In this document: piece after piece, positions 1 through 64,000 of the stretch
Layout: each line of letters opens with the position of its first letter
Numbering within the stretch: the first letter of the stretch is position 1
Source: Pseudoscleropodium purum
Taxonomy: Eukaryota; Streptophyta; Bryopsida; Hypnales; Brachytheciaceae
Length of the DNA: 64,000 bases
Assembly (NCBI GenBank): GCA_963969395.1
Contig: OZ017801.1
Coordinates: 13,583,611 to 13,647,610 of the forward strand
Direction: 5' to 3'
Program-made: the position numbers and the translations under genes
Notes under the pieces: model-generated
Database searches by the model: none
Told to the model about the DNA's origin: nothing
The model's input: the letters and a program-made list of their open reading frames with translations, nothing else

Positions 1-2390
1 CATAAAATTGTAGGATCTTGAATCATGATGACTTGAAAACCTGTGGTAAAAATTTCAAAATATTCCACCTTGTAGATTATAAGATATAAGCATTCAAATT
101 CACCAAAATCATTTTTTCAACCCTACGAAAAACCGGGTAGCTACACTTCACAAGCTCACTTTTCTATGAAAAAATGACCAAAATGGTGGTGCATCTTTGG
201 ATTTGTTTTTCTAGATAAGTTGGTCAAATGCTTGAAAATTTCCAAATCATTTGGAATAGTACAACATATAGGAAAAAATAGTAAGTAGGCATTAGAAGGG
301 AATGATTCTAAATACTAAATTATTAAGAATTCAAATATGGAATTGAAAAATGTCAATCCCAATGGTTGAAATATTGTGATAAAAAATTTACATCCATTTA
401 TAAGACAAAGGATTTCAAAGTTTATTTTAGAGTAGGGAGTCCATAACTACCCGCAAACAAAAAAATTCTCATAACTTTTGACTCGTTGATCAAAATGGAA
501 TGATTCAAAGCTTTTCTGATATATATAAGTCTAGAAAACCAATTTCAAGTTTTGATTTTTGAAAAAAGTGACTTTTTTTAATATGCCCAAACTACTCAGT
601 TATAAAAAAAGTAACATACTAGGCTATAACTTTTGACTCTGATTTCCAAATGTCATGAAATTTGTTGTAGATGAAAGATATTCCTTGTCCATAGTTTATA
701 ACAAAATTTCAGCTGAAAATATGCAAATTTTTGGTCACCATGGCCTGTCCAAAATTTTTATACAGCCAAAAATCACAATCCAATCCTTTAGGGATTAATA
801 ACTCCTAAGATGGAATTGAAACACACTATAATGGTGAGATTGCTTTAACAAGAATTTTACACCTTGTGGGACATTATTTTTACAATAATTTTGAAAATTA
901 AATTCAAAAAACTAATTTAGTATATTGTTCACTTTAAAAGATGCTATGATAATAAAACAATTAAGAAGCTAGTTCATAATTTCACATCATTAATCCAAAT
1001 AGATTGAATCAAAGCTATCATAAAGATAAAAATATAATCTATAAGAAAAAAAAATTTAATTTAAAAAAAGAAGTTTTGCTATTTGTTTTTTTAACTCCCG
1101 AAGTTGTTTTAAGAAGCTTTGGGTTGTATAACTTTTATTTTTGAGCACTAATTGAAATAAAAATTATATTTTCACAAAGAATTTTTTTTAATCTACATCA
1201 AAGGAAAATATTTTTAAAATACAACAAAAATTGAGATTTTAGGAGCCTAACGAAAATCCATTTTGTCCCCCATTTGGGCAATTATGGGGCTTGAAGGATT
1301 AGTCCCTAAATGCCAAATTTTTTTGAGCTTCTAAAAATTTGATCAAAACTAAATAAATTTTCATGACCACAATTTTAAAATTGAAATCTTAAGCTATGAA
1401 ACTAATTTGAAGGCTAAAATATATATTATTTATAATCATCATCAATTTATGGCTTTTCAATATCTATTCTTACAATTTTTTATATGATTTTCTTCTTAAA
1501 ATTCAATGTATTTGGAGCTCATCTCAATAGGCTTGTGATACCAAAATATAAAGATTTACAATGAATATCCTTGCACAAAATCTTTAATAGAAAAGTTGAG
1601 AACAATTTAGGGGTTAAAGTGAAGCAATCTTGTGTAAATGAAATTCGTGCAAATTAGGCCTTTAAATGAAATAATTAGTGGAATACTTGAAAATTTTCAA
1701 AATTTCAATACATAACGAAAGCTGAAGATGTCAAGTTTCATTTTTCATAATTCAAACCAGGTATCAAATTAGGATATTTAGAAAATTACTATCGAACTTG
1801 GTGGTTAGGTTCAACATTTTTTGCCAAATAATTAATTAAAGTTGATAAATGTGATTTGCCAAATGTCAATGTATAGAAAAGATCGGTGTTTACCTTATAA
1901 ATGAAAAAAATATATCTTTCCAATCTCAATGTTTATTTTTTGAATTATTTATTTTTTGATCTTGACCTTCTAGATACAATTTTTAAGATTGAATTACAAA
2001 ACACATCTAGGTTTGGGACATAAGATTCTAATCCCTTCAAGTCTAGACATTCAAATTCTAAACAATGGATGAATGCAAACATGTCCCACGCATAGAGTTA
2101 ATTTTTTCATTCATCTAAATTTTTGAAGATTCTTGTGTTTATTTTCTTACACTTGTATGGAATAGATTTTAGAACTTTTACTTAGAACTTTACTTTTGAA
2201 ACTCTCTATAGTACAAGTGGTATAGGCAGGGTTGCTATTTTGTAAGCATGTAAGTGTAAGTTTGTGAGTTTGTGAGCTTGTGAGCATATAATTTTTTAGA
2301 GATTTCATCTAATATTTTTGTTCAAAATTTATTGTTTTGGGTAAATTTTAGTACCTATTATCATGAATCTACTATTGTGGTCCCTTGAAC
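1..2390. other. AT-rich sequence without recognisable genes
   Basis: This stretch is strongly AT-rich and every frame is closed by frequent stops. I see no coding potential, structural RNA or clean terminal repeat. Phrases such as 'cataacttttgactc' resemble ordinary degenerate repeat DNA, and similar wording recurs near 36150-36250. Confidence 0.6.
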
Positions 2391-2398
2391 AACCTTAA

Positions 2399-2764
2399 TG
2401 TGCTACTTATTAGGCTTTGTTAAATTCTAAAGAAAAAAATTGGTTATTAATTAGGAATCACTTGAAATTGCTTGAGGTTGTTCCATTGAGATTTTTATTT
2501 TTATTATCATTTCCCTTTTGTTTTGGGGCTACCTTTGGGGCCAAAGGGAGCCCCTAGCTACAAAAAAAAGTTATTTCCTAATTTAAAAAAAAATCCCACA
2601 CCTAGGGGACTTCCCTCGGCGCCAAAGGGAGCCCAACAACAAAAGGGGAGTGATTATAAAAATAAAAACATGAATGGAATAACCTCAGTTGGTTTCAAAC
2701 AAATTCTAATTAATAACCAATTTTTTTTAAATTTTAAATCTAGCAAAGTTCAATAAGTAGCACA
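2399..2764. repeat. Foldback (MITE-like) inverted-repeat element
   Basis: The two ends are inverted copies. The left end begins TGTGCTACTTATT and the right end finishes AATAAGTAGCACA. The similarity runs inward for more than 80 bases on each side with scattered mismatches, leaving a short central region containing two copies of the phrase gccaaagggagccc. No convincing target duplication is visible. The length and structure suit a small non-autonomous DNA transposon, but I cannot assign a superfamily. Confidence 0.6.
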
Positions 2765-3410
2765 TCAAGATAGCAAGTGCTTGATCCTCCTCTCATCGCC
2801 AAGGGGTTTCAATCAACAAGAAGGGAGCAATTAACCAAACAACCATCTATTCAAAGATAGAAGAGTTGGATCCTTGGGAGGTTCCAAAGAAGACAATGAT
2901 CAACTAATCAACAATTTGGTGTAACTAAGCTCATTCTTTACAAAAGTAATCCTTGTCAACCAAATATTTTCTTCAAAATCTTAACAAATTTAATCACTAG
3001 TACATCAAGATAGAAGTATATGTACCTCCCATTGGTTCCAAGAAGACCCACGCTACTACAAGATAGTGATCAATAAAAACAAAATTCAATGTGGCCAAAC
3101 TCTTTCCATATATAATGAATTCCTATTAATATTTCTAAAGTTTAAACAAGTCTAGTGACTTACAAATCAAGAAGGAAGTGTGAGTACTCTTTCTTCAACC
3201 CTGAGAAGATACATAATGCTGTAAGACAATGATCAACCAAAATAAAATTCACTATGATAAAGATCATTAGATATAAAAATAATTCTTATCAACATTTTTT
3301 TTTTTCTAAAATCTAAATAACTCGAACAACAATGCATCAAGAGAAACTTATTGATACTCTTCCATTAGCCACGAAAAGACCCACACTATTATAAGACATT
3401 GATCAACAAA
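2761..3410. repeat. Degenerate tandem repeats, about 165 bp
   Basis: Recurring phrases 'atcaagatagaagt...', 'cc..gaagaccca', 'taagaca.tgatcaa' begin near 2765, 3001, 3166 and 3331. The last three are spaced about 165 bp and the first about 240 bp. Similarity is weak but ordered. No coding signal is present. The array occupies most of the gap before CACTA-1. Confidence 0.45.
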
Positions 3411-3883
3411 TATCCTATACAAACTTATTTCTATCTCCATTTTTCTTTCAATTAAATTAAATTCATCATTTTCATAAAATATACTTCTACTATTTTAAAC
3501 AACACTAAAAATTATAATTTTCATCTAAATTCTACATAACTATGATAATAGGTTCATAGTAATAGGTACAAAAATTTACTAAAAATACTAAATTTTGGCC
3601 AAAACTTTACGATTGAATCTATTTTTAGAAATATTATTAAATTTTCTAGTATTTCTTCAAATTTTGAGCTCAATGCTCATATAATCTCTATTCAATGCTC
3701 ATAGGCTTATATTCACATGCTCACAATCACAAGGTTGCTATTTTGTAAGCTTGTGAGCCTTTTAGTATACAATTTCTAAAAGATTCCATCTAAAATTTTT
3801 GGTTAGAATATATTATTTTCAATAAAATTTTGGACCTATTACTATGGACCTATTATTATGGATCTATTACTGTGGTCTCTTCA

Positions 3884-6240
3884 CACTATAAAAAAACTTG
3901 TGTTTTTTGTGGTGTCCAAAGCAAAACACTAAATGTCCAAAGCGCAGTGTGATTTGTCTATGTGGATGTCCTTGTGTTAGAGATGACATTTAAGAAAAAG
4001 TGTAGATTTTGTCGATGTCTGCTTTGGCAATGCGAAATGGCAATAAAATAAAGGTGGTGTGGCCACTACTAAGACAATTTCGAGACACCAAAGTGGACAT
4101 GCATGTGTCCACTTCAATGTCTAAGAAAGCACCAACTGCCATGTCAACTTTGTTGACCCATTTTCACTACTGGTAATTTGGTAGAAATTAATGTGGGCTA
4201 TGATAAATACCTACCTAAGGTTAAAAAAATGGATGGCGCACTATCAAAGAGAGCTTCAAAACCAAGACATAACCAATAGAATTTTCTTGGAACCAACAGG
4301 AAAATGGATATTCCTTTCAAATGCACCTCTTTGAAATGAATGAACATGTTGCTCAGTTGGTTATAAGGTATTTTTTTTTTTCAATTACCTGATACCATAA
4401 TTCATGGTATCATTTACATAATGCAATAAAAAAAATTTACACGTCAGTCACATCTTCCAAAATATGAAAAGGACTTGGCAATGCATCTACTTTAGAGGAC
4501 TACATTGTAGTGTCGACTTCATGTGTAGTTCTAATGTATAATTTCCAAGATTGACATTGAGTACAATACTTTCAATGCAATATTGTTGTTATAAAATAAG
4601 AAAAAAAATTTGTAAATGTTCTCCAATTCTATAACCAATTTAGTAAACTATCTACCTCCTCTATGCATGATAAGTGATCGACTATGTACATGTCACCTTC
4701 GACATTAGCCTGACTTGCAGAACTGCTACTTTAAAGTTTCAACACATCAAATTTTCCTTCATCCACCTATGAATACAACATTCCTACTACTTTGCTCTCT
4801 TCACTAAGCTATTGTCCAAAAACTAGTAACTCGGTGAACACTGAAACTACCAATTAGCAATGTATGCCATCAGCTTCATTTGCATTCACTTCCAAAATCA
4901 TATTCCAAAATGTAAGGGATACAACAAATGCAGTCTTAATTTATAGAGGAGCAACATGTTTTCCACAATTGCAAATGAATTGATACTGCCCACAATCCAC
5001 CAAACATGACAAATCATGGCAATTTCAAATTCAATGCAATATAAAGTTCATAAATTTTGCAACATTCTATCAATTCTAAAAACTCTACGAAAATAGAAAC
5101 TTCCACCTGACTTTTTCAAAGTCACTGTGAGGAATTTGTGCACTACTTAAAATTAACCAATTCAAATGCTAAACAAAGCTATCGCTTGAGCTACCATTAC
5201 TAACTGGACTACAAACAACAAAGTCTACAAAATCAAAGTATTGGCCTTCACAATGTAATTTAGTGATTTCCATTTCTGAAATTGACATGCTACAAATGCA
5301 AATGATTTATAACCACATTTTTCAAATATAAAACAATCATCAGTTTTACATTTCAATTTCCATGTTGCATTGCAAAATGGAATGATCATTATACAACCCT
5401 AAGTCGTTGCACTCAGTAGGCAAAAAGGCCGAAATACAGTCCTTTCTGTTCTTTCCATTTTCATACTCACCTTGTTGATGTCTTCTTACCTTACCGGATT
5501 ACACAATTTACCAAACTCTCACCTACTACTTGTTGTTCCCTTCCTCTTATATCGTCACTACATTTCTTGATTGCACTAAACATTTGTCCATCACCACTAG
5601 TAGTTCTTCCATTCCGAAGCTCCTAATGTTGTGCCTCCCCTTTAACTTACCTATTCATATTTGTTGTCCAAGGAAAACACTTTCCACATTATGAGCTAGT
5701 ACTCCAAAAATCTACAATTGAAGTCGGCATACAAACAACGGACCCTTTGTACATCACTTCTTTCAAAGACATGCTCATATTAGGTCCACCATGACCAATA
5801 AAAACATGCACAACTTACATGGCATCTCCTTTGAATTCTACAAAATCAAACAACAACAAATTCAATTTTAGTCAAGAAGCCTAACCTTCCAACTTCATCA
5901 ATCAGAGTCCAATAAATCCCCCAAGTCCGGATCAACTAATTCATCAATCCCTACTGCTTGTTAGAATATGTCTTCTCTTCAAAGCTGCCTACATGTTAAT
6001 GGCTCCCTCTCAAATCTTTTCAGGTATTAGTGGTGGAGGTCGAAGACCTTTGTAGTCATAGTCCACTCCTCTATCAAATAAAAAGAGACCATCGCTTCCT
6101 TCATTGGAGTTATCTACTTGCCTACCTTGAACCTCTTGGTGTAGGACAACTCTCCAACTTGGTAGTTCTAGAGCATTACTAAAGAATACCTACTCACAAT
6201 GTTTTGGGAATACAAACGATTTTTTTCCAAATGGTTCACA
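3884..6240. other. Left subterminal region of CACTA-1
   Basis: This is noncoding DNA between the CACTA terminus and the 3' end of the transposase remnant. Near the end are short, partly inverted phrases containing 'gtccac', 'gtggacatg' and 'tgtccaaagc', as expected of subterminal binding-site repeats. The remainder (about 4200-6240) is degenerate, with no open frame of note. Confidence 0.4.
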
Positions 6241-6690
6241 TTATTGGAAATTTGCAAGGGTGAATCCCCATTTGTCCTTTTTCATAGTTGCATTTGATCC
6301 CCTATAGTTTGCTGTAACCCACCTACATACAAAGACAACAATACATGCTCCACGGTAGTCCAGTTCCACTATCTTCTCCAATTCACCTATGTACTTCACA
6401 TTGGCCTTTATAAGGTTTCGATCCCCAGCACTTGAATGCCATGGTCTACTGAATGTTGTGGCCACTCCGCAATCTTGAATTTCTAACCTTCTTTCATAAC
6501 TCGCAATTTGAAATTGACAACCAAAGGCCCACATGCTTCTAAACTTCTTACACTTGAATTTTGGAGGAATTGTAACATCCTTGACAATATTAGGAATTGG
6601 TATTCCCGATTGCTCTACATACTGAATGTCTTCCTTCAACCATTTCGCAAAAGAAGGGAATTCCATTAAATTCCTTGGATAAAGAAGCCC
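6241..6690 (-). pseudogene. CACTA-1 transposase, C-terminal DUF4216-like fragment
   Basis: The 141-codon open segment reads like the C-terminal DUF4216 region of plant CACTA transposases. It has a start resembling FPSFAKWLK, a central GELEKIVELDYRG block, and a terminal WGFTLANF block. The same blocks occur in the CACTA-2 copy at 27566-28264 (LQEILELDYRN, YGFTIANF), which fixes the identity. The reading frame can be followed a few codons further upstream, to about 6690. It is separated from the rest of its gene by the gypsy insertion and has no start of its own, so it is a remnant. The DUF4216 region follows the DDE and DUF4218 parts in intact elements, and its biochemical role is not established. 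Confidence 0.6.
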
Positions 6691-7102
6691 TCTTCTTCCT
6701 AGTCTATGCGAATGTTGTCAATGACAGAGCCTCTTTTGCTCCTCCTAACGTGAATTCAAGTCTTTGTATCTCCTGCAAAATTTCAGCATACATCATAAAT
6801 TACTGCATGCCTTAGGTAGGTCATTGGGTTCAACCTTCTCACATTGATCTTTTCATTTACAGTTCCATTACCTTGCTAGTTCAACTTCTGCACTACACTC
6901 TTTGAAGTCTGTTTTAGTACTACCTACATTGCAGTTTCTACTTTTGTACATATTCATTGCTCATCCCTAAAATGGCATTGCTATGCGTGTGCACAGTCAA
7001 GTAACATTGCATGCACTCCACTTTAGAAGTTCATGACTTCACTTCTATAATGTGACTTCTTCTATGAGCCTCTCTAGATTGTTTTTTTCCTCTATAGTAT
7101 AG

Positions 7103-7406
7103 TGTCAGGAACTGATCAGGTTCATGCCAATACTCCGCTTCCACTTATGAACTCCATAACAAATATAATATATTCAATTATATAATACTTGACAATTACT
7201 TGTAAAGTTGAATCATGAGTCAGTAATCCAGAAACAACATTACATTGACAAAATGTTGAGTGAGGGACAGGCTCCCCTCATTGAGCTTAAATACAAGATA
7301 AATAACTAACTTAACTGCTCTTAGTTATAACTACTTGTTACCTCCTCTTCCCTTCCCATAATGGTTCCTTGTAATCCAGTCCTGTTGATACGACGAAGTC
7401 GTAACA
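7103..7406 (-). repeat. Gypsy 3' LTR
   Basis: This 304-bp repeat begins TGTCAGGAAC and ends GTAACA on the plus strand. It matches 16458-16765 except for about ten substitutions and one 4-bp indel. Because the element lies on the minus strand this is its 3' LTR. The last ~29 codons of the pol frame run into it. Confidence 0.85.
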
Positions 7407-8975
7407 TTACCCCCCTGTAGGTTCGAGTATCTGTTTTAAAATTATTTGCTTGTCTCGGTCCTGGTGCTGTAGGATGAAGTCGGTGGAAACATCGAATTGC
7501 ATCTGGAGCATTTTTTAAATTGCTAGCAGATTCCCATGAATTCTCCTCAGGCCCGTATCCTACCCATTGCACTAGAAATTGAAGTGTTTTCGATCGGCCC
7601 TTCATTCGAGAGTCCAATACTGAATGTACTTCCTACTCTAGGTTACCTTTAGGAGTGATCGTTGGTGGTGGCGGTATGTGTTTGCGGCCTAGAATGGTGT
7701 CCTGTCGGAAGGTTCGAGCAAGGATATGTGAAAAACATCGTGAATTCTCAAGTCCTTTGGCAGTTTCAACCAATACACGAGGTCTGAGAGTTTTGATATC
7801 ACTGAGAACGGACCTAAAAATTTTGGAGCCAATTTCTTAGACGGTGAATCGGTTGCTATATTGTCGTGACGAAGCAGAACTTTATCTCCAATTTGCAGAG
7901 TAGGTTGTTTATTAACATTGCGATCGTAATTTCTCTTCGCTTGCTCTCCAGCCAGTTTTATCATTGTCTTGATTTCTTCATGTACTTCCTGCAAGTAGTG
8001 AATTCTATCCTCGGCTGTTGGGACCTTTGAAACCGTAGTGGTTGTGAATGATAATGATGGATGGTAACTGTAAGTTGCATAAAAAGGGGAAAAACCTGTT
8101 GCAGAGTGAAGAGAATTATTATATGCAAATTCAGCGAGTGGTAATAAATTTGACTAGTTATCTTGGCGTTTTGATGTAAACATGCGTAATATTTGTTCCA
8201 ATATTTGATTTACTCTTTCCGTTTGCCCATCAGATTGTGGGTGGAAAGCTGTACTTGTAGCATGTTGAATGTGTAGGAGGTCACAAAGCCTGCTCATAAA
8301 TTTTGAAACAAAAACAGGCCCTCGATCTGATATTATCTCATCAGGGACACCATGATGTTTCCAGACATAGTGAAGGTACAAGGTAGCAACCCCTTTTGCA
8401 TCAATGCTTTCGTTAGTTGGAATAAAATGAGCTAATTTGGTGTTTTTATCAACAACCACCATAATTGAATCAAATCCACCGCTTTTTGGTAATTTTACAA
8501 TAAAATCAGTCGTGACTTTTTTCCAAGGTGCTTCAGCTGCCGGTATCGGTTGTAATAATCCATATTTTCCATGACGTGGAGGTTTTGATCTTTGACATAA
8601 GTCACAGCCATCAACATACCTGTGAACATATCTGCGTACAGTAGGCCAATAAAAAGTTCTTGCAACTAAATCGATGGTTTTTGCTCGCCCCAAATGTCTT
8701 GCAGTTGGAGCATCATGGCGGGAACGCAATATTTGATGATGTAATTCCTCATCATCGGGTACTACTATAGTATCCCGAAATCGTAAAATTCCATTGCTGA
8801 AATCGTATTCTGCAAATCTTCGTCGAAGATCTGAAATGCTTTGGCGAGGTCCATTCTTAAAAAATTCTAATATAGGTTGAAGTGAAATATCTTTGGGAAT
8901 AATCCGCTTGATATGTTCTATAATCCGATTGTCATCCCAAATAGCCTTAGTTGGTTCTATCACTGATAATCGCAA
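7321..8975 (-). pseudogene. Gypsy integrase with C-terminal chromodomain (broken)
   Basis: The segment 8154-8975 holds the integrase N-terminal zinc region (His residues near 80-94, Cys 124 and 127 as CDLC) and the DD35E core: D157 in TTDFI, D217 in ISDRGPVF, E253 in GQTERV. An in-frame TAG at 8154-8156, where relatives usually have Trp, stops it. The same frame resumes through 7689-7994 with the GPY/F module (KFLGPF, DVFHISLLEP). A one-base indel near 7700 and a further TAG separate this from the chromodomain at 7321-7617 (LQFLVQWVGYGPEENSWE). Integrase inserts the cDNA, and chromodomains are thought to steer insertion toward particular chromatin. The end of the frame overlaps the 3' LTR. 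As it stands the gene cannot make a full product. Confidence 0.85.
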
Positions 8976-9017
8976 TAATGGCCTTGAAATCTGATCGATA
9001 TCCTTATTTAAATCTGT

Positions 9018-10834
9018 TCAACGTGAGAGCATATCTGCTCTTCCATTGAGTGAACCCGGTCTATGTTCAATTTCAAAATTAAAACCTGATAAAAATTCAG
9101 ACCATCGGGCTTGTCTTCGATTAAGTTGTTTGGTCGTTAAAAAATATTCTAAATTTTTATGATCAGATATTACTTTAATTTTATGAGGTGAACCTTCGAG
9201 ATATACTCTCCAATCTTGAAAAGCTAATACAATGCTTAGTAATTCTTTATCATATATATGATAATTTTGTTCGGATGGAGACATTTTTGAGCTTCTATAT
9301 GCGCAAGGGTGTAAATACCTGTCTTCCCCATATTGAGATAAAATGCCTCCAGTTGCTTTGTCAGATGCATCAACTTCAACTACAAAAGGTTGATCAAATT
9401 TTGGGTGTACCAATATTGGGGCTTGTGCAAACCTAGATCGAAGATCTTCGAATGCTCTTTGTGTTACAGGGGTCCATAAAAATTGCTGATTTTTTCTTGT
9501 TAATGATGTGAGAGGAAGAGTAATTTTTGAATAGTCAATAATAAACCGACGGTAAAAATTCGCAAATCCAAGAAATGCTTGAACTTCTTTAACAGTCTTT
9601 GGAATTGGCCATTCTTGAATTGCTTGCACTTTATTTTTACACATTTCCAATCCTTTTTCAGATACTATCATGCCTAAAAATTCAACAGATGTTCTATGAA
9701 ACTCGCATTTAGATTCTTTAGCATATAAACCCTGTTTTTGCAATCGTCGAAGAACCTCTCGAACCACTAAACGATGTTCTTCCAAAGTCTTTGAAAATAT
9801 TAATATATCATCCAAATAAATTACTATTGATATATCTAATAAATCGTGAAAAATACATTGCATATGAGCTTGAAATTGGGCAGGAGCATTAGTTAACCCG
9901 AAAGGCATTACTAGATATTCAAATAATCCATATCTAGTTTTAAAAGCTATTTTAAATTCGTGCCCTGGTGCCATTCTTACCCGGTGATAAGCTTGCTTGA
10001 CGTCCAACTTCGAGAAAATCTTAGCTCCCACCAATCGATTGGTCAATTCCGGAATTAGTGGGAGTGGATAACGATTCCTCACTATTACTCGATTTAAATT
10101 CCTGTAATCCACACATACACATATGGATCCATCCTTTTTCCTGGCGAAAACGATTGGGGCTGAAACTAGGGACTTGGATCTCTGAATCCACCCTTTTCCC
10201 AAATTCTCTTCTAAATATTGTCGAAGCTCCTCCAATTCAACAGGAGACATGGGTCGCAATCCCATATTTCGCAGTTCTTCTCCCTCTTTGAACTCAATTT
10301 TCGTATCTGACGGACCATGATCCGAAGTTTATTGGATGCCTGCTCACTGAAAGCTTCTCGAAGATCCTGATATTCCTCTGGAATTTGTGATTCCTTGTTT
10401 TCTTGTACCTTAGGTACTTCCGATATTTCTATAGAAAAAATTTCCGCTCCTTGTGCCGATAATCTAAAAGTAGCTGCCGATACTATAGCATGCTTTGGTG
10501 TTGTTACATTGTTCAATTTTTTTCGTGGCAGGTGAGTAAACGGAACTTTTTCCTCACCATCCAGTTTCAACGAATCTTTCAATGGCGGAAATCCATCTTT
10601 TTCCAAGACCATATCCGAGACATCTGAGCCACAGTCTGTTTGAGCTTTCGATGCCCAGTTCTTCCTTGTTTTACTGTTAACTTTATACTGGCCTTCACCG
10701 CATGTGTTACCATTAACTGGATTATGGCTTTGAACGCATGCTCCCTTTACACAAGTAGTTTGACAATATTCTGAATCAAATATTACCTCATTTCGTGACC
10801 ACCGAATGGTAGGATCATGCCGACTTAACCATGG
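9018..10834 (-). pseudogene. Gypsy reverse transcriptase-RNase H (broken)
   Basis: The 415-codon frame 9018-10265 contains the RT core: KKDGS near 44, SKLDVKQAYHRV near 85-96, the YLDD active site at 150-153, LGMIVS further on. RNase H follows, with an FVVEVDASD segment near residue 295 and YDKELLSI. Upstream, 10211-10612 encodes the linker after protease in another frame. A one-base deletion near 10328 separates the two frames. A TGA at 9018-9020 lies between RNase H and integrase. The linker can be followed up to the solo-LTR unit 1 insertion at 10834. On the far side of that insertion the protease frame ends within the usual LG(T/M)PWL motif, so the insertion point is inside the coding region. 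Confidence 0.85.
10211..10834 (-). pseudogene. Protease-RT linker segment of gypsy pol
   Basis: This is the reading frame downstream of the protease, beginning on the minus strand at the solo-LTR junction with a short stretch read as W-L-S-R-H-D-P. It runs through 10612-10211. A LSRHDP-type sequence after an LGTPW motif (the latter encoded just beyond the nested insertion) is standard in Ty3/gypsy pol. The frame is displaced from the RT frame by a single-base loss near 10328. Confidence 0.7.
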
Positions 10835-10898
10835 TGTCGCAGCACAGGGTAGGTAAATTCCCCATTATACTCACAAAAATCGCTCTAGAGTATAACTA

Positions 10899-10971
10899 AG
10901 TGACTCTAAAGATCGAACCCACGAGATCCTGTGAAGTATCTAGCTCTATTAAGCAGTTAAGCTAAGTCAGT
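10899..10971 (-). other. tRNA-like module in solo-LTR unit 1
   Basis: This 73-nt segment has a possible 7-bp acceptor stem with one mismatch, an A-box-like TAGCTTAACTGC, a B-box-like GGTTCGATC 45 nt further on, and a D-arm (GCTT/GAGC). The anticodon and T stems are imperfect, so it is not a functional tRNA gene. The same 73 nt is kept in the two sister units. Confidence 0.5.
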
Positions 10972-12015
10972 ATCCCAATCTTACTTTCCGGTCTTGGATC
11001 TAGAACCAGAAATACCACCACACCGGATAACTATAGACCGGATTTCCCCTTCTTCCTGTCCTACTAACTATCCGGTCCATACAAATACCCAAATCCCAGG
11101 ATCTCACAACTTCCGATCCTGGAAATCCGTCCTGACCAATCCGGTCCGGATGGTCATCCTGTATCCGTAATCCTATCCGGTTTAGTTTTGCCTCTGTTTC
11201 ACCATCAGAGGGGTCGCTGCTTACATTTGAGAGTGGTAGGCCCACCACTCCTTCCGTGACTTATAGTGGCTGAAGACCCACTGTCCTACTTCCTAAACGC
11301 CTAAGCTAATCCGGATCCGGTTTGGTCCTTCACAACAACCCAGATAGCAATCCGGATTGTAGGTCACACAAAGACCCCACACTCGACCCTCTCGTACTAC
11401 AACGACCTTGATGCTACTTCCGATCCGTGCGAAGACAAGTGGTTACAAGTGCACCCGTCCGTTCCAACATCAACTAAAGTTCTTCCGTTACCCATACAGG
11501 TGGTGAGACCTCACAGGAGATCGGACACTCGACCGGATTTCCCACCCGGGAGTTCTAGCGCAGCTAAGGAATCCCTCCCTACCCGCCTAGCCTAACAACG
11601 GCTTTCTCACAGGGAATCTCAAACTCTAGACGTGCTGAGGAACTAAGTTCACTCTCAACTCTTCAATACCTATTCACATGCACCTTGGATCGGAAAAGAA
11701 ACACCAAGGGGAGAAATCACTCGCAAACCGTCTCGTACTATCCTAACTCCACATCATACAATCCTGTCGCACTGGAGAGAGACACACAATGAGGAGAATA
11801 GAAAGGTACAAGAAGTTTGCAAAATGAAAAACTCCCAGTTCCCATCTCAGGAACCGATTTATATACAAAGGGTAAAAACCCTAAAAGCACAAAAAGGAGC
11901 GGAAAACCCGTGGGGGTCCGCCGCCATCCTAATCTAACTTCCGGCTAACCTAATACTGTTGAGCCGGATCCGGATCCGGATCCGCTCCTACTCCTAACTG
12001 AAATCAAAATCCTAT

Positions 12016-13679
12016 CTACTCTACAACCCTAGATCCTATTGTCGGGCTTCCGACCTCCGGAACCAGCTCCTCGAAGACTTCACTCAAGTTCCGGATCCGT
12101 TCCCCCTCCGCAGGGTTAGATCTAGGTGAAGACTCCAGGTCGATTGTGATATCCGGTCTCCTGCCCGGAGTCTCAGCCCGGGTAGACTTCTTGGACTCGG
12201 GAGTCCAATCCTTCCTATCCTTCGGAATGGTCGCGTCCGGAAAGATATTCGGTAGCGAGATGTCCGAAAGATGTATGCCCTTGGAGGACGTCGCTCCAGT
12301 CAGCTTCTGGCTGCTTTTCTCAATCCGGTCCGCAGCCTTCCGCCCCTCCACCATCACCGTCTCCACCTGCTCAGCGAAGTCGGCGAGAATCCGGACCATC
12401 CGGGAATCGGATAGTTTCTTCTCTTCGTGGATCTTCTCGTCGAAGAGCTTCGCTTTGGCGGCGGCCGTTCCGGTTTCTCCCAGGGTCGCCTTGATTCGCT
12501 CGGCTATCTTCCGAGTTTCCTCCGCCATCTCCCGGGTGGCCGTCACGTCTTCCCAATAGGCAAAAAGAGTTGCCTTCAGGTTATCCACCTCCTCCTGCAA
12601 CCGGCGGATCTCTGCTTCTTGTTTCCGGGTCTCTTCCGGATTGGTGATGCACTCCGCCACCTGTTCTGCCAACTTGCTGTCCGGTGGCGCACCTACCAAC
12701 TTTCCGATCGTCGCAAGCGTCCTCTGCTTGACCTCCCAATCCGCCCTGATGTTGCAGAGGACGTTGATAAGACCGTTGAACGGATCTTGCATTTCTGGGT
12801 CTCCCCCGGAAACGGTCTTCTCGGCTTCCGGTTTCTCTTCCGGGGCCGGTCTGTCTTGACCGGGAGGCGTCCCGCGCTTGTGTGGAGGCGTCAACTTCTG
12901 TCGCTTGATGGGCGGCATCGGCTCCTCCTCTTCCTCGCTCGACTCCCGTTCTGACCCGGAATCGGATTCGGCCTCATCATCCATTTCCGACTCCCCATAC
13001 TTCAGGAGGACTTCCTGAGTCTTCCACACCTTCTCCTCCGTGTCGGTGAGGACTTGGTGTTCCCGATAGAGGTGGAAGAGGTAAGGGCACACTGGAGTGG
13101 CCCTTTTCTTCCCAACCCTACTAACGAGCTGGGCCACGAGATCGGAAATGATCCATGCCCAGTCCACTTTCCGGGTACCACTTAGGGCACCAAAAATGGT
13201 GTTGCCGAGGGTGATCGTCACCCTGGTCGGCTTTTCCGGGTGAAGAACCAGAACTAGGAATTGCAGGAGCCGACGGTGTCGGTCATCCACGCAATCCTCG
13301 ACCGCGTATCCGTCCTTCGGGTTGACAGCCCCTGGAACTTCCCTCGGACAAACTCATCCTTCCAGTTCGCCATCCCTAAACCTCCTGCCCGGAAACCGTA
13401 AACCGCTCTCCACATTCCCTCGTTCCAACTGACGGGAGTTCCTCTCACGGTGTTGTCAAACTGGTTGGACAGCTTTCCGAGGAGCTCCTTGACCATTCTC
13501 TCCTCCCTAAAACCCCAGGGTTTCTCGGCAAACCCGAGGCAACCCATGGATTTGAGATCCTCCATGAGTTGAGACTTTTCTGGCTCTGTAAAGGGAATAA
13601 CCGGAATGACTTTCCGGAGCTTCACCTCGCCTCCAGAGGGACTCGCTGGTCTCGACCTACGTAGCGGCGGCATTCCCAC
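12016..13679 (-). pseudogene. LTR-encoded coiled-coil protein, unit 1 copy (frameshifted)
   Basis: The gene matches the intact 554-codon genes of units 2 and 3 along its whole length but is split into two frames. Codons from the ATG at 13679 run in one frame. A one-base deletion near 13335-13345 (FVRGKFQ followed by a shifted tail) moves the rest to the frame 12016-13290. After the break the acidic tract, the KRQKLTPPHKR basic patch and the long coiled coil are all present. Only this copy is visibly broken among the three. Function is unknown; see the unit 3 copy for domain description. Confidence 0.75.
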
Positions 13680-14133
13680 TCCAATCTATCTCACTCTCTC
13701 CTAGCCGCATGTCCCATTCCTCACATTCTCTCTCCAATCTCAACCGGAATCAAAACAAACAGAACACAAACGCACAAACGCCAAAAACTCAACCGCGCAC
13801 GCTCAAGGTCGAGTTTCTAAAAGGGGGTGCAATAGTGAAAGCTCCTCCTTTTATAGTCCCTGGACCCTTTCCGGTTTGTCATCATGAATCCGGTTTACCA
13901 TCATAATCCGGTTCATCATCATAATCCGGTCCTAGACCTAATCCGTGTTGCATTCCGTTTCCGTCGTTAGTTACTCCTGACCGGATTAGATCCAAGAGGC
14001 CCACTACTTCACATTCCGTGCTAATTTTGAGTTTTCCTTCTCCACCTTATCGGATCCGGTTCCCTAATGACTAGTTTCCGTTCCTATTTTGGTGTATACT
14101 AAGAAAATCAAAATTTTAAGCTGCGACACATGG

Positions 14134-14589
14134 TGTTCCCAGGATACAAGCGTAACGTCCTATATTGGTAATATCAGCTACCAATTCTTCTTCGTGATTC
14201 CCCACTTGTAACTTAATTGTAACCTCTTGGTTGATAAGCCCTGAATTGATTATTCGACCATCAATTAATCTGACCTCCTATGGTATCATTTTAGATCTAA
14301 CCTCTGCTTTGCATTTTTGGGCGAATGTTGGGTGCATGAATATCCCAGTTGCTCCTGAATCAATGAGTGTAGTTGCCTCAACCCCATTGATTTTTGCTTC
14401 AAGTGTTAAATGAGCTTCAGGGTCTATTGTAGCCCTTAAATAAATGGGAGCCTTGGACTTTTCTGATTCATCAGTTAACTGGATACTTTTTCCTTTTTTC
14501 GATTGAGATGGATCTTGGATTGTTTTACTTATCTGAAGCTGGATAGAAGATGATGCAGATCCATACCGAAGCTTCTGTTGTCCAACCAT
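14134..14589 (-). pseudogene. Gypsy aspartic protease segment
   Basis: The open segment 14278-14589 contains the retropepsin active-site motif TTLIDSGATGIFM. After a TAG at 14278-14280 the same frame continues to the solo-LTR junction with an ADITNIGRYACILGTP stretch, the usual end of the gypsy protease-RT linker. The protease cleaves the Gag-Pol polyprotein. It is in a different frame from gag, with a frame change near 14600-14625. That could be natural frameshifting or decay; given the other lesions I favour decay. Confidence 0.8.
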
Positions 14590-14624
14590 TTTTTCGAATG
14601 TGCCCGGGTACCAAGATGAATGCC

Positions 14625-15731
14625 TCAGCCCCGGGCTACTCCTTTTCCCGAGTTATCCATTTCATCTTCTTCATTATCCATGACTACCAGAGACAACGGC
14701 TTGCTTGGATTTGTGGGACACTTAATTCGAATATGGCCAAGTTGACTGCATCCCCAGCATCTTCCTTGCCACTGGTACTCTAATCTTTCAGCTGTTGTTT
14801 TGGCCATTGCTGTACTTCCTCGAATCACATCTAATTCCATTGGGACTGGTCCGGAATTACTGGAAATTACTGGAAACCTGCTCACCCGATCTCTGGTTGG
14901 AGCGGATGATGACAAGGAAGGTCTTCGACTTTGGCGTCGAGACCACAGCCTCTCATCGATCCTTGATGCCATTGCCATCCATTCATGTAATCGAAGTGGT
15001 TGCATCTCCGCAGTTGCTATAGAATCTAATATCTCATCTTTTAGCCTGCCTCTAAACCAAGCCACTAAACTTGCCTCATTCCAATCAACCTGTGCAGCAT
15101 GTTCATTAAACGAGGATATATATGAAGCCATTGACCCTGTTTGGCGAATCCTCCCTAATCGATCTTCAGCATTGCTCCGTTGATCGATATCCCCATATAC
15201 TGCAATCACTACTTCTCGAAACTCATCATAATTGCTCAATAATTTATGAGGACGTCCATCATCAAGAGCTTGGAGAAGCGGCATTGCCCAGTTCTGCGCT
15301 GCCCCGCTCATGTAAGAAAGAGCATATGCAATTTTGTCTTCATCTGAGGCATATGATTGTGGTTTGCTGCGAAAAACCAATCGCAACTGTGCGAACCACT
15401 TGTACACTTCCCTACCCTTCTTACCAGAGAACTTTTCTAGCGTTGCAACCTTCGATTCTCTCCGGTCATATCCGTCACTTTCTCCTCCTGCTAATCTTCG
15501 ACTGCCCGTCTCTACAGTTCTTCTTGTGTCTGATTGCGAAATAGTTATTGGAGGTACCACCGCTCGTTCAAAAATCTGCTGCACTATATGCGGAATAGCC
15601 ATCTGAAGGATAGCTTGAATTTCTTGTTGAATGAACTTAGTTAATTCTGAACCCAACCCTTCCATTTCTGGCACCCCTCCAACCACAACATTACCCCCCC
15701 GCTCCATGCTGGATTCAATTTCAAATCTCAC
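14625..15731 (-). CDS. Gypsy Gag (capsid/nucleocapsid)
   Basis: This 368-aa frame has a charged N-terminus, a retrotransposon capsid domain over roughly residues 95-250 (VYKWFAQLRLVF, AAQNWAMPLL, SYISSFNEHAAQ) and a CCHC zinc knuckle near 330-345 (CWGCSQLGHIRIKC, spacing C-x2-C-x4-H-x4-C). Gag assembles the virus-like particle and binds RNA. The frame is open from the ATG at 15731 to a stop at 14625, so it could be expressed, although the rest of the element is defective. The protease follows immediately in another frame. Confidence 0.85.
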   Translation of the reverse strand: MRFEIESSMERGGNVVVGGVPEMEGLGSELTKFIQQEIQAILQMAIPHIVQQIFERAVVPPITISQSDTRRTVETGSRRLAGGESDGYDRRESKVATLEKFSGKKGREVYKWFAQLRLVFRSKPQSYASDEDKIAYALSYMSGAAQNWAMPLLQALDDGRPHKLLSNYDEFREVVIAVYGDIDQRSNAEDRLGRIRQTGSMASYISSFNEHAAQVDWNEASLVAWFRGRLKDEILDSIATAEMQPLRLHEWMAMASRIDERLWSRRQSRRPSLSSSAPTRDRVSRFPVISSNSGPVPMELDVIRGSTAMAKTTAERLEYQWQGRCWGCSQLGHIRIKCPTNPSKPLSLVVMDNEEDEMDNSGKGVARG

Positions 15732-15924
15732 TTGTAACTGTTCAGATTATTATTTGTTTGCATAGTGAATTCCTTGGATCGTTGTATCGACATACACCAA
15801 TATCATAAAAAACTATCTCCATGCAAATCAGAAAACTCATGACTACCTGCCACAATTTACAGTTCCTCATACCATCTGATTTTTGGTCCCAGATCATCAT
15901 GTTAATTTTCAATACTCAGTTTGT

Positions 15925-16260
15925 TCATGTGATTGGCTCTCTTGATTCCTGTAGCATGACATCAACACACTGTAATGCTGAATTAAGAAAATTATTGACT
16001 GGAGAATCATACCATTCTCGCCCCCATTCTACCGTTACCATAATGCTTGTTCTCCGCTCGTCCACATGTCGCTGTAACTCTTCCCTATTCATATCCACAT
16101 CCGTAGCATCTCTACCACCACTGACAATGGCTCTTGCTATAGTAAGTTCCTCTGATTCATATCTTGACAATCGGCCTTCGACTTCAACAATAGTAGCTCT
16201 GATCAATAATGTATGCAATATCAATCTCCGTTGATAAACACTGAGCCTCCGACCAAGCAT
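15925..16260 (-). CDS. Small ORF upstream of gypsy gag
   Basis: A 111-codon frame lies between the 5' LTR and gag. It starts MLGRRLSVYQRR and has a mixed hydrophilic composition, with Arg- and Glu-rich segments (EVEGRLSRYESEE, NREELQRHVDERR). I recognise no domain. Its codon choice looks coding-like and it is open while neighbouring frames are not. It may be an extra accessory ORF, an upstream part of gag separated by a lesion, or chance. Being in the leader it would lie on the genomic RNA. Confidence 0.35.
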   Translation of the reverse strand: MLGRRLSVYQRRLILHTLLIRATIVEVEGRLSRYESEELTIARAIVSGGRDATDVDMNREELQRHVDERRTSIMVTVEWGREWYDSPVNNFLNSALQCVDVMLQESREPIT

Positions 16261-16457
16261 TTATAATTTCTGAAAATTGTCAATAATCGCATGACTACTG
16301 TAATGTAACCCTGATAAGCTGATAACTGGATATTCTACCAGATGGAATAGCCTGGTTGAAATTGATAACGTCATTATACCTCATGATCCACATAATCAAT
16401 ATCTCATGCCTCTTGGTTTCCAATTTTGGAGTGGAGACAATCTGTGACTTGACATTA

Positions 16458-16765
16458 TGTCAGGAACTGATCAGGTTCATGCCAACACTCCGCTTCCACT
16501 TATGAACTCCATAACAAATATAATATATTCAATTATATAATACTTGACAATTACTTGTAAAGTTGAATCATGAGTCAGTAATCCAGAAACAACATTACAT
16601 TGACAAAATGTCGAGTGAGGGACAGGCTCCCCTCACTAAGCTTAAGTATAAGATAAATAACTAACTAACTTAACTGCTCTTAGTTATAACTACTTGTTAC
16701 CTCCTCTTCCCTTCCCATGGTGGTTCCTTGTAATCCAGTCTTGTTGATACGACGAAGTTGTAACA
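16458..16765 (-). repeat. Gypsy 5' LTR
   Basis: This 308-bp LTR pairs with 7103-7406. All the base differences I count between the two LTRs are transitions (about ten), plus one 4-bp difference in the run around 'aactaactaac'. It is followed by the TATAG duplication at 16766-16770. Confidence 0.85.
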
Positions 16766-16770
16766 TATAG

Positions 16771-17050
16771 GTACTTGTGTCATGATCAATTGTGCGTTGC
16801 ATCTTCCAATTATTCACTACTCTTTCAATATAGCTGTACAAATTATAAATTTCAAGACATAAAGGTAGTCCCTTCTATGGAGGCCGATTCACTATACTTC
16901 TCACATGGCTCAAAATGTATTCGTCAATGACAGAGAAAATTAGCATAGTGGTAGAAACACTACTCACTCTTTGTATTCTGCTCAGCAACTCGATGTGTCA
17001 ATGACAAAATTGTAGAACAAGTCCCTGCGTTCTTCCGTAAGCTTACTTGT
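16771..17050 (-). pseudogene. CACTA-1 transposase remnant between two insertions
   Basis: This is CACTA-1 sequence stranded between the gypsy element and solo-LTR unit 2. The minus-strand segment ending at 17050 keeps the DUF4218 tail frame of 20361-20639 open across the unit-2 insertion (a TEERRDLFYNFVIDT block comparable with the FVLDNAA tail of CACTA-2) until a TGA near 16980. The remainder is degenerate. Confidence 0.55.
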
Positions 17051-17114
17051 TGTCGCAGCACAGGGCAGGTCAATTCCCCATTATACTCACAAAAATCGCT
17101 CTAGAGTATAACTA

Positions 17115-17187
17115 AGTGACTCTAAAGATCGAACCCACGAGATCCTGTGAAGTATCTAGCTCTATTAAGCAGTTAAGCTAAGTCAGT
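17115..17187 (-). other. tRNA-like module in solo-LTR unit 2
   Basis: The position and sequence match the unit 1 module. The acceptor-like strands are plus-strand agtgact (17115-17121) and agtcagt (17181-17187), with A-box-like and B-box-like motifs at tRNA spacing between them. It lies 64 nt from the end of the unit, as in the sisters. Confidence 0.5.
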
Positions 17188-18233
17188 ATCCCAATCTTAC
17201 TTTCCGGTCCTAGATCTAGAACCAGAAATACCACCACACCGGATAACTATAGACCGGATTTCTCCGTGCTTCCGGTCCTACTAACTATCCGGTTCGTACA
17301 AATACCGAAATCCCAGGATCTCACAACTTCCGATCCTGGAAATCTGTCCTGACCAATCCGGTCGGGATGGTCATCCTGTACCCGTAATCCTATCCGGTTT
17401 GGTTTTGCCTCTGTTTCACCATCAGAGGGGTCGCCGCTTAATTTTGAGAGTGGTAGGCCCACCACTCCTTCCGTGACTTATAGTGGCTGAAGACCCACTG
17501 TCCTACCTTCTAGACTCCTAAGCTAATCCGGATCCGGTTTGGTCCTTCACAACAACCCAGATAGCAATCCGGGTCGTAGGTCACACAAAGACCCCACACT
17601 CGACCCTCTCGTACTACAACGACCTTGATGCTACTTCCGATCCGTGCGAAGACAGGTGGTTACAAGTGCACCCGTCCGTTCCAACATCAACTAAAGTTCT
17701 TCCGTTACCCATACAGGTGGTGAGACCTCACAGGAGATCGGACACTCGACCGGATTTCCCACCCGGGAGTTCTAGCGCAGCTAAGGAATCCCTCCCTACC
17801 CGCCTAGCCTAACAACGGCTTTCTCACCCGGAATCTCAAACTCTAGATGTGCTGAGGAACTAAGTTCACTCCCAACTCTTCGGTACCTACTCACATGCAC
17901 CTTGGATCGGAAAATAAACACCAAGGGGAGAAATCACTTACAAACTCACTCGTACTATCCTAACTCCACATTATACAATCCTGTCGCGTTGGAGAGAGAT
18001 ACACAACGAAGAGAATGGAAAGGTACAAGAAGTTTGCAAAATGAACAACTCCCAATTCCCTTCGCAGGAACCGATTTATATACAAAGGGTCAAAACCCTA
18101 AAAGCACAAAAAGGAGCGGAAAACCCGTGGGGGTCCGCCGCCACCTAAATCTAACTTCCGGTCTAACCTAATACTATTGAGCCGGATCCGGATCCGGATC
18201 CGCTCCTACTCCTAACTGAAATTCAAATCCTAT

Positions 18234-19898
18234 CTACCCTACAACTCTAGATCCTATCGTCGGGCTTCCGACCTCCGGGGTTAGCTCCTCGAAGACTTCG
18301 CTCAAGTTCCGGACCCGTTCCCCCTCCTCAGGATTCGGTCCGGGTGGAGACTCCAAGTCGATGGTAATATCCGGTCTCGAGCCCGGAGTCCCAGTCCGTG
18401 CAGACTTCTTGGACTCAGGAGTCCAATCCTTCCTGTCCTTTGCCATAGTTGCATCCGGAAAGAGGTCCGGTAGAGAGATGTCCGAAAGGTGAATACCTTT
18501 GTCGCACGTCGCTCCCGTCAGCTTCCGGCTGCTCTCCTCGATCCGGTCCGCAGCCTTCCGCCCCTCCACCATTGCCGTCTCCACCTGCTCGGCGAAGTCC
18601 GCGAGAATCCGGACCATCCGGGAACCGGATAGTTTCTTCTCTTCGTGGATCTTCTCGTCGAAGAGCTTCGCCTTGGCCGCTGCCGTTCCGGTCTCTCCCA
18701 GGACCGCCTTGATCTGCTCGGCCACCTTCCGAGTCTCCTCCGCCATCTCCCGAGCGGCAGTCACGTCTTCCTGATAGGCGAAAAGTGTTGCCTTCAGTTT
18801 ATCTACCTCCTCCTGCAACCGGCGGATCTCGGCTTCCTGCTTCCGGGTCTCTTCCGGATTCGTGATGCATTGCGCCACTTGTTCCGCCAAGTTGCTGTCC
18901 GGTGCAGCACCCACCAACTTGCCGATTGCCGCAAGCGTCCTGTGCTTCACCTCCCAATCCGCCCTAATGTTGCAGAGGACGTTGATCAGACCGTTGAACG
19001 GATCTTGCATATCCGGATCTCCCCCGGAATTGGTCTTCTCGGCTTCCGGTTTCTCCTCCGGGGCCGGTTTGTCTTGACCGGGAGGCGTCCCGCGCTTGTG
19101 TGGAGGCGTCAGCTTCTGTCGCTTGATCGGCGGCATCAACTCCTCCTCTTCCTCGCTGGACTCCCGGTCTGACTCGGAATCGGATTCCGCTTCGTCATCC
19201 GTCTCCGACTCCCCATACTTCAGCAGCACTTCCTGCGTCTTCCACGCCTTCTCCTCTATGTTGGTGAGGACTTGGTTCTCCCGATAGAGGTGGAAGAGGT
19301 AAGGGCACACTGGAGTGGCCCTTTTCTTCCCAACCCTACTAACAAGCTGGGCCACGAGATCGGAAATGATCCGTGCCCAGTCCACTTTCCGGGTACCACT
19401 GAGGGCACCGAAAATGGTGTTGCCGAGGGTGATCGTCACCCTGGTCGGCTTCTCCGGGTGAAGAACCGGAACCAGGAATTGCAGGAGCCGACGGTGTCGG
19501 TCATCCAAGCAATCCTCGACCGCGTATCCGTCCTTCGGGTTGACGGCTCCCTTGAACTTCCCTCGGACAAACTCATCCTTCTGGCTCGCCATTCCCAAAC
19601 CTCCTGCCCGGAAACCGTAAACCGCTCTCCACATCCCCTCGTTCCAGCTGACGGGAGCTCCCCTCACGGTGTTGTCAAACTGGTTGGACAGCTTTCCGAG
19701 GAGCTCCTTGACCATTCTCTCCTCCCTAAAACCCCAAGGTTTCTCGGCAAACCCTACGCAACCCATGGATCTGAGATCATCCATGAGTTCAGCCTTTTCC
19801 GGCTCTGTGGAGGAAATAACCGGAATGACTTTCCGGAGCTTCACCTCGCCTCCAGAGGGACTCGCTTGCCTCGACCTACGTAGCTGAGGCATTCCCAC
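18234..19898 (-). CDS. LTR-encoded coiled-coil protein, unit 2 copy (intact, 554 aa)
   Basis: This is an open frame from ATG at 19898 to TAG at 18234. N-terminal ~230 residues: mostly globular, including RRLLQFLVPVLH and TRVTITLGNTIFGAL, distantly reminiscent of the retrotransposon-associated 'putative plant transposon protein' domain (my judgement by eye). Then an acidic tract at about 231-253, a basic KRQKLTPPHKR patch that could be a nuclear localisation signal, and a long coiled coil (about 348-460). The tail is Pro/Ser/Asp-rich and ends ELTPEVGSPTIGSRVVG. No RT, protease or integrase motif is present. It is transcribed in the LTR sense direction behind a TATA-like box (complement of ttttatag near 20080). 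Function unknown; a nuclear or Gag-like structural protein is possible. Confidence 0.7.
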   Translation of the reverse strand: MGMPQLRRSRQASPSGGEVKLRKVIPVISSTEPEKAELMDDLRSMGCVGFAEKPWGFREERMVKELLGKLSNQFDNTVRGAPVSWNEGMWRAVYGFRAGGLGMASQKDEFVRGKFKGAVNPKDGYAVEDCLDDRHRRLLQFLVPVLHPEKPTRVTITLGNTIFGALSGTRKVDWARIISDLVAQLVSRVGKKRATPVCPYLFHLYRENQVLTNIEEKAWKTQEVLLKYGESETDDEAESDSESDRESSEEEEELMPPIKRQKLTPPHKRGTPPGQDKPAPEEKPEAEKTNSGGDPDMQDPFNGLINVLCNIRADWEVKHRTLAAIGKLVGAAPDSNLAEQVAQCITNPEETRKQEAEIRRLQEEVDKLKATLFAYQEDVTAAREMAEETRKVAEQIKAVLGETGTAAAKAKLFDEKIHEEKKLSGSRMVRILADFAEQVETAMVEGRKAADRIEESSRKLTGATCDKGIHLSDISLPDLFPDATMAKDRKDWTPESKKSARTGTPGSRPDITIDLESPPGPNPEEGERVRNLSEVFEELTPEVGSPTIGSRVVG

Positions 19899-20360
19899 TC
19901 ACATCTACCTCACTCTCTCCTAGCCGCACGTCCCGTTCCTCACTTCCTCTCTCCGATCTCAACCGGAAGCAGAACAGACAAAACACAAACGCTCAGACGC
20001 ACAAACGACAAAAACTCAACCGCGCACGCTCAAGGTCGAGTTTCTAAAAGGGGGTGCAACAGTGAAAGCTCCTCCTTTTATAGTCCCTGGACCCTTTCCG
20101 GTTTGTCATCATGAATCCGGGTTACCATCATAATCCGGTTCATCATCATCATCCGGTCCTAGACCTAATCCGTGTTACATTTCGTTTCCGTCGTTAGTTA
20201 CTCCTGACCGGATTGGATCTAAGAAGCCCACTACTTCACGTTCCGTGCTAATTCTGAGTTTTCCTTTCCCACCTAATCGGATCCGGTTAGCTAATGACTA
20301 GTTTCCGTTCCTATTTTGGTGTATACTAAGAAAATCAAAATTCTAAGCTGCGACACTTGT

Positions 20361-21069
20361 CATTCCTTGACCCTCCAAAATTTCATCAATCATGGTGGGG
20401 TCTTCTTTAGAGTCCCAAACCCTCCTTGATGCCAAATTATAATTCAATAGGTACTTTGTCATATAACCTACGGCTTCTTCAAGCTCATAACTCGCTACTA
20501 GACTACCTTTCGGTTTGGCAAGATTTTTGATAGAATTCTCTAGTCCATTATAGTATTGCTTGAAAGGATACATCCAACGATTTTGAACAGGACCACAAAT
20601 AAAAACTTCTTGCACCAAATGGTAGGGCAAATGCATCATAATTATGAAAGCTGAGGTGGTAATTGTTTCTCCAACAATACCATAGTCTCTGCTACATCTT
20701 GTAACAACTAATTCATGGAGTCCTTACTGATCACTTTGTCGTAGATTCTTTGAAAAATTTGGCTCAATTTGATGATGGCAGATGCTAATTCTTGGTTCTC
20801 TACGTTCCTCACACATAAAGGGAGAATTTGATGTAGTATGACATGGAAGTCATGTGACTTCAACCTTTGCAACTTTCCCTTTTCAATTCTCTTGTGGATG
20901 TTTGACACATATTGGCTAGGCATTCTAAGTGCTCAAAGTGTCTAGAAGAAAATTGTTTTATCACTTTGGAAAAGCACATACTCCGCATCCGGCATGACAA
21001 ACTTTCCACTGCTAGAAAACATTTCCCAAACCTATAGGTGATGCTGTAGATGCTGGCCCTCCATATCAA
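20361..21069 (-). pseudogene. CACTA-1 transposase, DUF4218-like segment
   Basis: The frame 20343-20639 contains LPYHLVQEVFICGPVQNRWM and later RVWDSKEDPTMIDEILEGQG, hallmark wording of the DUF4218 region of CACTA transposases. Upstream, 20708-20923 has a SNIHKRIEKGKLQRLKSHDF block, the counterpart of SIHKRLVNGKLQYMKTHDY in CACTA-2 (29589-29990). The pieces are out of frame with each other and contain stops, so this is a decayed gene. Confidence 0.7.
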
Positions 21070-23375
21070 GCCTCACTACTGGTGTATCATTCTCTTCTAG
21101 AATAAACTTGAGCAATGTTTTGCAAATATTTTTTTCAACATGCATGATGTCTACTATGTGTCTGCAAGGAAGGTCTTGCATTCAAATAGTATGCATCAAT
21201 GACTTTCTGCTTTTGACTTGTCCTAAATGAAATCAGTAGTATTGAATCAAGCCTACCCCTCAATTTGCTCAAGAACTTGAACTTCCATGTCAATTTATCA
21301 TTACAAATTTTTCTTTACTACATATTCCTCAAGTCTTTGAAATCAAAATCAATCATGACTCAAATGCTACTTTGAGGAATCGTTAAATACATGACTCTTA
21401 AGAAATTAGTCCTCATGATATTTTCAGAAAACATTCCCTCATAACCTTCTTCAACCAAAATATGCACATGGGCTTGTCTATTGTAAAACTACCAATCATC
21501 TATAAAAAAACTCTAAGCGAAAAATCTCCAAAACAATTTCATTTCAGTAGGTCTTATGAGGACTTCAATGGTAACAAAGCATTCAGCATATTCAGTCTAG
21601 CATTCAATCTGCGCATTGTAGGACTAAAAGCTGCCTTCTACAAGAGAAGGTCTTAGTTTAGTGCAATGTTCCCTGTAGGAGCAATTCGGTTTCCAAACTC
21701 TATTGTCATGTGTTCCCACCATTTCTAATGTATATGCACAAGAGTAAATGTTTCACATGAAGTTGTTCACATCTCTATACGTATTTTTCATAAACACGAT
21801 ACATATCTCATGCTTAGAGTACCTTGCACAGCCTACATCCATCAGACATACTTTTTGCAAATTAGTCTACTTCAGAGGACTACAAAACAATTAAATTTGA
21901 AGAAGATATATTGTCTGCACTATTTGATGAACATGTATTGTTTTAAAAATGACAAGTTGTGGAAGTCAATGCACTTTGCTATTTAATCGATGGATAGATG
22001 ACATCCGAGGCGCTCCTACAACAAAGTCACCATCCCCATAGATTCTACTGCCTGGTCTCTTTGAAATTCATTTCAGTAATGAATTAGAGTCTACGGAATG
22101 GCTTTGGTAATTACAATGATGTCCCTATATACGCTTTCTAATGCCAATGTTCTATTTCACCATTTTCCTTTCAATAGTCTAGTTATTCCAATGACGTGCA
22201 CCACTGGCTTACCTAAGAAACTACTTGCTTGCGTATGTGTCGACATACATTACTCACTACAAGTATTACGCCTACACTTCACAAAATTCATAATTGAATG
22301 GACCTTAGCTTCTGCAATGTGTATCCCATCAATTTCCTCCTCCAATCTCCAATATATGTAAACATTTTTGTAGACCACGATGTCCACTATGTGCATATTA
22401 CTACAAGAACTGAGTTTACATACACTAATTGAACCCAGTAAACAAAAATGGTACTTTCTTTTTCCTCTCTAACACAATTCATGCATTCACAATCAGTTTT
22501 AGAAATCCTAACATTCCTCCGTCATTACATCATGAATGGACGTTCCGTAAGTGTATTGTACGACAGTTTGAAACGTTCCAGTCAACACTGCATGTAAAAC
22601 ATTTTGGGGCATGCACTAAATTATGTATTCCTTTAAGGCCCTACTAAAAAATCAGTCATTAATAGTGGACAACATAAATTGCACTAAAAAGGACACCTTA
22701 TCTTCTAATATGGTAATCTGTAAAATATACTGACATGCTTCACTCCATGTTTCTTGACTAGGTCTTCATCCGCATCCTCTACTCCACTATCTTAAAGGTA
22801 ACACTCTTGCTCCAATCCTTTTTTGTAAATTCATTCTTTTGTTTGACATTCTAGAGGAGAAGATGTTTGCTTGTCCGTTGAAAGCTCTTCTAGCATTCTT
22901 GAAAAGGATGTTGCAAATCTAAGAACCTCTGGCCACCCAAATAAATCATCTTCCATAAAATACCTGAATACTCCAAAACAGTATGTTTGCTATATAATAG
23001 ACAATCTCTATAGCCCTTTGTCTGTTGCTTAGACAGAAGACCGTAAGCTGGGAAGTCATGCACCAACTACATCAACACTGCCTACAAAGTGAAGTGCCTC
23101 TGACCACTAGGTTTTGACATATCAATAGCAGGAACTCCTTCCTACAATTCCATCAAATCTTCTACTAAGGGTTCTAGATAAACGTCAATGACCTTAGTTA
23201 CAAGAGGACCAGGAATTAAAAGAATTAAATTCGGAATAAACGTTTTGGTTGTCATCTACGGAGGTAGATTGTAAACAACCATCAGAAATGGCTACATGGA
23301 GTGCTTTGTAGATTGATTTCCATAAGGATTAATACCATCACCTACAAGACTTATGCGCAAGTTGGTATGAATGGA
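21070..23375 (-). pseudogene. CACTA-1 transposase, decayed tnp2 core
   Basis: No long frame survives, but minus-strand fragments match the tnp2 core. Near 23120-23220 is an IPGPLVTKVIDVYLEPLVED-like run. Just before 23375 is a run ending VGDGINPYG, equivalent to ALDGVNPFK in CACTA-2. Many indels and stops separate them. The N-terminal part would lie further right but is missing: sequence identity changes at about 23376. Confidence 0.5.
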
Positions 23376-24891
23376 TGTGTAAGTCCCAATTTCGTCACAT
23401 GGAACTTAGTCTTTATTTTTTTGATTTCCTATAGTTTTTGAGTGTGGTTTTAGGTGTGAAAAGACCAGAAACACATGTTGGATCAAAACTTGTATTGTAC
23501 ATACCAATACACCCTCTAGTCACTTTATGCCTAGTTTTGTACATATACAACATAGACTTGTATGTAGATAGGGTAGAAACTCACCTTTTGTACATAATTA
23601 GTGTGTTTAGTAGAAACTGCCCAATTATCTTCACCTACCATGCATTGAGATACAAATTGGCTAAATTTAGTTTAAGGAAATCTTGTGAGAACCCTATAAT
23701 AGATTTCTTGTGATAGGTTTCAATTTTTCCATTCCATTGACGAAATAGTAGGAACCCCAATTGTTAGCTTGTAGGTGAAGAAACTCAAACTGGAGCATCA
23801 AAGGGCATCTACGACCTAAATATGGTGATTTGAAGTGGAAGTCACGCTAGGAGTCCAACGGAGTCATCACTTTGCCAAAATTCTCCTTTTTGTAGAAGAT
23901 TCTCTATTTCACTAAAAGTTAAAGGAGGTAGTGGGATTTGTACTCATTTTCCACGGATGCAAGGTAAAAATGTAAACTTGCACAATTCTTGAAGAATTCC
24001 ATGAGAGGTTCCCCTAAAAGTCTCGGTTTTTTCTAATCATCCTAAATTTTTTTCCAAGTAGTCAACCGCTTGAATCTGACATGGTAAAATTGTGAAAATT
24101 ACCATGAGTGTGGTAAAATCTCACTAAAAATTAATATATCTTTTTTCATGTTTATAAAGGACTTTGACAAGTTTCGTGGCATTTCAATAGCGGAAAATGC
24201 CCCAAATAGCAAGATCCTCCAAAACTAGCAAATTCAAGGATCGAGTACAGAGTTGACCGGCATAGCGGGAGCATATGACATCAAAATAAAACAAACTTAG
24301 GATCTTTTCTTACTCCCTTGAACCTACTTAGGTGTGTAGGCTAGTTACTTTTGTCAAACTGTGAAAACTCCAAAACTTAGGTTTTTACCCATTTTGAGTT
24401 TCTAGTTACCGCAAAGATTCTTTAGAATTTTGACATTGGAAAAGGATGATTGGCAATGAAAACCTCCAAAAACAAGGATGATTGGCAATGCCACATAAAT
24501 TAGAGTCTTGTAGGCTAAAAATGGCATTTTGAAGCCATGGGCGCAATCACTTTTCCATTTGGAGTATTTCTTCAAAAGTTAGAAGTTAAGTCCAATGTGG
24601 AAGTCAAAATTGAAAGGATTAAATTGAAAATCTCAAGTGATAAGGTTACCTACAGTAGTAGGAAATTGGAGAGAGATGAGACCCTTGAAATGTATTTAAG
24701 GGCTCTCATTTCTCTTCCAAAACACCCTTTTCAGTTCAATTCGAACCTCTTGTTAGAGTATTGGATCCATTCAATTGGATATTTGGCCAATTTATGTTGC
24801 ATTGCCAATCATCCTTGTTTTTGGAGCATTTTTAGCTCCAACTGTTGGTATTTTTGTAGCTTTTTTTGGAAGACATTGGGGTCCTTCCAAT
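23376..24891. other. Possible LTR remnant cut by CACTA-2
   Basis: An abrupt switch from CACTA-1 coding remnants to unrelated sequence beginning TGTGTAAGTCCC suggests the start of an LTR. A TATA-like 'gtatttaagggctctc' lies near 24690. No matching second LTR or target duplication is visible because CACTA-2 begins at 24892. A 120-codon open frame at 24537-24899 has no recognisable domain and I do not regard it as a gene. Confidence 0.3.
24464..24826. repeat. Perfect 27-bp inverted repeat, 309-bp loop
   Basis: 24464-24490 (starting CTCCAAAAACAAGGATGATT) and 24800-24826 are exact reverse complements. A partial direct copy of the first arm precedes it near 24441. The structure lies within the LTR-like remnant, just left of the CACTA-2 terminus. 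Confidence 0.7.
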
Positions 24892-27480
24892 CACTATAAG
24901 AAACCCGCGTTTTTGTACGCGTTTCACTATAACGTGGCCTGTTTTTTTTGATGTCACTGCGTTTTTTGGAAAACACGCGCAGGAGGGTCGATTTTTTTTG
25001 ATGACATCGGAAACGCAGTCGTGGACAATAAGAAATATGTGGATGTCCTGTCGAATAGGGGTGTTCTTTACAACGTCAAAAAAAATGGACCCCGTTTTTT
25101 TTTATGTCATGAAAAACACGAATTCGCCACGTCAGCCATTGCTGTCTGTTTCACTGCGGGCAGATGCACTGCTGCCACAAAGCGGTTAGGGGGGGGCGCT
25201 GCCCTAGATGAAAAAACCTGAGTACAAGCTAGCAAGAGCTTGAGGGTCTCCACATGAGACTTTTTAGGTGGATGTGAAGTCATGAATGTAGGGTACAATG
25301 AAAATCACATATATGGGCACATTTTATTATTTAACAAGTGTGTTTTTAGGGTACAAGTCTACGCTAGGCCAAAATAAAAAGGATGCATGTCATTAATTAT
25401 TTTAGACCCAAAAAAATTAAAGAGAGGAAAAAGAAATGGGGAGTGATTGGGATGGAGTCACAAAAGTGAAGTTACACCATTGGGTTGGGGATCATGAGTT
25501 GGGAAAAAAATTGGAGAGTCACTGGAAGTACTGCCTGGGATCACAGTGACATTATTCCATTGGGTTGGAGGCTCGGGTGCAATTTAATTGGACCCAAAAA
25601 AATGGGAAGTCACTTGTAGTCTTTAGAGTCAATTTATTCCATTGAACATTGGACTCTTCGAGTTTGGAAAATGAAGTGTGGAGTGATAGGAGGTCCCACT
25701 AACGAGGTTTATTCCATTGGGTTGGGTTGGGCCGTTGGGGGGGGGACTAAATGCAAAATGGAGAGTAATTAATTGGGAGTACCACGGAGGCAATAATAAA
25801 TTCAAGAGATGGCCCAAAAAATTGGGGAGCGATTGGAACATGGTTTAGGCAATGATTTTCGGCCATTCATTTATATATACTTTTCATGATCCAAAATGTA
25901 TAGGATTAACAAAGCTAGGGTGAATCGACCCAACCAATAATATTCTACTTTGAAAATTAGGGATTAGAAACAATGACAACTTCCACATATATACTTCTAG
26001 TACAATGTTTAGGTTTTAGAATGTATGCATACTGTTCAATTGAAAAGGGAAATGGCTCAATCAATCATCCAATTCCTCCACGAAAACTACATAGTGAAAA
26101 GAATGTATCCTTTTCAATTAATTAACTACATTGTCTCAATGTACTTATGATATCCCAAATTGAGGGGATAATCAAAATTTAAATAAATGGGCAATTGTCA
26201 TAGGTACAACACTGTGACTGCTACATTTATTTTTAGATTAGATGACTGTATGCAAACCGGATTGTTGTAGAGTACTATATTGTTCTGGAAAAAATGTATG
26301 TGTCCTTTACAAAATTGAAAGTGCCTCATGCAAGATGAAAAATGCCAATTGCATCAAATATTATGTTGAATTGTCATAAATTATTGTAGTGAGTGATTGT
26401 TAACTTGTTTGGGGGTATTGTATAGTGTTCATGCACTTTACTCTCATTCTAACCTCAACGATGATGTACTTATCAAAATGGCATATGCCAAGTGTTTAAA
26501 ATATAGGTAGGTAGAAGAATACAATCCAAATTGAAATATTCCACCCACAATATTTGGGAGTGCAAAAAACAATTCATTGGAATAAACATGCCCTCCCTAC
26601 TTGTAATTGTGAAAACAATATATGATAGAGTACCTATGTTGGAAAAGACCCCCACAATTTTGTAGAAAACTTTTTGACATACAAATGATCAAGGTTCTTC
26701 ACCTTCGGAATAAGGCTTTGGTTTAGGATTGTTGGAAATGTATGGTTTCATAAAAAAAACCATAAGTAAAGATACCTCAACCAAATATATAGACATAAAA
26801 AAGGGGAGACCCTTCTCAGTGGAATAGCAATGGCCTCATAACAATAATAGATTTGGCATACCCAAAAAAGGAAACAATGAAAACCATTAACTTGCAACCT
26901 CAAAAGGGTTGAAAAAAAATATAGAGACTGAAACTGAAACATTGCTCATACTGGCTCTTGCTTCCCTAATTCACTTACATGAAATTTACAAAATGCCACC
27001 TATTCCCTAGATAATCAAAAAGTACTTGGACAAGACCGTTTACGCCTTTTCCCTCGATAAAATTAACACCCCCTTATGACAAAAAAGGATTCTGTGCAAT
27101 AACATGGCCAATGCTTGCTAAACATCACTTTCTCCACGTGAAGGAGGGATTCCAAAATATAGGTTCCTTTTAATACTATGGAATTGGTAAATTACATTCA
27201 CTCTTGATTTCCACTTACATGTACCTAAGAGCCTCACTAAATAACTACATATATGATTGAGAAATAATTAATAATAGTACGCATATGAATGAATCATGCG
27301 CTATTGATATGGGGCCAGTACAAGGTGCACACTTCTGTATTACACTTTGAATATCCTTGTCACATATGAGAAGTAGCCTGCTCAAAAGATGTTGTCGTCA
27401 CCTTAGTTAACACATTACTTAGAAAGTTGTCTTCAACGTCCATGAGGACGTCAGAAACCACAACAACTATGTGACTGACA
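24892..27480. other. Left subterminal region of CACTA-2, with ~77-bp repeats
   Basis: The first ~300 bp repeat short phrases such as cgttttttg, gatgtcac and aaacgcag, matching the style of the right end. At about 25440-25860 a degenerate repeat of about 75-80 bp recurs ('ccattgggttgg' near 25483, 25558 and 25712, a variant near 25640, interspersed with 'gagtgattgg'-like phrases). 25870-27480 shows no gene or clear structure. Confidence 0.5.
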
Positions 27481-27565
27481 TGACATTATACACAACATTG
27501 TATAAAACATATACTGCCACTGTAATTCTATTCACCTATTCACTATGGGAATGGCCTTCCATTCC

Positions 27566-28267
27566 CTACTGTTCTATAGTAGTGTCATCCTCGGTTGAAG
27601 ACTCTACTACTGCTGGGATGTGTATACCATCGGCTACTGCGGCTTCTCTCTCGGGCTCTACTTCCAACATCTGCGCTTGCAACCCAGCAAAGTCATTGTC
27701 ATTCCCTACATCAGTCATGGTAGGCACAGATTGATTCACTTGTAGCTCCCCACGTCTACTCCAAATATCTGTGCGACACACAACCTTCCATCCTGGCCTT
27801 CTTGTGTCATCGGAAAAGAAAACTTGTTGGCAATGTAAAGGAAAGGCAAATGAGTCGGGATGGACTTTTCCATCCATGCGGTTGAAGTTTGCGATGGTGA
27901 ATCCATATTGGTCTCTTCGAATGTTAGGGCATCGAAGATCTTCTGTACCGCAAACCCAATTGCAAACAAGGACCGTGGTGCAATGATTTCTATAGTCCAA
28001 CTCTAAGATCTCTTGAAGGTATCCCACGTACTCTTTGGTTCTTTCTATCAAGCGCCCATTGCGAAGCCCCCACCCAAGTTGCTCTGTAAATGAGGCTGCA
28101 ATTCCTGAATCGCAAGTGACACGGGCCCCCTCCGCACTATGAACACGCAAGTGCATGCCGAAGGCATACATTTGGCGATGTGAGATGGCATATCGCTGTG
28201 GCGGTTGTGCATACTCTACAACATCGGCTTCGACATGCTCACCACCATCTCGTAGTACTTGCACTTA
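27566..28267 (-). pseudogene. CACTA-2 transposase, DUF4216-like C-terminal exon
   Basis: This 232-codon open segment has a central GYLQEILELDYRNH block, a DQYGFTIANF block and a later FPLHCQQVFFSDD...WKVV run, the usual layout of the DUF4216 C-terminal part of CACTA transposases. It ends with an acidic tail (ESSTEDDTTIEQ). It is itself uninterrupted but belongs to a gene with stops upstream and a 24-kb insertion in an earlier exon. It shares the DUF4216 blocks with the CACTA-1 fragment at 6241-6690. Confidence 0.75.
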
Positions 28268-28741
28268 CGTACTCAACCATGTCGGAAAAGGAGGTAAGTC
28301 TAGAAGATTGCTGGGATAGCGTATGGACATTGAAGGTTGTCGACGGCGGAATTGTCTGCGAAAGGCCTCCCTCTCTTCCCACTGTTGTCCTCTTGCTGTT
28401 AGATATTGCCTACAAGACATTCCAAGCACACATAGTTAGACAACTATTACAATGCAAACTGACATGACAATTACACTACAAGCTATACACTGGGCTACCG
28501 GTCACTTCTGAGCCCAAACTTTGTCGTCTCTGATGTCCACTGCAACATCTCTATGTCGCAGATGACGTCAACTGTGATAGACACCTTCACGATCGCCAGG
28601 AAAGTGGGTTGCGCGTGATGTCACAGTCCACGTGTCCTATGATGTTCTCAAAAGTGTCCTCCGTGGCAAGAAACAAAGAAACCAGCAACACAAAATCAGG
28701 CTAAGTGCATGAATCTGAACTGAAATGACTGTACAAGAGTA

Positions 28742-29310
28742 CTCACTGTCGCCACTCGTCTAAGCAAGCTGCATTGTCCAAGACAAAGGCATGAGTGTAG
28801 TTGCGGAACTCATTAGACATCTTTCTTCTTCGTTTAGAGTTGCTCCGAAGAATTTCATCATTCATGATGGGCTCCTCCATGGCGTCCCAAACACGTTGAG
28901 TTGTTCCTTTGTATTGACGCATGTACTCTGTGCAAAATCTAAGCGTCTCTTCCATTCGGTATCCTTCAACAATGCTACCCTCTGGATGTGCAAAGGTCCG
29001 TACATAGTCCTTCAACGTTTTCATGTATCGCTCTATTGGATACATCCAGCGGCAATGCACGGGCCCGCATTTGAATAATTGCTCTACTAGATGCAAGGGG
29101 AGATGCGACATGATGTTGAGGAAGGTTGTTGGAAATTCTTTCTCAAACTCACATGTTGCCATGACTACATCATGCATCATGTCATCCTTGTCTGCAAGTC
29201 GTATCTCCTTTGCACATAGTCTTTGGAAAACCCTGCTCATTTTAATTATAGGTAACCGCACTCACTCGTCTAGTATGTTGCGAACTGCAATGGGGAGGAT
29301 CTGCACAAGA
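28742..29310 (-). pseudogene. CACTA-2 transposase, DUF4218-like exon
   Basis: The exon includes SHLPLHLVEQLFKCGPVHCR, RRWMYP-type wording, QRVWDAMEEPIMNDEI and HAFVLDNAACLDEW, diagnostic of DUF4218 in CACTA transposases. The minus-strand 5' part reads ILPIAVRNILDE and is then cut by an in-frame TGA at 29262-29264 before the long open run. The 3' side has a GTGAGT donor after the codons for EWRQ near 28742. Confidence 0.75.
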
Positions 29311-29645
29311 GGTAATTAAAAAACCAAGAAATTACTCCAAAGCTGGTGCAATGTACCATTGGCTACTGGAATCAACAAAGTCCCACAATAGATGCCGTGT
29401 ACTACTATGTTTTATTGGACATACACTCAAACAAGCAAAACGTGCATAGGTTTAGGATAACATGCAATGGCCCATCATACGACGCACCTTCCTATGATTG
29501 TACACACCGTGGTCGTGACAAGCAACATGGCCATGATACTTGTAACATTCAAGCAACGTTTGAGAACATCCTCTTATCCCCACATGGTTCAAACGTGTGA
29601 CACTTTAAGAGTATAATTCACTAAAAATGGAAGTCTATTGAGTAC

Positions 29646-29994
29646 CTGTTGCATGAGCACATGATAATCATGCGTCTTCATGTACTGTAGCTTTCCATTG
29701 ACTAAGCGCTTGTGAATGCTCCCAACATAGTTTGTGGGGGTCCGAATTGCGGACACTATAGCAACAAACTCTCTACGCTCGCTTGCCGTTAATATGAAAG
29801 GCGCATGTGGCATGTAGTACTCGTCGTTCTGTCGTCGCGGAGGTTGCAACCATAATTCTTCCCGAATGCCCAATTGCTCAACATCCAATTGACTACCGGC
29901 ACTATCCTTCATGGCAAATAGTGTCTTCAATATGTTTTCGTAGAAATTTTTCTCACAATGCATAGCATCCAAGATAAAAGGCTCCAACAAATGC
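29646..29994 (-). pseudogene. CACTA-2 transposase, tnp2 C-terminal exon
   Basis: The open run contains EPFILDAMHCEKNFYENILK, then GIREELWLQPP and SIHKRLVNGKLQYMKTHDYH. This is the stretch that joins the tnp2 catalytic region to DUF4218 in this family. Splice sites are plausible at both sides: an acceptor TTGGCAG just before the codons for HLLEPF near 29994, and a GTACTC donor near 29645. The exon has no internal stop. Confidence 0.7.
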
Positions 29995-30275
29995 TGCCAA
30001 CATCACATAGACAAAGTCAGTAAGAACCGAAAAATTTCTTTTCTTTTGCCTTCTTCAAGGAACAACACTGTGCTTTAGTTTGAACCTTCCTAGACATTCT
30101 TCACAAGTACGCGTATAGCCTCACCACGTCAGCATGAATGTCACTTTTGACATCATCTACGATGTCAAAAGGGACAGGGAAACCCTTTGTGTCTTCATAG
30201 ATGTCGCGTGCAACACATTATAGAATGGGACTGCAGTACAGAGTTGAGAAGCATGCATGGAAACAATAGACTGAC

Positions 30276-31815
30276 CTCCCAATATGGAAGCTCATAAAGT
30301 GCACAGAGGTGCTTTACTCCCGTGAGGTGGACTGGGTCATCAGGCCCATTTTCTTTTCCTCCTAGGTCCAAGTACGATTCCTGCCACGCAGCATACCGGA
30401 TGATGTCTTCGGATGTTTGCGGTTGTAGCCTCTCACGATGCTCCTCCTAGCCATTGAATCTCCTATTGCGCCGATACGGATGGTGTCTAGGTAAGTAACG
30501 ACGAATGCCACCATATACTATCTTCGAACCTTTTGTTCTCCCATTAGGAAGAACATCACCCATCCTAGCCATCCTGGCATCTGTGTCTTTGCCGCAAGAA
30601 GGGCAACCCTTATACCCCTTACAACATAAACCAAAAATGAGCCCAAATGCCGGAAAATCAGAGATTGTCCACATGACCAAAGCACGTAAGGTGAAAGTAC
30701 GGTTGCCTTCTGGTTTGGAGAAATCAAGGGCTGAAACACCATGCCACAATTGCAACAATTCTTTCACCAATGGACGTATGAAGACACCAATGCCTTTGGA
30801 TGTTGGTGAGTGCTTTCCCGAGACAAGTATGCATAAAGAAATGAAAAATTTCTTGGTGACAAACCAGGGCTCAAAGTTGTATATCAAAATCAGGATAGGC
30901 CAAGTAGACCAATTTGTGTTGTTAAGCTTGAATGGATTCACACCATCTAAAGCAATAGCAAGCCGCATGTTCCGAGGTTCAATACCAAAGTTGCCGAATG
31001 CGATGTTGTTATCGACATGCTTCCACGTAGGGCTGTCCACCACGGAATGCATGATGCCATCATTGCTGACATGCTTGGTGTAGCCTGTCAACATGCACAC
31101 AATCTCTGATGACCTCCACATCCTCTTCAAACGAGGAATGAGGGGAAAATGTCGAATGACCTTCGAGGGAATACTATTCGTTCCATCCATCCAACGTGAG
31201 CTCCTACACTTTGGACAACTATCAAGCGTGGAGTGCTCATCTTCAGAAAGAATGCATCCATTTGGACAAGCATGCACGTTGTTGGAGTGGAGACCTAGCT
31301 TGCGAATGCTCCTCCGCACTTCATAATGGGTACGGGGCAGCTTATTGCCTTTTGGTAGTAAGTCCGAAGATAGAAATCGAAACAATTTATCTGTGAACTT
31401 ATTGCTCACACGAAACACCGTGCACATGTTCATGATAATGATTGTGGCTGATACTACACTTGTTCCCGAGTTCGGGTACACTGGTGTAGTAGCTTGTCTG
31501 TAGAGATCTTCCAGCCCATCTATATTGTCGCCAACACCATCATCTTCCTCTGCGAACTCCATTCCAGCCTCAGCCTCTCCATGTAGTGCATCTCCTCTAC
31601 CCAAGGCCTCCATCACTTGTCGGTGGACCTCGTGAAACTCATCTAGAGGACGGTTCACATCCACGTTAGCCTCCTGTGGATCTACATCACCTGAATCCAT
31701 GTCTTGTATGTCAGCTCCGACGTTGTACGTAGCATTGTCAATGATGTCGTCATCGTAAGCAATATCTTCAACCCACATTCCTTGAGGTGGATAGCCCTCG
31801 GGAGGGTCTCCACCC
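30276..31815 (-). pseudogene. CACTA-2 transposase, tnp2 core exon (3' of the 24-kb insertion)
   Basis: A 456-codon open run (30447-31817) is followed by a TAG at 30447-30449 and then about 57 more in-frame codons to a GTCAGT donor at 30275. It includes a linker rich in Asp/Glu, a zinc-ribbon-like CPNGCILSED...CPKC segment, and tnp2 wording: IRLAIALDGVNPF-type motif, WPILILIYNFEPWFVTKKFF, GVSALDFSKPEGNRTFTLRA, CCKGYKGCPSCG. tnp2 is the DDE-type transposase of CACTA elements. The exon begins directly at the AATA duplication of the 24-kb insertion, and its frame continues in 55896-56154 across that insertion. Confidence 0.8.
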
Positions 31816-31819
31816 AATA

Positions 31820-31847
31820 AAGGCCATATTCGTTAATTTGAGACAAA
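31820..31847 (+). repeat. Left 28-bp TIR of the 24-kb transposon
   Basis: It is identical over 28 bp to the complement of 55864-55891. Beyond this the two ends differ, although both contain 'gagactttcaaa' a little further in. Confidence 0.85.
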
Positions 31848-32731
31848 ATGGTCATTTTGAGACTTTCAAAACACAAGTGCAACGTTTTTTTGACAATATA
31901 GTTGTTCAATTCAATGATAAATAAAGTTTAGTATTGAATGACTAAGCAACCTTGAGACTGCGATTTCAAACAAATGTAGCCAATGAAGGAAAATTACATT
32001 AGTACACCATATAATTAAAAAATTTTGTTCACATCGAAGGAAAAATATTGAAAGAGTTTGCACTCAACAAGTTCAATTTACTTGGAATATTAAACTATAT
32101 TATTCTATTTTGAATGGCTTGTAGCATTTCTTCATAAATGAACTTCTAATTTCTTAGAGTTTGTGTGTATATACAAAGTGGTTGCTTGCTTTGTTTTTCA
32201 AAATACTAGATTTTTACATTATATCTACCTTGTTATTAACCTATAAAGTCCCAAGGTATTTTTGAAGACAAAGACCATTCAAAACTGCTATTTCTATTGC
32301 AAAGAGGAAGAGAGTATTCAAAGTCTTGCAAAAAATACTTGAAAATGTTTTTATTTCTATTGCAAAAGAGCAAAAAATTGGCTTTCTTTTAGATTTGACT
32401 ACAGGATCTTGTACTACACTAGTATAAAAATGTGGAGTATGATGTTTCAAAAACTTTCACCACGTGGATATAAAGATATTTACATTTAAAGGACAAGAAA
32501 ACATGTATTTCCTAACCTTGCTTGGCAAGCTTTTTTGGCTTAGTTTGAATCTTCTTAACTTAAATAAATTTGTAGGACGCATTTTGATTTTATATTTTGG
32601 GATGTTGAACAACTGTGTTGAAAATGTAGACCATAGAAATTCAACAACAAAGTACTAAATTTTCACTCATTCAATTAATACTAAGCAGATGTAGATTCAA
32701 GGTTGAAATAAAAACTAAATTCTTAATAGTT
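31848..32731. other. Left end region of the 24-kb transposon
   Basis: AT-rich noncoding DNA between the left TIR and solo-LTR unit 3. Short open frames (32241-32450 minus, 32464-32658 plus) have no recognisable content. I see no repeats beyond the TIR-proximal 'gagactttcaaa'. Confidence 0.5.
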
Positions 32732-32932
32732 TGTCGCAGCTTAGAATTTTGATTTTCTTAGTATACACCCAAATAGGAACAGAAACTAGTCATTAGCTAA
32801 CCGGATCCGATTAGGTGGGGAAGGAAAACTCAGAATTAGCACGGAACGTGAAGTAGTGGGCTTCTTGGATCTAATCCGGTCAGGAGTAACTAACGACGGA
32901 AACAGAATGCAACACGGATTAGGTCTAGGACT

Positions 32933-33006
32933 GGATTATGATGGTGAACCGGATTATGATGGTAAACCGGATTCATGATGACAAACCGGATTCATGATGA
33001 CAAACC
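32933..33006 (+). repeat. Four tandem 18-19 bp U3 repeats
   Basis: The unit GGATTATGATGGTRAACC or GGATTCATGATGACAAACC occurs four times in a row directly upstream of the first TATA box. Units 1 and 2 have three copies. Position and copy-number change suggest a promoter-proximal enhancer array. Each join creates a CCGG. Confidence 0.65.
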
Positions 33007-33022
33007 GGAAAGGGTCCAGGGA

Positions 33023-33030
33023 CTATATAA
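33023..33030 (+). promoter_or_regulatory. TATA box of the LTR gene (unit 3)
   Basis: CTATATAA lies about 190 bp before the ATG at 33216. In units 1 and 2 the same place reads CTATAAAAGG. The distance leaves a 5' leader of about 160 nt. Confidence 0.5.
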
Positions 33031-33215
33031 GGAGGAGCTTTCACTGTTGCACCCCCTTTTAGAAACTCGACCTTGAGCGCGCGCGGTTGAGTTTTTGTCG
33101 TTTGTGCGTTTGTGCGTCTGTACGTTTGTGTTTTGTCTGTTTTGCTTCCGGTTGAGATCGGAGAGAGGAAGTGAGGAACGGGACGTGCGGCTAGAAGAGA
33201 GTGAGGTAGATGTGA

Positions 33216-34880
33216 GTGGGAATGCCTCAGCTACGTAGGTCTAGACCAGCGAGTCCCTCTGGAGGTGAGGTGAAGCTCCGGAAAGTTATTCCGGTTATTC
33301 CCTCCACAGAGCCGGAAAAGTCTCAACTCATGGATGATCTCAAATCCATGGGTTGCGTAGGGTTTGCCGAGAAACCTTGGGGTTTTAGGGAGGAGAGAAT
33401 GGTCAAGGAGCTCCTCGGAAAGTTGTCCAACCAGTTTGACAACACCGTGAGGGGAACTCCCGTCAGCTGGAACGAGGGGATGTGGAGAGCGGTTTACGGT
33501 TTCCGGGTAGGAGGTTTGGGAATGGCGAGCCGGAAGGATGAGTTTGTCCGAGGGAAGTTCAAGGGAGCCGTCAACCCGAAGGACGGATACGCGGTCGAGG
33601 ATTGCTTGGATGACCGACACCGTCGGCTCCTGCAATTCCTGGTTCCGGTTCTTCACCTGGAGAAGCCGACCAGGGTGACGATCACCCTCGGCAACACCAT
33701 TTTCGGTGCCCTCAGTGGTACCCGGAAAGTGGACTGGGCACGGATCATTTCCGATCTCGTGGCCCAACTCGTTAGTAGGGTTGGGAAGAAAAGGGCCACT
33801 CCAGTGTGCCCTTATCTCTTCCACCTCTATCGGGAGAACCAAGTCCTCACCGACATGGAGGAGAGGGCGTGGAAGACGCAGGAAGTGCTCCTGAAGTATG
33901 GGGAGTCGGAGACGGATGACGAGGCGGAATCCGATTCCGGGTCAGACCGGGAGTCCAGCGAGGAAGAGGAGGAGCCGATGCCACCGATCAAGCGACAGAA
34001 GCTGACACCTCCACACAAGCGCGGGACGCCTCCCGGTCAAGATAAACCGGCCCCGGAGGAGAAACCGGAAGCCGAGAAGACCAATTCCAGGGGAGATCCG
34101 GATATGCAAGATCCGTTCAACGGTCTGATCAACGTCCTTTGCAACATCAGGGCGGATTGGGAGGTCAAGCACAGGACACTTGCGGCAATCGGCAAGTTGG
34201 TGGGTGCGGCACCGGACAGCAAATTGGCGGAACAAGTGGCGGAGTGCATCACGAATCCGGAAGAGACCCGGAAGCAGAAAGCAGAGATCCGCCGGTTGCA
34301 GGAGGAGGTGGATAAACTGAAGGCAACTCTTTTTGCCTATCAGGAAGACGTGACGGCCGCCCGGGAGATGGCGGAAGAGACTCGGAAGATAGCCGAGCAG
34401 ATCAAGGCGGTCCTGGGAGAGACCGGAACGGCCGCTGCCAAAGCGAAGCTCTTCGACGAGAAGATCCACGAAGAGAAGAAACTATCCGGTTCCCGGATGG
34501 TCCGGATTCTCGCGGACTTCGCTGAGCAGGTGGAGACGACAATGGTGGAGGGGCGGAAGGCAGCGGACCGGATCGAGGAGAGCAGCTGGAAGCTGACGGG
34601 AGCGACGTGCGACAAAGGTATTCATCTTTCTGACATCTCGCTACCGGATCTCTTTCCGGACGCGACCATTCAGAAGGATAGGAAGGATTGGACTCCTGAG
34701 TCCAAGAAGTCTGCACGGACTGGGACTCCGGGCACGAGACCGGATATCACCATCGACCTGGAGTCTCCACCCGGACCGAATCCTGCTGAGGGGGAACGGG
34801 TCCGGAATTTGAGTGAAGTCTTCGAGGAGCTAGTCCCGGAGGTCGGAAGCCCGACGATAGGATCTCGAGTTGTAGGGTAG
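33216..34880 (+). CDS. LTR-encoded coiled-coil protein, unit 3 copy (intact, 554 aa)
   Basis: An uninterrupted ATG-to-TAG frame inside the LTR. Domains: a globular first ~230 residues (EKPWGFREERMVKELLGKLS, then RRLLQFLVPVLH and GNTIFGALSG); an acidic Asp/Glu/Ser tract at about 231-253; a basic patch PIKRQKLTPPHKR at about 257-269, a plausible nuclear localisation signal; a Pro/Glu-rich linker; a long coiled coil at about 348-460 (IRRLQEEVDKLKATL); and a low-complexity tail. The 110-180 region faintly resembles the domain found in plant retrotransposon-associated 'putative plant transposon' proteins, by eye only. I see no catalytic motif. The gene is in LTR sense orientation. It stays full-length in two of three copies, which suggests recent activity or selection. 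It could act in trans on nucleic acid or particles; this is inference. Confidence 0.7.
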   Translation: MGMPQLRRSRPASPSGGEVKLRKVIPVIPSTEPEKSQLMDDLKSMGCVGFAEKPWGFREERMVKELLGKLSNQFDNTVRGTPVSWNEGMWRAVYGFRVGGLGMASRKDEFVRGKFKGAVNPKDGYAVEDCLDDRHRRLLQFLVPVLHLEKPTRVTITLGNTIFGALSGTRKVDWARIISDLVAQLVSRVGKKRATPVCPYLFHLYRENQVLTDMEERAWKTQEVLLKYGESETDDEAESDSGSDRESSEEEEEPMPPIKRQKLTPPHKRGTPPGQDKPAPEEKPEAEKTNSRGDPDMQDPFNGLINVLCNIRADWEVKHRTLAAIGKLVGAAPDSKLAEQVAECITNPEETRKQKAEIRRLQEEVDKLKATLFAYQEDVTAAREMAEETRKIAEQIKAVLGETGTAAAKAKLFDEKIHEEKKLSGSRMVRILADFAEQVETTMVEGRKAADRIEESSWKLTGATCDKGIHLSDISLPDLFPDATIQKDRKDWTPESKKSARTGTPGTRPDITIDLESPPGPNPAEGERVRNLSEVFEELVPEVGSPTIGSRVVG

Positions 34881-35029
34881 ATAGGATTTTAATTTCAGTT
34901 AGGAGTAGGAGCGGATCCGGATCCGGATCCGGCTCAACAGTATTAGGTTAGACCGGAAGTTAGATTAGGGTAGCGGCAGACCCCACGGGTTTTCCGCTCC
35001 TTTTTGTGCTTTTAGGGTTTTACCCTTTG

Positions 35030-35037
35030 TATATAAA
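35030..35037 (+). promoter_or_regulatory. Second TATA box, presumed LTR promoter
   Basis: TATATAAA lies 150 bp after the stop of the LTR gene and points out toward the 3' end of the unit. This is where a retrotransposon U3-R promoter is expected. The same box is present in units 1 and 2 (complement of tttatata near 11865 and 18078). Confidence 0.5.
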
Positions 35038-35856
35038 TCGGTTCCTGAGATGGGAACTGGGAGTTGTTCATTTTGCAAACTTCTTGTACTTTTCTATTCT
35101 TTTCATTGTGTGTCTCTCTCCAGCGCGACAGGATTGTATGATGTGGAGTTAGGATAGTACGAGTTGGTTTGCAAGTGATTTCTCCCCTTGGTGTTTATTT
35201 TCCGATCCTAGGTGCATGTGAGTAGGTATCGAAGAGTTGGGAGTGAACTTAGTTCCTCAGCATGTCTAGAGTTTGAGATTCCGGGTGAGAAAGCCGTTGT
35301 TAGGCTAGGCGGGTAGGGAGGGATTCCTTAGCTGCGCTAGAACTCCCGGGTGGGAAATCCGGTTGAGTGTCCGATCTCCTGTGAGGTCTCACCACCCGTA
35401 TGGGTAACGGAAGAACTTTAGTTGATGTTGGAACGGACGGGTGCACTTGTAACCACCTGTCTTCGCACGGATCGGAAGTAGCATCAAGGTCGTTGTAGTA
35501 CGAGAGGGTCGAGTGTGGGGTCTTTGTGTGACCTACAACCCGGATTGCTATCTGGGTTGTTGTGAAGGACCAAACCGGATCCGGATTAGCTTAGGAGTTT
35601 AGAAGGTAGGACAGTGGGTCTTCAGCCACTATAAGTCACGGAAGGAGTGGTGGGCCTACCACTCTCAAAATTAAGCAGCGACCCCTCTGATGGTGAAACA
35701 GAGGCAAAACCAAACCGGATAGGATTACGGGTACAGGATGACCATCCGGACCGGATTGGTCAGGACGGATTTTCAGGATTGGAAATTGTGAGATCCTGGG
35801 ATTTGGGTATTTGTACGGACCGGATAGTTAGTAGGACCGGAAAGTAAGATTGGCAT

Positions 35857-35929
35857 ACTGACTTAGCTAAACTGCTTAATAGAGCTAGATACTTCACAGG
35901 ATCTCGTGGGTTCGATCTTTAGAGTCACT
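35857..35929 (+). other. tRNA-like module in solo-LTR unit 3
   Basis: A 73-nt segment. ACTGACT (35857-35863) pairs with AGTCACT (35923-35929) with one mismatch. TAGCTAAACTGC fits the pol III A box except its last base, and GGTTCGATC resembles a B box placed 45 nt after the A box start, the tRNA spacing. A D-arm forms (GCT/AGC core). The T stem GTGGG/TTTAG would be nearly perfect if three T were C, consistent with deamination. The anticodon arm has one extra base or mismatch. It is not a working tRNA. It may be a remnant pol III promoter. Confidence 0.5.
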
Positions 35930-35998
35930 TAGTTATACTCTAGAGCGATTTTTGTGAGTATAATGGGGAATTGACCTGCCCTGTGCTGCGACATAGTT

Positions 35999-36884
35999 CT
36001 AAGATGAAATTAAAACACAATAATTCCAATGGTCAAATTGTTGTAGCAAATATACCCAACCTATTTAACAATGTTTTTGGAAGAGGGTGTCAAAATTGCA
36101 TTCGAATGTGAGTTCTATTAGTTGTTTTTTCCTGAAAATGCTCAAATTGTCACAAAAACAAGATTGTCCATAACTTTCTCATTACTTCTCCAAATGGATG
36201 AACCAAAGCTTCAAATATAAAGTTAACACAAATGTGACATACAAGAAAAAAATATCAAAGAATTTATTTCAATTTTATTGGGAATTTTTTGGACTGCCCG
36301 GTCTCCTCTAAGATTCAGCTAGCATAATGAATGCTTTCAGACACCGATTGAAATAAAAATGAAATTTCCCTAAAGCTAATGGATTTCTCTATGTTATAGG
36401 AGTTTTTGAAAGTTTCACTAAATTTCTTGAGCTCATAGATATAGTACTAAACCACCCTTCTCTTGGAGGAACTATTGACGACCCCGTCCTCCATGTTTCC
36501 CTTCGAGTACTCTATGGCCACGGACGCTGCATCGAAGGCGGAGCACAACAAGTACAGTTTGGAAAAAGGTGCAGTGTCACAACTACCATCCATGGACTCG
36601 CTACAAGTTGAAAAAGACTTTTCTGATCTAGAAAGGAGGCTCCACGTGAGCCTCCCATTTGTAGGAAGGCTTGCATCAAACAGGAGTCCAACCTAAAGCA
36701 AGTACAAAATATTTAAATGCTTGAGACATGATCCTCCAACAAGCAACAACAATCGCTAATAGCACTGACCTAATTGGACACATAAGAAGAAATCCAAGGA
36801 ATAGAATAAAAAATCTAAACTTTGAAATTTTTTTTCAATATTTACGAAACATTATTTACAAAAGATTATTTCATTTTGCAACTC
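35999..36884. other. Noncoding part of the 24-kb transposon with a coding-like island
   Basis: This is DNA between solo-LTR unit 3 and the end of the ParB/methyltransferase-like gene. 36463-36696 on the plus strand is a 77-codon frame that is clearly less AT-rich than its surroundings (FPFEYSMATDAASKAEHNKY...) and may be a fragment of a captured gene. I recognise no domain. The rest is AT-rich and featureless. Confidence 0.35.
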
Positions 36885-37497
36885 TTATATTTGTTGCTCT
36901 GAGTCAGAATCCTCGTTAGCTTTGTCATCCCCACTCTCATCTATTTCTTGCAGGTCACTCTCATTCTCGTCTTCAGAATCTCTCTCTCTGTCGTGCCTCT
37001 GTTGTCGCTGCGCTTCAAATTCAGGATCTGCTTCGATGTCTCCATCATCCTCACGAGACTCAACAGGAGCATTGATGAGAGACGTTTGTGTTGCATTTGC
37101 CTCCGCCACGTCCCTTTCGAGTTTACCAAACACCTGCTCGTCTGGATCAGACCCTTCTTCACCAACCTTTTCTTCTTCTTCGGATTCATCTTCTGTCTCA
37201 AAGGGAACAGATTCGAGTACTTTTGAAATAAGACAGGGTGGATTTGTATACGACGCCGAGTAGGGAGAGTTTGAAAATAAGAAATCATTAAGATCCATCT
37301 GATCAACAACACTTGATATATTCTTGAACAAGTCGACATCTTCTTTCTCGACCATCCCATAAAAATACGCTCCAAACATCTAACCCACAAGCAGAAGGAT
37401 GTAGCTCAATGAGAATGAGAACAAACGCTTTGGACAATGGACCATTGTCAAATCGATGATAACAGTATACAACAATAGCAATGTACAAAACAAAGAA

Positions 37498-37520
37498 GTT
37501 ATCATTGAGTCAAGGATAAC
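37498..37520. repeat. Dispersed copy of the 24-kb element palindrome
   Basis: GTTATCATTGAGTCAAGGATAAC is a 23-bp near-palindrome of the same type as those in the arms (first 20 bases GTTATCATTGAGTCAAGGAT). It lies in intron 2 of the ParB/methyltransferase-like gene, directly next to the hAT MITE duplication. Confidence 0.6.
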
Positions 37521-37527
37521 TATTAGT

Positions 37528-37827
37528 TAGGGTTGACAAGACATCCGGAAGCGGACGCTGACATTCGCGTCTCGGCGGACGCAGCGTCCGCTTGTCCCCC
37601 GTCCGCTTGTCCGCTCGTCCGCCCTGTCCGCCCTATTACGGCCGTCCGATCGACGCGCGGACTGATCTGGTCCGCACGATCTGGGCGTCCGCCTCGGGCC
37701 ATCCGCCTCGCCCCGCCCGTCCGCTTTTCGACGGCGGTCGGGACGCTGCATCCGCTAGCGTCCGTGCGTCCGGACGTCCGGAAAACGGACGCTATTTTGG
37801 GGCGGACGTTGACATTCGTCAACCCTG
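37528..37827. mobile_element. GC-rich hAT-type MITE (300 bp)
   Basis: The ends are TAGGGTTGAC and, complemented, CAGGGTTGAC, typical hAT-style termini. An 8-bp duplication CTATTAGT flanks it at 37520-37527 and 37828-37835, diagnostic of hAT. The interior is very GC-rich with many GTCCGC/GCGGAC repeats that can fold back. It sits in intron 2 of the gene at 36885-40389. The open frames inside it are by-products of its composition. Confidence 0.85.
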
Positions 37828-39230
37828 CTATTAGTAGAATGTACATACCTTTGAGGCCATCATGAGCTTCATGCCTGAAAAAATTCCAAGAATATTTTTT
37901 GGGGGGTCGGCAAAGCTCTGCAAGATCTCTAAATAAAACTCCATTCGGAGTTCGCCAATATGTACTCTGTACTTTGCTTCCGTGTTTTTGGCAGGTTCCT
38001 TGTAGTACACACAATCAGAGGGCGTATCATACTTGATTCGCATCAATGGACGTACGGAGGCAACAAAATCATTGTCTTTCTTGAAAAGGAAGAGAAGTGG
38101 TACATCTGGAGCAGTCGTTTTACTACCTACGTTGTTCAGTTGCTCGCCCTTTGAAGGGACATAAGTAGAGAAGACAACATCATAGTCTTTTAGACTTGTA
38201 GCTGCAAACTTTGTTGCGGCTTCAATGTCATCCGAGTCATTTAAGATGAAGGGCCACACATTTGGCTCTGTAATGGCAGGCTCCAATTTCTCTTTCAAAA
38301 AGATCAAAAACGGGTCAATAGTAGCTTCAATCTCTATGGGTGTGATCTTGACGACAGCCCTAGCATCAAAGACTGCCAAGTTGAGCTGCTTAGGGGAATA
38401 CAAGTAGTTGCTGTGCGTTACTAGCGTCTTTCCAACACTGTCAACTCCCCGCATTTGTACTCCTCCGATATTCACCGGAAGCTCAAACTTTAGTTGCACA
38501 AACCTCTTGAACATGTGGAGCACTTCTGGGAATTCTGTCTTCAAATCTATCACTCGCTTCAGGCGTGCTTCGTTCCTCAACCGCTTCCTAAAATACTCTG
38601 ATTTTGGATGCGAGAGTAAGAAATCCCATGTTGCCGATGAGAACCTGCTTTTCACCTTCCACGTTGCCCACATCTTATTTTTCACATCACCTACGCTATC
38701 CAAAAATTTGAAACTTGGCTTCAACTCCATCAAATCCTGTATGATTACCTTCTTATGTTTTCTGCGCTCCATTCAATCGGATGCAATGTGATTGTCGGCT
38801 ACTGGGATCCTTATTTTGGAAATAGACACCTTCGGATACACCACACCGCGATTTGTTCTGCCAATGAGGTGCTTTGCGAATTCCTCGAAGTTAGTATCAG
38901 TGAAGTGCCCAAAATGTCTGAAGAACTCTCGCTTCAAATTTTGATTGTTCACCTTGAATCCTTTCTCTACTCTGAATGGTTCGTCGGTGAGGGGATTAAT
39001 CAATTTGCCTTCAGCATGCATGGTTAGGAATCGTTCCCAATGCACCCATTTCTTCTCCGGCAATGTTATGATTTGGAGTTCATTCTTTAGGTCCGAAGTG
39101 GAGTTAATCTTGGAGCCATCTTTGTCAGGATTTATGTTTTGGAACCTTTGAATAACAGCTAATGAGAAACTCTGCAGTTCAAAATTAAATGTCTTTAGAG
39201 TAGAGCACATAGTTCATTTCTTGTACATCA

Positions 39231-39401
39231 ACTTATCGTTGACTCAAGGATAAGTCCTGAATGCTAAGGAGAATGAAAAAATGTATGACTTCTAGACTAT
39301 TGTAGTGCTCAAAAGAATGTATAGGTCAAAGCTAAATTTCTTGAGAGTAGAGCATGTCATTCATAGCATATACCACAACTTATCATTGACTCAAGGATAA
39401 G
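39231..39401. repeat. Two further palindrome copies in intron 1
   Basis: ACTTATCGTTGACTCAAGGA... at 39231-39254 and AACTTATCATTGACTCAAGG... at 39377-39401 are near-palindromes of the same family as the arm repeats. Both lie in the intron between exons 1 and 2 (39172-39516). Confidence 0.6.
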
Positions 39402-40376
39402 TCTCAAATGGAAAGAAATTGTAGCCATGACAAACTTCAAAACATTCATTATGGCTCAGATTTTTAGCAAAGGAATCTGTTCTTCACTACATAAGTTTGA
39501 AGGAATTGAACCTTACCTTGTAGTTATTCTCGTTGTAGATCGAGCCGTTGCCTCTGACCTTTGGCTCCAAACTATTGATCGCTGGGCATTTCAAAATGCT
39601 CCAAATGTTCCGACACGCAATTAACTGGTTGCCCCAAGTTGGTTGGGCATGATGTAGGTGGTTGATGAGATTGTAGAACTTTGAGATGTTTCGAAGTTTA
39701 TTTGGATCTTGAGTCCAAACAATTAAGGCATCCCAATTTTAGAGGTCAGCTTTCCGGTCTTCATCGCATGCTTCATTCTGAAGTTGTTTTGAAGCCATAA
39801 TGCTATGCTGACCGTTGATAATCATAAATCGCATATTTTTAATGTCCTTCCATTTCTTTGGCTTTTCCTTCAAAAGCATTTTCCGATCATCAATTGGAGT
39901 GAGACACACTTTTTGGCATTGACCTATTTCCACCATTTGAATAAGAACTCGCTTCATGTCATTCACCATATTCTATTGCAGTGTGCGAATGACGTATTCG
40001 TCGCTCGCTATAATACACTGTTCGATGTCGACTGTCACTGTAACCATGTCAAAGAGGAAGCAGTCCCTATGCTCCTTCCAAAAGTCTTTTTGGATTTTGC
40101 CAATTTCCTCAAAGTCTGGAATTTGACCTTTGAAGGCTGCTAACCCAACAGAGTTTGTAGTCAAACATGAGCCTGAACTAGCTGCACCTTCTGTACCAAC
40201 CATGAAACTCTTCCTTCTCTTTTGACTAGTTTCTGCTCCTACTGGTGCACCCCTCTTCTTTGGCTCAGATCTTGTGTTCCCTAGCTTTGCTCTACTTCCG
40301 GATGTTGTGGGAGCAGACGGCTGTGGTGTTGCAAATCCAGTTTTTTGCCTCCGTCCTTGTGTTGTTCTTCGACCCA

Positions 40377-43300
40377 CTAAATGCTTCATAAACAGTCTTC
40401 TAATATGATCAACTCTATATCACATCAATATACTGAGGTTCATATTCTAAATTTCTAGAATTGTTTGGTTATCGGTGAGTTGACGATAACTTTGATGATA
40501 GAAAATAACATACAAAGTAATCATTATATATTTCAGGCTAGCAATTACAATTGATTATTGTGAAATGAACACACCCTCAGATTTGAGTAAAAGTCATCAT
40601 TGACTCAACGATAACTTTGTATATATTTCACAAAAGTTGATTATTGTGAAATGAACGCACCTTTGGATTCTACCAAAAGTTATCATTGACTCAACGATAA
40701 CTTGGCATATATTTCTCGATGTTGATTATTGTGAAACGAATGCACCCTCGGATTTGAATAAAAGTTATCATTGACTCAACGATAACTTGGCATATATTTC
40801 ACAAAAGTTGATTATTGTGAAATGAACGCATCTTCGGATTTGAATAAAAGTTATCGTTGACTCAACGATAACTTTGCATATATTTCTTGACAATGGATTA
40901 TTGTGAAATGAACGCACCTCTGGAATCTACCAAAAGTTATCGTTGACTCAATGATAACTTTGGATATAGTTCACAATAGTTGACTATTGTAAAATGAACG
41001 CACCTTTGAATTCTACTAAAAGTTATCGTTGACTCAACGATAACTTTGCATATATTTCTTGACAATGGATTATTGTGAAATGAACGCACCTTTGGATTCT
41101 ACCAAAAGTTATCGTTGACTCAATGATAACTTTGGATATAGTTCACAACAGTTGATTATTGTGAAATGAACGCACCTTTGAATTCTACTAAAAGTTATCG
41201 TTGACTCAATGATAACTTTGCATATTTTTCACGACAGTTGATTATAACTAATACAAAGCAGTATACCTCGCGATTATAACATTCAAAAACATAATGCACT
41301 TCCAGATGGACCTAACATGGGTTCTTTTCACACAAATTTTGTTTCAACATCTACATGGGGCTACATGACCAAAGACTCTTTTCCGGTTGAGAAAATATGA
41401 GGAAGCGTATTTTGCAATTGGAACAATACAATGGACACCGCACTTCCTAACATGAATTCCTTTCATACTGATTTTGTTGGAGCGACATCCACATGGGGTT
41501 GCATGATTGAAGACTACAATGTGATCTACAAAAAATACAAAGTGTACTTCACGCTTACAACAATGCAAAATACACCACGCTTCCTCATGGACCGAACATA
41601 AAATCTGAATACTAATTTCTTAAGAGAAATATCTACAGGGGGTTGCATGACCAAAAACTACAATATTCTCCGCACAATAATTGAAAAGGGAATTTTGCAA
41701 TTGCAACAACGCAAAAGACACTACGTTCTTCATACACTAAAAATGAATTTTTCCTATATCAATTTCATAAAAGCGGCATCTACATGGAGTTGCATGATGA
41801 AGGACTAAAATTTCCTCCGTAGAAAATATGAAGCGTACTCCAATTACAACAATGCAAAATACACTACGCTCTCATGGACTCATCATAAATTCCGTTCATA
41901 CCAATTTCTTAAGAGCAACATCTACATGGAGTTGCATGACCGAAGACTACAATTTTCTCCAAACAATAATTGGAAGCATACTTCGCGATTACAACAATAC
42001 AAAGACACCACCTTTCCTCATACACCCAACATGAATTCAAGACATACCAACTTCAAAATAGCAACATGTATATAGGGTTGCATGACCGAAGATTGCATTT
42101 CTCTAGGCGGAAATGAGAAAAGTAGTTGTGACACTTGTGATTACAACATTGAAAACCTAAATGCGTCTCCTCACAGATTCAATATGAACTACTTCCACAC
42201 CAATTTCTTAAGAGCAATGGCTATATGTATGCAGATGCTTCTATGTTTCAAAACAAACAACAACGGCAACACCTTGGTAATGCTACAACCTATTTGAGGA
42301 TAATGGCACTTACTCGAAACTCATAGCAACGTCCACGCTCGCCACTGAAACTGTCAAACTTGGGCCAGAAGATGTTGGAATACAATACGCCGCAGTCCGC
42401 AAGAGTACAAGAAAGCTCAACAAAGGAAAATGAACAAGTCAGCTACAGAAAGACTGATTAATTTTGATGTGAAATTGGCACAGAAGATGGAGGTTCCGGA
42501 GAAGGTAGACAGAGCTTCTAGAGAGTAGGCGCGGAAATACTTGAGCAAAATGTTTTGGATTTTTGTATTTCCCTCAAATTCCTCAACATCATTCCACATC
42601 GGCGTACAACTTCTCTGACATCACTTAACGCTTTGAGCAATGTCAGCACATTCCTTGTCAGGTTTACACCATTGGAGTGCGGCGCCTTTAGTATGGAATC
42701 AACAACAGATTTGCCAACATTATAATGTTTATTAATAGTGTATATATTTATTCACATTCTTTGGATGATATTTGATGAATTTATGAAGGGCTGACATACC
42801 ATGAAACAATACTTCCCAACAGCTACACACTTAAAGTAGGGGGCTCAAAAATCATTCATCTAAAGAAAAAGATGCATTTTTATTATTTTCGTTATTTTTG
42901 ATATTTCGTTACAATATAACAAAATAACAAAATAACATAAATAACAAAATAACAATATGACAAAATTAAAAAATTAAAAAAACAATTATTGCTCAAATAA
43001 ATACTAAAAATTTTAAATTTTAAATTCAAAATTTTAAAATTTAAAATTTTAATTCAAATTCAAAATTTTAAAATATATAATTAACAATATAATAAAATAA
43101 CAATGTAAAAAAATAACAATATAACAATATAACAATCATACTACTAAAATCATAACTCCCATTGTAATATTGCAAATGCTACCATTAATACTAAGGACTA
43201 CTGCTTGTTATGCTACGCATTCATTGTATCACATTGGTAAAATTATGATACATTTCAATAGAATGCATGATAATGATTTCAATAAGTCTTTAAAATAATT

Positions 43301-44578
43301 ATTTTAAATTTTTGGTAAAAGTACTTTCAATTATGCATACATAGATATCATATTTTTTCACAATGTGATATTTCAGAAATACAGTAGCAATTTGCATCAC
43401 CTTTGTAATATCACTTATTACAAAGAGTGATATTATAGAAATAATATAGTTGTTGCAATTAAGGTGATATTAAAGAAGATTTGTAGGGTGATATTATAGA
43501 GGTAGCAATTCCATTGCTTCTCTTGGCTTACATTTCTATGATTTTGTGCTTTTGTGAGTTTTGAGCTTTCATGATTTCCATTTTCAATTGCTATTATCAA
43601 ATGATTTTGAGAAATTTATTCAATTCAAGCAATTTTGAATTTCACAACAATTAAGCTATTTACAAAGTTTTTGATATTTATAAGTTTTTCTTTTCAATTC
43701 TTCAATTTGAGGTGCCATTCTTTGTAAAAAATTGAGTCAAATTTCTAATGCATTCTAATATACGTGTATCCCTCATAGTATTCACTATTGCATATATTTC
43801 ATTCATCATTCCATAAATTCCTATTGTACATTTCAATATATGCTTACTTGTACAGGAAATTATACAAAGATTTTTGTAAATTTTAATTAAAGATTTTTTG
43901 AATTTTTTTCGCATTTCAGGTGGAAAGTGAATACGCTCAGCAAGACGTAGTCGGAATTGAAACGGAGTGTTTTTTTCTTTGGAAAATGACGGTGCTTTCA
44001 TGAAAACACAGAGAGAACAAACAATTAGGCTGGCTCACTTAGCAAACTAATTAAATGAACCGGTAACTAAATTAATAAAATGAAATATGGTGTTAAGGCA
44101 GGTACCCCAAAAATCGCCACTTTTATGAATTGTGTCTAGTTATTATTGTTAGACTAGTCAAATTTTCATATTTTCATATTGGCAAGTGAAAGGAAGTTCT
44201 AGTGTACTAAAAAACATGACACTTGGATACCATATACATAAGTTATGGAGGGTCAAAGTTCTTTTTGGTAGATGTTCTCAAATCATTTATTCAACATATG
44301 TACATATTGATTTGGGATATGTACACAAAAAGATGGTGATGGTTTTAAGTAGGGTGCAATTTTGGGTGTACTCACCTTAGTTCTTTATATTGATGAAGTG
44401 TCCGGAATTTCCCAATCCTAAGAAGAAATCCTCTCTACAACCCACAATCACCAACATGGGTAAGTAACTCCACAATAGTTTGTCAAGGACTTGGGATTAT
44501 AAATTCATTTTCAAGCTAATTATGTAATTATAAAGAGTGAATTATTATTGTTAGTAATTTTTTGAAAAGAAATAGGCT
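40377..44578 (+). repeat. Left arm of a 4,202-bp inverted repeat
   Basis: Every position x here corresponds to 92579-x in the right arm (48001-52202) with no indel. All predicted frames are identical in the two arms, and the stretches I compared directly (both ends, the tandem array, the AT-rich homopolymer zone) show no mismatch. The outer end holds the first 13 nt of the gene at 36885-40389. The inner part contains an orphan copy of the first exon of the spacer gene (44393-44459). Besides the 86-bp array there is an AT-only zone at about 42880-43140. I see no other gene in the arm. Confidence 0.9.
40565..41240. repeat. 86-bp tandem array with 29-nt palindromes (left arm)
   Basis: About eight units, with GACTCAA centres at 40602, 40689, 40773, 40859, 40945, 41031, 41117 and 41203 (spacing 84-87). 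Each unit contains a palindrome whose left half is AAAGTTATCGTTGA and right half its complement around a single central base, then TGATTATTGTGAAATGAACG. The regular spacing and symmetry look like a protein-binding array. Confidence 0.85.
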
Positions 44579-47500
44579 GATATAATATAAAAATAATATA
44601 TAAGAGTGATTCCTTTGATACAAAAATTAGAGGTTGAATTTTTCAAGGATACACACACACAAGCTCACTTTTCCATTGTAGAATTTGATGCAAGGTAAAT
44701 GAAACTGTGACAAGCAAAACGTCCAATGTAGAAACCCAAAAAATGAGACAACATAGTGGCTTATATCAACTCTTAACAAAAAATGTGCAATAATAGAGAT
44801 TTGAGCTAATTAGTTAGGATTAGTGGCCACAATCAATGTCTTGATTGATGGTGAAGGAATTATTAGTAACTGTAGAAGGAACTTCCATTTTTTTAGTATA
44901 AATTTGTGACAAGAAAGGAACTTTTTAATTCCTTCATATCATGGTCATGTTAGAAAATATTGTGACTATTGTAGGTGGTGAGATGACCATTATACATACA
45001 CTTTGGGGGGGGTTTGGGGATCGTCTAAGGATTGTTTTGGGCTAATTGGGCAACAAACTTCAAAAAAATTATAACAAATTCATACTTTGTAAAAGAAAAA
45101 TATTTTTTTTCTCCATTTTTCACATATGTCTTTATATAGAATTTTAAAAAAAAAATTCAATAATGTCAACAAAGGAAACCAATCATTCTGCATGTTATAG
45201 GTTGATGTATCTATTCATGAACCCTTAGATGTTGAGGGAATAATTAACATATTTGCATTGCTTCTAAGAGTCATTTGACAATAAGAAAATCTCATGTTAA
45301 GCTTACTTTAGGGTTAAGTTGTAGGAGGCAACCCATCCCTAATTAACACCTCATTCTAGCAATGTAAGCTATTTTCTTTTTGTGTAGAACACAAAAGTGA
45401 TGACTAATTATGGCACATTTCCCAATGCAATTGTGGCTCATTATAATTGGCTAACAAGACTATCAATATTGCAAACACCCTTGGTGAATTTTGCAACCAG
45501 CCCTTAGTTGGAAAGAGGAAGGTCTATATCACCGGCATGCAAGAAAGCCTATCTTCCACTAAAAAATTCTTAGTGATTTTGTGTTGTGGAAAAAAAATCC
45601 AGAAAATTATGCATACCTTCTGTTGCCTATTTTTACACATGTGAAAATTTAGCCTATGAAGAAACCCGCCCTGCAAGTAGCCTTTCGAGGTTGACAACAA
45701 AGTAGGTCCTAGCGATGAAGCGATCCGTATCGTCCAGTGAGGAACTCACGACGCAGATTAACCCTCCTCAATAAATTCCAGGGATGGAAAGTTATAACTT
45801 AATCTATAACTTAGAAGCACTTGCAAGTACAGTCATTCAACTGACAACGCAACAAGGTATCGACAACAACAGATGCTACAATCAGAATGCGGAAAGCACA
45901 AACCCAGAAACAGGGACAAATTTCTCAAGTTATAACAAGGAATGGTGAACTTCATTAATTAAATTGGCACGATTCCAGCTCCAAAAATTGTGACAAATAT
46001 GCACATAACAGTCAAAAATCTAGGACTGGTAAGCATTAACGATTTAGAACTAAAGTGTTGGAATATCAAAATTGACGTTCAGGATCTCCCATTGTGCCCA
46101 AATTTTTTTCTCTCTTAAAATTCGCAATTGTAATCCCCCAATGAGACTCCAGATCGAACCCTCCCGTCCTTCGCAAACAACTTGAAGAAGATTGCCATCG
46201 AGCTCAGCATTATAGATCAAACATGGAGGAGCTAGAAATTCATTGCCGCAATTAAACATGTGCGTTATCGTCCTCAGAATATGGTTGAAATCGGCTGGTT
46301 TGAACACTTGAATCGATCTTTGAGGGTACAAAATAGTTGCCTTTGAAGCTGGGTACAACCGCCCTAGAAAATAATAAGCTCGACGTAACTGCATTGTCAT
46401 TCGCTTTTTACATTGACTAAATGTCTGGAACTCCGCAATCCTTGGTGGAAAACTTTATCTCCACTCCCACTGGAAACAGAGTTTAGAGACCGTTGCAAGT
46501 GAATTCAAAGGCTTCCTTCACAATCCTAATGACTTAAAGCATCTACAAATTGCATAATGAGTGCATTGTCATCACATCAGAACCCACCTCCAACCGTAAC
46601 GATAGGATACGAGTGTAGCAAGGGAACCGCATGCAACCAAGTGTTCGAATCTCCCTCAAACATCAACACCTTTTTGTTACTCATTGAATTTAGGGTTGGA
46701 GAAAATCAACATTCCAGCACATTACATTACAAGCAAGGGGAACTACATCGCTCGAAGGACAGGACATCAGTTCTAGTCAATCGAACTGCTTGAGAAGTAA
46801 TCTAACCTAAGCATGTTCTATATGGAACACAAAACTTGTATTTGATAATAAACACACACCAACAATAATTACACACCAAAGAAAGTTGAATCTACAGATT
46901 TGAATATATATAGATTCAATTAAAAACACAAAGTCTGCACATACTCCGCAAAGCCTGCATTTAATCCTGAAAAAGTTTACATCTCCCATAATAGCCATCC
47001 AAATGGATTCTTCATAAAACTAATCTCCCAGTTGACCTTGTGTTGACTACCTAGCCTCAACAACAAGTTTAATGTCGCCTAATCAATACTAAACAAGAAT
47101 GTGCATCTTGTTCCCTTCCATGAATCTGATTCGGTGATGAAGGAATTGAAATAAAAGCAGAGATATATATAGAAATACTAATAAGCATTGGTCCAAAAAG
47201 CAACATCAATCAACTTTTTCAACTACTTTCAATTCCATTAATATGAAGCATTACATCTTCTGTTCAACATGGCCTTCTGCTAAGCCCAATGACAATGAGG
47301 ATGGAATAAGAACATACTATCGCACTGCAATGTTTTCTCCATCACCTTGGAGGAGCACAAGGTCTTCGTTGAGGTAGTCAAGAGTAGAAGTTGCATGAAA
47401 ATACAACCATTCCCGTCTCCAATCGAAATTTTCAAGGATAGGCATTTCAGAGCCAATTATTTTCTTCAATTGCATTGTTAAGTGCTTTGTTGTTGATATA

Positions 47501-48000
47501 TCCAAATTCTTGAAAGTTTCACTTCTTATCAAACTCGACTTAAATAAATGATGACTTACGAAATCTTCATATGTCAGTGTACAGTTGCCCCAAAGATCCT
47601 GTAATTTCCTACTAAACTTCACTTGATGAACAAAGATAGTCTCATTTTCATATTGTGTAACAAAGGCAGTACACCTAGTGTGAAACATGTAAGGGAATGT
47701 ACCTTGAAGCTCTTCATCTTCTAGTGTGACCCTATTATTAAACCCTGCTCTTCTAAAAGTTAGGAAGCATTCTCTAGTGATGAAGAAATTGGTACTATTA
47801 ATAGGAATTGATTTGGGCAGGTAATTGAGTTCATCAAAAGTTAAACCCACTCCAACACTTTTCAACCAGCCAAACAATCGATACGTTTCTCCTCGAAGTA
47901 TCGGCTTGAACGTATTCAAAACCAACAAGGCCATCTTGGAGTGCAAAGATTGCCACCAATCCATGACCATGAATATGATATTTGGCAAGGTGAGGCCTAA
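44579..48000. other. Spacer between the inverted arms
   Basis: 3,422 bp of single-copy sequence within the giant inverted repeat. The right part holds the second exon of a small gene (47317-47996). A 116-codon frame at 46050-46400 on the minus strand may be part of another gene. 44579-46000 is AT-rich with no gene seen, apart from a slightly more GC-rich patch at 45660-45780. Confidence 0.6.
46050..46400 (-). CDS. Uncharacterised ORF in the spacer
   Basis: A 116-codon frame ending WEILNVNFDIPTL. A possible acceptor (ATGCAG) precedes LRRAYYFLGRLYPASK, so it may be a 3' exon, perhaps of the gene whose exon 2 ends at 47317 or of a separate gene. Its composition is coding-like (RRAYYFLGRLYP, KPADFNHILRTITHMF, EGREGSIWSLIGG). 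I recognise no domain. Confidence 0.35.
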   Translation of the reverse strand: MTMQLRRAYYFLGRLYPASKATILYPQRSIQVFKPADFNHILRTITHMFNCGNEFLAPPCLIYNAELDGNLLQVVCEGREGSIWSLIGGLQLRILREKKIWAQWEILNVNFDIPTL

Positions 48001-48186
48001 AGCCTATTTCTTTTCAAAAAATTACTAACAATAATAATTCACTCTTTATAATTACATAATTAGCTTGAAAATGAATTTATAATCCCAAGTCCTTGACAAA
48101 CTATTGTGGAGTTACTTACCCATGTTGGTGATTGTGGGTTGTAGAGAGGATTTCTTCTTAGGATTGGGAAATTCCGGACACTTCAT
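47317..48186 (-). CDS. Two-exon gene spanning the arm-spacer junction, unknown function
   Basis: Exon 1 is 48186-48120 (22 codons plus one base, starting MKCPEFPNPKKKSS) inside the right arm. The donor is GTAAGT, the intron 123 nt (48119-47997), the acceptor TTAG, and exon 2 is 47996-47317 in the spacer. The splice restores phase exactly and gives about 248 aa. Exon 2 includes WLKSVGVGLTFDELNYLPKS, TCRTAFVTQYENETIF-like and DWRREWLYFHATSTLDYLNE segments. No domain recognised, no stop inside. The arm boundary at 48000/48001 falls in the intron, 3-4 nt before the exon. The left arm has the same exon 1 without an exon 2. It is the only gene-like unit of the 24-kb element that looks intact. Confidence 0.45.
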
Positions 48187-51100
48187 CAATATAAAGAACT
48201 AAGGTGAGTACACCCAAAATTGCACCCTACTTAAAACCATCACCATCTTTTTGTGTACATATCCCAAATCAATATGTACATATGTTGAATAAATGATTTG
48301 AGAACATCTACCAAAAAGAACTTTGACCCTCCATAACTTATGTATATGGTATCCAAGTGTCATGTTTTTTAGTACACTAGAACTTCCTTTCACTTGCCAA
48401 TATGAAAATATGAAAATTTGACTAGTCTAACAATAATAACTAGACACAATTCATAAAAGTGGCGATTTTTGGGGTACCTGCCTTAACACCATATTTCATT
48501 TTATTAATTTAGTTACCGGTTCATTTAATTAGTTTGCTAAGTGAGCCAGCCTAATTGTTTGTTCTCTCTGTGTTTTCATGAAAGCACCGTCATTTTCCAA
48601 AGAAAAAAACACTCCGTTTCAATTCCGACTACGTCTTGCTGAGCGTATTCACTTTCCACCTGAAATGCGAAAAAAATTCAAAAAATCTTTAATTAAAATT
48701 TACAAAAATCTTTGTATAATTTCCTGTACAAGTAAGCATATATTGAAATGTACAATAGGAATTTATGGAATGATGAATGAAATATATGCAATAGTGAATA
48801 CTATGAGGGATACACGTATATTAGAATGCATTAGAAATTTGACTCAATTTTTTACAAAGAATGGCACCTCAAATTGAAGAATTGAAAAGAAAAACTTATA
48901 AATATCAAAAACTTTGTAAATAGCTTAATTGTTGTGAAATTCAAAATTGCTTGAATTGAATAAATTTCTCAAAATCATTTGATAATAGCAATTGAAAATG
49001 GAAATCATGAAAGCTCAAAACTCACAAAAGCACAAAATCATAGAAATGTAAGCCAAGAGAAGCAATGGAATTGCTACCTCTATAATATCACCCTACAAAT
49101 CTTCTTTAATATCACCTTAATTGCAACAACTATATTATTTCTATAATATCACTCTTTGTAATAAGTGATATTACAAAGGTGATGCAAATTGCTACTGTAT
49201 TTCTGAAATATCACATTGTGAAAAAATATGATATCTATGTATGCATAATTGAAAGTACTTTTACCAAAAATTTAAAATAATTATTTTAAAGACTTATTGA
49301 AATCATTATCATGCATTCTATTGAAATGTATCATAATTTTACCAATGTGATACAATGAATGCGTAGCATAACAAGCAGTAGTCCTTAGTATTAATGGTAG
49401 CATTTGCAATATTACAATGGGAGTTATGATTTTAGTAGTATGATTGTTATATTGTTATATTGTTATTTTTTTACATTGTTATTTTATTATATTGTTAATT
49501 ATATATTTTAAAATTTTGAATTTGAATTAAAATTTTAAATTTTAAAATTTTGAATTTAAAATTTAAAATTTTTAGTATTTATTTGAGCAATAATTGTTTT
49601 TTTAATTTTTTAATTTTGTCATATTGTTATTTTGTTATTTATGTTATTTTGTTATTTTGTTATATTGTAACGAAATATCAAAAATAACGAAAATAATAAA
49701 AATGCATCTTTTTCTTTAGATGAATGATTTTTGAGCCCCCTACTTTAAGTGTGTAGCTGTTGGGAAGTATTGTTTCATGGTATGTCAGCCCTTCATAAAT
49801 TCATCAAATATCATCCAAAGAATGTGAATAAATATATACACTATTAATAAACATTATAATGTTGGCAAATCTGTTGTTGATTCCATACTAAAGGCGCCGC
49901 ACTCCAATGGTGTAAACCTGACAAGGAATGTGCTGACATTGCTCAAAGCGTTAAGTGATGTCAGAGAAGTTGTACGCCGATGTGGAATGATGTTGAGGAA
50001 TTTGAGGGAAATACAAAAATCCAAAACATTTTGCTCAAGTATTTCCGCGCCTACTCTCTAGAAGCTCTGTCTACCTTCTCCGGAACCTCCATCTTCTGTG
50101 CCAATTTCACATCAAAATTAATCAGTCTTTCTGTAGCTGACTTGTTCATTTTCCTTTGTTGAGCTTTCTTGTACTCTTGCGGACTGCGGCGTATTGTATT
50201 CCAACATCTTCTGGCCCAAGTTTGACAGTTTCAGTGGCGAGCGTGGACGTTGCTATGAGTTTCGAGTAAGTGCCATTATCCTCAAATAGGTTGTAGCATT
50301 ACCAAGGTGTTGCCGTTGTTGTTTGTTTTGAAACATAGAAGCATCTGCATACATATAGCCATTGCTCTTAAGAAATTGGTGTGGAAGTAGTTCATATTGA
50401 ATCTGTGAGGAGACGCATTTAGGTTTTCAATGTTGTAATCACAAGTGTCACAACTACTTTTCTCATTTCCGCCTAGAGAAATGCAATCTTCGGTCATGCA
50501 ACCCTATATACATGTTGCTATTTTGAAGTTGGTATGTCTTGAATTCATGTTGGGTGTATGAGGAAAGGTGGTGTCTTTGTATTGTTGTAATCGCGAAGTA
50601 TGCTTCCAATTATTGTTTGGAGAAAATTGTAGTCTTCGGTCATGCAACTCCATGTAGATGTTGCTCTTAAGAAATTGGTATGAACGGAATTTATGATGAG
50701 TCCATGAGAGCGTAGTGTATTTTGCATTGTTGTAATTGGAGTACGCTTCATATTTTCTACGGAGGAAATTTTAGTCCTTCATCATGCAACTCCATGTAGA
50801 TGCCGCTTTTATGAAATTGATATAGGAAAAATTCATTTTTAGTGTATGAAGAACGTAGTGTCTTTTGCGTTGTTGCAATTGCAAAATTCCCTTTTCAATT
50901 ATTGTGCGGAGAATATTGTAGTTTTTGGTCATGCAACCCCCTGTAGATATTTCTCTTAAGAAATTAGTATTCAGATTTTATGTTCGGTCCATGAGGAAGC
51001 GTGGTGTATTTTGCATTGTTGTAAGCGTGAAGTACACTTTGTATTTTTTGTAGATCACATTGTAGTCTTCAATCATGCAACCCCATGTGGATGTCGCTCC

Positions 51101-52202
51101 AACAAAATCAGTATGAAAGGAATTCATGTTAGGAAGTGCGGTGTCCATTGTATTGTTCCAATTGCAAAATACGCTTCCTCATATTTTCTCAACCGGAAAA
51201 GAGTCTTTGGTCATGTAGCCCCATGTAGATGTTGAAACAAAATTTGTGTGAAAAGAACCCATGTTAGGTCCATCTGGAAGTGCATTATGTTTTTGAATGT
51301 TATAATCGCGAGGTATACTGCTTTGTATTAGTTATAATCAACTGTCGTGAAAAATATGCAAAGTTATCATTGAGTCAACGATAACTTTTAGTAGAATTCA
51401 AAGGTGCGTTCATTTCACAATAATCAACTGTTGTGAACTATATCCAAAGTTATCATTGAGTCAACGATAACTTTTGGTAGAATCCAAAGGTGCGTTCATT
51501 TCACAATAATCCATTGTCAAGAAATATATGCAAAGTTATCGTTGAGTCAACGATAACTTTTAGTAGAATTCAAAGGTGCGTTCATTTTACAATAGTCAAC
51601 TATTGTGAACTATATCCAAAGTTATCATTGAGTCAACGATAACTTTTGGTAGATTCCAGAGGTGCGTTCATTTCACAATAATCCATTGTCAAGAAATATA
51701 TGCAAAGTTATCGTTGAGTCAACGATAACTTTTATTCAAATCCGAAGATGCGTTCATTTCACAATAATCAACTTTTGTGAAATATATGCCAAGTTATCGT
51801 TGAGTCAATGATAACTTTTATTCAAATCCGAGGGTGCATTCGTTTCACAATAATCAACATCGAGAAATATATGCCAAGTTATCGTTGAGTCAATGATAAC
51901 TTTTGGTAGAATCCAAAGGTGCGTTCATTTCACAATAATCAACTTTTGTGAAATATATACAAAGTTATCGTTGAGTCAATGATGACTTTTACTCAAATCT
52001 GAGGGTGTGTTCATTTCACAATAATCAATTGTAATTGCTAGCCTGAAATATATAATGATTACTTTGTATGTTATTTTCTATCATCAAAGTTATCGTCAAC
52101 TCACCGATAACCAAACAATTCTAGAAATTTAGAATATGAACCTCAGTATATTGATGTGATATAGAGTTGATCATATTAGAAGACTGTTTATGAAGCATTT
52201 AG
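48001..52202 (-). repeat. Right arm of the 4,202-bp inverted repeat
   Basis: The exact mirror of 40377-44578. Its inner end carries exon 1 and most of the intron of the spacer gene. Its outer end ends in the same ATGAAGCATTTAG as the left arm. Here that start codon leads into a short meaningless frame rather than a gene, so the left arm is probably the original for that end. Confidence 0.9.
51339..52014. repeat. 86-bp tandem array with palindromes (right arm)
   Basis: The mirror image of 40565-41240 at the outer end of the right arm. It has the same unit number, spacing and sequence, including unit-specific variants such as the one with 'gatgactttt'. Confidence 0.85.
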
Positions 52203-52251
52203 AAAGTGCCAATGGCTTTTTTTACCTTAGACCTACTGCAAGCTTATAGTA

Positions 52252-52274
52252 TTTATCATTGACTCAACGATAAA
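52252..52274. repeat. Palindrome copy just outside the right arm
   Basis: TTTATCATTGACTCAACGATAAA (first 20 bases TTTATCATTGACTCAACGAT) lies 50 bp beyond the arm, upstream of the DUF7869 gene. It is the right-hand counterpart of the copies near 37500 and 39230-39400. Confidence 0.6.
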
Positions 52275-52476
52275 CTATTCAAAATTAGATTACATTACTT
52301 TTGACATTAGATGAAAGTTGACACGATGCATTTTTAAATTCTTTAGAGTCAGTCCATCTATATCTTATCTATTCTTACTTTTCATCAAGTTGATGATACA
52401 TTTCTAATACTCTAGCATCATCAGTTGTTTAAGGGATGTGTATTTAAATTAATATTTTGGGTACTTTTTCTTGCAG

Positions 52477-55309
52477 AACATTTCATACACCTGAAGAGTT
52501 TACAACTTCTGTACCTACACTACTTGAAGGAGTTTTTCAGTGTGATGGAATTCCTCGAGCAAAATGGAATACGATGCCAATCACTATCAAAAACAATGCT
52601 GGGGATGATGTCGCAAATGCAATTTGTTATACTGTGGATCCCGAGCTCGTCATCAATACAAATGGAGAGCCTTTGGGTGATGATCGAGTGGCCATTCAAA
52701 TTGCAGAGTCTTTATGTGAAGAGGAAGTTCCGTCCTCTTGGATGTGGTCAATGCGATCTTGGCACATTAAACAAGTATTTCTGAATGGTGCCAGTTTGTA
52801 TGACCATGACCAAACGTACATTTACAATACAGCTGTGTCTACCGCGAACAAAAGAGTTCGTAAAGGACTTCGACGGTATGAAAGCATGCATGAAAGGCTT
52901 GAGCCTAATCTTCCTCCAAAATAGGAATCCCTCCTCACAATGCAGTCTATTGTTGAAGTATCAACTATAACATGTTGTGTGAAAAATTGCTTACAGCCTT
53001 TCCCACGTGGACAAATTCAAGCCATCCGGTGCCAACTTCATGTGAATGACAGAGTGTATGCCCGCAAGAAGTGTCTTCTTGAGGTACATCGGCAAATCCA
53101 CAAAGACAATGACGGCAAGGATTGTATCACTTTGAAAGGAAGGGAAGTGTGTCCTCTAGCTTGGTACACCATCCACGGTATATCAAAAGCAACTTTCTAT
53201 AGGTACAAGGAAATGGCTAGAGTTGGGAAGCAAGCAGAGGGGCACGGGAATTCGGGGTCCAAAAAACCCTGTACACATACCTTGCAAGCAACTGCCACGC
53301 TTCGGACATTGCTTGTGTCAAATGTAGACAAAATGCCACATAAAAATAGGACAATGGAGTCTGGAGAGAAAGTAACCGCAATGGTTTTGCCATCACCATT
53401 TCGTTGGCGTGACCAATTGCCAATCCTCAATGAGGCCAATGCAATGTTGAATTTACAGCCAATATCATCTAGTGGCTTGAGCAACATTCGGTGTGCTTCT
53501 TTTCCAGAGTATGCACCAAAGGCTCGAGGAGATACTTTTGTGCGTTGTGGCTTGTGTGATCGATACAAGCAACTCAGATGTGCATGCACTCCATTTTCGG
53601 TTGCACAAGAAAAGTGGTCTACACTTTTAAATATTCACCTTATAGGCCAAAGGGCACATAGAGAATTGTACTATGCAAATTGTTATATATTCGAAAAATA
53701 CCCTGACAAAATGCTTACTATCATTCATGACAAATGGATCACTCCAAGACGGCTTCGCCACACTTCTCTCACAAGACCAAGTCGATAGATCCTTTTATGA
53801 AGATGCCCATTGCTGTGACGGGTATGATAGCACATGGTCATGATGATGTCCGATATGCACACTATGGCCTCAACATATTTCCAACAGACTCAAACCATAC
53901 TGTTAGATCCATTGCAAAATTATTGCGTGATTTAGAAACACCTCCAAAGAATTCTTCCCGCAATTTATTTTCAGTAGAAGAAGGGCAATCCTTGTTAACA
54001 AAGGCGCTTTTGAGTGGTTCAGAAGCTTGCTTGGATTCACTACTTCCCCCTTTTGATGAATCACTTTTGGCTCATCCTCTTCCACCAATATTAACTTTCC
54101 AGCTTGATAATTGCTCTGGAGACAACAAGAACCGATGGGTTTTTGCCTATTGCTCTTTGCTAGTGTACAAAGGCATTTTCAAGGAGGTATACGTAAATTT
54201 CTTTATTGTTGGGCATACTCACGAAGACATCGATGCTCTTTTTGGTCGATGGAGCACGAAGTTGAAAATGAATGACTACCCAACACTTCCGAAGTTGATG
54301 AAATCATTTATGGATTGTGAATCACACCCCGTAATTCCTCATCTTATAGAGGAGGTTCCGGACTTCAAGACATTTGTGCATGGATATTTGGGCACAGGTG
54401 GAAATTTTTTAGAAGGTCATTCTTTTTCCCAACAGTTCAAGTTTTCTATGAATTCTGATGGATGGCCCATAATGGAGTATAAGGACCTTTGCACTGACAA
54501 GGACTGGTTGCCGGAAAATGGCAAAGGAATTCGGTTGTGGAATGAGACTGAAGATGGGCGTTCTAATGTACCCAATGGTAGTCCACTACCTCTAAAACTG
54601 GAGCAGATTAAAGCCTTTGTTGAGGTAAAGAAAGAATTAAATGGTTTCATTGCTTATTGGAACCAAATGGCCAACGACAATGCCTCTGGAGAATTTAGAT
54701 GGAAAAAACGATCCCATCAAGAAGTATTGGGTGGGTGTTAGAGCTACATTTGATGCACCTCTATAAGTGTGAGAGAGGCTATTAGATGCTTTTTGGCCTA
54801 CTTCTAGAGTCACTCATGACGACGTTGACCGAAGGCAAAGAGATGGCATAATGAATGAAGAAGAAGCAGAGGATCGCCCTTTTGTTGAACGTAGGCGTGA
54901 TCGTCCTCCACCTTCATTTCGTATTGTACGTGATACGCATGCAGGTTCATTTGTTGTAGTGTGCCCTGCAAATGGTGACCCAAAGCCATTTTGGCTTGCA
55001 AGGGCAATTACAAAGCCAAATCCAGATCCATCGCACATAAAACAAATCCAAATTCAGTATTGGACACTAGCTTCGGATCGAAACATTGACATGGAGACTT
55101 ATGGTGGGTGGGACACAAATGGAGGGATTCAATGGCGTGAAGACACAATAATATCTCCAACATGGTCGAATACAGATTGTATTATGATAGCATGGAAGCC
55201 TAGTTTTAGAAACGGAACATCAAACCTGCGAGCATCAATTTCGAAAAAGCAAATTGAGATCATCAAAGCATCATTGGCAGCTTTTATGGTTGAAGAAGAG
55301 ACTAGTTAG
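52477..55309 (+). pseudogene. DUF7869-type putative transposase (broken)
   Basis: After an acceptor TTCTTGCAG (52476) the frame runs to a TAG at 52922-52924, resumes in the same frame through 52925-53733, and shifts by one lost A at about 53734 within IHDK|MDH. It then runs 53734-54700, shifts again in an A-run near 54700, and ends in a third frame, 54851-55309. Cys pairs appear at CCVKNC and CGLCDRYKQLRCAC. Candidate RNase H-fold acidic residues are in IHDK, QLDNCSGDNKNRW and GHTHEDIDALF, the DUF7869 signature. The C-terminal part (FWLARAI, IQIQYW) could be a small beta-barrel chromatin reader. DUF7869 proteins are common in seedless plants and invertebrates and look like DDE-type transposases; that role is inference. 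The first exon was not found. Confidence 0.7.
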
Positions 55310-55863
55310 AATCTTCAATCCACGGATGAAGAATTCGTACTTAAATAAGTGAAGTGTTGTTTATATAGTTGTAAATATTATTTTTAGTTTTTGCATATTT
55401 TGAGCTCTACACATGGATATATGAATGTATTAAGTTTGTTATGATACAAAAGCAATCTAGCGCCGGATGACTATTGATTTCTATCAATGAAGTCATTTTT
55501 CTTATTATGATGTTTTTGAATTCTCTGCAAATGTATTGCACAATTATAAGGGATAGAAATAATTATGTTTCTTTTTATTACAATATGGAATAAAGAGTCT
55601 TTAGACCCTAAATCTAAACACATGCAAGTCTCAATTTAATGGATTGTCTCACTTTACTGTCTTATTAATTGTAGTATTTCTATATTCATAATAAAATTTT
55701 GCAAAATTTAAATGTTCAATAAGCACTTGCCACTTTCCAAAACAATAAGTAAATGATTACACATGGAAATTGACATTTGAAAGTCTCAATATTCCCCTAA
55801 TGTCTCAATTTAAGTAGAGCTTTTTCTACTACATTTTCAAGTTGTATGAAAATGAGACCTCAC
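55310..55863. other. Right end region of the 24-kb transposon
   Basis: AT-rich noncoding DNA after the DUF7869 gene and before the right TIR. It contains 'attgagactttcaaatg'-like phrases (complement strand near 55775-55790) that recall the left end just inside its TIR. No gene seen. Confidence 0.5.
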
Positions 55864-55891
55864 TTTGTCTCAAATTAACGAATATGGCCTT
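55864..55891 (-). repeat. Right 28-bp TIR of the 24-kb transposon
   Basis: It ends AATATGGCCTT and is the exact complement of 31820-31847. AATA follows at 55892-55895. Confidence 0.85.
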
Positions 55892-56154
55892 AATAATGAC
55901 CTATCAAGAAATGGGTCACGACCAGCTTCTGCGTGGTGACGGCGTATGACTTGAATGCTTTTCTGGTATCCACCCTTGCAATCTCTACAAGGGCACCGGA
56001 ATGATCGGATGTTCTTTTCTGTTGCAACTCTCAATTCAGTGTGTAGAATGATGTCACCCAGCGGTATGTGGCGTAGAGTGCGTCCATCTTCAGAAATACA
56101 AATGGTATCACCTTGTCGGCGATGATTGGAATTTTGACACCCTGCCATGTTCAA
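55892..56154 (-). pseudogene. CACTA-2 transposase, N-terminal transposase-associated segment
   Basis: The open run from 56154 contains IRSFRCPCRDCKGGYQKSIQ, a Cys/His pattern like the 'transposase-associated' domain that precedes tnp2 in plant CACTA transposases, then HHAEAGRDPFLD. The frame continues without a break into 31815 once the 24-kb insertion and one AATA are ignored. The start codon is uncertain because an acceptor-like CATGGCAG lies within the first codons, so this may be an internal exon. Confidence 0.65.
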
Positions 56155-56804
56155 GTTGCTTGTGATTGTGGGAGATAGCGTGATGTGAACACCTTCTCCT
56201 ACATTACCCTACAAAAAGAACATGAGAAGTAGAGTTGAAAAAGATATTGCCACCCTTCAACAAGAATTTCCCTACAAGGTGCCAGCTTGTATCTTGAAAT
56301 GCTTGGGGCATTTAATTTTAAGAAAGGACCATGGGGCCTAAAATACTACTTTGAATGGGGTGACCACAAAGCATGTGCAATTAAGTCATCCGTTTTAGAT
56401 GAGAAACCAATTATTTTAGTATTGGGCATGACTGTATTTGTCATTTGTGAGGAGGTCGCCCTGTCCTCTGACCATAAAGGAGCATCACTACCCACATAGC
56501 TATATCCCTCCTGTCATATTCAATGTCATAAATGACGTCAACAATAACAGAAGATAACATTTCTTAGGGCCTCTACATAGTGTTAAGCCTGCTTCTAAGT
56601 AAATCTGCATGTCTAAGTAGACGAGCTCGTATAGAATAGGACATATTCCTAAACATGTACATGTCAGAAGTGACGTCACTCGCGACATCATCTTGAACAT
56701 CATTCCATACATATGCAGAGCTGGAGCCCTAAAAAATTTCCACGTGTCCTATGGGGTTCGACAACGACCACGGTGAAGACTGAGCCCTCCAACTGCGCTC
56801 CATC
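56155..56804. other. Divergent intergenic region of CACTA-2
   Basis: This lies between the minus-strand transposase gene and the plus-strand accessory gene, so it should contain both promoters. GACGTCA-type motifs occur (near 56534 and 56680). The open frame 56287-56499 has no recognisable content. I cannot place a TATA box with confidence. Confidence 0.4.
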
Positions 56805-59800
56805 TTGCTCCTACCGGCAATGCACAACAAACAAGAATTTATTCTCTGTGAAGTGCTTACCGCAAAGGCTATGGCTTCAAGATTGCAGAAGCGCGCTAAG
56901 GTAGTTAGATTCGCTGAGCCTTCAAGAGAAGCAGAGATGCAAGTGGTGGCTGCAGAGGATTGTGAGGCAGTCTCCTTGCTCGCTGACCTAGTGTCGCAGG
57001 TAGAAGGAAATTTGATGAGTAGAAACGCCACACCAAATACGGCTGTGGCTACCAAGAATCCAAGCACTCAAAAGAGCTGCCGCAGAAGTGCAAGAGAGGA
57101 CCTCCAATGGACGGGCGAGGTCTCAAAAAATGGAGGCGACATACCTCTACCTCTTTCAATCCGCCCCTTGTCGATGAAGGTACTTTTTACTAGATTGTCT
57201 TTTGTTTCTTGGGTCCGGGATCGATTGTATAGATGTGCGGCGGGCGCTCTAGGGTTTGCAGCACCGGAGATCTGCTGCGATCGCCGATCGAGGTGTGCCT
57301 GAAGTTGGCCACGCGTGGACGGCGCGGTCATAGGGTCCCGGCTAAACCACCGCGGGAGTTGGGCGCCTTAATGGCCCATTTCAAAAGGGGTTACTGTCTT
57401 CCTCTCCACGTCGTTTTGAATGCACGTTGCTACCTACAATTCTTCTTGCAGGCACGTTTGTGGCTCTGCTCTGTACTGCGATTTTCAAATTGCGAGGTGA
57501 GTGTGAGGGTTTGAGGGTGAGTGTGAGGCTTGCCCTTCACGGTGTTTGCCTCACGGTAGGATGATCGGTGAACAAAACCCTTTGGAATTGATAGTTTCAA
57601 CTTTGTGCGTGTGCAGGAAGGGGAGTTCTTCGTGCAGTGGAGAGGTGAAGCCAAGAAAATGCCGAAACCCCGGCAAGGTGCGCAGAAGAGGAAGGAGCCT
57701 CATCAACGTGAGGCGTCTGAGGAGCGGGAAGGGTCGCCGCCACCTGCCAAGCGCAAACGTGTCGATGGAGAGCGACGCTCCAAACTTCGGGAGGATGTGC
57801 GGCCCGGTCCGTCACAGAAGGGAAAGGCGCGTCAGACTTTTCTACCAGCGCGAAGGAAGAGAGTCGTAGAAGAGCTGTCGGAGTCATCGCAAGAAAGAGA
57901 CAATCATGCTACAAAAAGTGACGAAGGCTTGTGTGAGCAATCTTGGAGGTGAGGGTGCCTTCCAATTCAGGGCATCGAGTGCATGGATAATTGTTCTACG
58001 AGTTTAGGGTTTGTTGTGCGTTTGTTTGGATGTCAAGTGCATTTACGTGACGTTTAATGTGATGTTCATCTTGACGTCCATTGTGACGTCCACCTTGACG
58101 TCCACTGTGACGTCCTTACATGTTTCCTTGTCAAAGTGGACATGCACTTGACCTCTTCGACTTCCACATTGACGTCAAAGAGGACGCGTTCAAGATGATC
58201 AGGTGTCGAAAGTCAAAACAGTACCCACATTGTATTCCACTGGAGCGGACGCTGTAGATTGACAGCAGGGGCTGCGGATAATTGGGCATCCCGTTGCACA
58301 AGGGGAGTGCCGAGCCGCCTTTCTAATGAGGGCAATCCGGTTGCATGAGTTGAGGGTTTCAGTCTCGTTTCAGTGGAAGTCAAGTAAAACAACGTCACGT
58401 TTCACTCTATGTCCACCTTGACTTCTTTGCGTGTTTCCTTGTCAAAGTGGAGATGCATTTGAACTTAGTGATGTCTAAGTTGATGTCAAAGACGACACGT
58501 TCATGATGACCAAGTGTACAAAGTCAAAACCGTAGTGACATTTTATTCCAATAGAATGGACGTTGTAGGATGATAGCAGGGGTTACGGATAATAGGGCAT
58601 GCTACCGCAGAAGGGGAGTGCTACAATGCCTTTCTATGTAGGGACTTGAGTGCGTGGTCAATTGTTGCAGGAGGTCAGGGTTTCAAGGCTTCAAGCTTGT
58701 TTTTTTGAACGTCAAGTGTGATGACATCATGCTCCATGTAACGTCCATCTTAACGTCTATGCATTTTCCTTGTCAAAGTAGACATGCATTTGAACCCAAC
58801 AATGTCCGCATTGACGTCAAAGAAGATGCGTATATCAAGAACAGGTGTTGATAGTTGAAACCCCATAGAATCCTAAATCGGTAGAATGGACATTGTAGAA
58901 TGAAATCAGGGGCTTAGGATTGTCAATCATGCCGCCTGAGCTGTGCATTGTGGATTATGGACGTTGTAGAATTAAAGCAAAGGCTTTGGATCATTAGTCA
59001 TGCCGTGTGGTCTTTACACTGTGCATCTTTGGCTTTGAGCCTTTGTGTGAATTGAATATAAATGTGCTACAATGCGTGGGGCTGTATCTAAAGCGCTTTA
59101 TGCCCAGCATTTTTGTACGTCTAAGTAAGTCTAGCTCACAATTCTATCTTTCTTGTGCAGCCGAGGTTATCAGACCGGATCAGAGGCAGAGGAATCAGAG
59201 GCAGACACTGAAGAGTTGATTGAGTCGCTAACCAAAAAGACGAAAAGGAATGAAGGACAAAGCAGCGCCATGAAGAAACCCGTAGAGTTGGACAAGGAAG
59301 GTGATGCTTTTGGAGCGATGAAGAACGCCTTTTCCAACGACATCAAGAAATACGCGCGTGACTTGGATCCTAGAACGGGGTGGGAGGGCCAACCCCAGCA
59401 CCAAAGACGTCGACTATTCAAGAGATTGTACTCAGGTAAAAACTTATTGGATCTTAGTATCACTTGATAGAATGGAGTGCAAATACTTGGGCATTGTGAC
59501 GTGCATGTTGACGTCAGAGTTGACAGTGGCGAATGCAGAGAGACATCATGTCGACCTTAGCTCACGAATTGGGCCTGTATTTCCCTATGTCCTTATATTC
59601 AAGCATCCAGAGTTTTCTGTATTCCCTTTTTGCAAGGTCAGTCTTGTGTCATGCAAGTGAATCTTGACCATGTAATGCGGGAATCTCATCCCTTTGGTGT
59701 GGCTTACAGATTGGCAGATGTGTGGAGACTCAAACTGAATTTCTGAGAAGTAGATTCAGCCTATCATCACAAAGGCGCTCATCCATGTGCGCTGGAAGCT

Positions 59801-61737
59801 GAATCGCATCATTGATGCAGAAGGACCTATGCCTTCTGGAATGAACCCCAAGGTGTGGGAAGACCTGAGTGCTGCACAGGCCACTGAGGCAGTACAATTG
59901 AAGTCTGCCCATATGCGATCCATTTCACAGGGAAAGGGATCAAGCACGTCGCAGATGAAGGCCATTGAGAGAGAGGTCGTCTTCCGATTGGTGAGTCTCT
60001 TCAACCATATACTTGTTGTGCTTGATGTCAAGTTAAACGTGCATGTGGATTTAGACGTCATTGCGGACGTCACACTTGACGAATGATGTCAATGTGAAGT
60101 TCATTAGGCATGTCAGTTTAGACGTTGTATCATACATCAGAGTTGACAGAGGCCATTTGGTATTGACCCTCGCTCTTGGCAGCAGTGTACATCTCACCCA
60201 AACAGTACTATGGCTTATTATGTTTAGCACTGGCTGTCTATGGGCTTGCCTTATTCTTTGTCCATGAAGACGATCTGCCTCAAGTGACGGTCTAACCAAA
60301 TGTGATTTTTCTTGTAGACTATGTTGCACAACTGTGCTCCCTTTGATACAGAGGTGGATGCAGAGGTTGCATTGGAATATGAGCGGCAGCAACAACAAAA
60401 GTGCAGAGGGCGAGCACCGCATGGCAAAGACATGGAAGAGATGCGCACACGAGTAACTGATCTAGAGATTAGCCTCAATCGCTTAGGGGACACATTGAGA
60501 GCATCCTACAAGAACTTGGAGGACATGATGTAGAGGATTCTTGAAGGGCAGGGCCAATTATGTAGCAGTGCAATGTAGGGGGGCACGGAGGCAGCTCTCA
60601 CATTGGATCCGCCAGCTCTCACACCAACCATAGCAGCACCGAAGAAGGTATTGCAAAGTGATGACCCTACTCCAGTGGAAAATCCAGAGACTCTTGGCGA
60701 TGCTGCACGTCCTGTCCTTTGTATGGGCGATGGCGGTGTTGGTGGGAATGTCGGAGTGGACATCCACCCCAGCAATGAGGCTGTCGAGGACGTCGTCAAA
60801 GCCGACGTCAACACTTATGTCCAAGAGGACACCGTGCCAGTCACCAAAGATGTCTCCAAAGTAAGAAACCTAGAAGTCGAGGGCAAAGAAGCTGAGGAAG
60901 AGGAAGGAGACGTCTACGCAATGGTGGACAACGATACAACACAGCTACCAATTGAGGGAAATGAAGGCATGCTAAAGACTTCCTTTCCGCCACAGGTAGC
61001 AGGAGTTGGCAGTTCCTATGTTTCTAAATGTTGAGGTGCACAGATTTAGTTCTAGTACATTTTGTTTTTTTGAATTTCATCCCTTCAATGCCGACATTGA
61101 AGCATTCTTGTAGAAGGTGCCACTCTTACCTTACTAAAGAGAAATGTGTGTCAAGGCGGACATAAAGTTGGATGTTGCGCATGACACCATGTGATGTCAA
61201 GCGCGACGCAGTCAGTTTCTATAGAGGTGGAAATACAAAGTGAACAGTGCAGACAAGACTTGAGTTCCTCCTCTAATGCGCCTGCGCTATCATGTCATGA
61301 AGATGGCCTAGTAGTCTATGGGAGTGCAAATGTGAAACACTCTAGTTTCATGTGATTGTAGGAACACATTGAAGTCGCAGGTGAGTCAAGCTGGCCTCGA
61401 CGCGGCGGGAAGACCACAACGGCTGCAAGAAGATCAGAGGTGGCATCTAAAGCAGCTGGTACAAAAAATCCCCCTCCCAAGCTAGTGGGTCTCTCAAAAC
61501 CGGCCCAAGCAAGTGCAAAGGTAAGTCTCACTTATTCCATGTGGCCTTTTTTTATTGTTGTAGTGCATGCAATTGTATGTTGGCTCATCATGGATTCATA
61601 GAATGCTTATTGAACTCAAGCATAGCCTACTAGGAAGAATCTTTAAAATTTTCATCTACTCTAATAGAAAGTGTTTTTTGACTTATTGAGGACTGTTGCA
61701 GAGTGGAAAGAAGCAACCAGCAGCAAAGAAGAAATGA
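56805..61737 (+). pseudogene. CACTA-2 accessory (TNPA/Transposase_24-like) gene, seven exons
   Basis: I derive exons 56805-57179, 57617-57948, 59161-59435, 59710-59990, 60318-60995, 61362-61520 and 61702-61737. All have GT/AG sites and matching phase, total about 711 codons ending PAAKKK and TGA. The start may be the ATG at 56820 or 56871. Exon 2 is Lys/Arg-rich (PPPAKRKRVDGERR, nuclear signal). Exons 3-4 have KKYARDLDPRTGWEG and WEDLSAAQATEAVQLKSAHM, resembling the Transposase_24 (Ptta/En/Spm) region. Exon 5 has a coiled coil (MRTRVTDLEISLNRLGDTL). In En/Spm elements such proteins bind subterminal repeats and assist the transposase. Four in-frame stops: TGA 59736, TAG 59751, TAG 60531, TAG 60576. 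Confidence 0.6.
57949..59160. repeat. ~310-330 bp tandem repeats in intron 2 of the accessory gene
   Basis: Three diverged copies, marked by 'ttccttgtcaaagtgga' at about 58124, 58435 and 58766 and by 'gacgytgtag' at about 58249, 58559 and 58889. The first copy also has a run of TTGACGTCCAC-type motifs (58060-58115). Similar GACGTC motifs recur in other introns of this gene and near the right end, so these may be binding sites for the accessory protein. Confidence 0.65.
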
Positions 61738-62794
61738 CGGTTCCTTTGCCATGGCACGCATGATGTCGCATGCAACAAGCGCGCATGTTCTTTTGAACAT
61801 TGGACATAGTGTGCTCAATTGGTGGAAGGAAGGCAAAGGAGGTGTAATATTTTGAGGCATACTATAGGGCAAGGACGTGCGGAATTGCTAATTGCAGTAG
61901 AGGGAGCCCCAACATCCTTGATCCCGTCAAACATAGCCTCTTCACTTAGACATATCTTGGGAGGAAGACTTAGATGTTGATTTTGTACATTTTGCTCTTA
62001 TGCTTTCTTCTATGAATATGAAATGCTCTATGTTGTCTTGAACGTTGCCTTGGGCTTTGAGCTTTGTACTTCACGATTGTGTTTCTGTTTGGAACCATGG
62101 CTTTGCTATTAGGAATTTAGTGTACTCGAAATAATTGCATGGTATATAGAATGCTGATGAAAACAAGGCTTTTTTCAAAACAAGTGGAAGACCATGTCCA
62201 TAATAACATTCATTGAAATGCAACAACCTATAAAGTGCTACATGTGTCGCTCCATTGAATGTCAGAACTGACATTGGTACAAACGTTTCACTGTCTTTGA
62301 ATGTAACGTATGTCCCACATGATGTCCCAATAAACAGGGACCATGTCCAACATGGTGTCCCAAAAAACATCTTTGCGTCAAAGAGAACATCACACATAAC
62401 ATCACAGAGCACCATAAATTTGAAGCCACAAAATGTGCCGCAAATGCCACGTCATATTTTATGAGTCCACGTCAGATTTTACAAGGGTCCACATCAACAG
62501 ACACGTCATGGATGATAAAGTGTCCCACGTGGCACTGCCCGTCCGCCAAAGTCTATGGGGCAATAACATGGCAGTGACGTGGCCTCCACATGTCACTTCA
62601 AGGATTGCTCTTTTGCCTGCGTTTCATGTGATGTCCTCAAAAAAATGGCACGTTTCTCCCACGTTTTTCACACGTTTTTTGCCTGTCGGTTATAACGAAT
62701 TTTTTTAGACATCAATGTTGACCTGCGTTCCGTCAAACGTAACGTCAGACCCTGTTTTTTCTGATGTTTCAAAAAACGCCAGATTCTTATAGTG
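61738..62794. other. Right subterminal region of CACTA-2
   Basis: Noncoding DNA between the accessory gene and the CACTA terminus. 62280-62780 is dense in short phrases (cccacatgatgtcc, ccacgtca, cacgttttt, gacgt) in both orientations, as expected of subterminal repeats. It ends ATTCTTATAGTG. Confidence 0.55.
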
Positions 62795-62835
62795 ATGGAA
62801 CTGTTTTCCTTCATTGAGTTGATCGTGTTACTGAA

Positions 62836-62935
62836 TTCATTACATGTCCATACTTTATGACCCTGAAGCACCACCTTGAAGCTGCAGAATACTCTTTGTC
62901 TGTCCTTGCTAAGCTGTCTGGTCAGGATAGTAACG
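62836..62935 (+). other. Short coding-like stretch outside CACTA-2
   Basis: After a TGA, about 38 codons read with good coding flavour (TCPYFMTLKHHLEAAEYSLS then AKLSGQDSNVVE and a stop). It could be the last exon of a gene whose upstream part is outside or displaced by CACTA-2. I recognise no family. It may be chance. Confidence 0.25.
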
Positions 62936-63507
62936 TTGTAGAATGATTTCTTTGTAATGTGTGTTGTGTGAGAAATCTTTTTGCTGTGAAATACTCATTG
63001 ACACCAGTAATTGCTGGCCATGTCACATTACATAGTGTAAATTAATTGGCGAGCTTGAACCTAAAGTTGATTGTTTTGTGTGTGCTAGTGTTGAATTTCT
63101 GAAGCCTTCTGTACAAGAACAAATTCACAAGACCTCTTTCTGACACATGGCGTGGATTGACCAGCCTCCGAGAATTGTAAGATGCCTCAAATCTCACCTG
63201 TTTGCAAGGACATTATTCAAATACAAGCAATAGAGCATACTTGTTATTAAAATAATAGCTAAATTTTATGCCCTTTTTGTAGCTTACAGTGTTCAACATG
63301 CTTTATAGTCAAAAAAGAACTGTAGCATAGAAAAAACTAGTTGTAAATGATAAATTCCTTGCAGATCATTTTCATCATCATGAATCTCAAAATGACATAA
63401 ACAAAATGTACATGTGTAGTTAGAAAAGCCTTTGGAATAGTTAAATAATCAACTGAGTACAAAAGAGTAACTTCAAGAATACTAATGCTAGGTGCAAATG
63501 GAGGAAC

Positions 63508-64000
63508 CTAAGGATTTCTTGCCAATTCAATCAATGTTTGCATGTGTTGCTCAGCTTTCTCTAGCTCCTCTTGGTCAAGTTGTCCTTTCACATTTTCAAT
63601 TTTGACCTGTTTTAAGTCTATCATTGCTTGTGCTTTGCAGTTTTGGCTTTAAGGAGATTGTCCAACCCATTTGGATCCCTGATATACTATCTTCTTCCTA
63701 GTTGCTCAAAGCTATATATTCCTTTCCCTATTCCAAAGTCTTCTCTATTTTCAATTTTTTAAGTGTAAGAACTTTCACTATTGTAGTAAAGTTATAAAGG
63801 GGTTTGCCCTTTGCACAGGTTATTGTTGACCTGAAACTACAAAACTTTGGGGCATTCCAAAGGTTCTGCCTATTACATGCATTGGAACTTGTGGAGTTTG
63901 ACTTTGTTGGTTCCATATCCATGATGTACTTGACCATGGCAACTCTACAATAGGAGGAAAAGTTGGTAGAGGTGTTCCATTTTCTTTCCTCTTTCTTTTG
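63508..64000 (-). other. Candidate 3' exons of an unidentified gene running off the window
   Basis: On the minus strand a Pro-rich run from 64000 (PTFPPIVELPWSSTSWIWNQ, then TFGMPQSFVVS) ends near a GT at about 63831. After a degenerate stretch, 63642-63508 encodes a charged helix (VKGQLDQEELEKAEQHMQTL, IELARNP, stop). Together they resemble the end of a spliced gene. No transposon motif is present, so this could be host sequence. I cannot name the family. Confidence 0.3.

Follow-up and report, generated by a model that had tools for sequence, protein, structure and literature searches.

The stretch of Pseudoscleropodium purum DNA analysed here (64,000 nucleotides of contig OZ017801.1, positions 13,583,611 to 13,647,610; hereafter the window) contains a 24-kb element that interrupts a CACTA exon. 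The element has perfect terminal inverted repeats (TIRs), is flanked by a 4-bp target-site duplication (TSD), and carries a DUF7869 gene, a divergent partner gene, and two long internal arms on either side of a spacer gene. Its features, in window coordinates, are:

31816..31819, no strand: left copy of the TSD, AATA
31820..31847, + strand: left 28-bp TIR, AAGGCCATATTCGTTAATTTGAGACAAA, with 32 full-length left-end matches across the genome
32732..35993: nested 3.26-kb insertion with ends TGTCGCAGC...GCTGCGACA and its own 5-bp TSD, TAGTT; not part of the element proper
36885..37382, - strand: partner gene exon 3, acidic tail; boundaries predicted from splice-like sites
37846..39174, - strand: partner gene exon 2, methyltransferase fold in the 3' half, one in-frame TGA; boundaries predicted
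39513..40389, - strand: partner gene exon 1, with INGQHS, which we take to be a ParB-like motif, and two in-frame stops; boundaries predicted
40377..44578, + strand: left internal inverted arm
40464..41322: left 86-bp tandem array with the palindrome TTATCRTTGASTCAAYGATAA
47317..48003, - strand: spacer open reading frame, 228 aa, with homologs in the moss Ceratodon purpureus
48001..52202, - strand: right internal inverted arm
51248..52106: right 86-bp tandem array with the palindrome TTATCRTTGASTCAAYGATAA
52477..55309, + strand: DUF7869 gene, encoding the proposed transposase; a pseudogene here, with its 5' boundary predicted from a splice-like site
55864..55891, - strand: right 28-bp TIR, AAGGCCATATTCGTTAATTTGAGACAAA, with 37 full-length right-end matches across the genome
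55892..55895, no strand: right copy of the TSD, AATA

Beyond the first 28 bp, the two ends no longer match exactly. The first 25 bases of the TIR occurred twice in the window at ≤3 mismatches, and in none of 100 shuffles. When the element was removed and the flanks were joined by script, a single open frame ran over the junction and through the interrupted exon. The TIRs, the AATA duplication and the restored exon frame described in the initial annotation were thereby confirmed. The 8-mer TTTGAGAC was not enriched across the whole window (six occurrences against a mean of 3.5, a count reached by 18 of 100 shuffles), and we therefore make no claim of subterminal binding sites. The 3.26-kb insertion was missing at the same place in seven other copies in which the left part was read (L003–L009).

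The window element is one of dozens of copies in the 313-Mb host genome. At least 32 left and at least 37 right ends were found at 94–100% identity, counts that leave out short non-autonomous copies, and the TIRs were letter-perfect in 28 of the 32 left and 31 of the 37 right ends. Among 26 nearest same-strand end pairs, 20 had an exact 4-bp TSD, compared to a mean of 1.07 and a maximum of 7 under random pairing. The termini are AAGGCC, and the TSDs vary in sequence from copy to copy. The TSD-matched copies are 18.6–66 kb long, plus one of 106.6 kb, and some of them carry insertions. Shared ends, TIRs, a TSD of fixed length and unrelated insertion sites, as expected of a TIR cut-and-paste transposon, are thus all present, and the element is mobile. 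The initial annotation would have been contradicted by copies ending elsewhere; those found do not, within a search that used the ends as queries and would miss copies with other ends. On C43 and C41 the ends form left-left or right-right structures. At C41:2320047/2339075, where two left ends are paired, the 12 bp flanking them on the outside are the same on both sides.

The open reading frame at 53731–54741 was matched by the Pfam domain of unknown function PF25273 (DUF7869) with an E value of 4.6e-47. The gene in the window copy has one stop and two frameshifts. Three Asp residues are conserved in DUF7869. Across the genome, a DUF7869 gene lies ≤2 kb inside 33 of the 37 right ends, which answers another objection foreseen in the initial annotation, that such genes might never be found within these ends. 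The evidence from the copies suggests that DUF7869 is the enzyme that moves the element. A total of 456 DUF7869 proteins were found, with 181 matches in the host genome alone. No Pfam integrase profile matched DUF7869 at E values up to 0.1, and no PDB sequence did so up to E = 1. The phage records gave no DUF7869 match, and the viral contigs contained neither an exact TIR nor a relative of DUF7869 or the partner protein. Our literature search returned no paper naming PF25273. L001, a contig of 4.3 kb recorded under a cyanobacterial MAG, encodes DUF7869 in an open frame of 963 aa. It contains AAGGCC twice, as expected by chance (mean 1.78), both times within the DUF7869 frame, and no TIR was seen on it. 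Its palindrome count was not above chance (four at ≤2 mismatches; shuffles had a mean of 2.08 and a maximum of 6). Three of these four palindromes are near-identical to each other (TTTAGCTCGASTCGAGCTAAA) and share the GASTC core of the window palindrome.

The fold of the partner protein matches the beta-class DNA-adenine methyltransferases. Where beta-class N6-adenine enzymes (M.BceJIV, CcrM, RsrI, M1.HpyAVI) have DPPY and FxGxG, the partner has D-x-R and a FAGAK-like sequence, by comparison with the consensus motifs. The key methyltransferase motifs are apparently degenerate, and the protein, judged from its sequence, is probably not catalytic as a methyltransferase. Only weak hits to the partner gene came from searches of Pfam, PHROGs and NCBIfam, led by DUF6925 (E = 0.0024; 17.7 bits, where the cut-off is 27), and none was to ParB. 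The ParB part of the initial label is a reading of the INGQHS motif, and we therefore regard it as plausible, not proven.

DUF7869 was tied to element ends in three subfamilies. The second has right ends AACGTCATATTC; its left ends were not found. The third has paired ends, with a 4-bp TSD in three of three pairs read. In all three, the partner gene is divergent to DUF7869, at a median distance of 13–18 kb per class, and the partner proteins are only 31–44% identical to that of the window. Partner loci with no divergent DUF7869 within 50 kb among the matches listed numbered 8 of 33 in family 1, 24 of 35 in the 36–49% class and 3 of 21 in the 31–35% class; 3 of these 35 loci without one had a DUF7869 in another orientation. 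The linkage count took in 89 of 98 listed partner matches, the nine dropped being second fragments of counted loci, and 150 listed of the 181 DUF7869 matches, so that the linkage figures are lower bounds; the size of contig C46 was assumed. Matches to DUF7869 and the partner on equal-sized contigs (493283, 606289, 529812) were suggestive, and are superseded by this count.

The two arms of the window copy are 4202 bp each, with no mismatches. Arm pairs differ by 0–0.09% within each of five copies and by 1.35–2.09% between copies; one arm pair, c47m, is only 98.74% identical overall. The spacer open reading frame matched no Pfam family. The palindrome core GASTC is a case of GANTC, the site of CcrM, an enzyme related to the partner fold. 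Galileo elements have long terminal inverted repeats, and their TSD and transposase are unlike those of the window element. A Galileo-like foldback element was rejected, as the TIR here is 28 bp and the long arms are internal. The likeness is in the presence of long inverted repeats and in rearrangement: at one place the arms fit an inversion with exchanged TSDs, as reported for Galileo in Drosophila, where ectopic recombination involving a pair of copies produced a chromosomal inversion and swapped their TSDs (PMC2775673).

Several other known systems were compared. Ginger1 and Ginger2 have a 4-bp TSD and TIRs in common with the element, and their integrase-like transposase would be a further likeness. 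However, Ginger termini are TGTNR, with CCGG or CCGT as the Ginger1 TSD and RTATAY as the Ginger2 target (PMC2836005), unlike the AAGGCC termini and varied TSDs seen here, and DUF7869, as noted above, matched no Pfam integrase. CACTA/EnSpm and the CMCT clade were rejected on their termini, which are CA..TG in most cases (PMC12730594). Fungal DNA transposons carrying TET/JBP (KDZ, Plavaka and others) likewise have an additional gene with links to DNA modification (PMC12730594), but it encodes a TET/JBP dioxygenase instead of a methyltransferase-like protein with degenerate motifs, and the TSDs are 8 bp (Zisupton) or 2–3 bp (Plavaka) instead of 4 bp.

We consider it very probable that this is a large TIR DNA transposon with DUF7869 as a DDD transposase, the partner as a DNA-binding accessory, and arms homogenised within copies. 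The DUF7869 protein would bind the AAnGnCATATTC ends, excise the element and join it to a four-base staggered cut. The partner would bind DNA, most likely at the palindrome arrays flanking both gene starts, and may act as a repressor or assembly factor. Within a copy, gene conversion or recurrent template switching would keep the arms identical; between copies, the arms could recombine. The identity of the arms, and the copies with swapped ends, might instead reflect misassembly at long inverted repeats, since arms of >4 kb at 0–0.09% difference invite misjoins and C43 and C41 have the structures described above. We regard this as unlikely: in five of five two-arm copies the arms share substitutions that set them 1.35–2.09% apart from other copies, and the divergence of the c47m arms means that this copy is not a simple duplicated contig. 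It is very unlikely that the element has two layers, a small DUF7869 element and passive cargo comprising the arms, spacer gene and partner gene. The wide range of copy lengths and the insertions carried would fit such an arrangement, but the partner is kept divergently in three subfamilies at low identity and is therefore an old, retained component.

The preferred transposon model is compatible with membership of Sola, and here the initial annotation stands in part: exact ends, many copies, 4-bp TSDs, mobility and the tie to DUF7869 hold, but the superfamily is perhaps not unrecognised. Sola elements have a DDD transposase, a 4-bp TSD and variable termini, occur in the moss Physcomitrella (PMC10741241), and have TIRs of 11–1124 bp and sizes of 2–9 kb, some >15 kb (PMC10741241; PMC9033089). 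DUF7869 could be the name under which Pfam lists the Sola transposase, in a very large, Sola1-like lineage, a reading whose odds we put just short of even. The three conserved Asp, the 4-bp TSD and the moss host agree with it, compared by description, and nothing speaks directly against it, although the Sola descriptions compared here do not mention a ParB/methyltransferase-like partner, internal arms or palindrome arrays. A more doubtful proposal is that DUF7869 defines a superfamily distinct from Sola, with AAnGnCATATTC ends and a 4-bp TSD, in which the ParB/pseudo-methyltransferase and palindrome array form a second recognition module; the arms would be identical within but not between copies because they are rebuilt each round via a copying or extrachromosomal stage.

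In the partner protein, a plant transposon carries a methyltransferase fold of bacterial type, and the arms allow gene conversion within an element, and inversions driven by transposons, to be tested in a natural setting. With PF25273 anchored to exact ends, TSDs and a partner gene across three subfamilies, hundreds of proteins would become annotatable as transposons.

The initial annotation had claimed exact ends for the element in the window, and this was borne out. The element spans 24,072 bp (31820–55891), with perfect 28-bp terminal inverted repeats (TIRs) and an AATA target-site duplication (TSD), and its removal by script left the CACTA exon as one open frame. From left to right, it contains:

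Nested 3.26-kb insert (32732–35993) with its own 5-bp duplication
Partner gene (ParB/methyltransferase-like), minus strand, probably three exons, with inferred exon borders
4.2-kb arm with a palindrome array
Spacer with a 228-aa open reading frame (ORF)
Second arm, inverted and letter-identical to the first
DUF7869 gene (the proposed transposase gene), plus strand

Both the partner gene and the DUF7869 gene read outward from the arms. The spacer ORF has two named homologs, both Ceratodon purpureus proteins, at 47–48% identity.

The window element belongs to a mobile family. Searches of the host genome (52 contigs totalling 313,191,705 bases; the window lies at C45:13583611–13647610) with the terminal 281 bp returned at least 32 full-length matches to the left end (96–100% identity; 40 scored of 76 candidates) and at least 37 to the right end (94–100%; 40 of 54), with letter-perfect TIRs in 28 of the 32 and 31 of the 37, respectively. 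Each left end was paired with the nearest right end on the same strand. With a limit of 70 kb, this gave 24 pairs, 19 of them with an exact 4-bp TSD, and left eight left ends unpaired; with a limit of 120 kb, 20 of 26 pairs had an exact TSD. The same flanks paired at random gave a mean of 1.07 exact TSDs and a maximum of 7 (20,000 trials), and TSD lengths of 2, 3, 5 and 6 bp gave 2, 1, 0 and 0 matches. A and T make up 86% of the bases in the 20 exact TSDs, which share no fixed word.

Stretches of 26 kb were fetched for six further copies. The start base was identical in all six, and both ends lay within the fetched stretch in three (22,581, 23,968 and 20,121 bp, with TSDs AAAA, AATT and AAGT). 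The DUF7869 gene was alignable in one frame in five, broken by in-frame stops; the alignment spans 959 residues of the L001 protein (from a 4.3-kb contig with an open DUF7869 frame) in four copies and runs to the stretch edge in the fifth. The stretch for the sixth, c40p, stops short of this region. The window copy has two frameshifts on top of stops. All six carry exon 1 of the partner gene and exon 2 wholly or in part; four carry the spacer ORF. L001 itself is filed under a Synechococcales MAG, but its open DUF7869 gene resembles those of the present host; it is probably a contamination of the bacterial assembly. On the 12.7-Mb contig C49, several stops interrupt many of the matches to the partner gene, and this region is perhaps low-recombination or sex-linked.

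The nested insert is absent from its window place in all six further copies, and one of these, c48, carries the same 3.3-kb repeat elsewhere. The window holds three copies of this repeat (10832–14129, 17048–20356 and the nested 32732–35993), with ends TGTCGCAGC...GCTGCGACA and 5-bp TSDs CATGG, CTTGT and TAGTT. No long direct terminal repeats were seen in these three copies, two of which have a 554-aa open frame.

Other DUF7869 genes lie within related ends. In two copies of a second group (967-aa frames), the similarity ends at a point reading AACGTCATATTCAATAAAATGGGAG in reverse complement, which has AAnGnCATATTC in common with the window TIR. This end word occurs 83 times in the genome with up to three mismatches (reversed control, 0). 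Among 41 perfect places, a listed DUF7869 match lies at most 2.5 kb inside at 32 and 2.5–8 kb inside at 3; the remaining 6 have none among the matches listed. A third group has the variants AAGGTCATATTCATTAAAATGGGAC at the left end and AACGCCATATTCATTAAAATGAGAG at the right, and the three pairs read, namely those with both ends among the end-word matches and a DUF7869 match between, all had exact TSDs (GGAT, CAAT and GCAA).

The termini of the window element argue against both Ginger and CACTA. In PMC10741241 and PMC9033089, Sola elements are described with a DDD transposase, 4-bp TSDs and variable ends; most measure 2–9 kb, some exceed 15 kb, and the moss Physcomitrella is among their hosts. 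Since these described traits fit and the host is probably a moss, as judged from the Ceratodon purpureus homologs of the spacer ORF, we consider Sola membership a real possibility, a little less likely than not. A literature search of 5.39 million papers found none naming DUF7869 and, among the matches listed, no description of this element in work on new superfamilies with 4-bp duplications, on Sola, on ParB together with DNA methyltransferases and transposons, on transposons of ferns and mosses, on internal inverted repeats or on giant transposons. The search covered mostly open literature, and the element may therefore already have a name, in Repbase or in a subscription paper.

The six pairs without an exact TSD include a single-mismatch case (ATTG/ATTA) and a locus at C43:9649503–9753440, in which two left ends facing each other are followed by two right ends:

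9649503, left end, ATTA
9685053, left end, ATAC
9734258, right end, ATTA
9753440, right end, ATAC

This order is what an inversion by crossover between the arms of two elements, with exchange of TSDs, predicts; exchanged TSDs are likewise reported for Galileo in PMC2775673. A misassembly at the arms would produce the same order of ends. At C41:2312993–2339135, two facing left ends have identical 12-bp outer flanks and a right end 7 kb off, perhaps a larger inverted duplication.

The palindrome TTATCRTTGASTCAAYGATAA (up to two mismatches) occurs 19–25 times per copy in the five two-armed copies, mainly in the arm parts adjoining the two gene starts; the window has 20, versus 0.01 expected. In c45b and c40p, the left palindromes are ~125 bp apart, not 86 bp; these copies have a different left arm version. 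The longest inverted alignments in the two-armed copies were:

Window, 4,202 bp, 100%
c48, 4,341 bp, 99.98%
c45a, 6,665 bp, 100%, with arms extended into the spacer
c47m, 4,379 bp, 98.74%
c40m, 3,832 bp, 99.95%

Over the common part of the arms (1.6–2.3 kb), these five copies differ from each other by 1.35–2.09%, and the two arms within a copy differ by 0, 0, 0, 0 and 0.09%. Mutation is outpaced by homogenisation inside each copy.
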